A DNA stretch of 41,085 nt from a filamentous cyanobacterium Phorm 6 (GTDB lineage Bacteria > Cyanobacteriota > Cyanobacteriia > Cyanobacteriales > Microcoleaceae), in contig PVWI01000015.1 in NCBI GenBank assembly GCA_003003725.1, positions 1-41,085 of the forward strand. Reading direction: 5' to 3'. Below the pieces are notes generated by a model. That model did not search any database. It worked only from the letters and a program-made list of their open reading frames with translations, and was not told the origin of the DNA. The position numbers and the translations under genes are program-made. Shown piece after piece: positions 1-41,085 of this stretch (its first letter is position 1; each line of letters begins with the position of its first letter).

Positions 1-24
1 AGGCATGGCTGCTACTGGATAATG

Positions 25-58
25 CTTTTACGGTCACGCTACCACAAGACCGTAAAAG
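25..58. repeat. Perfect 11-bp inverted repeat (hairpin)
   Basis: The arms CTTTTACGGTC (25-35) and GACCGTAAAAG (48-58) are perfectly complementary around a 12-nt loop. It lies just past the stop of the minus-strand oxidoreductase gene, so it could be part of that gene's transcription end. No T-run follows it on either strand, so an intrinsic terminator is not demonstrated. Confidence 0.5.
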
Positions 59-148
59 ATGTCAAATGGGTTCTATAGAAAGAGTGACAATCCCAGACAA
101 ATAATTCTATACTTCATGAGCTATGCTTGTCTCCAGTATATTGATGTT

Positions 149-1171
149 TTATTTCTTGGTTGGATCGTCACTAACTTGAACGATTAACTTGCCAAAATTT
201 TCTCCTTGCAGTAAACCAATAAAGGCGTGGGGTGCATTTTCCAGCCCTTTTACAATGTCTTCTCTGTACTTCAGTTTTCCTGCCTGCAACCACTGAGACA
301 TATCATTGATAAACTCTTCGTGACGCTGCTGGTAATCGCCAACCAGAAACCCTTTGATCAGCGCACGTTTAACCAATAGCGGCATCAGATTAGGGCCGGG
401 AGGTGGAGTTTCGGCATTGTATTGGGAGATTAAACCTACTAAAGGAATTCTGGCTCCCAGATTAATCTGTTGCAAAACTGCTTCTAAAATTGGGCCAGCC
501 GTATGATCGACGTAGATATCAATTCCATTTGGGCACGCAGCTTTTAATGCTGAATTTAGGTCTTGAGTTTTGCGGTTAATGCAGGCATCAAATCCTAATT
601 GATTCACAACGTAATCGCATTTTTCATCACTGCCAACAATGCCTACTGCCCGACAATCCTTGATTTTGGCAATTTGACCGACAACTGCACCAACGGCACC
701 AGAAGCAGCAGAAACCACGATTGTTTCGCCGGCTTTGGGTTTGCCAATATCTAGCAGTGCAAAATAGGCTGTCATTCCAGGCATTCCGGTAATGCCTAAT
801 GCGTAAGAGATTGGTACTTGATTGGGGTCGAGTTTTGTCAAGGTTTCGGCTTGGGCGATCGCATAATCTTGCCAACCGCCATATCCCAGCACGAAGTCTC
901 CTGCTGAAAATTGGGGGTTGTTTGATTTCACTACTTGGCTGACAGTGCTCCCCACCATGACTTCGCCTAACTTTGCCGGAGTTGTGTAGGAGGCGCGATC
1001 GCTCATTCGCCCTCGCATATACGGATCGAGGGATAGGTAAATGGTGCTGCTGAGTATTTCTCCCTTTCCCGGTTCTGGAATTGCTGTTTCGACAACGGCA
1101 AAATTACTCTCTTTTGGTTCTCCCGTCGGATAACTTTTGAGCAGGATTTGTTGGTTCATTGATTTAGGCAT
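149..1171 (-). CDS. NADP-dependent oxidoreductase, MDR superfamily (PTGR/curcumin-reductase type)
   Basis: 340 aa, the usual length for zinc-independent medium-chain reductases that use NADPH to reduce the double bond of enones and quinone-like substrates in the cytoplasm. The N-terminal GroES-like domain shows the family signature SLDPYMRGRM (about residues 47-56). The Rossmann domain has the nucleotide-binding stretch SAASGAVGAVVGQIAK (about 154-169). The C-terminus ends GLLQGENFGKLIVQV, as in this family. The catalytic-zinc cysteines of alcohol dehydrogenases are absent. An AAAGGAG ribosome site sits 6 nt before the ATG, which fixes the start. The DUF6544-like gene lies 11 nt upstream on the same strand, so the two are probably co-transcribed. 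The physiological substrate cannot be read from the sequence; detoxification of lipid-derived aldehydes is a guess. Confidence 0.9.
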   Translation of the reverse strand: MPKSMNQQILLKSYPTGEPKESNFAVVETAIPEPGKGEILSSTIYLSLDPYMRGRMSDRASYTTPAKLGEVMVGSTVSQVVKSNNPQFSAGDFVLGYGGWQDYAIAQAETLTKLDPNQVPISYALGITGMPGMTAYFALLDIGKPKAGETIVVSAASGAVGAVVGQIAKIKDCRAVGIVGSDEKCDYVVNQLGFDACINRKTQDLNSALKAACPNGIDIYVDHTAGPILEAVLQQINLGARIPLVGLISQYNAETPPPGPNLMPLLVKRALIKGFLVGDYQQRHEEFINDMSQWLQAGKLKYREDIVKGLENAPHAFIGLLQGENFGKLIVQVSDDPTKK

Positions 1172-1182
1172 AAATGACTCCT

Positions 1183-1920
1183 TTATTGATAGATTGCTTT
1201 ATCGATCGAGCCGTGGAAGAATTCGCCCTCGGATTCAAATCGTTCACTGCCGAAGAACCATCCCCCCCGGAGTTGCGTCGGGATCGTATAGCCCTCAAAG
1301 GTGCCGATCTTCTCTACGATTCCACCAAAGTCGTTATATTGAAACGCGCCAGCGTCCGGATTGCCCCAGCGATCGACTTTGATCTGCTCCAAGACTCCCT
1401 GATTGGAAACCGTCAGGATAATCTTGGCCGGTTCTCCGAGTGCTGTGAAGGTTGCCTGAACTTGGGAAGCGCTCAACTCCGTCCAGATGATGTCAGGGTT
1501 GCAGAGGACAGATGGCAACCAGATGGACTCTGAGTGAACTCGTCCCACACACGATCGAGTGATATCCTCTCCGCTTCTTTGCATGGCATTCCACTTCGCT
1601 TCACCGACACCATCCACGATGCGATCGTCTCCCAAAATTGGTAAGCCATTCATCAAAGTAGTCACCTGCCAAATCATGCCTCGATCCCAGCAAATCACTT
1701 CTTCCGCTTTAAATGAATGCCAATGTTTTCCGAGTTTGATTTCGCCGTGCATCCACAGTCGAACGGCGGATGCGAGGGGTGTGCCGGGGGTGATCGCATT
1801 CTCCAAATAGCGGCGGGCTAGATTGGGAAGATTGATGAATGATTCAGGATTGAAGGGGCGATCGCTCTTCGGTGCTGATTCCCACAAATCGTCTAGAGAA
1901 ATTTCTGGGATTTTAGTCAT
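1183..1920 (-). CDS. DUF6544/DUF6920-like protein
   Basis: 245 aa, soluble, no signal peptide or membrane segment. The order 'LPNLARRYLENAITPGTPLA', then a basic strand 'MHGEIKLGKHWHSFKAEEVI', then 'FVW/MIWQVTTLMNGLPILGDDRIVDG' and a C-terminal 'PTQLRGGWFFGSERFESEG' matches my memory of the cyanobacterial and actinobacterial DUF6544/6920 family, whose function is unknown. It has many Trp and beta-strand-like stretches, in keeping with a lipocalin-like or barrel fold, which is only an inference. No clear Shine-Dalgarno sequence precedes the ATG. It is followed 11 nt later by the oxidoreductase gene, so a shared transcript is likely. Confidence 0.7.
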   Translation of the reverse strand: MTKIPEISLDDLWESAPKSDRPFNPESFINLPNLARRYLENAITPGTPLASAVRLWMHGEIKLGKHWHSFKAEEVICWDRGMIWQVTTLMNGLPILGDDRIVDGVGEAKWNAMQRSGEDITRSCVGRVHSESIWLPSVLCNPDIIWTELSASQVQATFTALGEPAKIILTVSNQGVLEQIKVDRWGNPDAGAFQYNDFGGIVEKIGTFEGYTIPTQLRGGWFFGSERFESEGEFFHGSIDKAIYQ

Positions 1921-2510
1921 GTTTTAAAAGGTGGAAAGGGCAAGATACAGCACTTTGCGCTGAAGGTTTGGTTAAAAATACGATGTATGTTACTCATTAA
2001 AAGCTTTTGGTTAAAAGAACTACCACAGAGGAAGCGTTCACAACTACGGCATTTTTTTTATTGATGCGCTTCTCTGCGCGTTAGGATATTATCTACAATA
2101 GCGATCGCATCATATATATATATGTATCCGTAGGCGGATATTCTCATTGCCCGTCAACTCAACAATCTAATCACAAGAAACAGAAGCGCAACTATCAGCA
2201 AGCCACCATAGAGCGTGAAAATGCGATCGGCGAACCACTTTGGCAAGCAGGAAATGTCGATGCAGGAGCAATGGGAATTCAAGTCGTAAGATCGATCTCC
2301 TGTAGGTTGGATTGACCCAAGAAATCAAACCCTTTCTTGTTGGCTACCCCGACTTTACTTTAGCGAGCGCGAGCGAAAATAAAGAAGACCTAATTTTCCT
2401 CAAATAGCTAATTGAGGCGGGGAAAATGAAAGTGGTTATAGATAGGCATTATCCATTGGAACAAACTGCTAGAGTATGCCTCCGTTCCGAGTGAACGCGG
2501 TTGTTAGCGC
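1921..2510. other. 590-bp intergenic region, no convincing gene
   Basis: This gap holds a GCGATCGC octamer at about 2101 followed by a (TA)n-rich stretch, and no start-to-stop frame with a ribosome site. On the minus strand a frame without a start codon runs to a stop at 2154 and ends in a hydrophobic stretch (LYGGLLIVALLFLVIRLL) after DISCLPKWFADRIFT. It could be the 3' remnant of a membrane protein gene, but I cannot name a parent. Nothing else was recognised. Confidence 0.5.
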
Positions 2511-3266
2511 TTAAGTGAGCTTTCGAGGGATTGCTCTTGCCTGTAGAATGGCACTTGGATCATCTGTCACAACTTTATTGTCAAATTCACCAACATCTAC
2601 TTCTAGAAAATCACACCATTGACTGCCTAATTTATTTACAAAGTCTACCAACGAACTAGGTGCTCTCTCACTGTAAACAGGTATCCAAAGGAGATTTGCA
2701 TAATCATTGCCTGGAATATCAACATAGTGATTGAGTGTTAAGTATACAAAGGCATCAATAGATGAGTAAGAATGAGTGAGAACTTCACATATTATACTTG
2801 TAATAAATCGAGGCTCAAGGGAAATAAAATCATCGTTTACTAGCAGAATAATTCCATGATTATTTGCAAAGTTTAATTCTTTTTTGGTTTCTTTAATTTG
2901 TTGATTAGCTTTTTTTAAGATTCGGCAAAGCGCAGGTCTGAACAAACGCAATAAGTCTTTTGAATACTCCTCTGGACATTCTGCACTGCGAAAGATTGCA
3001 CCAAAAGTCATCCGACCATCTGAAATATACTTCTCCAAAAGCTTAATGTGCTTATCTCGAAATGAGTCCGTTGTCCCAAAGTCAGTCTGCAATGTTTTTA
3101 GTTCAGCAATCACACTTTCATTGCGAAACAGATAATCTGCATTTTGGAATGAGGGATCTCCTGGAAGAATATCTGAAATCTTTTGCCCTCCAATATTTTG
3201 GACAAAACGATCAAAGGTTGTCTCAGTTGGCAATGCTGGCTTTTGAAGCCAATCAGGTAAATTCAT
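2511..3266 (-). CDS. Unknown protein with a possible PD-(D/E)XK-like motif
   Basis: 251 aa, not recognised. It is AT-richer than the glutathione S-transferase gene next to it and has no clear ribosome site, so it looks like an acquired gene. In the N-terminal part, D44 in 'NADYLF' followed by E55-L-K57 in 'VIAELKTL' has the spacing and hydrophobic context of the D...ExK core of PD-(D/E)XK nucleases. A Lys-rich helix (about 118-133) follows, then 'NNHGIILLVNDDF' and a C-terminal region rich in Trp, Tyr and Asp. A nuclease or defence-related role is only an inference from this motif; the fold was not tested. No methyltransferase or other partner lies nearby. Confidence 0.6.
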   Translation of the reverse strand: MNLPDWLQKPALPTETTFDRFVQNIGGQKISDILPGDPSFQNADYLFRNESVIAELKTLQTDFGTTDSFRDKHIKLLEKYISDGRMTFGAIFRSAECPEEYSKDLLRLFRPALCRILKKANQQIKETKKELNFANNHGIILLVNDDFISLEPRFITSIICEVLTHSYSSIDAFVYLTLNHYVDIPGNDYANLLWIPVYSERAPSSLVDFVNKLGSQWCDFLEVDVGEFDNKVVTDDPSAILQARAIPRKLT

Positions 3267-3480
3267 TAGATTTTTAAGTGAGAGCTAACTTATAATTATG
3301 CGGCAACTGCGGTTCAATTCTTGTTTTAATGGAACATTACCGCAGCTTTTATTACAGGGTCAATGCGATCGCCTCAACAATAGAAAGTGTGATGATGTCA
3401 AAGGCATCACAGACTTTCCAGCATTATTAACAATCGTTTCGGGCTGAACGCTTCACCTCAGTTTATGAAAGGATTTCCAC

Positions 3481-4152
3481 TTAATTCAGCAGCTCGTATG
3501 CCCCGCCACGTTCTAATGCACGGCGGTATGCGGGACGCCCGTGAATGCGATCGAGAAAGCCCATCAGTTTCGGTCGGCTGCTGTCCAACCCTACCTGTGC
3601 AGCCGCCGCCTCCAATGGAAAGCTCATCTGAATATCGGCTGCGGTGAACTCACTACCAACAAACCATAAGCTTTTCTCAAGTTCTACTTCTACATAACCC
3701 AGATGCAGGGCGATTTGAGGATCAATGAACGATTTATTGACGCGAGCCACAATTGCCCGCGCGATGGGTCGAGCGAAAAACGGCATCGGACTTGTTTCGA
3801 CTTGGTTAAAGACTAGCTTCAACACTAGCGGGGGCATCGCAGAGCCTTCAGCATAATGCAGCCAGTAGATGTATCGCAACCGTTCCGGCGTGCCCAGCTC
3901 TGGAGCGAGTCGTCCGCCACCGTAACGGTCAACTAAGTATTCGACGATCGCACCGGATTCAGCCAGAGTCAGCGCACCATCGGTAATCACCGGAGACTTA
4001 CCCAGTGGATGCACTGCACGCAGCGACGCGGGAGCGAGCATTGTTTTCGGATCGCGCTCGTAGCGCTTGACTTCATACTCTACGTCGAGTTCCTCTAGCA
4101 GCCAGAGCACTCGCTGGGAGCGAGAGTTGTTCAAATGGTGGACAGTAATCAT
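3481..4152 (-). CDS. Glutathione S-transferase family protein
   Basis: 223 aa. The N-terminal thioredoxin-like domain begins MITVHHLNNSRSQRVLWLLEE, with a Ser in the usual catalytic region (NNSRSQR, residues 8-14). It continues to the glutathione-binding elements 'HPLGKSPVI' and 'LAESGAIVEYL'. The all-helical C-terminal domain contains 'FTAADIQMSFPLEAA', the usual N-capping box region. GSTs conjugate or reduce electrophiles with glutathione in the cytoplasm. The gene is richer in G+C than the unknown gene downstream of it. The ribosome site is weak (GAGAAG). It ends 3' of a decayed Mg2+-ATPase fragment on the same strand. Confidence 0.92.
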   Translation of the reverse strand: MITVHHLNNSRSQRVLWLLEELDVEYEVKRYERDPKTMLAPASLRAVHPLGKSPVITDGALTLAESGAIVEYLVDRYGGGRLAPELGTPERLRYIYWLHYAEGSAMPPLVLKLVFNQVETSPMPFFARPIARAIVARVNKSFIDPQIALHLGYVEVELEKSLWFVGSEFTAADIQMSFPLEAAAAQVGLDSSRPKLMGFLDRIHGRPAYRRALERGGAYELLN

Positions 4153-4200
4153 GTTTTTCTTCTCAGCTTACAAGACTTTGATGCGTTGAATTGTGAATGC

Positions 4201-4470
4201 TCAAGAGTGGATGTGTTGATAAAAAACTCGTTTAACAGTTTCTGCACAGAGGATGTAAAGTCCGACAATTGCCGCCAGCACCAACAGGAATTCGAGCGGC
4301 AAAGATTGGAATCCCAGTAAACTTGCAAGCGGAGTATAGGGAAGAAATAGTGCGATCATGACGATCGCGATCGTTGACATCAACAAATACTTTCCCGGCT
4401 TGCTTGTGAGAATCGATTGTCGCGTCCGAATCACCAGCACAATCATGGATGCAGAAATCACCGATTCCAT
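4201..4470 (-). pseudogene. 3' fragment of a MgtA-type Mg2+ P-ATPase gene
   Basis: The 89-aa frame from MESVISASMIV to FYQHIHS corresponds to the last three membrane helices of the intact 838-aa Mg2+-type ATPase at 29058-31574. The DNA of the two copies is about 94% identical by eye over 260 bp. The homology stops abruptly at the Met codon. Upstream there is an in-frame TAA and unrelated sequence, so the ATPase body, with the phosphorylation and ATP sites, is missing. An overlapping frame (VSQMWIQWTATISFLI) reads into it from upstream, but I cannot assign it. It cannot be a working pump. It is one of several partial second copies in this window. Confidence 0.85.
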
Positions 4471-4530
4471 AGATTAAAAAACTGATCGTTGCAGTCCACT
4501 GAATCCACATCTGACTCACCTGTATTTTTA

Positions 4531-4638
4531 ACAGTTGACAGTTGACAGTTGAGAGTTGACAGCGAAGTTTTTAGGCTGGGGCTTAAATCCCCTACCTAAA
4601 AACAATCCACCTAAAGGTGGGGGCTTAAATCCCCTGTG
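4531..4638. repeat. 108-bp interspersed repeat, copy A
   Basis: It begins with ACAGTTG heptamers in tandem, then a hairpin (TTTTTAGG..GGGGCTTAAATCCCC..CCTAAAAA), then a second GGGGGCTTAAATCCCC box. A copy of equal length and the same orientation lies at 28431-28538. Copy A lies between the H+-ATPase gene end and the mgtA fragment. No protein is encoded. Confidence 0.85.
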
Positions 4639-4732
4639 CTTTGATGCTTGTGAAAATAGCTGTATAGATCAACTGGGTATTGTTTGGTTTCTACCGCCTC
4701 TGCCAGTGAATTTAGCAGTCGATTTCGCCGGC

Positions 4733-7234
4733 TCAAGCTGTTTTGATAGAATTTGTTTGGCTCGATCTCCGTGGCATTAAAAGCCGATAAGCGAGCAGTT
4801 TCACGCAGTCATTCACGATAAACCACGCCAGCGCATAGCCCCAAACGAACAGTGCCCAACCCCAGCCAAGGGGTGTCATAAATAGCCCATAAACTGCGAT
4901 TACCGTCGCCACAGCTTGCGTCCCGAATACTGCCATCAATAAAATGCGTGCGGGACGAATTGACCAAAATGGGCCGCGTGTGCGCGTCAGGAAGATCGTC
5001 AGATGTCCCGCTACAGATAGCTTCAAATACATCAAGGTTTGAATGTGATCGCGATCGAGATGAAAGATGCGCTCCCCAATATAAAACAAGCCGAACGCGG
5101 CGACGACCCCGATCGCACCCAGAACTGTAGAAATCGCTAACACTAGGCGCATATCCCAAGCTTCAGGCTGATTGCGGTATTGCACATTATCATAGGCGAT
5201 CGACAAAATAGCACCATCATTAAGCAATGCCAGGATCACAATCATCACTGCGGTGACTGGGTAAAAGTTAAACACCAAAATCGCCAACGTCATCAGCAAC
5301 AAGACGCGCAGTGTCTCAGCGATGCGATAGATGGCGTAGCTGTTCATCCGTTGGAAAATGCGGCGACTCTCCTTGATCGCATCAATAATCACGGACAGTC
5401 CGGGCGTTGTCAGCACGATCGAAGCCGCAGCCCGCGCCGCATCTGTTGCACCCGAAACAGCGATGCCGCAATCAGCCTTCTTCAATGCAGGGGCATCATT
5501 GACTCCATCGCCCGTCATTCCCACAATGTGATTCTGTTTTTGCAGCACATCGACAATGTGGAACTTATGTTCGGGGAACACTTGAGCGAAACCATCCGCA
5601 TTTTCGATCAACTGTGTGACTGTCGCAGTTTCTTGCTGCTTTGAATCGCCTAGCCCACTTGCATCGAGAATGTTTGTGCCAAGTCCCAACTTCTTAGCGG
5701 TTTCTTGCGCGATCGCAATGGCATCGCCTGTCACCATCTTGATTTTGATGCCCATCTTGACTGCGCTGGCGATCGTTGATTCAGCATCATCCCAAGGCGG
5801 ATCAAACAGCGGTAACACACCCATAAATTGCCATTGATCATCTTTCTCCGATCGCGCCACACCCAATGAGCGAAAGCCGCGTTTTGCAAAGTCGTTGACC
5901 GCCTTATCAACATCAGGCTTCACCTGGTCAGCATTCTTTGACAAGGCTAGAATCACCTGTGGCGCGCCTTTCGTCACTTTGAACGTTTTGCCATCCGCGT
6001 CCTTCACCGTTGCCTCAGTGCGCTTGTGAACCGGGTCAAAGGGGGTGAAGTGAACAGTCTTGTAAGTCTTTAATGAATCCTGATCTTTGAGTCCGTCTAG
6101 AACAGCGAGATCGATCGTGTCGTCATTGTCTGCACTTGATGCCAGTGCGCCATTAAAAATCACTTGATCAGCGGGAATATTGTTGACACTGAATGGATCG
6201 CCCAAAGTCAGCTTGTTCTGGGTCAGAGTGCCAGTTTTATCCGCGCATAACACGTCCACACCAGCCAATTCCTCGATCGCCACCAACCGACTAACGATCG
6301 CTTTTTTCTGAGAAAGTTTCCGTGCACCAACTGCCATCGTCACCGATAACACCGTTGGCATCGCCACAGGAATCGAGGCAACAGTCAGCACCAAAGCAAA
6401 CTGTAACGTTTCGAGGATAGGGTCATGACGGAACAGCGCAACAGTAATAATCAAGGTCACCAATACAAGCGCGAGGAGGATTAGATAGTTGCCAATCTTG
6501 AGCACTGCCTTTTGAAAATGGCTGTCCGTGTGAGCTTCCTGCACCAGTTGTGCCGTCTTGCCGAAATAGGTTTTGGCGCCTGTGGCATAAACCAGCGCGT
6601 TACTCTCACCCCGACGCACGATCGAGCCAGAGAATACCGCGTCGCCAGAGTTGCGTGTAGCGGGTAGGGATTCACCCGTCAGTGTGGATTGGTCGATCGA
6701 CATTGAATCGCCATCTAACAAGCGGGCATCGGCTGGCACAATGTTGCCCAAGCGCAGCCGAATCACATCGCCCGGAACCAGTTCACGCGCTGGTATAGTC
6801 GCCCATTGCCCATCACGTTTCACCTGAGTCTGAGTTGCAAGTTTAGCCTTCAAAGCCTCGATCGCATTGCCTGCTTGACGCTCCTCCCAAAAGCCGACTA
6901 CCGCATTAGCCAACAGTAAAACGAGAATGATAAAGAAATCTGCCCAGTGTTGCACCACGCCTGACAAAATCACGGCGACTTCGATCATCCACGGAATCGG
7001 ACCCCAGAAATAGCTGAGAAATTTTAGGAGTGGGTTAGTCTTCTTTTCCTCAATCTCGTTCGGTCCATTTTCAGTCAGGCGCTTTTTTGCTTCTGCTTGC
7101 CGGAGACCATCGGGTGACGACTCTAATCTTTTCTGCACTTCTGGTAGCGGCAGAGTTTTCAAATCATCCTTGGCATCGGGCTGCGCTTTGGGATCTTTGG
7201 GCGCTTTAAGAGCTTTGGTACTGGGTTTCATCAT
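4733..7234 (-). CDS. Plasma-membrane H+-ATPase type P-ATPase (P3A)
   Basis: 833 aa, close to fungal and plant proton pumps in layout but without a long regulatory C-terminus. The N-terminal region is Lys/Pro/Asp-rich. Two helices follow from about residue 80, then the actuator loop with LTGES (about 186-190), then M3-M4 with 'ASIPVAMPTVLS'. The phosphorylated Asp is D332 in ADKTGTLTQN. The ATP domain has KGAP, MVTGD and MTGDGVNDAPALKKAD. Six helices form the C-terminal half. These pumps use ATP to export H+ and build a membrane potential. AAGGA lies 6 nt before the first of two adjacent ATG codons. The polyphosphate kinase gene ends 53 nt upstream on the same strand, so the two are probably one operon joining polyphosphate-based nucleotide supply to ion pumping. 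Proton specificity is inferred from family features. Confidence 0.93.
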   Translation of the reverse strand: MMKPSTKALKAPKDPKAQPDAKDDLKTLPLPEVQKRLESSPDGLRQAEAKKRLTENGPNEIEEKKTNPLLKFLSYFWGPIPWMIEVAVILSGVVQHWADFFIILVLLLANAVVGFWEERQAGNAIEALKAKLATQTQVKRDGQWATIPARELVPGDVIRLRLGNIVPADARLLDGDSMSIDQSTLTGESLPATRNSGDAVFSGSIVRRGESNALVYATGAKTYFGKTAQLVQEAHTDSHFQKAVLKIGNYLILLALVLVTLIITVALFRHDPILETLQFALVLTVASIPVAMPTVLSVTMAVGARKLSQKKAIVSRLVAIEELAGVDVLCADKTGTLTQNKLTLGDPFSVNNIPADQVIFNGALASSADNDDTIDLAVLDGLKDQDSLKTYKTVHFTPFDPVHKRTEATVKDADGKTFKVTKGAPQVILALSKNADQVKPDVDKAVNDFAKRGFRSLGVARSEKDDQWQFMGVLPLFDPPWDDAESTIASAVKMGIKIKMVTGDAIAIAQETAKKLGLGTNILDASGLGDSKQQETATVTQLIENADGFAQVFPEHKFHIVDVLQKQNHIVGMTGDGVNDAPALKKADCGIAVSGATDAARAAASIVLTTPGLSVIIDAIKESRRIFQRMNSYAIYRIAETLRVLLLMTLAILVFNFYPVTAVMIVILALLNDGAILSIAYDNVQYRNQPEAWDMRLVLAISTVLGAIGVVAAFGLFYIGERIFHLDRDHIQTLMYLKLSVAGHLTIFLTRTRGPFWSIRPARILLMAVFGTQAVATVIAVYGLFMTPLGWGWALFVWGYALAWFIVNDCVKLLAYRLLMPRRSSQTNSIKTA

Positions 7235-7287
7235 GGATCTTCCTTTTGTTTTTACTACCGTCAGCTTTATTGAAAGGATTGCCGTCT

Positions 7288-8220
7288 TCAGCTCTCGCTC
7301 TCAAGCATTACCTTCGCTTGCAAAAGTTCCAGGTGTTGTGCCTCACTGACCTTGGGATAGTGAAGATTGAGTTCCTTTAATTGGGCATAAATAATGCCTG
7401 CTACAGCAAGGCGCGTAAACCATTTATGATCGGCTGAGATGATGTGCCAAGGTGCCCATTCTGTGCTGGTGTGATTGAACATATCTTCGTAAACAGTCAT
7501 GTAGTCATCCCAAAAGGTGCGCTCCTTCGCATCATTGGTGGAGAATTTCCAGTTTTTCTCAGGTCGATAGATTCGTTCTAGAAAGCGTTCTTTCTGTTCT
7601 TCTTTAGAGACATTCAAGAAAAATTTGAGGATAATAGTCCCGTTGCTGACCAGATATTTCTCGAACTTGTTGATTTCCTCAAAGCGATCTTTCCAAATGT
7701 GTTTGTCTATTAAACTAGGTGGAAGTTGTCGCTGAGCTAGAATTTCTGGATGGACTCGCGTTATTAATATCTCCTCGTAGTAAGAGCGGTTAAAAATGCC
7801 AATTTTTCCCCGTTCTGGTAGGGCTTTAGAACATCGCCACAAATAGTCATGATCCAACTCTTCTGTAGACGGAGCTTTAAAGCTATGCACTTGGCACCCC
7901 TGGGGATTGATACCAGACATGACGTGCTTGATAGTGCTATCTTTACCCGCCGCGTCCATCGCTTGAAAAATAATCAGCAACGAGTAAGTATTTTGGGCAT
8001 AAAGCATATCTTGGTAATGTTTTAAAGCCTCAATCACTTCCTGCAAGTCACTTTTAGAGTCCGACTTCTTCAGATAATGGGCTTTATAACCTGGGTCGTA
8101 GTCTTTAGCCAGGGAAATTTTCTGCCCTGGCGGCACAATCAAGGGACGCATAAATTCGGCATGACTTTTGGTGTCAAATAGATTTAACGATGAATCTTTC
8201 TGGTTATGGTGTTTGGTCAT
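7288..8220 (-). CDS. Polyphosphate kinase 2 family protein (PPK2)
   Basis: 310 aa, one PPK2 domain. It has a Walker A-like loop 'FQAMDAAGKDSTIKHVM' (85-101), a Walker B-like segment 'GIFNRSYYEE' (141-150), and an Arg-rich lid region around 'KERFLERIYRPEKNWKF'. PPK2 enzymes move phosphate between polyphosphate and nucleotides (ADP/ATP, AMP/ADP or GDP/GTP) in the cytoplasm. The single domain of about 300 aa with this lid suggests class I or III; the preferred direction cannot be read from the sequence. The H+-ATPase gene follows 53 nt downstream. A paralogous 3' end of about 40 codons survives at 19934-20056. Its upstream gap is crowded with inserted elements, so its promoter may now be displaced. 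Confidence 0.93.
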   Translation of the reverse strand: MTKHHNQKDSSLNLFDTKSHAEFMRPLIVPPGQKISLAKDYDPGYKAHYLKKSDSKSDLQEVIEALKHYQDMLYAQNTYSLLIIFQAMDAAGKDSTIKHVMSGINPQGCQVHSFKAPSTEELDHDYLWRCSKALPERGKIGIFNRSYYEEILITRVHPEILAQRQLPPSLIDKHIWKDRFEEINKFEKYLVSNGTIILKFFLNVSKEEQKERFLERIYRPEKNWKFSTNDAKERTFWDDYMTVYEDMFNHTSTEWAPWHIISADHKWFTRLAVAGIIYAQLKELNLHYPKVSEAQHLELLQAKVMLESES

Positions 8221-8280
8221 TTTTGGTATTCATGGCTATAATCCTGTGTAGTGTTGATGGTGCTGGGCTACTAACGGGAA

Positions 8281-8758
8281 GTGAGTTTTTTGACACTCCC
8301 CAACTATCGAGGTATGGGGATTTTTAATTCAGCGACTGACCTTTAAATGTTGCGTCCTTACGGCAATATTTAAATTTCTTATCCGTAAAAAATTACCAAT
8401 TAACGAGTCTGATTCGCAGCCATCCCAGAGGGTCTATCTCCACTCATGGTACTAGGATGTTGATAAGAAGAGTTCGGGATAGCCCTACCCTACTTAACAA
8501 AAAGAAAATTATTTTGTTTACTAGATTTGGAACTGTTTTGTTTAGTCCCTGACTGTTTATAGAGTTCTCGCCGCTCTGCGTCCCCGGTTTATGCCTAAAA
8601 GTGTGTATTAGTCTCTGTTTTACTTCGGGCAAAATAGTTTACCCTCGACTATTCTAGTCTACCACAAAAACCAGCAATTACTGGATCTTTGGGAATAGAT
8701 TTAAGAAATTAAAGCCGTTCTAGAAGGACGAGATTTTAAACCCAAATTTGTGATAAAT
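8281..8758. mobile_element. IS200/IS605-like remnant without transposase (copy 1)
   Basis: One end (8281-8322) has GTGAG, T-run, GACACTCC and a small hairpin (CCCCAACTATCGAGGTATGGGG). The other (about 8710-8758) has AAAGCCGTTCTAGAAGGACG, then a T-run and an AAACCCAAATTTGTGATAAA tail. The same two ends, in the same orientation, bound 36210-36517. Such hairpin ends are typical of IS200/IS605 elements in cyanobacteria. No tnpA or tnpB frame lies between them, so this is a deletion derivative or passenger form. The family assignment is from memory of such ends. Confidence 0.45.
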
Positions 8759-8811
8759 CTCCTAGTTGAAGAGTTTCGATAATTCAAACCTGTTGATAAC
8801 TAGAACTTGCT

Positions 8812-8967
8812 GACGATATGTCAATACGGTTTACTTAAGACGATCTCCCTGGCACACCCCTTAAAAAGGGGGGGACAAGAATGCCCTCAAAGTCCCCCTT
8901 CTTAAGGGGGATTTAGGGGGATCTCCAGGGCATAAATATGTTAAGTGAACCGTATTGGACGATATGT
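8812..8967. mobile_element. MITE with 10-bp target site duplication (copy 1)
   Basis: The element proper is 8822-8957 (136 bp). Its terminal inverted repeats are CAATACGGTTTACTTAA and TTAAGTGAACCGTATTG, with one mismatch. It is flanked by exact direct repeats GACGATATGT at 8812-8821 and 8958-8967. The interior consists of G/C-run hairpins (CCCCTTAAAAAGGGGGGG, CCCCCTTCTTAAGGGGG). It has no coding capacity, so it must have been moved in trans. The perfect duplication points to a fairly recent insertion. Confidence 0.9.
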
Positions 8968-8986
8968 TACATTTTGTGTTGTTAAC

Positions 8987-9011
8987 ACTCAACTTGAATC
9001 AACGCGGATCG
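8987..9011. promoter_or_regulatory. 25-bp conserved motif, copy 1 (possible regulator site)
   Basis: ACTCAACTTGAATCAACGCG plus GATCG matches 24 of 25 bases of the sequence at 24265-24289 upstream of the HPF-like gene. The core contains the palindromic 9-mer TTGAATCAA. It lies upstream of the PPK2-H+-ATPase operon. It is now 770 bp away, but only about 150 bp if the MITE and the IS605-like remnant are removed. The regulator is unknown. Confidence 0.4.
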
Positions 9012-9024
9012 TGAAATAGCCTGA

Positions 9025-9062
9025 TGGAATCGAAGCTCGATCGCGATCGAGCTCCGATTCCA
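9025..9062. repeat. 38-bp near-perfect palindrome
   Basis: TGGAATCG at 9025 pairs with CGATTCCA ending at 9062, and the centre is GCTCGATCGCGATCGAGC. Only one base pair of the 19-bp arms is mismatched. It lies about 240 bp downstream of the GH65 fusion gene and next to the 25-bp motif. It has no T-run, so it is not a standard terminator. It could be a transcript-end hairpin or a protein-binding site. Confidence 0.7.
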
Positions 9063-9176
9063 GATTCACAGCAACTTCAGAGATTGCTGGACTCTATTGA
9101 GCAATCACGCCAGTTTCGGCGAAAGGCACCGCCATAACTGAGTTTTGCCCCAGGGTAAATAAAACACAAAGACAAG

Positions 9177-9233
9177 GGTAAAAATCCCCAAAATATTGTC
9201 TGAATTGATTTCTTGCAGCTTATTAAAAACATT
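9177..9233. repeat. 57-bp repeat, copy 1
   Basis: 51 of 57 bases match 28544-28600. Read on the minus strand, both copies keep one frame with the pattern VFNKLQEIN..NI.GIFT, which hints at a decayed coding segment rather than a structural repeat. It lies between the GH65 fusion gene and the 38-bp palindrome. A 64-codon frame also crosses it (9077-9271), but its other frame is the conserved one, so I do not call it a gene. Confidence 0.6.
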
Positions 9234-9304
9234 CTCGCTCCCCCATCTTTAAGAACTTGATGAGCGTTCATTTCGCTTCGTCAACCATTTCTTGTGGTGT
9301 TTTG

Positions 9305-12232
9305 TCATACTTTTAACGCTCTATGGTCTAATTTGGTTTGCAGTTCGCTCAGGTGAACCCCGATCAGATTAGGTAGAACGAGATTGGCAGCGCCAACACG
9401 ACTGGGAGAACCGATGCCGATCGACCCCATACCAGCAGCGATCGCGGCGGCAACACCAACCGGGGCATCTTCCACCACCACACAGTGAGCTGGAGCAAGT
9501 CCTAACTGAGTTGCGGCGTACAGAAAAATGTCAGGGGCTGGCTTAGGACGATCGACGCTGTAGCCATCTGCGATCGCATCGACGTGCTCGGCAATCCCCA
9601 ACTTTTCAATTACAGCTTTTGCATTCTTGCTGGCAGATCCGATCGCAATTTTCATACCCGCTTGCCTCAGTTCGTCCAAAAGTGCGATCGCTCCTGGCAA
9701 AAGATTCTTCGGTGTGATCGTTTGAATCGATGCCACATAGTAGCGATTTTTGCGCTCCATCATTTCCTGGATCTGTGCCTCTGAGTACGGGCGATCGCCT
9801 ATAATCAGCATCAAAGATTTGCGTCGAGCGACACCTCGCAGTGCCTCATTTGCCTTTCGGTTAAAGGGCAGATGCTCTTCGTCAGCCAGTTTCTGCCAAG
9901 CACGGTAATGAAATTCAGCCGTATCTGTGAGAACCCCGTCAAGGTCGAAAATGAACCCCTGAATGTCAGTCGCGTGATCGTCAGATCCATGAGCCTGCGA
10001 GGGCACTAGATCGAAGCAGTGCCAAGTGCCGCGCCAGTTCAGCTTGAATTTGAGACGAGTCCAGGTGGGAGGGAGGTGCGGTGTGGCAACGGGGCCACTG
10101 TCTTTCAGTTGAATGCCGCCAAAGCCAAACACCACAGCTTGCCAAACTCCGCCTGCGGAAGCCCCATGAATACCATCTATGGTATTGCCGCGATTATCAT
10201 CAAGATCGACCATCGCAGCCTGCATCAAATGCTTGTAGGCATCTTCTACGTCACCTAGATTGGCGGCGAGGCTCGCGTGAATGGCGGGTGTCAGGGACGA
10301 TCCGTAGGTGCTGTCTGTGCGTGGCGCGTAGTAGTCCCAGTTTTTTTGCAGCACATTACAATAATCCGGGAGAGCTTGCGTGTCTCGCATCAAGTAGAGG
10401 AGCATCAACACATCGGGCTGCTTGAGTACCTGCCGCTGATTTGTTGCGTCAATACCGAGAATTGCTTGCATCGAGCGATCGCGGGGTTCATACTCGCTTA
10501 AATCGATATCCTGAAGCTGGAAAAACCCCTCAAACTGCTCGATTAGACCTGTTTTAGCATCGTGAGGAATATACAGCTTGTCAATCATTGTCTGCCACAG
10601 CCGCCGCTGCTCTGCGGTGAGTTGCAGTCGCCCGGCCAGTGCAGTCGCCCGATTCTCATTCTGAGAGGCTTCGCCAACGGGAAACGTATGTTGTAGCCAG
10701 TCGTAGACAGCTACAGCCTTTTCGAGATGCCACTGCACCATCCGATTGGTGAAGGCATTGTTATTGACTCGCTCATGGTATTCATCGGCTCCAATCACCC
10801 CGCACAGTTCATACCGTTCCTGCTCGGCGTGCCACTCCAGCCGGCTCATCCAGAACAGCGCCGTGTCGAGGATGATTTCAGCGCCATAGTCGCGCAGCCA
10901 GTTATCGTCGCCCGTTGCCTGCCAGTAGTGCCAGACAGCATAAGCAATGTCAGCACTCAGATGAATTTCGCGATCGCGACACCAGATGCGGACTACTTCT
11001 GCGTATGGGTCGGTCGATATCGACGTTTGGGGCGTTACCTCATCGCCAGTGGTGGCACTTTCCCAGGCAAACATTGCGCCCTTGTAGCCACTATGGGCGG
11101 CTTTGCGACGTGCGCCCTCCAGGGTGTGATAGCGATAGGTGAGCAAGTTGCGGGCGATCGCAGGTTGCGTAAAAGTAAAAAAGGGCAGGATGAAAATTTC
11201 GGTATCCCAAAAAATATGCCCTCGGTAGCCAAACCCAGACAGCGTTTTAGCCGGAACGCTGACCCGATCGTTGTGGGAGGAGGCACTGATCAGGAGTTGA
11301 AACAGGTTGTAGCGCACTGCCAACTGAGCCGTGCGATCGCCCTCGATCTCAAGATCGCTGTGTTCCCAAACGGCATCCCACGCCCGCCGATGAGCATCAA
11401 GGAGCACCCTGTATGCTGGCAGATTCGCCAGTTTGTCCTGGGCTGCTTGCAGTGGCATCTCAACATCCTGGGACGTAAACACTGTCGCGACCTTTTCAAT
11501 GCTGATAGTCTGTCCCTCGATCGCACTGAAGACGCTCAATACGGTAGAGTCACCGCGAGCATTTGTCACCTGAAAAGAGGCATCAGCCCCGATCACCGCC
11601 AGTTTGAACGCCATACTGAGATCAATGTGAGACCTGCGGGTGCGTAGCTGTAGCCAAACGCCCCGCCCTGTTCCGTGTTCGATCTGTCCCGAATCGATCT
11701 GCTCCCAGTGGTTAAAGCCTTGAGTGTCGGGATAACCATTGAGGCTGGACTGTACCTCGATCGTGCCGCTAAAGTCGATCGGTGTGATTTGACAGCACAG
11801 TCCTAATACGTGCCGATCGTCCAGACTAGCAAAGCGCTCAAACTTTAAATCCAACGTCTTGCCAGTGGGACTACGCCAGCGCACTGAGCGGCTCAACAGC
11901 CCATGATGTAAGTCAAGCTGCCGCTCGTAGTGAAGGATTTCGCCGCGATCGAGCCGAAACCGTTCTCCGTCAAGAGCGATCGTCAAAGATAGCCAGTCAG
12001 GACAGTTTGCCAACTCGGTATAGATGACAGGCACATCGTCATAAACCCCATGAATTAAGGTGGCTGGCAACGCCTCTGGGTATCCTTCCTCAAAACTGCC
12101 CCGCGTCCCTAAACAACCGTTGCCGATCGTAAAGACGGTTTCTCTAGCACACAACTTCTCTGGATCAAATTCAGGTTCGGTCAACGTCCAATCTGTGTAA
12201 ATCAAATCACGAGAGTGTTTTGGAATGTTCAT
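9305..12232 (-). CDS. GH65 disaccharide phosphorylase fused to beta-phosphoglucomutase
   Basis: 975 aa, two enzymes in one chain. Residues 1 to about 745 form a GH65 phosphorylase (maltose, trehalose or kojibiose type). The general acid is the Glu in 'GVIGADEYHERVNNNAFT', and the C-terminal lobe has 'ATPHLPPTW'. Residues 757-975 form a HAD-type beta-phosphoglucomutase: FIFDLDGVLTDT with nucleophile D and acid/base D two residues later, the SAS motif, and 'RPKPAPDIF...VVEDAPVGVAAA'. Phosphorolysis of an alpha-glucoside gives beta-glucose 1-phosphate, which the fused mutase turns into glucose 6-phosphate without release. The start chosen is the ATG at 12232. Its first four bases, ATGA, overlap the stop of the histidine phosphatase gene. 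An earlier in-frame start would run into that gene. Which disaccharide is used is not readable. Confidence 0.92.
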   Translation of the reverse strand: MNIPKHSRDLIYTDWTLTEPEFDPEKLCARETVFTIGNGCLGTRGSFEEGYPEALPATLIHGVYDDVPVIYTELANCPDWLSLTIALDGERFRLDRGEILHYERQLDLHHGLLSRSVRWRSPTGKTLDLKFERFASLDDRHVLGLCCQITPIDFSGTIEVQSSLNGYPDTQGFNHWEQIDSGQIEHGTGRGVWLQLRTRRSHIDLSMAFKLAVIGADASFQVTNARGDSTVLSVFSAIEGQTISIEKVATVFTSQDVEMPLQAAQDKLANLPAYRVLLDAHRRAWDAVWEHSDLEIEGDRTAQLAVRYNLFQLLISASSHNDRVSVPAKTLSGFGYRGHIFWDTEIFILPFFTFTQPAIARNLLTYRYHTLEGARRKAAHSGYKGAMFAWESATTGDEVTPQTSISTDPYAEVVRIWCRDREIHLSADIAYAVWHYWQATGDDNWLRDYGAEIILDTALFWMSRLEWHAEQERYELCGVIGADEYHERVNNNAFTNRMVQWHLEKAVAVYDWLQHTFPVGEASQNENRATALAGRLQLTAEQRRLWQTMIDKLYIPHDAKTGLIEQFEGFFQLQDIDLSEYEPRDRSMQAILGIDATNQRQVLKQPDVLMLLYLMRDTQALPDYCNVLQKNWDYYAPRTDSTYGSSLTPAIHASLAANLGDVEDAYKHLMQAAMVDLDDNRGNTIDGIHGASAGGVWQAVVFGFGGIQLKDSGPVATPHLPPTWTRLKFKLNWRGTWHCFDLVPSQAHGSDDHATDIQGFIFDLDGVLTDTAEFHYRAWQKLADEEHLPFNRKANEALRGVARRKSLMLIIGDRPYSEAQIQEMMERKNRYYVASIQTITPKNLLPGAIALLDELRQAGMKIAIGSASKNAKAVIEKLGIAEHVDAIADGYSVDRPKPAPDIFLYAATQLGLAPAHCVVVEDAPVGVAAAIAAGMGSIGIGSPSRVGAANLVLPNLIGVHLSELQTKLDHRALKV

Positions 12233-12840
12233 AAGGTTAGGGAGTGAGGGGCGGCATTCCACAACGCGATGACTGGCACTGTGGGATGGTGGGAGTCGAA
12301 GGTAAAAATGCTGACCGACGCTGTGCCAAGCGGGAAATGCTGCGCTTCGACCACCGCTAACTCGATCCAGCGTGCCGCCAGAACAGCACCGATCTGACCG
12401 TGGGAAAAAAGGGCGATATTGCCATCCAGCTTGCACAGACGAGCCAGGAGCCGATCGGCACGGGCAGAAATTTGGTCGGGCATTTCACCATGGGGACAGC
12501 CGTCCCGAAAAATATTCCAGTCCGGGCGTTCTTTACGAATATCCACAGAGCGCTTACCTTCGTAATCCCCGTAGTCCCATTCGGTCAGATCCGGTTCGAT
12601 TTCCGGGGCTTGATCCAGTCCGACCAGGGCATAGGTTTGTTGGGCACGCTGGAGCGGGGATATCAACACTTGGGTAAACGGGATATCCTTTAGGTGCTTG
12701 CCCAGTTCTCGTGCCTCGTCCTCACCGTTTGGGGTCAACGGGATGTCTGTAGAACCTGTGTGGCGACCAGAGAGCGCCCACTCAGTTTCGCCGTGTCGAA
12801 TCAGGTAAAGGCGTAAGAGGGCAGAGGGGCTTGTATTCAT
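12229..12840 (-). CDS. Histidine phosphatase family protein (phosphoglycerate mutase-like)
   Basis: 203 aa. The catalytic signature LYLIRHGETEW carries the phosphorylated His16, and the second His is in 'IALFSHGQIGAVLAARW' near residue 146. Family members dephosphorylate sugar phosphates or act as cofactor-dependent or independent phosphoglycerate mutases. The short length and the 'TEWDYGDYEGKRSVDIRKERPDWNIFRDG' region fit GpmB/SixA-like phosphatases rather than true dPGM mutases. It starts inside the stop of the aldolase gene (ATGA at 12837-12840), and its own stop overlaps the start of the GH65 fusion (ATGA at 12229-12232). Translation of all three is therefore coupled. A role in sugar-phosphate turnover follows from this context. 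The exact substrate is open. Confidence 0.9.
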   Translation of the reverse strand: MNTSPSALLRLYLIRHGETEWALSGRHTGSTDIPLTPNGEDEARELGKHLKDIPFTQVLISPLQRAQQTYALVGLDQAPEIEPDLTEWDYGDYEGKRSVDIRKERPDWNIFRDGCPHGEMPDQISARADRLLARLCKLDGNIALFSHGQIGAVLAARWIELAVVEAQHFPLGTASVSIFTFDSHHPTVPVIALWNAAPHSLTL

Positions 12841-13865
12841 GCTCCCGTCCCTTCCATCGCTTCCGTGTATTCGCCCTGACGCGCCGCCCCATTACACTTG
12901 GCTCGATGCAGTAGTACCTGTTGTGCCGCCAATACGTTCGACTCTTTACCCTGCCAAAGTTCCAACGCGGGCTGCTGGATGGCGCGGCCAAAGGAAAACG
13001 TCAATGCCCAGGGCGATCGCACTTTGAATTTCAGATTCATGGCATTCAAACGAGCCGATGCCAGTTCACAGGATTGACCGCCAGACAAAAATGCAATCCC
13101 CGGAACAGCCGCAGGAACCGATCGCAACAGACACTGCACCGTAGCATCAGCAACTTCCTCCACCGATGCTTGCTGAGGACAGGTCAATCCCGGCAGCACC
13201 ATATTGGGTTTGAGGATCATGCCCTCTAGCATCACCCGTTGGGTGTAAAGCTGTTGGAAGACCGTTTGCAAGACTTGCGCCGTGACTTCGCCGCATTGCT
13301 CTAGGGTATGGTCGCCCGTCATCAACACTTCCGGCTCGACAATCGGAACCAGTCCCGCTTCCTGGCACAACGCCGCATAGCGAGCTAACGTCTGCGCGTT
13401 TGCTTCGATGCAGCCACGGCTGGGAATGTCGGAGCCGATCGTCAGCACCGCCCGCCACTTGGCAAAACGAGCGCCCATAAGAGCATATTCTTGGAGGCGA
13501 TCGCGCAAGCCATCCAGACCCTCGGTAATGGTTTCGCCGGGATGACCTGCCATATCCTTAGCACCCGTGTCAACTTTGATACCAGGAATGATTCCCGCTT
13601 CGGCGATCGCTTGCACAAAGGGCGTACCATCTTTTTTTTGCTGACGGATCGTCTCGTCGTAGAGGATCGCGCCACTGATGAACTCGCCAAGACCGGGTGT
13701 GGTGATCAGTAACTCTCGATAGGCGCGTCGGTATTCCTCTGTTTGCGGAATCCCCAGTTTGGCAAAGCGTTTGTTGCAGGTGGGACTGCTCTCATCCATT
13801 GCTAGCAGTCCCTTGTCATTGGCGACTAGCATTTTGGCAGTGTCTATAAGCTTTTGGACATTCAT
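12837..13865 (-). CDS. Class I fructose-bisphosphate aldolase
   Basis: 342 aa. N-terminal 'LLAMDESSPTCNKRFAKLGI' and the Schiff-base lysine motif 'EGMILKPNMVLPG' identify the Lys-type (class I) aldolase, which interconverts fructose 1,6-bisphosphate with the two triose phosphates. C-terminal 'GIAFLSGGQSCELA' is the phosphate-binding turn. I chose the ATG at 13865 (MNVQKLID) because GGAG lies 9 nt upstream. Longer frames would start inside a leftover phosphoketolase tail. It is the first gene of a three-gene coupled unit with a histidine phosphatase and the GH65 fusion. Since cyanobacteria normally keep a class II aldolase for the Calvin cycle, this copy may serve sugar breakdown in the dark or under low oxygen (inference). 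Confidence 0.95.
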   Translation of the reverse strand: MNVQKLIDTAKMLVANDKGLLAMDESSPTCNKRFAKLGIPQTEEYRRAYRELLITTPGLGEFISGAILYDETIRQQKKDGTPFVQAIAEAGIIPGIKVDTGAKDMAGHPGETITEGLDGLRDRLQEYALMGARFAKWRAVLTIGSDIPSRGCIEANAQTLARYAALCQEAGLVPIVEPEVLMTGDHTLEQCGEVTAQVLQTVFQQLYTQRVMLEGMILKPNMVLPGLTCPQQASVEEVADATVQCLLRSVPAAVPGIAFLSGGQSCELASARLNAMNLKFKVRSPWALTFSFGRAIQQPALELWQGKESNVLAAQQVLLHRAKCNGAARQGEYTEAMEGTGA

Positions 13866-13903
13866 TTTGGGTTGCTCCATCTCCAGTTGCGGATTTCCGG
13901 TCG
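13862..13903 (-). pseudogene. Leftover 3' tail of a phosphoketolase gene
   Basis: Just before the aldolase start, one frame reads RPEIRNWRWSNPK followed by a stop that overlaps the aldolase ATG. The intact phosphoketolase at 25987-28410 ends with [13 protein letters not shown] in the same region. An 18-bp run is identical between 13883-13900 and 26056-26073. A TAG stop stands immediately upstream in frame, and before it no phosphoketolase is recognisable. An adjacent short frame (DNFDRTDTAEARQWLDEA) could be another remnant of unknown origin. The most natural reading is that a phosphoketolase gene once sat directly before the aldolase. Confidence 0.6.
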
Positions 13904-14020
13904 CTATGCTTCGTCCAACCACTGTCGCGCTTCAGCGGTGTCGGTGCGATCGAAGTTGTCGATCGTGTTTTTTGTGTTGTTAACAATAGCTACCTATGAT
14001 TGTTTAAAGGTTTGTCCACT

Positions 14021-14797
14021 TCAACGGAGGAACTCCTTAGCTGTCGATTCCCAGTAGCCTGGGCGATTGTAATGCTGATGCAGTCTGGTCTCGTAATCCC
14101 GCGATAGCAGCGACTCCTCTGTATATGCCGGTGCTTGCTTGATGGTTTCGCGGGGAAGGTTGATGAAGACTTTTGACTCGCTCCAACTCACGCGATCGAT
14201 CCATTGCGGTGCCAGCAGAATCTTTTGTCCGGGCCACCAATTGCGTGTATCGACGATGAGATACCGAATCGTCCACGTCTCCTCATCAATGATGAAATCT
14301 TCAATGTGACCCAGTTCCCCGTCTGCGGCTTGAATGTGATAACCAGTCACCTCATGGGTACTACGCAAATGAGGATCCCACCCTTTTTCTTCTGGGGTGG
14401 TTTCGGCCTGTTTTTCAGGGTTAGGCTCCAGGTAGGGGTAGGGATACGCTCCCCACATATAGGAATAGGAACCGCTCCAATACATCGGCCATCCATAATA
14501 TCCGTAGTAGTCCGTCTCGAATTGTTGGGAGACTGGCTTGTCGCTGCTCAAGGAAGGACTGCTCTCAATCTGCTTTTTGGTCAAATTGATGGTGATGTGA
14601 TGCTGTTCTTTCACCCGTGCCGCCAGCGCATAAGGAGAGATCAGTACCTGCCTGCCCGTCAGCCAGTTTCCTGTGTCAGCGACTAAATAGCGAACTGTCC
14701 AGTAATGGTCATCAAAGTAGAACTCTTTAACCTTCCCGATTTCATCATCGAGGTTTGCCAATTTGTAACCTTCTAGAGTCTTAGCTTTACTCAGCAT
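14021..14797 (-). CDS. Double PRC-barrel domain protein
   Basis: 258 aa with two PRC-barrel units, at about residues 2-75 and 128-212. Each has the pattern 'G.ELGHIEDFIIDEETWTIRYLIVDT..WWPGQKILL' and its N-terminal counterpart 'DDEIGKVKEFYFDDHYWTVRYLVADT'. The linker is Tyr/Trp/Pro-rich (YGYYGWPMYWSGSYSYMWGA). PRC barrels are small beta-barrels that bind protein partners or RNA; in other bacteria they occur in ribosome maturation, photosynthetic reaction centres and stress proteins. The start at MLSK is set by AAGGAGAAGG placed 5 nt upstream. No signal peptide. It stands before the aldolase operon, with 155 nt between, and is probably transcribed separately. The role in stress is inferred from neighbours. 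Confidence 0.9.
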   Translation of the reverse strand: MLSKAKTLEGYKLANLDDEIGKVKEFYFDDHYWTVRYLVADTGNWLTGRQVLISPYALAARVKEQHHITINLTKKQIESSPSLSSDKPVSQQFETDYYGYYGWPMYWSGSYSYMWGAYPYPYLEPNPEKQAETTPEEKGWDPHLRSTHEVTGYHIQAADGELGHIEDFIIDEETWTIRYLIVDTRNWWPGQKILLAPQWIDRVSWSESKVFINLPRETIKQAPAYTEESLLSRDYETRLHQHYNRPGYWESTAKEFLR

Positions 14798-14864
14798 AGA
14801 AACCTTCTCCTTAATAATCAATTTTTGCTTAGAGGACGATAGTCAGGGCAATAAGCGTGATTGC

Positions 14865-15179
14865 TCAGTGAGAACACCAGAGGGGTTTACGGATCGCGCG
14901 TAAATAGTGGTTGTTTGTAAAGAAATGACAGTTCCTACAGGGAAGCTTAGGGAAGCAGTTGAACGTTATATTTTTTGCTCTGACCACTTTCCAAGTTTTT
15001 GCCAGCATCAGAATGGAAATGACCAGAACTATCAGGGAGCCGAAGCGAATGACAGATAATCTGTCTCCAGATATAATCACTCTCTCCTGGTTTGTTAGAA
15101 CTGGTTTGGTTGCGATCGGGGTAACAGAAGTCTGTTTTACTTCCAGGTCATACTTGTTCATGGCTTGATTCAACTCCAC
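14865..15179 (-). CDS. Small hypothetical protein with one membrane segment
   Basis: 104 aa from a GTG, or 98 aa from the first internal ATG. I do not recognise it. A single hydrophobic segment 'FGSLIVLVISILMLAKTW' (about 47-64) would anchor it in a membrane. The region after it is Cys-containing and low in complexity (NCFPKLPCRNCHFF). The GGAG preceding the internal ATG is 12 nt away, which is far. The frame starts inside the possible stub of a STAS-type gene. It may therefore be a chance or newly formed frame rather than a conserved gene. Confidence 0.35.
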   Translation of the reverse strand: MELNQAMNKYDLEVKQTSVTPIATKPVLTNQERVIISGDRLSVIRFGSLIVLVISILMLAKTWKVVRAKNITFNCFPKLPCRNCHFFTNNHYLRAIRKPLWCSH

Positions 15180-15231
15180 ATAGAGGATGCAGAATCTTAC
15201 TGCCGTTTTCTTCCTTGAATTGAATGGGCAT
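15148..15231 (-). pseudogene. 5' stub of a possible STAS/SpoIIAA-like gene
   Basis: An exceptionally strong ribosome site (AAAGGAGG, 5 nt before ATG at 15231) precedes a frame of only 27 codons beginning MPIQFKEENGSKIL. That start resembles the conserved N-terminus of cyanobacterial SpoIIAA-like (STAS/SEC14 fold) proteins, which continue for about 120 aa. Here the similarity stops after about 14 residues and a TGA follows at 15148. I read it as a truncated gene whose translation signal survived. Without a database search the family call is tentative. Confidence 0.4.
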
Positions 15232-15460
15232 CTTGGCCTCCTTTTTTTACAAACAGTTTCTCTTTCTGCTCAATTTGCTGCACCTAATCACAGGCGATTC
15301 TATGTTGATTGCAGCATACGATAACTCACTCTACACCATCATTAAAAACCTAGAAAAGCTATCTGAATAGGAGATAGTCAACCTTGAGTTAGGAACCGCA
15401 ACTCTCACAATCTCTGACATTGATACTCAGAATCAGATTAGTAACAAAGTCATCTTAAAT

Positions 15461-15799
15461 TTAAGCAACCTGTTCGGAGAGCGTCAATAAAAAGGCGATG
15501 TTTGTCATTGCTTTAATCGCATGGTGTGCATTAGCAGGGATAAAAGCAAAGACTCCTGACTCCAAGACAATCTCTTTCCCTTCGATCGTCAGCGCGCCTT
15601 GTCCTTCAATCACATTCACCGTAGCATTGCGATTCGCAGTATGTTCTGCGATATTCATTCCCGCAGACAGTGACATCAGTATGTATCGGCAGTTGCCATC
15701 TTCTAGCAACACCTTGCGCTTGACTCCAGTTTGAGGATACTCAATGACATCTGCCCAATGAATTGCGGTCGTTGTTGCTGAATCGATAGTTACAGTCAT
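15461..15799 (-). CDS. Small cupin-domain protein
   Basis: 112 aa, a single cupin barrel. Motif 1 is reduced to 'HTANRNATVNVIEGQGALTIEG' and motif 2 is 'GVFAFIPANAHHAI'. His residues at about 56 and in the AHHAI turn could hold a metal. Proteins of this size are often tellurite-resistance-like or sugar-isomerase-like cupins, or unknown. AAGGAG stands 7 nt before the ATG. It lies downstream of the frameshifted unknown paralogue, on the same strand with about 70 nt between, and could share its transcript. The substrate is unknown. Confidence 0.88.
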   Translation of the reverse strand: MTVTIDSATTTAIHWADVIEYPQTGVKRKVLLEDGNCRYILMSLSAGMNIAEHTANRNATVNVIEGQGALTIEGKEIVLESGVFAFIPANAHHAIKAMTNIAFLLTLSEQVA

Positions 15800-15869
15800 G
15801 GAATTGCTCCTTATATTGCAGAGAAATAGATATGAAACATGACACTCGAAGATTGATGACCTCTATAAA

Positions 15870-16360
15870 CTATGGAAAGATAATCTTGGAGATCGGCGCA
15901 GATCCTAAAACAATATGGGCAGCGGATCGCAACACGATTTCGGAGTAGATAATCTTCTGAACGTTGAGACTGCACGTTTTGCAGTGGCATTGTAAGTTGC
16001 GATCTCCCCTTCCAAACTGAAATTGCTACGAGTGCGGTAGCAATCGTCGTCGTGCACTGCCTGGAAGATCACGTTATAGAAGGTATTAATACCCAGGTTC
16101 AGGTCATAGTCATAATTTTCGGCAGACACCCAGAGATGATTTTGCTGAATATCGGCAGACATCTCTGCGGCATTTTTGTAACGATCGTACCAGGAGAATT
16201 GTAGATTGAGCGGGAGTCTTGTATAGTATTCTGTCCAGAGCCAATCACACATATCTGAGATTGTTGCCTCGGAAATTTTCGCCGGAGCACTTTCTAGGTA
16301 GAGTTGAGCGAGGGTTTCGACTTTGGATTTTTTTACGATCGCTGAAGTAGTTTTCATCAT
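15870..16360 (-). pseudogene. Frameshifted copy of the 'CDWLW' unknown family (paralogue 1)
   Basis: Residues 1-126 align well with the intact paralogue at 19439-19921 (shared blocks MCDWLW, PLNLQFSWY.RY, HLWVSAENYD, YNATAKRA). After AKRA the frame changes and ends at 15905. In the +2 frame the lost C-terminus continues as SLNVQKIIYSEIVLRSAA..IVLGSAPISKIIFP to a stop at 15870. Comparing DNA, the intact copy has GCGCCCAGT where this one has GCAGT, which is a 4-bp deletion. A truncated 151-aa product would still be made. The family itself is unknown to me: soluble, acidic, about 160 aa. Confidence 0.85.
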
Positions 16361-16545
16361 TCGGCTTACTCTGCTTTTTAAAGATATTCTTACCCTAATT
16401 AGTTAGGGTTTGATTTCGGGATTGATTTTATTAACTGCACTAGAGAAAGTATAAAACGTTACGCTTTTTTTCAGTTTCTTATGCCCGCAACCAGTTGATC
16501 GTTTACGCTTTGATCGCTACAGATTTAGGTTGGTGCTTGATTGGC

Positions 16546-17553
16546 TTACTTTGGGTTTGGTTCCGCCAAATATGGAAAGCTAGATCGAAACCCATCAGGC
16601 TTTTCCGCTCGGTCTGAAAACGGGGTATTTGCCAGTAGGCTAAGAATGAAATCTGGCGTATCATCTGCCAGTGCCCGTCCATTGCGTCCTGCAAACCCGT
16701 ACCCCGTTGGCAACTGTGGGCTATAAGCCAGAACATCGGGAAAGAGAAACTGCGCGACTTGCCGCCCATAGGCTGCGGGGTCGGATGCTGTGCCCGCAAT
16801 CTGAGTGACCTTTGTGGTAAAGGCAGCGATCGTCTCGCCATAAAGATCGACATCTTCATGAGGTAAGCTTTTGTTGTAGGCATCCTTAAGATGATCGTCA
16901 TGGATGAAAACTTGTTGGATGAGGGGATTAGCAGCGCGGTTAATCGTCCGCCACTTGCCCTCATGCTGAATTGCTGTAGTTCCCCAAATGTGCAGCATTT
17001 CGGAACTTAAAGCAGCGTTCGGCAATTCTAGAACGATCGCCGTTACATTGTGCCCAGCTAGAAAATTTTGAGCAGTGTCAAATACACTGGGATCGAACTT
17101 ATTCTGTTCTAGAATTAGCTTGGCAAATTGCTCAAATGCTGCCAAATTAAAGAAGAAGGGATCGGCAACCAACCCCGTCCACAAGTGACCGCCCGTGTCG
17201 ATTTTGATTGTTTCACCTGTATTGCCTTGCGCGATCAATTTGCCTTGACTGTCATACTTGATGGCAGCCCCACCATCCAAACGACGTAGCTCAATTCGCT
17301 GAGTCCCGTTTGGTTCAGGTTCTCCAAACGTGATGCGGTAATCGAGGTCTTCGATGAGGTCAGCATTGGTATCAACTTTGAAATCGTAAAGCGCACCTGC
17401 CCGAAATGTCGTCGGTGATAGTTCCCCTGCTAACGGGTTGACCGCCATAATCAACACTGTTGTATCGGAAGCTTCGCCCGCAAAAACATAGATATCTGTA
17501 ATATCTACCCGCCCATCTTCTTTAGCGGTTGGAGAATCGAGATGATGTGACAT
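16546..17553 (-). CDS. DUF4331 family protein
   Basis: 335 aa. The start MSHHLDSPTAKEDGRVDITDIYVF and later 'DDHLKDAYNKSLPHEDVDLYGE' and 'LFPDVLAYSP' are typical of DUF4331 proteins, which have no established function and are often predicted secreted or metal-binding. The chosen start has AGGA 8 nt before the ATG. A start 12 codons upstream lacks such a site. It lacks a signal peptide. The histidines and aspartates near the start (SHHLDSP, VDITD) are well conserved in my memory of the family and could bind metal. It follows the b561-molybdopterin fusion gene by 100 nt on the same strand, so joint expression is plausible. Confidence 0.9.
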   Translation of the reverse strand: MSHHLDSPTAKEDGRVDITDIYVFAGEASDTTVLIMAVNPLAGELSPTTFRAGALYDFKVDTNADLIEDLDYRITFGEPEPNGTQRIELRRLDGGAAIKYDSQGKLIAQGNTGETIKIDTGGHLWTGLVADPFFFNLAAFEQFAKLILEQNKFDPSVFDTAQNFLAGHNVTAIVLELPNAALSSEMLHIWGTTAIQHEGKWRTINRAANPLIQQVFIHDDHLKDAYNKSLPHEDVDLYGETIAAFTTKVTQIAGTASDPAAYGRQVAQFLFPDVLAYSPQLPTGYGFAGRNGRALADDTPDFILSLLANTPFSDRAEKPDGFRSSFPYLAEPNPK

Positions 17554-17653
17554 GAGTATTGTCCTCTCTTGGTTGGAACTATTTCTCATTGAGATAGCGA
17601 GTTGATGGTTCTAGGCTTTTGCCGACCATCGGATCATCTTTTTAGGATTGCGC

Positions 17654-19378
17654 TCAGATTGACTCGCGATAGCCGTAAAACTCGTGATCCTCGTTATAGC
17701 CGCCCTGACCCGCCCCAAGATCCGCGAAGTCGTGAACGAATTCGATCGCGGAGATCCATTTGACCATCTTGAAGCCCAGTTCGTTTTCACAACGCAGACG
17801 TAACGGCGCGCCGTGCAATACACTAAGCTGTTCTCCGTTCATCTCGTAGGCGAGGATCGTCAGTCGGTGACGCATATTCGCGATTTTATGAACGTCATAA
17901 TAGCGTCCACCGTCACCACCATCGGCGAGCGAGTAAAACACAGCATAGCGAGCGGCATCTGTGGGTTCCACGAGCATCATGATCTCGCGCATGGTCACGC
18001 CGCCCCATTTAGCGACACCTGACCAGCCCTGGATGCAGAAATGTGTGCTGATCTGTTCCTGCTTGGGCATTGCCATGAGGTCGAGCAGCGATAACTCTTG
18101 GGGATGGTTGACCAGCCCGTCGATCCGCAGTCGGTAGTGCTCGAAATTATCCGCAACCAGATCGTCAAACTCGGCGGAGTTGGGCATCGTACCGTTTGGC
18201 CAGAAGAATGGCGAAATATCCTTCTCCTTCAGTTGACTGGTGGGAGACCACCATTCGAGCAGTCCCTTGAACCAGCCGATCGTGAATTGGCCAGCCTTTT
18301 GTACCAGCCGCGCATGGGCGATCGTAAACGGCGAGACTCGCCACCACGCCATCCCGACGATCGACATCGCCACAACGAACGGCCAAAATCCTTCCCAGTT
18401 CGGGCTGTCCACGCCCGCAAACATATGATTGGTATTCGATCGCAGCCCTGTGATCGCGACAAATGTGCCGTGCCCCAGGATGAAAGCTACAAACCAGGAG
18501 AATGAGATGAAATGGATCGATCGAGCCACCTGTCGGTTGAGTATTTTACCGAACCAGCCTGATCTATTGGAGATGGCTGGACTTTGCATCAAGCCCGTAA
18601 AGATCGAGACCGATGCCGCAACGAACACTGTGACGAAATAGGCCAACTGCTGCAAGCCGTTGTAGCGCGTCCAGCCATGATCCACCGGAAAATTTAGCGA
18701 AGCATATTGAATGGTGGTTGAAAGTGCGTTTGGAAAGACATCCCAGGTGAGGGGAACCAGCCTGCGCCACTGATCGGTCGAAAACAGCAGCACGTAGAAA
18801 AGCACGCCGTTGATCGTCCATAGCATATTGACCGAAAAGTGCCACCAGCGGGCAAGTCCGATCGTGTGGCGCAGTCCTGGAATTCCCAGCCAGGTCGGCA
18901 GTGTGACCGAATCGTCGGTCCAGACGCGATCCATCGGCACTTCATGCTGGAAGCGAAACCAGTCCGTACCGGGTGTGCAATCGCGCTTCCAGTACAGACG
19001 CGGATGGTCGGCAAGGATCTGGATGCCAGCCCGGATGATAAACATCATGAAGAACATATTGACGAAATGCTGTAGCCGCAACCACCACGGAAAGCCCGTC
19101 TCAATTGATGGCGCGGCCTGGGCGATGCCGGGGTAGTGTTCGATAAATGCTTTGACGTTCTCAAGCTCCCGCAGGCTTTGAGCGGCTGCGATCGCCAGAA
19201 CGAGGAGTGCAGCCCCAAGCGGTAGTGCCCACAGAATGCTAATCCAGCGCTTGCCGAAACGGATGTGCGGAATGATGCCCTCGCGCGGCGGCAACCAGTT
19301 GCTCAACTTGAGGCGGTCATCAGCTAAAGTCAGTTCTTCATATATAGGGTCATGCTGTGGATTGGATGAGTCTGTCAT
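17654..19378 (-). CDS. Cytochrome b561-like membrane domain fused to a sulfite oxidase-type molybdopterin domain
   Basis: 574 aa. The N-terminal half holds about six hydrophobic segments (near 48-66, 105-122, 178-200, 240-262, 286-310, 330-346) with His residues inside or beside helices (H104, H180, H289, H303), as in diheme b561 proteins. From about residue 410 follows an oxidoreductase molybdopterin domain: 'YRLRIDGLVNHPQELSL', the molybdenum-ligand Cys448 in 'STHFCIQGWSGVAKW', and 'PLRLRCENELGFKMVKWI'. This looks like a self-contained YedY/YedZ pair in reversed order: heme membrane part first, catalytic part last, probably facing the periplasm or lumen after the last helix. The start at MTDSSN follows AGGAG by 9 nt. 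A longer form starting 18 codons upstream lacks such a site. It sits between the unknown paralogue and DUF4331 genes. Substrate unknown. Confidence 0.88.
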   Translation of the reverse strand: MTDSSNPQHDPIYEELTLADDRLKLSNWLPPREGIIPHIRFGKRWISILWALPLGAALLVLAIAAAQSLRELENVKAFIEHYPGIAQAAPSIETGFPWWLRLQHFVNMFFMMFIIRAGIQILADHPRLYWKRDCTPGTDWFRFQHEVPMDRVWTDDSVTLPTWLGIPGLRHTIGLARWWHFSVNMLWTINGVLFYVLLFSTDQWRRLVPLTWDVFPNALSTTIQYASLNFPVDHGWTRYNGLQQLAYFVTVFVAASVSIFTGLMQSPAISNRSGWFGKILNRQVARSIHFISFSWFVAFILGHGTFVAITGLRSNTNHMFAGVDSPNWEGFWPFVVAMSIVGMAWWRVSPFTIAHARLVQKAGQFTIGWFKGLLEWWSPTSQLKEKDISPFFWPNGTMPNSAEFDDLVADNFEHYRLRIDGLVNHPQELSLLDLMAMPKQEQISTHFCIQGWSGVAKWGGVTMREIMMLVEPTDAARYAVFYSLADGGDGGRYYDVHKIANMRHRLTILAYEMNGEQLSVLHGAPLRLRCENELGFKMVKWISAIEFVHDFADLGAGQGGYNEDHEFYGYRESI

Positions 19379-19438
19379 TACGCTATTCTCCTGTTCTATT
19401 ACATTTAAATTTTCACCGACTGCTGACTTCATATTGAA

Positions 19439-19921
19439 TTAGGGAAAGACAATTTTGGCGATCGGTGGATGTCCCAAAAAAAGACAGGCAGCCGCTCGCA
19501 GTACACTTTCTGAGTAGAGGATTTTTTGTATTTCCAGACTGGGCGCACGTTTTGCGGTGGCGTTGTAAGCTGTAATTTCGCCTTGCAGACCAAAGTTGCT
19601 ATTGGTTAGATAGTGATCGTCATCGTGCATTGCCTGAAAGATGAAACTGTAGATGGGATTAATAGCTAAAGTTGTGTCGTAATTTTCGGCGGACACCCAG
19701 AGATGACCTTGCTGGATATCGGCAAACATCTCTGCGGTATTGTTATAGCGCTCGTACCATGAGAATTGTAGATTGAGCGGGATACTCTGAAGCTCACCCC
19801 AGAGCCAATCACACATTTCTGCGAGTGTTGCATCAGAAATTTCGGCAGGGTCGCCTTCCAGGTATAGTTTGGCAAGTATTTCGACTTGGGAAGCTATTGT
19901 GTTTTCTTGAATAGATGTCAT
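19439..19921 (-). CDS. Unknown protein, intact member of the 'CDWLW' paralogue pair
   Basis: 160 aa, soluble, acidic; no family recognised. N-terminal helix region 'ILAKLYLEGDPAEISDATLAEMCDWLW', then 'IPLNLQFSWYERYNNTAEMFADIQQGHLWVSAENYD', then 'FIFQAMHDDDHYLTNSNFGLQGEITAYNATAKRA'. It ends in a hydrophobic tail (ESVLRAAACLFLGHPPIAKIVFP). Conserved His, Trp and Asp residues (HDDDHY) might bind a metal, an inference only. The gene ends 60 nt before the molybdopterin fusion start, so it heads that unit. Its frameshifted partner lies after DUF4331, so the pair brackets two enzymes. Upstream it follows, 12 nt on, a chimeric HPF/PPK2 remnant. Confidence 0.8.
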   Translation of the reverse strand: MTSIQENTIASQVEILAKLYLEGDPAEISDATLAEMCDWLWGELQSIPLNLQFSWYERYNNTAEMFADIQQGHLWVSAENYDTTLAINPIYSFIFQAMHDDDHYLTNSNFGLQGEITAYNATAKRAPSLEIQKILYSESVLRAAACLFLGHPPIAKIVFP

Positions 19922-19933
19922 ATTATTGATTTC

Positions 19934-20056
19934 CTATTTTTTTGATAACTCTGATTTCGAGCTTGATTGATTGCTTTCAAATGTTGCCTTTGCTTGCACA
20001 ATATCTTGATACTTTTCTTTGCTGAATGTTGAGTATTTAAGGTTCAGTTCTTTTAA
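19934..20056 (-). pseudogene. 3' fragment of a PPK2 gene
   Basis: The frame reads LKELNLKYSTFSKEKYQDIV then QAKATFESN and ends at a TAG at 19934. It aligns with the C-terminus of the intact PPK2 at 7288-8220 (QLKELNLHYPKVSEAQHLEL then LQAKVMLESES) but has about ten extra residues. Only about 40 of 310 codons remain, and the kinase motifs are gone. Its first codon overlaps the stop of the HPF-like stub upstream, so two gene pieces are joined here by a deletion. Confidence 0.75.
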
Positions 20057-20199
20057 ATGGATGGAACAGTGAAGTGAACATCAACGTGAGTGATGCGATC
20101 GCCCAATCGGCTTAGGCTCTCTTCCACGACACCACTAACCTGAGTGGCTAGTGCTTCGTGACCTTCGATGTTATGTCCAGTACGGATTTGAATTTCCAT
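20053..20199 (-). pseudogene. 5' fragment of an HPF-like gene
   Basis: The frame of 48 codons begins MEIQIRTGHNIEGHEALATQ and follows the intact HPF-like gene at 23864-24226 through RITHVDVHF. It then leaves it (TVPSI, stop). The DNA is about 90% identical, with a 56-bp run that looks fully identical. A ribosome site (AGGA, 7 nt before ATG) remains, so a short peptide may still be made. The break point falls directly at the PPK2 fragment. Confidence 0.85.
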
Positions 20200-20242
20200 G
20201 ATATTGTCCTGTTTGAATTACGAATTACGAGTTGCGAATTAT

Positions 20243-21382
20243 TTAATAGCGCAGGATCGCAGCGATCGCTTTATGTTCAGGTACATCTCTCTGTTCTACG
20301 GCGTAAACCGTTCCCCCATTGGTCAGGGTATGTAGTGCCGCTAGATCGAGCAAATCTTCGTCACCTGTTTCCTGTTGAGCATGAATCTGAATAGAATTCC
20401 CTTCTGGATTGAATACTCCCCAAACGTTTTTATCAATAGGCACAAACAAGGTTTCAACACGCTGGGAATAAGCGGCAGTTACGACTTTTTCGATAGTATT
20501 AGCCGTTTTATCGCTACCTTGTAGTTCCTCGTAATGGGAAATTGTTGATACTTTGGCGAGATCGAAATAGGGTTGTGCAATCTGCCAAGCCTGGGTATGC
20601 AATTCTTCCAAAGTCAAAGTTTCTGGATTACCAGTTATACCATTGGGTAGCAAGTGGGAATAGGTATTTGCCTCCTGATAAATCGGCAATAGATAATCAA
20701 CTCCTGCCAAAATTAGCGGTGCTTGCTGGTTTTTGAAGAAAGACTCTAAACCGTTGTTAACTTGGCGAAAGTAACTCAATAAATCATTTTTCTGATCTTC
20801 GTTTCCGGCTCCTTGTCCGTGAAAAATCGCACTATTGCCTTTTGATGAGCCTGTATGTGTTTGAAGGCTTTTTTGGGGATCGTCGTACTGCAAGGCTGCT
20901 GCGATGTTAGTGGGTACATCTGTTAACTCAACTTCTTTCAGGTGATAACGAGTTCCTTGAAATAACCGAACTTGGTTTTGGCTCAAGGCTAGAACAGAAA
21001 ACGTCCCATCCCCTGAGATTAATTGCAGTAGTGGTTTGATGTGGAAGCGATCGCCAACTACCGTTAATTCATGGAAAGCGATCGGTAAACAGTAGTAGCG
21101 GAACTGATTGGGAGATAGAAAAATTGCCAGTCCATCGCTTTGATGTTGCCAGAAGTCATAGGTATCTAGCTCATGAATGGGTTGCAGCAACTCTTTGGCA
21201 TCCTGTTCACTCAGTCCCAGCGCCAGCAATTTTTCGACCGCTTGTCGAACCAAATTCTTTAACCGAATCGGATTTTGCTGGGTTTCGATTCCTAAACGCT
21301 CCATTGGCGCATAGATCGAGATACAGGTCGAGTTTGACGCTGTGCTTAAAGTGGTCAATTCATCAATAGTGAATGAGTTCAT
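20243..21382 (-). CDS. baeRF3-type protein (bacterial eRF1-like family)
   Basis: 379 aa. The layout fits the bacterial archaeo-eukaryotic release factor family 3: N-terminal 'TLSTASNSTCISIYAPMERLG', a middle strand-rich part with 'DGLAIFLSPNQFRYYCLP', 'FSVLALSQNQVRLFQG', and a C-terminal domain with 'QAPLILAGVDYLLPIYQEAN' and 'GTVYAVEQRDVP'. The family is related to the eRF1/Pelota domains 2 and 3 and is thought to act on the ribosome, though no reaction is established for bacterial members. The GGQ motif of true release factors is not visible. It lies among other ribosome-linked and stress-linked genes. The DUF3122 gene is 48 nt upstream on the same strand. Confidence 0.8.
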   Translation of the reverse strand: MNSFTIDELTTLSTASNSTCISIYAPMERLGIETQQNPIRLKNLVRQAVEKLLALGLSEQDAKELLQPIHELDTYDFWQHQSDGLAIFLSPNQFRYYCLPIAFHELTVVGDRFHIKPLLQLISGDGTFSVLALSQNQVRLFQGTRYHLKEVELTDVPTNIAAALQYDDPQKSLQTHTGSSKGNSAIFHGQGAGNEDQKNDLLSYFRQVNNGLESFFKNQQAPLILAGVDYLLPIYQEANTYSHLLPNGITGNPETLTLEELHTQAWQIAQPYFDLAKVSTISHYEELQGSDKTANTIEKVVTAAYSQRVETLFVPIDKNVWGVFNPEGNSIQIHAQQETGDEDLLDLAALHTLTNGGTVYAVEQRDVPEHKAIAAILRY

Positions 21383-21430
21383 GATGTACCTCTCAGTAAA
21401 TTTTTTGATCGAGCTTGTATCAGGATTTAA

Positions 21431-21961
21431 TTAATGGCTAATCAAGGTTTGCCATTCCTGAATTGCAGTAGAGGGAACAGATAAGCTGACGGATTCACCG
21501 TCGATGGTTGGTAATGTCAGTTGTAGGGGAATCTTCGCTTGTAACTGAGGTAGGGCAAGCTGAATGTCATATTCTGCAACATTCGCTGGGGCTGGTGTGT
21601 CCTGAGAAATTTCGCTAGAAATATCCTTGGCGGTTAGAGTTTCGCCCATAGATGTTGTCAAGGTAAGCGGTTGAGTGCGATCGAATTCCACCGCACCAGG
21701 AAAGCCCACGACGCGCAGAGAGACAGTAGAAGTACCTTCGGGATGGATGCGCTTAAAGGCGATCGCCTGCCAGGAATTTCCGTTTTTATCTTGCAGGGTT
21801 TGTCGGGATTGGTAGAGCATTTGCCCTGGATATTCTTCGATTTGCGTCAAAGATGCAAAAGCGGGTAAGGGAGTCCAGACAACCAGTGAAACGCAGATTA
21901 AAGCAGCTAGCAGCCAGCGCAGCGGGTGAATTTTCAACCCGTTAAAGCAGATAGAGTTCAT
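21431..21961 (-). CDS. DUF3122 domain protein, exported
   Basis: 176 aa. The start MNSICFNGLKIHPLRWLLAA leads into a signal peptide with a hydrophobic core (LRWLLAALICVSLVVW) and a likely cleavage after 'PLPAFA'. The mature part has the cyanobacterial DUF3122 pattern: 'GQMLYQSRQTLQDKNGNSWQAIAFKRI', 'TVSLRVVGFPG', 'PLTLTT'. Its function is unknown; it should be periplasmic. AGAGGA stands 8 nt before the ATG, which favours this start over one 13 codons earlier. It follows the rhodanese gene by 62 nt and precedes the baeRF3 gene, so it probably belongs to the permease operon. Confidence 0.85.
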   Translation of the reverse strand: MNSICFNGLKIHPLRWLLAALICVSLVVWTPLPAFASLTQIEEYPGQMLYQSRQTLQDKNGNSWQAIAFKRIHPEGTSTVSLRVVGFPGAVEFDRTQPLTLTTSMGETLTAKDISSEISQDTPAPANVAEYDIQLALPQLQAKIPLQLTLPTIDGESVSLSVPSTAIQEWQTLISH

Positions 21962-22023
21962 CACAAAAATCCTCTTAAAGTAAGTTAAAAGCTTTGGCAA
22001 TTGCAGAGTAAAAATTTGGAATT

Positions 22024-22545
22024 TTAACTAGAAGCGATCCCTTCTCCTGCGGTTTTCCAACCTGCAAAGCTAGGTGGAAACCCCTGGACATTCTCATAAC
22101 CCAATAAGTGCAGTGTCATTACTCCCATTGCCGCTCGATAACCGGCGGAACAGTACAGCACTACAGGGCGATCGTGCGGAATTTGCTCCAGATTGTGCGC
22201 CAGGGTTTGGAGGGGAATATTGATGGCATCAGGTATATGTCCAGACTTATACTCAGAGGGTTCTCGCACATCCACCAACAGGGTTTGAGGGTTCTTTAAT
22301 TGTTTTTTTAACCCTTCGATATTGGCGATCGTGTAATAGCCTGGTGGAATTGATGTGAGAAAGCGATCGATTGTTGATTCCAGATTTACGGTTTTTTCAG
22401 ACATTGCTTGCATTTTTTCTTGAAAGATTGGTTTAGTTTCTATGAGGGTTGCTGCGAAAATCGGGTTTTGCTCAATGCCAAGCAAGAGGCAAAACAAGAG
22501 AGTGAGTCCTAGCAATATGGTCTGAATTGGTTTCTTGAATATCAT
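22024..22545 (-). CDS. Exported rhodanese-domain protein
   Basis: 173 aa. Residues 6-31 form a signal peptide or anchor (KPIQTILLGLTLLFCLLLG ... IFAA). The single rhodanese domain spans about 72-170, with 'LLVDVREPSEYKSGHIPDAINIPL' and the active-site loop 'VVLYCSAGYRAAMG' around Cys132. Rhodaneses carry persulfide sulfur or bind oxyanions through this Cys. The loop CSAGYR is full length, so activity is plausible. It lies in the periplasm if the signal is cleaved. The permease gene ends 27 nt upstream, so they are probably co-transcribed. A sulfur or arsenic-linked task is inferred from the neighbours. Confidence 0.92.
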   Translation of the reverse strand: MIFKKPIQTILLGLTLLFCLLLGIEQNPIFAATLIETKPIFQEKMQAMSEKTVNLESTIDRFLTSIPPGYYTIANIEGLKKQLKNPQTLLVDVREPSEYKSGHIPDAINIPLQTLAHNLEQIPHDRPVVLYCSAGYRAAMGVMTLHLLGYENVQGFPPSFAGWKTAGEGIASS

Positions 22546-22572
22546 ATAATTTCGCGATAGTAAGGGAGCAAG

Positions 22573-23571
22573 TCAATTAATTATGGCGTTGAATATATAG
22601 CCGATGCTGATAATACCAACGGTCATTAACCCAATAAATACAGCTAACAGTTGTGGTCGTAGAACTTTTTTGAGAATCACTATTTCAGGAAGAGATAGTG
22701 CTGTTACCGCCATTGTGAAAGCTAAAACTGTACCCATAGGCATTCCTTTATTTACCAAAGCTTCAGTAATTGGCATTACACCCGCAATATTTGCATAGAG
22801 TGGAACACCCAACATTACTGCAATCGGTACTGCAAAAGGATTATTCGCGCCTGCATATTGGGTAATAAAATCTGTCGGCACATAACCATGAATCCCTGCA
22901 CCGATCGCAATTCCGATCACCACATAGAGCCAAACTGATCGCACAATTTCACTGGATTGGAACCTTCCTTGCTCAAATCTTTGTCCCCAACTTAACACCA
23001 CTGTTTCTAGGTTGTCTTCCCCTTCTATAGATATTGCTTGACGAGATTTTTGCAGTTCCCAAACAAATGGTTCTACCCATTTTTCTAATTTTAGGAGTCC
23101 GATGATGTATCCAGAGGCGATCGCTAAACCCACACCAAAGCCAATGTAGATCAGTGTCACCTTCAACCCAAACAATCCCCAGAGAAGGATAACAGCAACT
23201 TCATTTACCATAGGCGCTGCCATCAGATAAGAAAAGGTCACGCCTAAAGGTACACCTGCTTCCAAAAAGCCGATAAACAAAGGAACCGCAGAACAAGAAC
23301 AGAATGGTGTAACTATTCCTACCGTTGCTGCCAAAATATTTCCTGCAAAAGTACGCTTTCCTTCTAGTAAAGAGCGAACACGCTCTGGCTCTAAAAAGCT
23401 TTGAAATGTCCCAACAATAAAGCTAATTACAATCAGTAATGTTAAGACTTTTGGCACATCATAAAGAAAGAAGTGCAGACTCGATCCTAAATGCGATGAA
23501 ATCGACAAGCCCAAGAGTTGGGTGACAATTTGGGTTGCCAACCAATCGAAGGGATAAAATGGATCGAACAT
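22573..23571 (-). CDS. UPF0718/ArsP-family permease
   Basis: 332 aa, about eight hydrophobic segments. The signature 'TPFCSCSAVPLFIGFLEAGVPLG' (about 92-114), with its two cysteines, and 'SYLMAAPMVNEVAVILLWGLFG' mark the UPF0718 (DUF318) permease family, which includes the methylarsenite exporter ArsP. A repeated 'GVPLYANIAGVMPITEALVNKGMP' in the second half reflects the internal duplication of the family. AGAGG lies 7 nt before the ATG. A CxxC thioredoxin-like gene ends 12 nt upstream, a pairing I know from many bacteria, and a rhodanese follows. The transported compound is unknown; organoarsenicals or other thiol-reactive compounds are candidates. Confidence 0.93.
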   Translation of the reverse strand: MFDPFYPFDWLATQIVTQLLGLSISSHLGSSLHFFLYDVPKVLTLLIVISFIVGTFQSFLEPERVRSLLEGKRTFAGNILAATVGIVTPFCSCSAVPLFIGFLEAGVPLGVTFSYLMAAPMVNEVAVILLWGLFGLKVTLIYIGFGVGLAIASGYIIGLLKLEKWVEPFVWELQKSRQAISIEGEDNLETVVLSWGQRFEQGRFQSSEIVRSVWLYVVIGIAIGAGIHGYVPTDFITQYAGANNPFAVPIAVMLGVPLYANIAGVMPITEALVNKGMPMGTVLAFTMAVTALSLPEIVILKKVLRPQLLAVFIGLMTVGIISIGYIFNAIIN

Positions 23572-23583
23572 AACTTTGCCTCT

Positions 23584-23826
23584 TTAATGCTGCAATAGAG
23601 GCTGAATCTGTTCGGCACTGATGACTTGACCTTTGCTGACAACTTTGCCATTGATTGTCATAGCGGGAGTAGACATCACACCTCGTTTAGCAATTTCGAT
23701 TGGGTCGGTAATATGCGAAACTTCAGCAGTTAAATTGAGATTAGTTACAGCTTCTTTAGCATTTGCTTCTAGCTGTTGGCACTTTTTGCAGCCTGTACCC
23801 AAAATTTCAATCTTGATGGCATTCAT
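23584..23826 (-). CDS. Thioredoxin-like protein with CxxC (redox-active disulfide protein 2 type)
   Basis: 80 aa, a minimal thioredoxin fold. The active site is GTGC13-K-K-C16, and the cis-Pro region is 'GVMSTPAMTINGKVV'. This matches the small MTH895/TM0996 group. Such proteins exchange disulfides with partner proteins, and those beside UPF0718 permeases are thought to serve the permease's cysteines. The ribosome site AAGGAG is 7 nt before the ATG. The permease starts 12 nt after its stop. The HPF-like gene ends 37 nt upstream, so all may be one transcript. Confidence 0.93.
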   Translation of the reverse strand: MNAIKIEILGTGCKKCQQLEANAKEAVTNLNLTAEVSHITDPIEIAKRGVMSTPAMTINGKVVSKGQVISAEQIQPLLQH

Positions 23827-23863
23827 GGCATAACTCCTTTTCCTTTCAGGTCTTGTGCATTCA

Positions 23864-24226
23864 TTAACTATTAACTGAGCTAGACAGAGGTGGGTCAGTC
23901 CGATGATTTGATTGATGCTCTAGTCGTCCAAGGGTGTGTTCGAGCAAGTGGGTCACTTTCTCCGCAGCCCCGTCAACGGATTGGTCTATGGTCGCAGCCT
24001 GATTTGTTACCGCGAGGGGTTGGAGTCCTTTGAGGTGGGCTTCGATCACACAGCGCATATCGCGATCGCCGCCCTTCTTGTCGCTGTTCACATCGCTCAG
24101 GTGGACATCAACGTGAGTGATGCGATCGCTGAATCGACTTAGGCTTTCTTCCACGACACCACTAACCTGAGTGGCTAGTGCTTCGTGACCTTCGATGTTA
24201 TGGCCGGTATGAATTTGGATTTGCAT
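23864..24226 (-). CDS. HPF/RaiA-family ribosome hibernation factor
   Basis: 120 aa. The HPF/RaiA (sigma-54 modulation, S30AE) domain fills residues 1-105: 'MQIQIHTGHNIEGHEALATQVS', 'RFSDRITHVDVHLSDVNSDK', 'DMRCVIEAHLKGLQPLAVTNQ', then the helix 'SVDGAAEKVTHLLEHTLGRLE'. There is no long C-terminal dimerisation domain, so it is the short type. Such proteins sit in the 30S decoding region and switch ribosomes off in starved or anoxic cells. It also carries a His-rich tail (HQSNHRTDPP). AAGGA precedes the ATG by 7 nt, and a 25-bp motif shared with the PPK2 region lies 39-63 nt upstream. A broken second copy is at 20053-20199. Confidence 0.88.
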   Translation of the reverse strand: MQIQIHTGHNIEGHEALATQVSGVVEESLSRFSDRITHVDVHLSDVNSDKKGGDRDMRCVIEAHLKGLQPLAVTNQAATIDQSVDGAAEKVTHLLEHTLGRLEHQSNHRTDPPLSSSVNS

Positions 24227-24261
24227 GGTAGTTTCCTTTTGTAATTGTGATTGGCTCTACA

Positions 24262-24289
24262 TTGACTCAACTTGAATCAACGCTGATCG
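24262..24289. promoter_or_regulatory. Motif copy 2 upstream of the HPF-like gene (double TTGAnTCAA)
   Basis: The stretch TTGACTCAACTTGAATCAA (24262-24280) consists of two palindromic 9-mers, TTGACTCAA and TTGAATCAA, spaced by 10 bp (one helical turn). The segment 24265-24289 matches 8987-9011 at 24 of 25 bases. It stands 39-63 nt before the HPF start, where an activator or repressor could bind. A looser relative is at 31640-31660 upstream of the Mg2+-ATPase gene. The regulator is unknown. Confidence 0.45.
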
Positions 24290-24309
24290 CCGGATTTGTT
24301 TTGGCAGCG

Positions 24310-25932
24310 TTATAAAAACGCCTTAACCACCGCGTCAAATTTCACCTTGATGGAGTCGTCATGGTGCAGGATCGGGGGAATTTTGCGATCGATGCCCAGC
24401 AGTTCGTAGACAGCCATTTGTGCCACCCGGACGGAATACTCCACCGTAAAAACGACATCATCAGGGATTTCGACAAACTGGCTGACAAAGGCGAGGTTCT
24501 TGGAGTTCTTTGGTACGGGCAGTGGTCGATCGCCATAGGCACGGGGCATGAACATACTCGTGATATAAGGCATCCGGCAGGGAATACAGATGGCAGAGGC
24601 GATCGTCTCCAAATCAAAATTGAGATGACCACATAGCTCTTGCAGAATTTCGCTACCGTTGCAATCAGTCATGGATTTTGGTACAAAGTCGCCAATGCGA
24701 TCGGGGTGTAGAGCATAGCCCCAGAACACTTGCACATCGGCAGGTTGGTCGATGTAGTGGGGTTGATGCGCTAACACGATCGACATCATCCAATTGGAAT
24801 CTTTGAAAGTCACCAAACCGCCAGTGCCAGCCTTATTCCCAGAAAATGCTTCCATCTGGTCAAAGAACGTGGTGTCTTTGATAACCGTCACCGTGTAGGA
24901 CTCCCAAAATGACTCTGGGATACTCGAATTGAACGCTGCTGGGTTCCCAAATTCTGGATGGCTATGAGCCAGTTTTTCCCAGAGCAACCAGCCACCACTA
25001 TCGTCTTTTGTGAGCTGTGGGGGCGCATTCGTCATTGACCCAAAGCTGGAGGCATCGGTCATCGAACCGTTTTGGAAGAACACCAAATCGTCATCATCGA
25101 TCGCGATGATCTCTGTCTTGCCGTCGCGCTGGTGGTGAAGACCAGTAACAACGATCTTGCCTTGATCAGTTTTTAGCTCAAAGTCAGTCACGGTGCAGTT
25201 AACGACGAAATTAACCCCCTGCGCCTTCAGCCAACTCACTAGCGGTTTTACCAAGGAATCAAATTGGTTGTAAACCGTGCGCTTGACCCCTGCGAGGGTT
25301 TCGATGCGGGAAAACTCCATCATGAACCGATGCAGATAACGTCGGAATTCAACGGCGCTATGCCAAGGTTGAAAGGCAAACGTCGTTGACCACATGAACC
25401 AAAAATTGGTTGTGAAAAAGGGCGGTGATAGCCAATCTGTAATGCAGCTAGTGCCTAGTTTCTCTTCGTCAGTCTCGGTGAGTTTGAGCAGTTCAATTCG
25501 ATCCTGCATGGAAAATCCCATGGACTCAACATCTAAATTGGCGCGATGGCGATCGATGAGTCGCGCTTGAGAGTGGGACTTGTGGAGCTTGTTGAAGGCG
25601 ATCGTCTCATCAAATACCGTCTGGTCAGGAGAACTGAGGGAAGGGATCGATTTGAACAAATCCCATGTACATTCATAGTTGTCGGTCGTCAGCATCCGCC
25701 CACCGCGCATGGTGTAGCCATTCTTGGGGTTGCCATTACCATCCAGACTACCGCCTAAAACTGGCATCGCTTCGTAGATGGTGATATTGCGACCGGGAAC
25801 CTTGCCATCGCGAATCAGGAACGCGGCGGCGGCTAAGGAGCCAATACCACCGCCCACCATGTAAGCCTTGGGAGCGGCACCGTTGGCAGTGCTGAGTCTT
25901 GCGGGGCGGGGAGTCGATAATTGCTGTGTCAT
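24310..25932 (-). CDS. ohyA: Oleate hydratase (myosin-cross-reactive antigen family)
   Basis: 540 aa. It has the FAD-binding loop 'AYMVGGGIGSLAAAAFLI' (about 23-40) and 'GGSLDGNGNPKNGYTMRGGRM' followed by 'NYECTWDLF', whose Glu is the family's active-site acid. Further on come 'DRIELLKL', 'FWFMWSTTFAFQPWHSAVEFRRY' and the C-terminal 'VFTVEYSVRVAQMAVYEL'. The enzyme adds water to the cis-9 double bond of oleate-type fatty acids, giving 10-hydroxy acids, with FAD as a structural cofactor. I chose the start MTQQLS because AAGG precedes it by 5 nt. It lies 54 nt after the phosphoketolase gene, probably in one transcript. A role in detoxifying free unsaturated fatty acids under membrane stress is likely but inferred. 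Confidence 0.93.
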   Translation of the reverse strand: MTQQLSTPRPARLSTANGAAPKAYMVGGGIGSLAAAAFLIRDGKVPGRNITIYEAMPVLGGSLDGNGNPKNGYTMRGGRMLTTDNYECTWDLFKSIPSLSSPDQTVFDETIAFNKLHKSHSQARLIDRHRANLDVESMGFSMQDRIELLKLTETDEEKLGTSCITDWLSPPFFTTNFWFMWSTTFAFQPWHSAVEFRRYLHRFMMEFSRIETLAGVKRTVYNQFDSLVKPLVSWLKAQGVNFVVNCTVTDFELKTDQGKIVVTGLHHQRDGKTEIIAIDDDDLVFFQNGSMTDASSFGSMTNAPPQLTKDDSGGWLLWEKLAHSHPEFGNPAAFNSSIPESFWESYTVTVIKDTTFFDQMEAFSGNKAGTGGLVTFKDSNWMMSIVLAHQPHYIDQPADVQVFWGYALHPDRIGDFVPKSMTDCNGSEILQELCGHLNFDLETIASAICIPCRMPYITSMFMPRAYGDRPLPVPKNSKNLAFVSQFVEIPDDVVFTVEYSVRVAQMAVYELLGIDRKIPPILHHDDSIKVKFDAVVKAFL

Positions 25933-25986
25933 AGTTGCCTTTTTTTGAGTGAATGTGACCATTGACTGCTTGCCTTGGCATAATAT

Positions 25987-28410
25987 TCAGATGGAATAAC
26001 TAGGATCTGGCTGTCTGTCTTTCCAACCCTCGACATTCCGTCCTGTCCCCCACTTCCAGTTGCGGATTTCCGGCAAGTCTTCGCCGTGCTTGTCGATATA
26101 ATGCTTATGCTCGATCAACTTGTCCTGCATCATCTGCTTGAGATAGTCTCCCTTACTACCCAAATGCAGCAGACGATCGACCACATCTTGCACCAGATGA
26201 AAGCGATCCAGGTCATTTTGCACCCTCATGTCAAAAGCCGTTGTGATCGTCCCCTCTTCCTTGTAGCCCCGGACGTGGAGGTTGTGATTGGTGCGGCGGT
26301 AGGTCAGACGGTGAACGAGGGAAGGGTATCCGTGAAAGCCAAAGATGATGTGCTTGTCTTTGGTGAAGAGTGAATCGTAATCCGTTTCGCTCAGTCCGTG
26401 CGGGTGTTCGCTCTCGGATTGCAACTTCATCAGATCGACGACATTAATTACCCGAATTTTCAGATCGGGCAGATGTTCTCGCAGGATGGAAACGGCAGCC
26501 AAAATCTCCAGCGTCGGCGTATCTCCACAGCAAGCCATCACCACATCCGGCTCAGTATCTTGGTCGTTGCTAGCCCATTGCCAGATGCCAATGCCTTCAG
26601 TGCAATGCAATATCGCCGCCTCCATACTCAGCCATTGAGGGAGCGCGTGTTTGCCAGCAACTACCACATTCACGTAGTGTCGGCTGCGTAGACAGTGATC
26701 GAAGACCGACAGCAGACAGTTCGCGTCGGGTGGCAGGTACACACGCACGATATCGGCTTTCTTGTTGATTACGTGATCGATGAAACCGGGGTCTTGGTGC
26801 GTGAAGCCGTTATGATCCTGCTGCCAGACATGGGAGGCGAGCAGATAGTTTAGCGATGCGATCGGTCGTCGCCAGGGCAGTTCCGATGTTACCTTCAGCC
26901 ATTTGGCGTGCTGGCTGAACATCGAATCAACAATACGAATAAACGCCTCATAGCTGTTGAATAGCCCGTGCCGCCCGGTCAGCAAATAGCCTTCCAACCA
27001 ACCTTGGCACTGGTGTTCGCTGAGCATCGAGTCCAGCACTTGTCCGGCGGGCGCGAGGAATTCATCATTTTTTTCTTCTCGCGCTTCCCACTGACGATTA
27101 GTGACTTCAAACACCGCGCCCAAAAGATTCGAGAGTGTCTCATCGGGGCCGAAGATGCGGAAATTGCGCTGATTCAGCTTGACTACATCACGCAGAAATT
27201 TGCCCAGCACGAGGGTATCTTGACCGTCAACGGCACCAGGTGCAGGTACATGAACCGCGTGGTGGCGGAAGTCTGGCATTTGCAGGTCGTGCAGCAGTAG
27301 ACCGCCGTTGGCGTGGGGGTTTGCACCCATGCGCCGATCGCCCTTCGGGGCCAGTTCAGCCAATTCCGGCAGAAGTCGGCCATCTTCATCAAACAGTTCT
27401 TCTGCTTTGTAGCTTTTCATCCAACTTTCTAACTGCTGGACATGATCGGGATGCTCGGAGTTCACCAGTAACGGCACTTGGTGCGATCGCGATGTGCCTT
27501 CGATTTGCAAACCATCGACGACTTTTGGCCCCGTCCAGCCCTTGGGCGATTTTAGGACGATTACAGGCCAGCGCGGGCGAGTAGTATCGTTTTGGTTCCG
27601 CGCATTACTTTGGATTTGCCGGATATGCTCGATCGCCTTGTCCAGGGTGCTGGCCATAAGTTCGTGCATCTTTTCCGGCTCGTCGCCTTCCACAAAGTAA
27701 GGTGTCCAGCCGCAGCCTCGGAGAAATTGCTCCAATTCTTCATGCTCGATGCGAGCCAAGACGGTTGGGTTGTTGATTTTGTAGCCATTCAGGTGCAGGA
27801 TTGGCAGCACAGCACCGTCGGTAATTGGGTTGAGTAACTTGTTAGACTGCCATGCTGTCGCTAAGGGGCCTGTCTCCGCTTCCCCGTCGCCGATGACGCA
27901 AGCAACAATTAGATCGGGATTGTCAAAGGCAGCGCCGAAGGCATGACTGAGCGAGTATCCCAACTCACCTCCTTCGTGAATTGACCCCGGCGTTGTCGGC
28001 GCAACGTGGCTGGAAATCCCACCAGGAAATGAGAATTGCGTGAACAGCTTTTTCAACCCAGCTTCGTCCTGAGTGACGTTGGGATAAACTTCGCTCCAGG
28101 TGCCTTCGAGGTAAACGTTGCCCACAATTGCTGGGCCACCGTGACCGGGGCCAGCGATGTAGAGCATATCTAGGTCATATTTCTTGATTACCCGATTCAA
28201 ATGCACATAGATGAAGTTCTGTCCCGGTGTTGTACCCCAGTGTCCGACGACTAGCGGTTTGACGTGCGAAAGTTTCAGCGGCTCCTTTAGCAGCGGGTTG
28301 TCGTAGAGGTATATCTGTCCAACAGACAAATAGTTAGCGGCACGCCAGTAAGCATCAATGTTATGAAGTAATGTCGGGGAAAGTGTGCGGGAAAGCATTT
28401 TTAGTTTCAT
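25987..28410 (-). CDS. xfp: Phosphoketolase (xylulose 5-phosphate/fructose 6-phosphate type)
   Basis: 807 aa, full length. The thiamine diphosphate site is seen in '[14 protein letters not shown]' (about 174-187), with 'NGYKINNPT' after it. 'AGPGHGGPA' lies near the N-terminus. '[12 protein letters not shown]' and '[12 protein letters not shown]' are the phosphoketolase signatures that set it apart from transketolase. It cleaves xylulose 5-phosphate or fructose 6-phosphate with phosphate to acetyl-phosphate, bypassing decarboxylation. No phosphotransacetylase or acetate kinase gene lies in the window. Oleate hydratase follows at 54 nt. Upstream is a 108-bp repeat in the 5' region, starting 20 nt before the ATG, which may affect transcription. 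A second phosphoketolase tail lies before the aldolase gene. Confidence 0.96.
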
Positions 28411-28430
28411 GGTTTAAAGGTTCTTATTTA

Positions 28431-28538
28431 ACAGTTGACAGTTGACAGTTGACTTCGGAGTGCGAAGTTTTTAGGCAGGGGCTTAAATCCCCTGCCTAAA
28501 AACAATTTACCTAAAGGTGGGGGCTTAAATCCCCTGTG
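28431..28538. repeat. 108-bp interspersed repeat, copy B
   Basis: It is equal in length and orientation to copy A (4531-4638), with tandem ACAGTTG units, a hairpin of at least 14 bp (TTTTTAGGCAGGGG / CCCCTGCCTAAAAA) and a second GGGGGCTTAAATCCCC box. It occupies the 5' flank of the phosphoketolase gene, so it may lie in that gene's leader RNA. Confidence 0.85.
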
Positions 28539-28543
28539 ATGCA

Positions 28544-28600
28544 GGTAAAAATCCCAAAAATATTGTTTAAATTTATTTCTTGCAGTTTATTGAAAACATT
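28544..28600. repeat. 57-bp repeat, copy 2
   Basis: It matches 51 of 57 bases of 9177-9233 in the same orientation. The conserved minus-strand frame reads NVFNKLQEIN.NNIFGIFT. It follows copy B of the 108-bp repeat directly. In the 9.2-kb copy no such neighbour exists, so the two repeats are separate units. Confidence 0.6.
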
Positions 28601-28764
28601 AGGTAATAAATACCTTAGTGGTTATTATATATCTCTTTTATAACTGAGTTCCAATCCCCTCGTATCCTCCTAAAGAAGTGGACTTTAAAAATACTCGAAT
28701 TCCTGCATTTTTAAGGGAGATTAGAGAGACTTATCTAGGGGAATCGTTCAACAGTATACTGTGA

Positions 28765-28932
28765 CTATCTTTCAGGTTTAGTTGACATAAATTGTGTCTC
28801 AGCAGTCAGGTTGCGATCATTTAGGCGATCGGCATCTTTTGCAATCATAGATATCTGATTGATTACAAATTCAGCATCTCGCAGTTAAGTGAAAGCATTC
28901 TCTGCCTCTGGATGGCTAGAGAAGATTTTCAC
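28765..28932 (-). pseudogene. 5' remnant of a YflT-like general stress gene
   Basis: On the minus strand a 56-codon frame reads FSSHPEAENAFT, a stop (TAA at 28885-28887), then LRDAEFVINQISMIAKDADR and LNDRNLTAE before a final TAG. This fits the N-terminus of cyanobacterial YflT-type general stress proteins (pattern 'FSSR..AE.AL.QLRDAGFPM.QVSVIAKDADR'). The stop stands where Gln is expected, so a single CAA-to-TAA change explains it. The rest of the gene, normally well over 100 codons more, is absent. The family call is from memory, so it is tentative. Confidence 0.5.
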
Positions 28933-29057
28933 ACACAGATTAGACTTGAATTCCATTCATTAGCTCACTCTTCTTGAAATTGTATCTGCGTTTATCTGCG
29001 TTCATCTCCCTTTCATCTGCGATCGATATATTAATCAAAAAAATATGCAATTCAAGT

Positions 29058-31574
29058 CTATTGTACGTGTTGATAGAAAACTCGTTTAACAGTTTCTGCA
29101 CTGAGGATGTAAAGTCCGACAATTGCTGCCAGCACTAACAGGAATTCGAGCGGCAAGGATTGGAATCCCAGTAAACTTGCAAGCGGAGTATAGGGAAGGA
29201 AGAGTGCGATCATGACGATCGCGATCGTTGACATCAACAAATACTTTCCCGGTTTGCTCGCGAGAATCGACTGCCGCGTCCGAATCACCAGCACAATCAT
29301 GGATGCAGAAATCACCGATTCCATAAACCAGCCCGTTCTGAATTGCGCTGGGTTGGCGTGCAGCAGAAATATTAATGCTGCAAACGTGAGATAATCAAAG
29401 ACTGAACTGAGTAAACCAAACACCAACATAAATTTGCGGATGAACTTGATATCCATGCGGCGGGGTTTGTTTACCAATTCCCTGTCAACGCGATCCGTGG
29501 CGATCGTCATTTCGGGGAAATCAGTCAATAGATTTGTGAGTAAAATCTGACTGGGCAGTAGCGGCAAAAACGGTAAAAACAGAGAAATACCTGCCATGCT
29601 GAACATATTGCCGAAATTAGCGCTGGTTGCCATAAACACGTATTTAAGCGTATTAGCAAACGTCACCCGTCCTTCCTTCACACCCTCAACCAAAACATTT
29701 AGGTCTTTTTCCATCAGCACAATGTCGGCTGCTTCCTTCGCCACATCAACCGCACTCTCAACGGAAATGCCCACATCCGCAGCATGAAGCGCCGAGGCAT
29801 CGTTAATCCCATCTCCGAGATAGCCCACCACATTCCCCGCTTTTTTCAGCGCCATGATGATCCGCTCTTTTTGATTCGGCTCAACTTCAGCAAAGACATT
29901 GGTTTCTCCAACACGATGAAGTAGCGCTTCATCACTGAGTTTTTGGAGTTCGGCACCAGTCAAAACCTTTGGTTTGGGTAGTCCTATCTGTTGAATGATA
30001 CTGATCGCCACAGCCCGACTATCGCCCGTAATCATCTTCGGGGTGATGCCCAGGGCTATGAATTCTTGGAGGGTGTCAGCAATACCTGCTTTTGGTGGAT
30101 CGAACAGGGCAAGATAGCCCATAAATGTCATGTTCGTTTCATCGTCTTTGCTGAAGGAATCGCGATCGAAATTGCGGTAAGCAACTCCCAATACTCGAAA
30201 TCCTTTGCTGCCCAATTCTTCAGCGCGTTGTTGAATCTTGTCCTGCTGCGGCGCAATGTCGATCGCAATTCCGTCACCAGTCTCTACCGTTGAGCAGACA
30301 TCCAGAATATTCTTGAGTGCTCCTTTGGTGACAATTAGATGCGTATTCTCTTGTTTAAACAGAATGCTTAAGCGTTTGCGGTTGAAATCGTAGGGCACTT
30401 CATCGAGCTTTTGATAGCCTGAGATGTCGAATGTCTTGTGTTGACGAATCGCTTCGTCGATCGGATTTACATAGCCAGATTCAGATGCAGCATTCAAATA
30501 AGCGTAGAGCAAAACCCGATCGCTCTCCTTGCCATCCACATCAACCGCCGAGTGAATTTTCACCTCCCCTTCCGTCAACGTGCCCGTCTTATCCGTACAA
30601 AACACGTTCATACTGCCAAAATTCTCGATCGCAGCCAACCGCTTCACAATCACCTGCTGCTGCGCCATTTGCTTAGCGCCGCGAGACAAATTGAGGCTGA
30701 CAATAGCAGGCAGAAGTTGAGGAGTCAGGCCAACCGCCAGCGCTAGGGAAAATAGAAATGATTCCAAAACCGGGCGTTTGAGGTAAACATTTGCCGCAAA
30801 TATCAAGACAACCAAAATTAGCGTCACCTCCATCAGAAAGTAACCAAACTTGCTGAGTCCCTGTTCAAATTCGGTTTCCGGCGGCCTAAGTTTCAATCGT
30901 TCCGATACCTTACCAAACTCAGTTTCCTTTCCGGTATGCACCACCACTGCTTTGCCAGTACCGCTGATAACATTAGTACCCATATAAAGGATGTTAGTGC
31001 GCTTACCCAAATCGGTTTCTGCGGGCAAAACGCCGCTGAGTTTGTCAGCCGGATAGGTTTCTCCAGTCAGCGCCGCTTCATTCACCGACAAATCTTTAGA
31101 CTCTAAAATTAGGCAGTCACCGGGAATACTATCGCCCGCATTAAGCAACACAATGTCACCCGGAACCACTTCCTCATTGGGGATTTCTTGAGATTTACCA
31201 TCCCGCAACACCGTGGCTTTTACTTGCACCAATGCCAGTAATTTCTCAACAGCATCCGTAGCTCCTTTTTCTTGCCAAAATCCCAAGAATCCGCTAATTA
31301 GGACGATCGCCAAAATGATGATCGCATCTGCCGCATCTTTCAGAAAGATCGAAAGCACGGCGGCAAAAATCAGAATCAAAATAATCGGACTTTTGAACTG
31401 ATTGAGCAACAGCGTCAGTGAGTTCGATTTTTGTTTTTGTTTCAGGCTGTTCGCACCGTATTCGCTCAGGTGGTGTTGAGCATCCTGACTGCTTAAACCT
31501 GCGGGCGTAGACTTCACCTGAGCCAGCACGCGATCGGCTGGTAAGCTCCAAAACGTGGAAAGTTGTGAATTCAT
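29058..31574 (-). CDS. mgtA: Magnesium-translocating type P-ATPase (P3B, MgtA-like)
   Basis: 838 aa. Phosphorylated Asp is D328 in 'NVFCTDKTGTLTEG'. The actuator loop has 'NEAALTGETYP' (about 165-175). Helix 4 reads 'LAVGLTPQLLPAIVSLNL', the characteristic P3B form. The hinge is 'GYLGDGINDASALHAADVGISV'. Helices 5-10 end the protein ('RTGWFMESVISASMIVLVIRT', 'LGFQSLPLEFLLVLAAIVG'). Relatives import Mg2+ driven by ATP at low Mg2+. The usual N-terminal extension is short here. No leader peptide or Mg2+ riboswitch is evident upstream. A near-identical 3' fragment is found at 4201-4470. A palindromic motif relative and a degenerate MITE lie in its 5' flank. Confidence 0.93.
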   Translation of the reverse strand: MNSQLSTFWSLPADRVLAQVKSTPAGLSSQDAQHHLSEYGANSLKQKQKSNSLTLLLNQFKSPIILILIFAAVLSIFLKDAADAIIILAIVLISGFLGFWQEKGATDAVEKLLALVQVKATVLRDGKSQEIPNEEVVPGDIVLLNAGDSIPGDCLILESKDLSVNEAALTGETYPADKLSGVLPAETDLGKRTNILYMGTNVISGTGKAVVVHTGKETEFGKVSERLKLRPPETEFEQGLSKFGYFLMEVTLILVVLIFAANVYLKRPVLESFLFSLALAVGLTPQLLPAIVSLNLSRGAKQMAQQQVIVKRLAAIENFGSMNVFCTDKTGTLTEGEVKIHSAVDVDGKESDRVLLYAYLNAASESGYVNPIDEAIRQHKTFDISGYQKLDEVPYDFNRKRLSILFKQENTHLIVTKGALKNILDVCSTVETGDGIAIDIAPQQDKIQQRAEELGSKGFRVLGVAYRNFDRDSFSKDDETNMTFMGYLALFDPPKAGIADTLQEFIALGITPKMITGDSRAVAISIIQQIGLPKPKVLTGAELQKLSDEALLHRVGETNVFAEVEPNQKERIIMALKKAGNVVGYLGDGINDASALHAADVGISVESAVDVAKEAADIVLMEKDLNVLVEGVKEGRVTFANTLKYVFMATSANFGNMFSMAGISLFLPFLPLLPSQILLTNLLTDFPEMTIATDRVDRELVNKPRRMDIKFIRKFMLVFGLLSSVFDYLTFAALIFLLHANPAQFRTGWFMESVISASMIVLVIRTRQSILASKPGKYLLMSTIAIVMIALFLPYTPLASLLGFQSLPLEFLLVLAAIVGLYILSAETVKRVFYQHVQ

Positions 31575-31627
31575 TGTTTGTTACCTAACTTATAATTTTC
31601 TGTAAGTAACCGTGCTAATTCATAGGT

Positions 31628-31825
31628 AGCCATAGCCGATTGGTGTCAAGTTAAAGTCAAACGTAATACGAGTCTACTGTCTGACGATTAGGGCCTAGAT
31701 CCCCCCTAGCCCCCCTTGCTTTCGGGGGGAACAAGAGTCTTCTCAAAGTCCCCCTTGCTTTCGGGGGATTTAGGGGGATCTCCGGGGAATAAACAGCGCT
31801 AACCCAAGCGTATTGAGGCATAGCC
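31628..31825. mobile_element. Degenerate MITE (copy 2)
   Basis: The right end (AGCGCTAACCCAAGCGTATTG, ending at 31815) is the exact reverse complement of the left end of the 36051 element, and the interior has the same G/C-run blocks with GGATTTAGGGGGATCTCC. The left end is badly changed. Flanks AGCCATAGCC (31628-31637) and AGGCATAGCC (31816-31825) differ at one base and may be the old 10-bp target duplication. If so, the element proper is 31638-31815. It lies between mgtA and the upstream P-ATPase gene. Confidence 0.6.
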
Positions 31826-31889
31826 ACCAAATTTCCCACCATGAAAGTATCTTTTGAAAAAATAGCCACAATAAACCTTATCCCAAGTT

Positions 31890-34505
31890 TCACTGCGACT
31901 TTTTGTTGGCACTTTTATTCAGAAACTTCAAAGACTCAAACCAAAGTAAACTAATCGCTCCACCTGCTAAACAGATACCGAGATCCCTCGGATGTAGAAA
32001 AGAGAAACTGAACAAGTTACGCAAGAAAGGAACGTAAAGTATCAGAGCGAGAAAAACGAGTCCTCCCCCAATTACCCACCAAAGCGCCACGTTAGGAGAT
32101 TGCAAAACTTTGAGGCTGAGGTGCGAGGAGGAACGTTCGCTCAAAATCAATCCTAAATTTGCTAAAATTAACGTGGTAAAAGTTAACGCACGGGCATCAA
32201 ATTCGCCCTGTTTGCGATAGAGTGCTAGCACAAAGATCGCGAGCACGATCGCCAAAATTCCCACTCCTTGCAGAAGTGCTAAACCGATTGTTTTCCGACC
32301 AAATAATGGCTCATTAGGGTTGCGAGGCGGACGGTTCATCACATCTGGTTCTGCGGGTTCGGCTTCAAAAACGATCGAGCAGGCTGGATCGATAATCAAA
32401 TGGAGAAATGCTATATGAACAGGAAGCAATACTAACGGCAACTTAAACAAGACTGGAATCAAAGACATCCCAGCGATCGGAATATGAATCGCTAGAAGAT
32501 ATCCCATCGCTTTGCGGAGATTATCAAAAATTCGCCGCCCAAGTTTGACCGCTTGGACGATCGATGAAAAATCATCATTTAATAACACTAACGCGGCCGA
32601 CTCACGAGCAACATCTGTTCCTCGCTCCCCCATTGCAATCCCAATTTGGGCAGATTTGAGCGCAGGAGCATCATTAACACCATCCCCCGTCATGGCAACA
32701 ACTTCGCCTTGATCTTTCAAAGCATTGACTAACCGCAGCTTTTGTTCGGGGACGGCTCGTGCAAAGATATTCGTATTTTGAATGCGCTGTTGAAGGTCAG
32801 CATCACTCATTTTATCCAATTCTGCTCCAGTCAGGATGGCTCCCATTTCCTGCAATCCAATCTGTCGGGCGATCGTTTGAGCAGTACCTGGATAATCGCC
32901 TGTAATCATCACGACTCGAACGCCAGCAGTATGACATTCTTGAATCGCTGCTGCAACTGTTGGACGCACTGGATCGGACAATCCCACTAATCCGATAAAT
33001 TGAAAGGGAAAGTCATGTTGTTTATCCGGTAAATGAGCCGGATTAAGCGATGGATGCGGCGGCAAAAAAGGCGGCGGCGCATCGAGCAGAGACGCTTTAG
33101 CAACGCCTAATACCCGCAAGCCTAGATTTGCCATTTCGCTAACTTGTGTGGCTAGAATTTGCTGTTGTTCGGGCGTAAAATGACAGAGATCGGCGATCGC
33201 CTCCGGTGCACCTTTGGCAGCAATTTCATACTGCTTACCATCAGCGGATTGCCAAACCTGAGACATTGCTAAGAGTTCTGGTGAGAGCGAGTATTCTCGC
33301 AACAGTTGCCAATCGTTGTGCAAATGTTCGGTGTGGGCGAGATAGCGATCGCCCAATAGTTTAAATGCCTTCTCCATCGGATCGAACGGATCTCGTTGAC
33401 TCGCGAGAATGCAGAATTCGACTAATTGATGTACAGCTTCCGGCAGCGCATCTTGTGGATGCAATCCCAAATCGTAAGCCTGAGTATTTTCTGCTGGGTT
33501 ATAGGGGAATAGCTGCTGCACTGCCATCACATTCAGAGTCAACGTCCCCGTTTTGTCCACACACAAAACTGTCGCAGAACCCAAAGTTTCAACGGCGGAA
33601 GCACGACGCGCCAATACATGGTTCTGTGAAATGCGCCACGCTCCCAAAGCTAAGAAGATTGTCACCACAACTGGAAATTCATTGGGCAAAATTGCCATCG
33701 CTAAGGTAATGCCCGCGAGAACTCCTTTGAGCCAATCTCCTCGCGTCACTCCATAAATAATGACGATCGCCACACACAAAGATAAGGCGATACCAAACAA
33801 ACGGCTTACTAACCGATTCATTTCCCGTTGTAAGGGAGTGATCTCAGGCTTCACTGTTTGTAAAGCTTTGCCAATCTTGCCCATCTCCGTCTGAGCACCG
33901 ATCGCTTGGACTTGAACAATTGCTTGTCCCTGCACCACCAATGTCCCAGAATAGACAAAGGGCAACTCATCGCCGCCTGGCCGTGCCATCTCCACTTTGC
34001 CCTGGGCGGCAACTTTGCGAACGGGTAGAGATTCCCCAGTTAGTAACGATTCATCGGTTGAAAGATTTGTACAAGACAGGACGATCGCATCCGCAGGCAC
34101 GCGATCGCCCTCTGCTAGCACTAAGACATCGCCCCGGACAACTTCTCGCCCAGCAATTCGTTTGCGCTGTCCATCCCGAATCACCAAAGCACGAGGACTG
34201 GAAAGATCGCGCAAGGCTTCTAGGGCGTGTTCGGTTTTGCCTTCTTGGTAGAGGCTAATCCCGGTGATGAAAAAGACGAAACCTAGCAAAATCAAGGCTT
34301 CCTGGAGATCACCTAAAATCCAATAGATGATGCCGCCTCCGCCCAACAAGAGGAAGATCGGATCTTTAACTGTGTCAATCGCGATCGACCAAATACTCCG
34401 AGATTGAGCCGAGGGAAGTTCGTTGTATCCGTCGTCTTTGAGTCGCGCAATTGTTTCTTGTTCAGACAACCCACGAATTGTTAAGGCATCGAATGATTTG
34501 ACCAT
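31890..34505 (-). CDS. Cation-transporting P-ATPase (P2-type, calcium-pump-like)
   Basis: 871 aa. N-terminal 'LSEQETIARLKDDGYNELP' is the cation-ATPase N domain. LTGES is at about 155-159, and D317 in 'VLCVDKTGTLTLN' is phosphorylated. The helix 4 motif is 'MAILPNEFPVVVTIFLALG' (PNEFP, where Ca2+ pumps have PEGLP). The ATP domain ends with 'AMTGDGVNDAPALKSAQIGIAMGERGTDVARE'. The helix 6 region 'HIAFLHLIIDPACSIVFEAEP' lacks the N..D pattern of SERCA in full, so the transported ion is not certain; Ca2+, Na+ or Mn2+ are candidates. It is the third full P-ATPase in the window and is followed by mgtA after a 315-nt gap holding a degenerate MITE. A PNPOx-like gene lies upstream. Confidence 0.92.
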   Translation of the reverse strand: MVKSFDALTIRGLSEQETIARLKDDGYNELPSAQSRSIWSIAIDTVKDPIFLLLGGGGIIYWILGDLQEALILLGFVFFITGISLYQEGKTEHALEALRDLSSPRALVIRDGQRKRIAGREVVRGDVLVLAEGDRVPADAIVLSCTNLSTDESLLTGESLPVRKVAAQGKVEMARPGGDELPFVYSGTLVVQGQAIVQVQAIGAQTEMGKIGKALQTVKPEITPLQREMNRLVSRLFGIALSLCVAIVIIYGVTRGDWLKGVLAGITLAMAILPNEFPVVVTIFLALGAWRISQNHVLARRASAVETLGSATVLCVDKTGTLTLNVMAVQQLFPYNPAENTQAYDLGLHPQDALPEAVHQLVEFCILASQRDPFDPMEKAFKLLGDRYLAHTEHLHNDWQLLREYSLSPELLAMSQVWQSADGKQYEIAAKGAPEAIADLCHFTPEQQQILATQVSEMANLGLRVLGVAKASLLDAPPPFLPPHPSLNPAHLPDKQHDFPFQFIGLVGLSDPVRPTVAAAIQECHTAGVRVVMITGDYPGTAQTIARQIGLQEMGAILTGAELDKMSDADLQQRIQNTNIFARAVPEQKLRLVNALKDQGEVVAMTGDGVNDAPALKSAQIGIAMGERGTDVARESAALVLLNDDFSSIVQAVKLGRRIFDNLRKAMGYLLAIHIPIAGMSLIPVLFKLPLVLLPVHIAFLHLIIDPACSIVFEAEPAEPDVMNRPPRNPNEPLFGRKTIGLALLQGVGILAIVLAIFVLALYRKQGEFDARALTFTTLILANLGLILSERSSSHLSLKVLQSPNVALWWVIGGGLVFLALILYVPFLRNLFSFSFLHPRDLGICLAGGAISLLWFESLKFLNKSANKKSQ

Positions 34506-34588
34506 GAAAGTTCTCCTTTTAGTTGAAGTAATCCGTCAACTCGATGCTCATCTAAGTAGGTAATTGCGAAAAAATAATAGTATTTTGT

Positions 34589-34648
34589 AGGGCGGGTTTA
34601 GCTAAGAATCTATGATACCAGCCAGTTTTTGAAGCCTAAACCCGCCCT
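34589..34648. repeat. Hairpin repeat (13-bp perfect arms)
   Basis: AGGGCGGGTTTAG (34589-34601) is exactly complementary to CTAAACCCGCCCT (34636-34648) with a 34-nt loop. It lies in the gap between the PNPOx-like gene and the P-ATPase downstream of it, where it could end or stabilise the upstream transcript. Such GGGCGGGTTTA hairpins look like a dispersed genomic repeat, but no second copy is in this window. Confidence 0.65.
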
Positions 34649-34675
34649 CCCCATCTACTGTTTATTTGTACCCAC

Positions 34676-35125
34676 CTACTTACTGCTTGGCCCATCAGTC
34701 GTGCGTCCGGTCATTTCGCCGTGAGAGATGCGGTAGATTGCTATTACCTCTGCACGTCCCCAAGAGTCGATCCAAGTTCGATTGATCGCAGGCGAAAGTG
34801 TGGGATTTTCCCCTTTGATTAATTGCATGGCTAGATCGATGTCTTGCTGCTCGGTTAGGCGATCGGCTCGGCCACTCACGATCACGCTGCGCCAATGCAG
34901 CGGATCGTGAATTTCTTCTACCTGTAAGCAGACTTCTGGATTCACGTTTATGTCATGAGTCTTCATACCTTCGGTTGTAAACAGGTAGATATCGGAATCT
35001 TTGAAATAATAGTGCATTGGCATCACGTAGGGTTTTCCTTCGTGTATATAGCCAAGATGACCGTATCCTACTTGTTGTAGAAACTCTTGAATTTCTTTTT
35101 GTCCCATTTCATCAATATCTAACAT
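34676..35125 (-). CDS. Pyridoxamine 5'-phosphate oxidase-like flavin-binding protein
   Basis: 149 aa. The split-barrel PNPOx-like fold is seen from 'LDIDEMGQKEIQEFLQQVGYGHLGYIHEGKPYVMPMHYYF' through 'IYLFTTEGMKTHDINVNPEVCLQVEEI' and 'WRSVIVSGRADRL'. Members of this Pfam group bind FMN or F420-like cofactors or heme; the true pyridoxine pathway role needs residues that I do not see. The start MLDIDEM is set by AAGGAG placed 7 nt before the ATG. It is encoded before the P2-type ATPase, 170 nt apart. Similar small flavin proteins occur in dormancy regulons of other bacteria (inference for its role here). Confidence 0.85.
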   Translation of the reverse strand: MLDIDEMGQKEIQEFLQQVGYGHLGYIHEGKPYVMPMHYYFKDSDIYLFTTEGMKTHDINVNPEVCLQVEEIHDPLHWRSVIVSGRADRLTEQQDIDLAMQLIKGENPTLSPAINRTWIDSWGRAEVIAIYRISHGEMTGRTTDGPSSK

Positions 35126-35190
35126 TACTATTCTCCTTTTCAATATTTAGTAAATTGACTTGATTGTCGATGTGTTGGCTGCCACCATGA

Positions 35191-35330
35191 AGTTTGTAGT
35201 GAGGACTTTAGTCCGCATCCATCTGAGGACTAAAGTCCTCACTACGAACCAATTTTATCGTAAAGTTTGTAGTGAGGACTTTAGTCCGCATCCATCTGAG
35301 GACTAAAGTCCTCACTACGAACCAATTTTA
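35191..35330. repeat. Two tandem 73-bp units, each with a long hairpin
   Basis: AGTTTGTAGTGAGGACTTTA recurs at 35191 and 35264 (period 73). Each unit is an inverted repeat: TTTGTAGTGAGGACTTTAGTCC at one side, GGACTAAAGTCCTCACTACGAA at the other, with a short centre GCATCCATCTGA. The two units appear identical by eye. Related hairpins with 'GTAAGGAC' lie at 40359-40508. It lies before the PNPOx-like gene in the direction of transcription and after the ComFB-like gene. Confidence 0.9.
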
Positions 35331-35403
35331 TTGTGAGCATTGAAAATGCTTTTCACACTCCTAAAGAGATGCTCCCAGCGTGCAGCGGAGCCAATACTAA
35401 ACT

Positions 35404-35730
35404 CTAAGCCCTTTGTTGCTGAAACATATGATTCAATCGATCGGCATTTTCTCTCAAGATGTGCAGAATGCCCCCTCTAATCACCATTTCTCGGTACATT
35501 CGCTCCGCTAAAGGAGAACGATGTGGAGCGCCCAGTTTTCTCACCGGTACTGTTTCTCCGGCGATCGTGTAATGGTTGGGAATTTGGCCCAGAACATGAG
35601 CAATCAGCTTTTGCCGAAATTCATGAATCGCAAAAGCTGACTGATAGGGATGTTCTGGGTAGTCATCTAAGACTTCGCCAATTTCTCGCAGTACCGTCGG
35701 CAATGTTAAATTGATTAGCTCGAATGACAT
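35404..35730 (-). CDS. Small ComFB-like protein
   Basis: 108 aa, soluble. 'SFELINLTLPTVLREIGEVL' then 'AFAIHEFRQKLIAHVLGQIPNHYTI' resembles the core of ComFB-family proteins (pattern 'A.ALN.LPP.Y'). The C-terminal half (RKLGAPHRSPLAERMYREMVIRGGI) does not add support, and ComFB's cyclic-di-GMP or metal-binding Cys residues are missing. The homology is weak and I call it only ComFB-like. The start MSFELIN is chosen because AGAGG lies 5 nt before the ATG. The preceding Cys-rich gene ends 55 nt upstream and could be co-transcribed. Confidence 0.6.
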   Translation of the reverse strand: MSFELINLTLPTVLREIGEVLDDYPEHPYQSAFAIHEFRQKLIAHVLGQIPNHYTIAGETVPVRKLGAPHRSPLAERMYREMVIRGGILHILRENADRLNHMFQQQRA

Positions 35731-35784
35731 TTTTACCTCTAATTTATGATTGCCGAGTCCGAAAACCATCCTTGTCGGCGTTGA

Positions 35785-35991
35785 TTAAGCGGGCATATCT
35801 GTATGACAACAGCCACAACGCCAGTAAATCCTTCCCGATCGCATATGTCGGACTAAAACAGTAGAACAGCACAGACAAGTATGACGGCTGTTCATGCAGC
35901 AGTCGATCGCTGGTGTATCTAAAACCTGCGGACTACGAGCGTGTTTTAAGTGCCTTGACAATGGGATTGCATTAGTCAATAAAGTGTTCAT
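35785..35991 (-). CDS. Small cysteine-rich protein, likely zinc ribbon
   Basis: 68 aa. The C-terminal half has six Cys in two knuckles: 'CCMNSRHTCLCCSTVLVRHM' then 'WRCGCCHTDMPA'. This suggests one bound zinc (pairs CxCC and CGCC). AGGA lies 6 nt before the ATG, which supports translation. It has no recognisable family, and no close relative is in the window. Such ribbons often bind RNA or partner proteins, or act as redox switches. It is followed by the ComFB-like gene. Confidence 0.55.
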   Translation of the reverse strand: MNTLLTNAIPLSRHLKHARSPQVLDTPAIDCCMNSRHTCLCCSTVLVRHMRSGRIYWRCGCCHTDMPA

Positions 35992-36040
35992 CTCATATCC
36001 TGAGTCGATCGAGTTAACGTGCCGTTTTTTCCCACAAACC

Positions 36041-36201
36041 TTTTACAGATCAATACGCTTGGGTTAGCGCTGTTGATTGCCCGGAGATCCCTTGCAGCAT
36101 CCCCCGAAAGCAAGGGGGACGCAAGAGAACTTTCTTGTCCCCCCTTGTTAAGGGGTGTGCCAGGGATATCTGGCTTATCCCAAGCGTATTGTTTTACAGG
36201 T
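36041..36201. mobile_element. MITE with near-exact target duplication (copy 3)
   Basis: The element proper is 36051-36191 (141 bp). Its ends are CAATACGCTTGGG and CCCAAGCGTATTG, perfectly inverted over 13 bp. Flanks TTTTACAGAT (36041-36050) and TTTTACAGGT (36192-36201) differ at one base, giving a 10-bp duplication as for copy 1. The interior has CCCCCGAAAGCAAGGGGG and CCCCCCTTGTTAAGGGG hairpin blocks. No coding capacity. Confidence 0.88.
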
Positions 36202-36209
36202 AGCTAAGA

Positions 36210-36517
36210 GTGAGTTATCTTTTGACACTCCTCGGCCTAAAGGCACGAGGATTCTTAAGACATTTGGGTCTTAATATCCCATGCAAGTGTGGGTTCCTTT
36301 CGCTGACTACGTTTGCAGCGTAGCTGCGTAGTCATATCTCCTCAAAAATGTTTTGGGCGTAGACTTTCCCCCAGTCCGGAGGTAGGTTTTTACATCTTAT
36401 CTGATTTATCTATTCTACCATATTTATTTGTTAAGATGGATTTGTTATTTTACTTAAAAATGGAAAAAAGCCGTCCTCAAAGGACGGGGTTTTCAACCCA
36501 ATTTGCTGATAAAAATT
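36210..36517. mobile_element. IS200/IS605-like remnant without transposase (copy 2)
   Basis: One end (from 36210) has GTGAGTTATCTTTTGACACTCC plus a hairpin CCTCGGCCTAAAGGCACGAGG. The other (36470-36517) has GCCGTCCTCAAAGGACGGGG and CAACCCAATTTGCTGATAAA. Inside, on the minus strand, GAGGAG precedes an ATG and a 26-codon frame (MTTQLRCKRSQRKEP...) that may be the very start of a lost transposase gene. It begins about 9 bp after the MITE duplication, so two elements are stacked. Family call from end structure only. Confidence 0.5.
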
Positions 36518-36620
36518 ATAGGCAATTGACGTTTCAAGTCGAGTATTAACAGATGTTTGATTTGTATTGATTGAGTGAATACTTGATAATTCTTTACATG
36601 AATTTGTATTAATTCAGAAT

Positions 36621-38933
36621 TTATTGCCATTCCCGAGCTTCCAGTTCCTGCTGAGGCAGCAATAAAGTCGCTTCGATTTCCTGTCGGATGGCGGCTGTCA
36701 CTTCACAATTGCTGTGCAGACAATCGAGCAGAAGTTGATTGGCATTGTAGTAGGATTCCAGCACTTGCTGTTGAGCTGGACTAAACTCCCAGCTATGGTT
36801 AATATTGCGGTAATGGGCGATCGTCTCCCTCAACTCTTCCACCCAGATAGAATAGTGTTTCTGCCACCCGTCCTCCAGCCATTCTCGGTTTTGATTCGCA
36901 GATGGCAATTCGTCTCTCAATTGTTGCAAAGACTTATAAAATCCAGCATCCAGAACCGTCACCAGAATATTGTTGAGTGCCTCACTACAAGCATTGGCAC
37001 AGGCAAAATCCTGACTTTGATTCGCACATTCCAGCAGCAAATTATCTAACGCCGCATCTAAAAACATCCCTTGATCCAGGGTACACGCTAACGCAAAGTG
37101 AGCCGCTGTATGAGGGCTTTGGGCAAGGGCAAGGTAAAACGCTCGTGAGTTGGCAACTTTGGGCTCTGTGGGAATCATCTGCGATTTTTGACTGGCCCAC
37201 AGCAAAAATTCTTGCAGATAAGGGTCTTGAGCCACTAATACATCAATCTGCTGCTTCATCAACTGCACCAGCGAATCTGCACTCCGCAACATCGCAGTTG
37301 TTAACAAGAAAACTTCGCGCCAGTGCGGGTCAGTTATGTGACTCACCAACCCGGACAGCGCTTGCTCTAATCCTCCCAGATTGTGACTGGCAACAATTTT
37401 TCGAGCCGTGAAGTATTCTTGAAATGCTAGATAGGAAAACGAAAAAATTCCTCGCGCCCGTTCTGTGAGCAACCCATGTTGAGCCTCGATTGCTTTGAGT
37501 ACGGCTTCGCTTTCGAGTTGGAGTTCCTCTGGTTCCAACAATGTCGCACCTGGCAAATTCCGCAAATAATCCCCAATGTATTGTTCGATGATCCGTTGCT
37601 CAAAAAAATAGTGTCCGTCTTCAAAGGTGACTGCCGCCAACTGACTCAGCAACCTGAGTTTTTGAGGTAATAAAAACCCTCGGTACACGTCATCGCGTTC
37701 GACTCCTTTAGCTTCATCCCATTTCCCCAGCAGCAAATCCAGTCCTTGCTTGTAAAACTCCATGCGTTTAGTCGGAAATTTGTCTTGACCGTGAAACACC
37801 CAGCAAGCAAGATGTAGAAACAGCGGCGTAACTACCAGTTGGCGAAATTGCCAATTTTCCGGCAAGTCTAATTTCCGCATAAACTGCATAGACTCTATCT
37901 CCCCCGATTGAGAGTTATTTTTGGCAAATTCTACAAACCACTTTTGCGCGAAGGTGGTGATTTGAGCCTCGGTAAAGGGGGCAATTTCCACATCGGTAAA
38001 GCCTTGCAGTTGCAGTTTTTGGGCGGCGGTGCGACAGGTGGCGACGAACTGATTTTTGTGATATTTTTCTGAGAATTTGCGAATCTCTTTCAGAACTGCT
38101 GTAATGTCCTGGTTGAGCACTTCATCCATGCCATCTAGCAACAGCAAAACTCTACCGGCTTTGAGTAAAGTTTCAATTACAGACGGATTGGGAATACCTG
38201 ATGTGAGAAATGCCTGATGAATGTAATTTAGGATGCTAAATTTGCCATCATCTCTGCACTCTTCGGCAAAATCTCTCAGGGCGATGAAAACTGGCACTTG
38301 ATGGGCGGCAAATTTGCCCCGGTTGCACAGAATGGCTAGATGTTTCAAAAAGGTGGTTTTGCCGACCCCTGGTTTACCTAATACTCTGAGTTTGGAGTAG
38401 GTTTCGACGGCTTGCATTCCTGGTATTTGTTTTTGGTCAACTGCGCCCAATCCGACGCGCTCAAATTCACCGGGCTCCAAGTTTTGCAAGTCGGCAATTT
38501 CAAACCACTGTTGGCTGGCTATTTCTTCTAAAATGTTGACATCGACGTAGATGTCGTCAATGCTGACTGGGCGGCTGATGTCGAGTAATTGCAAGATGCC
38601 GCATTGGTTTTGAATTGTGTCGTGATATTGCGATCGCACAACTTGCACTAAACTGTCAATATTCCCAGAGGCAGTCTCGGCGGCGTCTCCGGGTTCGGGT
38701 AATTCCGCAGGCGGATGGTCGGCAATTTCTCGCCAATCTAAATCAAGTATTGTACAAATGCCTAAAAAAGTCTGGCGATCGACCCGTTGGCCTGTGAAAA
38801 ATCGCCCAATTGGCTGACGAGTCTTTAAGTTGACTTCTCCGGCTAGATACTCCTGAGTCCAGCCCTTGATGGCAAACGCTGCTTTCGCCCGTTGAATTCC
38901 AGAAGAAGATGATTGGAGCGATCGTTTTACCAT
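36621..38933 (-). CDS. HTH-NACHT NTPase (STAND-type immune/signalling protein)
   Basis: 770 aa. Residues 12-75 form an XRE-like helix-turn-helix ('RAKAAFAIKGWTQEYLAGEVNLKTRQPIGRFFTGQ', 'FLGICTILDLDW'). The NACHT ATPase follows with P-loop GKPGVGKTTF (186-195), Walker B 'RVLLLLDGMDEVL' (261-273) and sensor 'FVATCRTAA'. 'FSFSYLAFQEYFTARKIV' is the conserved winged-helix end of NACHT modules. The rest is helical and repeat-like with a C-terminal 'NQLLLDCLHSNCEVTAAIRQEIEATLLLP', a pattern seen in bacterial NACHT proteins with a short C-terminal domain. No nuclease or membrane effector is visible. Relatives defend against phage; here it stands alone, after mobile-element remnants. A regulator role is also possible because of the HTH. 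Confidence 0.88.
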   Translation of the reverse strand: MVKRSLQSSSSGIQRAKAAFAIKGWTQEYLAGEVNLKTRQPIGRFFTGQRVDRQTFLGICTILDLDWREIADHPPAELPEPGDAAETASGNIDSLVQVVRSQYHDTIQNQCGILQLLDISRPVSIDDIYVDVNILEEIASQQWFEIADLQNLEPGEFERVGLGAVDQKQIPGMQAVETYSKLRVLGKPGVGKTTFLKHLAILCNRGKFAAHQVPVFIALRDFAEECRDDGKFSILNYIHQAFLTSGIPNPSVIETLLKAGRVLLLLDGMDEVLNQDITAVLKEIRKFSEKYHKNQFVATCRTAAQKLQLQGFTDVEIAPFTEAQITTFAQKWFVEFAKNNSQSGEIESMQFMRKLDLPENWQFRQLVVTPLFLHLACWVFHGQDKFPTKRMEFYKQGLDLLLGKWDEAKGVERDDVYRGFLLPQKLRLLSQLAAVTFEDGHYFFEQRIIEQYIGDYLRNLPGATLLEPEELQLESEAVLKAIEAQHGLLTERARGIFSFSYLAFQEYFTARKIVASHNLGGLEQALSGLVSHITDPHWREVFLLTTAMLRSADSLVQLMKQQIDVLVAQDPYLQEFLLWASQKSQMIPTEPKVANSRAFYLALAQSPHTAAHFALACTLDQGMFLDAALDNLLLECANQSQDFACANACSEALNNILVTVLDAGFYKSLQQLRDELPSANQNREWLEDGWQKHYSIWVEELRETIAHYRNINHSWEFSPAQQQVLESYYNANQLLLDCLHSNCEVTAAIRQEIEATLLLPQQELEAREWQ

Positions 38934-39162
38934 AAAATAACAACCTCATGTTAAGACTCAAAATTAAAAATTTTTATCAATTTTTTTTCAATAGACCTCT
39001 TGCCAAAGTCCTTTTAATCAAATTTTGGGACGATGCTCAGAGCAACATCCCACAAGAAAAAAAGATTTTTATGGGATGGGCTTCGGCGCCGGCCTAACTA
39101 TTTTTGCAATTCAAGTCTAATATCAAGCATTTTTAAGATAATTTGTTAGTCCCTGGATCTAA

Positions 39163-39179
39163 GGTGCGCAGTGCGCACC
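39163..39179. repeat. Perfect 8-bp-arm palindrome GGTGCGCAGTGCGCACC
   Basis: Exact inverted repeat with a 1-nt centre, in the 277-bp gap between the GH1-like gene and the NACHT gene. The rest of this gap shows a run of A/T and a loose hairpin (GGGACGATGCTCAGAGCAACATCCC) near 39026. No gene is seen. Confidence 0.5.
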
Positions 39180-39210
39180 CTACATTAGCGTCACAACGCA
39201 AGTCTTAAAG

Positions 39211-40332
39211 CTATGGGTTTTTTGACTTCAGCAAGGGTTCAATCTGTCGCCTTTGATACTGCAATTCGTCTGCTAAAGGCTGGTAAATTTCTCGATCGCC
39301 CGATTCATTGCAATAATCCCACAAACCATTGTAACAGTGCCTGTCATCGTCCCAACCCGGATGGTTGACGATCGGATACAAGCAGACTCCCTCTACCGGA
39401 ACTCCTGCTTTCAGCGCCGCCGCTACCTGATTGCACACATAATTAAACCAGACAGGTCTAAAATCGTCTTCAGTGCCTGTTTCTGCTACAAATAAGGGGC
39501 GGCCGTAGCGAGCGAACACTTCTTGCAGCATCTCGCTAAACGGGCGGTACAGCCGATCGGTGTATTTCATCGGGTGTTCGTTGTGAATCCACTGATTGCG
39601 ATCGTAATAATTCACCCCAATAATATCGAGATATTTTTCCTGGCCGCCGAGTTCGGGGCGAAAACGTCCGGCCAACATATCCCAAGCTTGATATTGAGAT
39701 AAGCGATAACCTTCCGCCGCGTCTTTATCCTCCGGTTTGTCAGGATCGGCAATAATGTTAATTACCGGGTCAATCTGAACGATGCGGCTGTGGGGATTGA
39801 TTTCCCAAACTGATTCTATCGCTGCGATCGCAGCTTTGACTAACTGAATTTTGAGCTCGTCTCCCCGCCCCTCCGCAAAGGGATTGATGTAAGCAACATC
39901 GCCGCCAGCCCAGGCAATAAATGAAATTTCATTGACAGGTGTCACAAATGGTATTTGGTCAGTTTCGTCAGTCAGCACTTGCATAAAAGCGCGCACCATC
40001 TTGGCAAATCTGGACACGAATTCGGGACTGAAAATATCAATATCATCCGGCCAGCCGTAGTGAAACAAATCCCAAATTACCTGCATTTTTGTGTCGCGGG
40101 CGGCGCGAATTATTGGCAGGGAACTCGAAAAATCGTATTTTCCGGGTGACTGTTCAATTAAGTGCCAGCGGAGGCCTTCGCGGACTGTATAAATGCCCTG
40201 CTGCTGCAAGCGTTGGTAGTCCTCGACTGCAAATTTATCGTGGCCGGTGGCGGCTGTTACATCAAGGCGTTTTCCAGAAAGCAATTTGTGGGTGGAACAT
40301 TCAAAGCCGCCCATGAAAAAACTTTGAAACAT
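39211..40332 (-). CDS. GH1-like beta-glucosidase family protein
   Basis: 373 aa, shorter than classic GH1 enzymes (about 450). The TIM-barrel acid/base Glu is at E135 in 'FVTPVNEISFIAW', and the nucleophile is E284 in 'PLFVAETGTEDD'. 'GLRWHLIEQSPGKYDFS' is the GH1-type strand/loop after the first helices. Such proteins hydrolyse or transfer beta-glycosides; no signal peptide is seen, so it is cytoplasmic. The start used is the ATG at 40332; a TTG one codon upstream is possible. The GH2-like gene upstream is separated by two hairpin repeats. The substrate is not known. Confidence 0.82.
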   Translation of the reverse strand: MFQSFFMGGFECSTHKLLSGKRLDVTAATGHDKFAVEDYQRLQQQGIYTVREGLRWHLIEQSPGKYDFSSSLPIIRAARDTKMQVIWDLFHYGWPDDIDIFSPEFVSRFAKMVRAFMQVLTDETDQIPFVTPVNEISFIAWAGGDVAYINPFAEGRGDELKIQLVKAAIAAIESVWEINPHSRIVQIDPVINIIADPDKPEDKDAAEGYRLSQYQAWDMLAGRFRPELGGQEKYLDIIGVNYYDRNQWIHNEHPMKYTDRLYRPFSEMLQEVFARYGRPLFVAETGTEDDFRPVWFNYVCNQVAAALKAGVPVEGVCLYPIVNHPGWDDDRHCYNGLWDYCNESGDREIYQPLADELQYQRRQIEPLLKSKNP

Positions 40333-40358
40333 CAATAAAAGGGGTAATGGGGCATTAA

Positions 40359-40508
40359 GGTTTGTAGTAAGGACTTTAGTCCTTAAATATCTGTAAGAAA
40401 GGACTAAAGTCCTTACTACAAACGGAATTTTTGTAAGCAGTCTATAAGGTTTGTAGTAAGGACTTTAGTCCTTAATCTAAGAAAGGACTGAAGTCCTTAC
40501 TACAAACC
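40359..40508. repeat. Two hairpin repeats of the GGACTTTAGTCC family
   Basis: Unit 1 (40359-40423) and unit 2 (40448-40508) each pair GGTTTGTAGTAAGGAC with GTCCTTACTACAAAC around a short A/T-rich centre. Unit 2 has a compensating change near its stem (GACTGAAGTCC). They occupy the gap between the two glycosidase genes. The same stem family is found at 35191-35330 with G instead of A at the fourth position of the GTAGTGAGG core. Confidence 0.88.
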
Positions 40509-40526
40509 TGATTGCCATAAGTCTAT

Positions 40527-41085
40527 TTAGCACTGAGTCGTAGTTTGCTGTGCACTTTCTTCGGGAATATCCCAGCCGAGAGTTGCTGCGGCGATCGCCT
40601 CTATGGGAAATTTGGGAGTGCGATCGGCATAAAGCAAACCATTAGCTTCTTGGAAAGTATCAGTCAACTGCGTGTAACAAAATCCGCTGAACATTTCCAC
40701 TCGATTTACCACCTGCAACAGAGCCGTATAGCGCTTTTGCAGTTCCTGCGTGTCCGACGCGCGCACGTAGCCCCAAACTCTGTGAAAATCGGGGTTTTCG
40801 TGGCCGGCGCAGGCTATGCCGCCGAATTCGGTCAGCATCACCGGCTGTCCTTGGTGCGGGTGGCCGTCGAGGGTGAGGACTCGCCCTCCCGGACGCCCGC
40901 GATTGAACAAATCCGCTAACTGGACTTCGGGCCCGTAGCGCTTGGCCACAGTTTGCGGGTTGTTGTCGTAGTCGTGAATCGCCAGGATATCGGTATCTGT
41001 GCTTTCCCAACCGTCGTTGCTAATTACCGGGCGAGTCGGATCGAGGGTTTTGGTCAGGAAATACAGCGCTTGGACGTAGTGGCGG
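40527..41085 (-). CDS. GH2 family glycoside hydrolase, C-terminal part (5' end outside window)
   Basis: The window contains the last 185 codons; the frame is open to the right edge. The TIM-barrel end reads 'RHYVQALYFLTKTLDPTRPV', 'NDGWESTDTDILAIHDYDNN' and the nucleophile strand 'PVMLTEFGGIACAG' (Glu in TEFGG), then 'GFCYTQLTDTFQEANGLLYADRTPKFP', as in GH2 beta-galactosidases, beta-glucuronidases and mannosidases. Such enzymes remove terminal beta-linked sugars. The N-terminal sugar-binding domains are outside. The stop is at 40527. The downstream GH1-like gene suggests a shared role in glycoside breakdown. Confidence 0.85.
   Translation of the reverse strand, partial: RHYVQALYFLTKTLDPTRPVISNDGWESTDTDILAIHDYDNNPQTVAKRYGPEVQLADLFNRGRPGGRVLTLDGHPHQGQPVMLTEFGGIACAGHENPDFHRVWGYVRASDTQELQKRYTALLQVVNRVEMFSGFCYTQLTDTFQEANGLLYADRTPKFPIEAIAAATLGWDIPEESAQQTTTQC

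Follow-up and report, generated by a model that had tools for sequence, protein, structure and literature searches.

The window, the whole stretch analysed here, comprises 41,085 nucleotides from the filamentous cyanobacterium Phorm 6. Pfam and NCBIfam profile searches of its proteins found every gene family that an earlier sequence-only reading had named in the 4733-35125 region, all on one strand as claimed, here the minus strand (Table 1). Three labels needed correction, namely the baeRF3 type, the Ca2+ ion of the third P-ATPase and the plain HPF call, and a histidine phosphatase had been overlooked. Unrelated cargo also lies among the island genes: GST, a NACHT protein, a cupin, and DUF4331.

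Table 1. Features of the island and its margins in the Phorm 6 window.
Feature	Position	Strand	Basis
89-residue copy of Mg-ATPase 3' end, rearrangement scar	4201..4470	-	264-nt direct repeat
Plasma-membrane type H+ P-ATPase	4733..7234	-	TIGR01647, 1069 bits, cut-off 615.5
Polyphosphate kinase 2 (PPK2)	7288..8220	-	PF03976 227 bits; TIGR03709 392 vs cut-off 247
GH65 phosphorylase-beta-phosphoglucomutase (beta-PGM) fusion	9305..~12235	-	Pfam GH65 N/m/C + HAD
Histidine phosphatase, GPM2/SHB17 type, predicted fructose/sedoheptulose bisphosphatase	12229..12840	-	Nearest solved relatives, signature motifs
Class I fructose-bisphosphate aldolase	12837..13922	-	PF00274, 456 bits
Double PRC-barrel protein	14021..14821	-	PF05239, two stretches
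Decayed copy of HPF gene start, beside baeRF	20074..20219	-	88% direct repeat of 24101-24246
Balon-like baeRF protein; accessory	20243..21382	-	Balon 8rd8 full-length match
Rhodanese, ArsP permease, thioredoxin-like; accessory sulfur/redox block	22024..23826	-	PF00581, PF03773, PF13192
Short HPF-like ribosome hibernation protein; accessory	23864..24226	-	PF02482
Oleate hydratase (MCRA family); accessory	24310..25962	-	PRK13977, 724 vs cut-off 567
Phosphoketolase, island-type second copy (F6P/X5P -> acetyl phosphate, predicted)	25987..28410	-	Pfam XFP_N/XFP/XFP_C
MgtA-type Mg2+ P-ATPase	29058..31574	-	TIGR01524, 804 vs cut-off 611
Third P-ATPase, Ca/PMR1-like, ion uncertain; accessory	31890..34505	-	Pfam
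PNPOx-like flavin protein	34676..35143	-	PF12900

The beta-PGM part of the GH65 fusion passes the equivalog model TIGR01990 (237 bits vs cut-off 189), and the nearest solved structure to the fusion is kojibiose phosphorylase 3WIQ; the GTG listed as its start, at 12436, probably precedes the true one. The histidine phosphatase gene shares 4 and 7 bases with the genes on either side. Among solved structures, the protein is closest to GPM2 (2A6P, E 2.4e-35), followed by SHB17 (YKR043C, E 6e-26), and bisphosphatase activity is published for both (PMC4535450). The window's is the only one of the cyanobacterial islands read that has this type of phosphatase; none was found in the islands of G020 (a sister species), G374, G422, Spirulina, Nodosilinea, or Nostoc NMS7. 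PPK2 is closest to the class III structure 6AU0 (E 6e-97). A single acetate kinase and PPK1 are encoded outside the island in the same genome, where a probable transketolase match was seen; Tal, Rpe, and Rpi are assumed from the Calvin cycle.

The window phosphoketolase scores well over the cut-offs of three phosphoketolase subfamily models. It is 70-71% identical to the cell's own housekeeping copy (G000:C466) and 79-81% identical to plasmid copies of Rhodococcus, Lichenicola, Hymenobacter, and Frondihabitans; judged by these identities, it is a second copy of foreign-lineage origin. The ATP-sensing motif of SeXPK-type phosphoketolases is given as PWX2HX3YRX7HXRX31R (PMC10365998), and all eight of its residues are intact in the housekeeping copy. 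The window enzyme departs from this motif: its X7 spacer is X6, and W703 is replaced by S, with the other seven residues retained. The one-residue deletion is shared by a clade of nine phosphoketolases (window plus eight) that spans four phyla (SH-aLRT 98). Because the deletion falls in the ATP-sensing motif, the phosphoketolases of this clade may be insensitive to ATP.

Of the three full P-ATPases previously called H+-, Mg2+-, and Ca2+-like, the H+ and Mg2+ types hold. Ca2+ specificity is uncertain: the third pump reaches none of the NCBIfam equivalog cut-offs (best 484 of 798 bits, PMR1-type Ca). The H+ P-ATPase gene also occurs in the Rhodococcus and Nodosilinea clusters, the MgtA-type gene adjoins island genes in G020, G374, and a Leptolyngbya plasmid, and the third pump is present in G374 and Nodosilinea. 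PRC-barrel genes are also annotated in the Pseudanabaena, Polymorphobacter, and Frondihabitans clusters.

Two putative ribosome hibernation factors are present. For the short HPF-like protein, the Pfam family assignment stands (35, cut-off 23.7), and the yfiA equivalog does not (27 of 40.9 bits); such a protein occurs in 7 of 195 genomes of the order (E 1e-10). The baeRF protein belongs to the baeRF group as first read, but family 7 (187.7 bits) outscores family 3 (157.6 bits). Balon (8rd8, residues 11-369, E 1e-11) is the one solved structure related to it over the full length. The protein lies under the cut-off of the NCBIfam Balon equivalog (AOC03_06830; 154 of 330 bits), and its sequence has neither a GGQ nor a NIKS motif. 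The intact HPF gene is 2.5 kb away in the window, and relatives of the baeRF gene stand directly beside an HPF gene in G121, G153, and contig C494 of the same genome. This match makes the protein a homologue of Balon, and some relatives have it in a pair with HPF. The decayed copy of the HPF gene start beside baeRF also shows as a 60% match with stops at 19960-20199.

Oleate hydratase, found in 6 of 292 cyanobacteria, lies near phosphoketolase in Spirulina, Nodosilinea, Nostoc, and Leptolyngbya. Its anchors have partners in 8/14 cyanobacterial loci vs 5/68 loci elsewhere, and it is a loose associate of the island. The HPF-Trx-ArsP order is kept in Spirulina CCY15215 (82-95%).

The sister species G020 keeps the flanks and the core in the same order at 91-98% identity (97% for the PNPOx-like protein). 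Its island lacks 5 of the 13 named items, namely both hibernation factors, oleate hydratase, the third P-ATPase, and the ArsP block; gene content thus differs strongly between two species of one genus, and this exact set as one system is not supported. A 264-nt direct repeat (95%) links the scar at 4201-4470 to 29062-29325 and is present in G020 too.

Parts of the island turn up again in at least six cyanobacterial lineages, beyond G020 in G374:C3, G422:C561, G036:C286, Spirulina CCY15215, Nodosilinea PCC 7104, and Nostoc NMS7, and Leptolyngbya NIES-3755 has a related gene set on a plasmid. Among the loci fetched, another island family lies within 10 kb in 4/7 island-type GH65-beta-PGM loci vs 0/54 ordinary ones, the identity threshold between the two types having been picked after neighbourhood data were seen. 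Housekeeping phosphoketolase loci have an island family within 10 kb in 0 of 20 cases. In Pseudanabaena, the tblastn neighbourhood test found neither aldolase nor phosphatase within 10 kb.

The metabolic core also recurs on plasmids of Alphaproteobacteria, Gammaproteobacteria, Actinomycetota, and Bacteroidota. Four members make up this recurring core: a phosphorylase, a phosphoketolase, a class I aldolase, and a histidine phosphatase. Acetate kinase or PPK2 frequently accompanies them. Plasmid phosphoketolases of at least 75% identity have at least one partner within 10 kb in all 11 records (10 by tblastn, one by annotation), and those below 72% in one of five. Phosphoketolase adjoins the aldolase in 9 of 12 plasmid aldolase records of at least 60% identity; two have no phosphoketolase annotated within 12 kb, and the remaining one was left out. 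The histidine phosphatase lies within about 5 kb of phosphoketolase in 24/40 of the plasmid records listed; in other cases it has no annotated phosphoketolase close by. On two Polymorphobacter plasmids, one continuous run of genes comprises tkt, zwf, rpe, ackA, gnd, tal, pgi, rpiA, phosphoketolase, aldolase, and phosphatase. On Sinorhizobium meliloti pSymA, the annotation places the phosphatase gene 16 bp away from a phosphoketolase that shares only 66% identity with the window enzyme. Co-occurrence, on which the sequence-only reading had staked its proposal, is therefore conserved beyond the Phorm 6 genome, as subsets in cyanobacteria and on plasmids elsewhere. Compared by sequence, the core genes recur together across phyla, and a specifically cyanobacterial module is not supported.

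The core's appearance on plasmids in unrelated bacteria points to a common module for survival and not to an accidental gathering of genes. We propose a horizontally mobile, modular survival island with a sugar-to-ATP core of non-oxidative-glycolysis (NOG) type, a reading that we consider evenly poised between right and wrong. The core, we infer, is a natural cassette of this type that turns sugar into ATP, comprising phosphorylase, phosphoketolase, class I aldolase, SHB17/GPM2-type bisphosphatase, and acetate kinase or PPK2. The GH65 phosphorylase would split a disaccharide with phosphate, and beta-PGM would yield G6P at zero ATP cost. Phosphoketolase would convert F6P to acetyl phosphate and E4P, and the aldolase and phosphatase would turn trioses or E4P into F6P or S7P for further rounds, with Calvin-cycle enzymes performing the remaining carbon rearrangements. 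Acetate kinase, encoded elsewhere, would make ATP from acetyl phosphate, and PPK2 would add ATP out of polyphosphate. As no NADH would be formed, the route would need no light, oxygen, or other electron acceptor. With its altered ATP motif, phosphoketolase would run before ATP falls low. The ion pumps would consume the cassette's ATP, HPF and the Balon-like factor would park ribosomes and spare ATP, and the hibernation, lipid, and sulfur blocks would be optional add-ons. The energy logic first proposed, from sugar to acetyl phosphate and polyphosphate to ATP with hibernation, is consistent with this as far as homology goes. Against this reading stand the restriction of the phosphatase, among the cyanobacterial islands read, to the window, the aldolase and phosphatase records with no phosphoketolase annotated close by, the zwf and gnd genes of the Polymorphobacter runs, the loose tie of oleate hydratase, the Pseudanabaena result, and the outcome of a promoter search, which found no motif shared by the island genes. 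We offer more tentatively, as a minority possibility, that a naturally evolved NOG cassette with an ATP-insensitive phosphoketolase travels on plasmids and islands through at least four phyla and enables dormant or desiccated cells to make ATP from stored sugar acceptor-free.

The locus might instead be an insertion-tolerant genomic hotspot that gathers stress genes without functional unity. The strong content shift between two species of one genus, the unrelated cargo, and the internal direct repeats and gene fragments all fit this, but these families reappear across phyla and some adjacencies come back repeatedly (phosphoketolase-aldolase-phosphatase, HPF-Balon), and such settings hold phosphoketolases of two tree lineages plus the 66% one on pSymA. 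We consider a hotspot somewhat unlikely. Since the Polymorphobacter runs include zwf and gnd, an oxidative pentose-phosphate feed is equally possible, and a module of the bifid or heterolactic type, coupling that pathway to phosphoketolase for mixotrophic growth on disaccharides rather than survival, would also explain the GH65, glycogen phosphorylase, or GH130 genes that point to sugar feeding. Such a growth module is unlikely given that no sugar transporter is among the scanned window proteins, that the core associates with PPK2, P-ATPases, PRC-barrel, and universal stress proteins, and that the HPF gene is present in two further cyanobacterial islands.

Very improbable is the original version, in which the whole 30-kb set forms one regulated cyanobacterial dark-anoxia or desiccation system that would compare with the FixK or DosR regulons. 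In its favour, the predicted alphaproteobacterial FixK regulon, as described, includes phosphoketolase, a CBS protein, Hsp20, and a zinc alcohol dehydrogenase (PMC2908626), and a Rhodopseudomonas phosphoketolase is listed with a change of about tenfold, apparently upon anaerobiosis and upon fixK deletion in one of the conditions, and of about 2.4-fold or less in the others (PMC3050613). The five items missing from G020 speak against it, as do the regulatory searches: in the window FNR/FixK-type sites (TTGAT-N4-ATCAA, one mismatch) number 2 vs 1.45 expected, DosR boxes 1 vs 0.6 with none intergenic, and CRP sites are not above chance. No transcription regulator was recognised among the scanned window proteins. 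Palindromes of the form GGACTTTAGTCC were rejected as DosR boxes, being a genome-wide repeat with 335+296 hits; the suggested DosR link is not supported.

NOG is familiar as an engineered pathway. A version that arose naturally and spreads, if true, would mean that evolution reached it too, perhaps for survival without respiration, and would be a source of ready-made enzymes. Such a version would also offer an explanation, open to testing, of how the maintenance energy of resting phototrophs and lichen bacteria is supplied. The proposed survival cassette predicts a phosphoketolase that escapes control by ATP, and in some cyanobacteria it would link ribosome hibernation with one particular source of energy.

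Several known systems resemble parts of the island. The FixK low-oxygen regulon counts phosphoketolase, a CBS protein, and alcohol dehydrogenase among its described members (PMC2908626, PMC3050613), whereas the window has neither a FixK/FNR-like site above chance nor a recognised regulator. As in the described Balon/RaiA pair (PMC10901736), the baeRF protein matches Balon over its full length and its relatives' genes adjoin an HPF/RaiA gene; here, however, it scores under the Balon equivalog cut-off and sits within a sugar-energy island, 2.5 kb from an intact HPF gene. Cyanobacterial SeXPK, described as ATP sensitive (PMC10365998), is of the same family as the window enzyme and alignable over its full length, but has the X7 spacer where the island clade has X6, and the window enzyme additionally has S for W703. 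In cyanobacterial module 272, phosphoketolase and acetate kinase are described as yielding acetyl phosphate, then acetate and ATP (PMC5862535). The island phosphoketolase is likewise predicted to feed acetyl phosphate, but here the module's pair is the housekeeping one at G000:C466, and the island enzyme belongs to a different lineage and lacks an adjoining acetate kinase gene. Closest to the proposed cassette are synthetic NOG (PMC6966089) and its SBP variant SCTPK (PMC10468489), which combine, as the cassette is predicted to, phosphoketolase, aldolase, FBP/SBP phosphatase, and carbon rearrangement and are described as forming acetyl phosphate without NADH or CO2. Those routes were engineered in E. 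coli and yeast, whereas the candidate here is a natural, partly plasmid-borne gene set, and the island adds a phosphorylase entry and a polyphosphate kinase.

The window is one entire contig (G000:C155, 41,085 bases) of a 6.64-Mb genome whose closest named relatives are cyanobacteria. Pfam and NCBIfam confirmed the gene families named in the sequence-only reading, all on the minus strand. The genes fall into tightly spaced runs: aldolase, histidine phosphatase, and GH65-beta-PGM overlap by 4 and 7 nt, phosphoketolase (Pkt) and oleate hydratase lie 24 nt apart, PPK2 and the H+-ATPase 53 nt apart, and the HPF-thioredoxin-ArsP-rhodanese-DUF3122-baeRF run has gaps of 12 to 48 nt. Because these runs are split into larger blocks by gaps of 647, 639, and 1084 nt, the window genes would form several transcription units rather than a single operon.

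Coordinates of features in the window and at related loci
Feature	Position
Direct repeat of Mg-ATPase 3' end, 264 nt	4208-4471 and 29062-29325
Direct repeat of region just upstream of Pkt, 112 nt	4527-4638 and 28427-28538
25-nt repeat	8987-9011 and 24265-24289
GH65-beta-PGM	9305-12235
Histidine phosphatase	12229-12840
Class I aldolase	12837-13922
Cytochrome b561-molybdopterin protein	17654-19432
baeRF (Balon-like)	20243-21382
HPF-like	23864-24226
Pkt	25987-28410
Third (Ca/PMR1-like) P-ATPase	31890-34505
Palindromic repeats	35188-35322 and 40356-40507
NACHT/NCH2 protein	36621-38933
Second HPF-Balon pair, own genome	G000:C494:1803-3437
PPK2 and Pkt remnant, sister species	G005:C197:29226-34245
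Phosphoglucomutase-phosphatase fusion, Rhodococcus plasmid	L231:15919-17410

The 264-nt and 112-nt repeats bracket nearly the same ~24-kb segment, with their order at one end inverted relative to the other. Given this inversion and the lack of a recognized integrase among the scanned window proteins, no simple insertion or tandem duplication fits the repeats, and we rejected the 3' end of the Mg-ATPase gene as a site-specific integration target. Because the sister species G020 carries the Mg-ATPase fragment too, this rearrangement is older than the species split. Elsewhere in the window, the NACHT/NCH2 protein is a weak PADLOC match (PDC-S60), and a NACHT NTPase also lies near island genes on a Pseudanabaena plasmid. 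One protein combines a cytochrome b561-like membrane part with a molybdopterin oxidoreductase domain; it adjoins a DUF4331 protein and has a 36% match in genome G439.

The island Pkt is 70 to 71% identical to the housekeeping Pkt of its own genome (contig C466, close to the sole acetate kinase detected in that genome) and 79 to 81% identical to plasmid copies from Rhodococcus, Lichenicola, Frondihabitans, and Hymenobacter. In a maximum likelihood tree of 34 chosen sequences (SH-aLRT by the quick method, without bootstrap), it groups with Nostoc NMS7, Spirulina CCY15215, and the G020 island (support 99), and this cyanobacterial group joins copies from Actinomycetota, Alphaproteobacteria, and Bacteroidota (SH-aLRT 98). 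Among 29 genomes of the genus, own included, three have a copy above 90% identity, of which one is cut short where its contig ends, and a fourth retains a broken remnant. Based on tree placement, plasmid-copy identities, and this occurrence, the island Pkt was most likely acquired horizontally and is patchy within the genus. In the sister species G005, an island-type PPK2 (79%) adjoins a Pkt remnant of which just the two ends were detected, which appears to be the island in decay. The Pkts of Leptolyngbya, Nostoc KVJ20, and two further cyanobacteria (G374 and G036) form one clade in the same tree (support 100), which lies within the housekeeping copies of cyanobacteria (92, not starred); thus, a second Pkt lineage was recruited to the same gene setting.

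Plasmid records with a Pkt at least 75% identical to the window's numbered 11, and we read the gene annotation around all of them. A window family lies within 10 kb of Pkt on 10 of 10 plasmids by tblastn and on the eleventh by annotation, versus one of five contrast plasmids (Leptolyngbya) with Pkt at 67 to 71.2% by the same 10-kb test; on the Azospirillum contrast plasmid, glycogen phosphorylase and debranching enzyme adjoin Pkt. The order is Pkt-aldolase-H+-ATPase-beta-PGM-GH65 in Rhodococcus AQ5-07, tkt-zwf-rpe-ackA-gnd-tal-pgi-rpiA-Pkt-aldolase-phosphatase in two Polymorphobacter strains, and ackA-glucokinase-beta-PGM family protein-Pkt-phosphatase, with mgtA close by, in Nitrobacter. The Pseudanabaena plasmid carries GH65, sucrose synthase, PRC-barrel, Pkt, and PPK2; aldolase and phosphatase were not found there by tblastn within 10 kb or by annotation. 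In the Rhodococcus AQ5-07 cluster (plasmid L231), the beta-phosphoglucomutase protein is fused to the GPM2/SHB17-type phosphatase, a Rosetta-stone hint that the two may serve one pathway. Source fields give a lichen or polar origin for 7 of the 11 records, with strain-collection bias likely. Lipid-modifying genes occur near two plasmid clusters (L241 and L238), namely cyclopropane synthase (Leptolyngbya, Methylophaga) and cis/trans isomerase (Methylophaga); oleate hydratase, near several of these clusters, is a further such gene.

Within cyanobacteria, the window's flanking genes recur in G020 together with GST, Mg-ATPase fragment, H+-ATPase, PPK2, GH65, aldolase, PRC-barrel, Pkt, Mg-ATPase, PNPOx, and NACHT, arranged as in the window. 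We did not find baeRF, HPF, oleate hydratase, the third ATPase, ArsP, thioredoxin, DUF4331, or the molybdo-cytochrome in this stretch, nor the phosphatase between GH65 and aldolase, and its rhodanese and DUF3122 are different copies (51 to 72%). The optional blocks missing from G020 reappear in other cyanobacteria. In Spirulina CCY15215, Pkt, oleate hydratase, HPF, thioredoxin, ArsP, and DUF3122 are ordered as in the window (82 to 95% identity, except for DUF3122 at 42%), interrupted by an inserted cupin gene. The Nodosilinea PCC 7104 locus comprises Pkt, third ATPase, oleate hydratase, HPF, PNPOx, rhodanese, and H+-ATPase, and that of Nostoc NMS7 comprises Pkt (97%), aldolase, PNPOx, and oleate hydratase. 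On contig G374:C3, a stretch of under 20 kb holds GH65, Mg- and third ATPases, PNPOx, oleate hydratase, Pkt, PPK2 (89%), and aldolase; at 447 kb in a three-contig assembly, this contig is perhaps a plasmid. The cyanobacterial contig G422:C561 has PPK2, DUF3122, rhodanese, a broken-up GH65 (up to 96%), and fragments of aldolase and PRC-barrel, and the Leptolyngbya NIES-3755 plasmid has two Pkts, oleate hydratase, and Mg-ATPase together.

Locus counts covered fetched loci only, with partners sought within 10 kb. Another island family lies near island-type GH65 (at least 67% identity; window and G020 excluded) in 4 of 7 loci versus 0 of 54 ordinary GH65 loci (Fisher p 7e-5). PPK2 has such a partner in 4/7 loci at 75% identity or more versus 1/21 at 60 to 75%, and housekeeping Pkt in none of 20. 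Across 195 genomes of the order, the HPF-like gene occurs in 7, island-type PPK2 in 9, and both in 5 (p 1e-6; 4/6 and p 2e-5 with the own genome dropped), p values that ignore kinship of genomes and use thresholds chosen after the searches. Dropping G020 as well weakens those pairs that rest on few genomes (aldolase-PPK2, p 0.07; aldolase-GH65, p 0.04; GH65-PPK2, p 0.007).

The closest solved relatives of the phosphatase are GPM2 (2A6P), a reported FBPase, and yeast SHB17, for which both FBPase and SBPase activity are reported (PMC4535450). Common to the island phosphatases are RHGxTxW, EWxYGxYEG, and GCPxGE-type motifs, incomplete in some; the phosphatases beside cyanobacterial housekeeping Pkts lack the latter two. 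Among 40 plasmid records listed of 300 phosphatase matches, 24 have Pkt within ~5 kb; S. meliloti megaplasmids account for 16 of these and probably reflect a single event, and the other 8 span seven genera. For the remaining 16, two records read had no Pkt annotated nearby, and 14 were judged only by absence from the 60 Pkt records listed. On a Streptomyces plasmid the phosphatase follows zwf, opcA, pgi, and gnd, a setting that fits a sugar-phosphate role. Class I aldolase is scarce on plasmids (matches in 24 of 72,556 records); of 12 at 60% identity or more, 9 adjoin Pkt, 2 have no Pkt annotated within 12 kb, and 1 record is unannotated. On Nostoc C052, glgX is followed by phosphoketolase, aldolase, and glycogen phosphorylase, with pstB and ppk1 next in line.

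Cyanobacterial SeXPK is reported to sense ATP through the motif PWX2HX3YRX7HXRX31R (PMC10365998). The housekeeping Pkt of the own genome keeps X7 and every residue, whereas all nine members of the window's Pkt clade have X6. This one-residue spacer deletion, the common trait of the clade, occurs in 10 of 58 readable Pkt sequences, the tenth being Monoglobus, just outside the clade in the tree. Six of the nine also have an altered motif residue (W703S in the window, S or T at this position in three further members, and loss of R711 in two), and in the other three, with all eight motif residues kept, only spacing differs. Loss of W703, S or T in only 4/9 members, was rejected as a clade-wide trait. 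The deletion predicts that ATP inhibition may be weaker in this clade.

The baeRF protein aligns over its full length to Balon, and GGQ and NIKS motifs are absent from its sequence. Balon is reported to have RaiA as its most frequent neighbor and to be induced by hypoxia in mycobacteria (PMC10901736). Of the 195 genomes, 70 have baeRF relatives and 7 have the HPF-like gene; these genes lie side by side in G121 and G153 and on own contig C494, where this second pair has an in-frame stop in its HPF match. The closest baeRF (91%) is in G349, with an HPF-like gene on a separate contig, and no such HPF gene was found in two other close carriers (G056 and G341). The HPF-Balon pair is a known module set within the island.

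No FNR, CRP, NtcA, DosR, or HLR1 pattern in the window exceeded chance. The 25-nt repeat was rejected as a shared promoter site, as its core had 6 matches at up to 3 mismatches versus a chance mean of 6.47. GGACTTTAGTCC at 35.2 and 40.4 kb was rejected as a DosR-like site, being a dispersed repeat; the palindromic GGACTNNAGTCC repeats are DosR-box look-alikes with 335 and 296 genome matches. Phosphoketolase is a predicted FixK-set member in alphaproteobacteria, which makes low oxygen a reasonable first condition to test, no more.

The sequence-only observation stands, and the conserved energy-survival association proposed from it is supported in part: the core families recur together, but the set varies, with G020 lacking several blocks. 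A single cyanobacterial system was not borne out, as core families also occur together on plasmids of other phyla. The core's families, co-location, and lineage are shown by homology and gene neighborhood; its enzyme activities, flux direction, and use in dormancy are inferred. Entry by a phosphorylase would yield hexose phosphate at no ATP cost, acetate kinase would make ATP from acetyl phosphate, and PPK2, whose nearest relatives are class III enzymes, could supply extra ATP from polyphosphate. Alternatively, Pkt may receive an oxidative feed via zwf and gnd instead of a non-oxidative cycle; both genes are in the Polymorphobacter clusters.

Among the matches listed from open-licence PMC papers, no title or abstract opening described this gene set, and no paper in that literature was found to combine phosphoketolase and polyphosphate kinase with P-ATPases, phosphoketolase and PRC-barrel with desiccation, or phosphoketolase with universal stress proteins. 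The main new point is a putative natural core, resembling non-oxidative glycolysis, on mobile DNA. Synthetic non-oxidative glycolysis is reported to convert one F6P to three acetyl phosphates (PMC6966089), and an SBP variant exists (PMC10468489). Its essence is aldolase, bisphosphatase, and phosphoketolase; the island core has the aldolase and phosphoketolase families and a predicted bisphosphatase.
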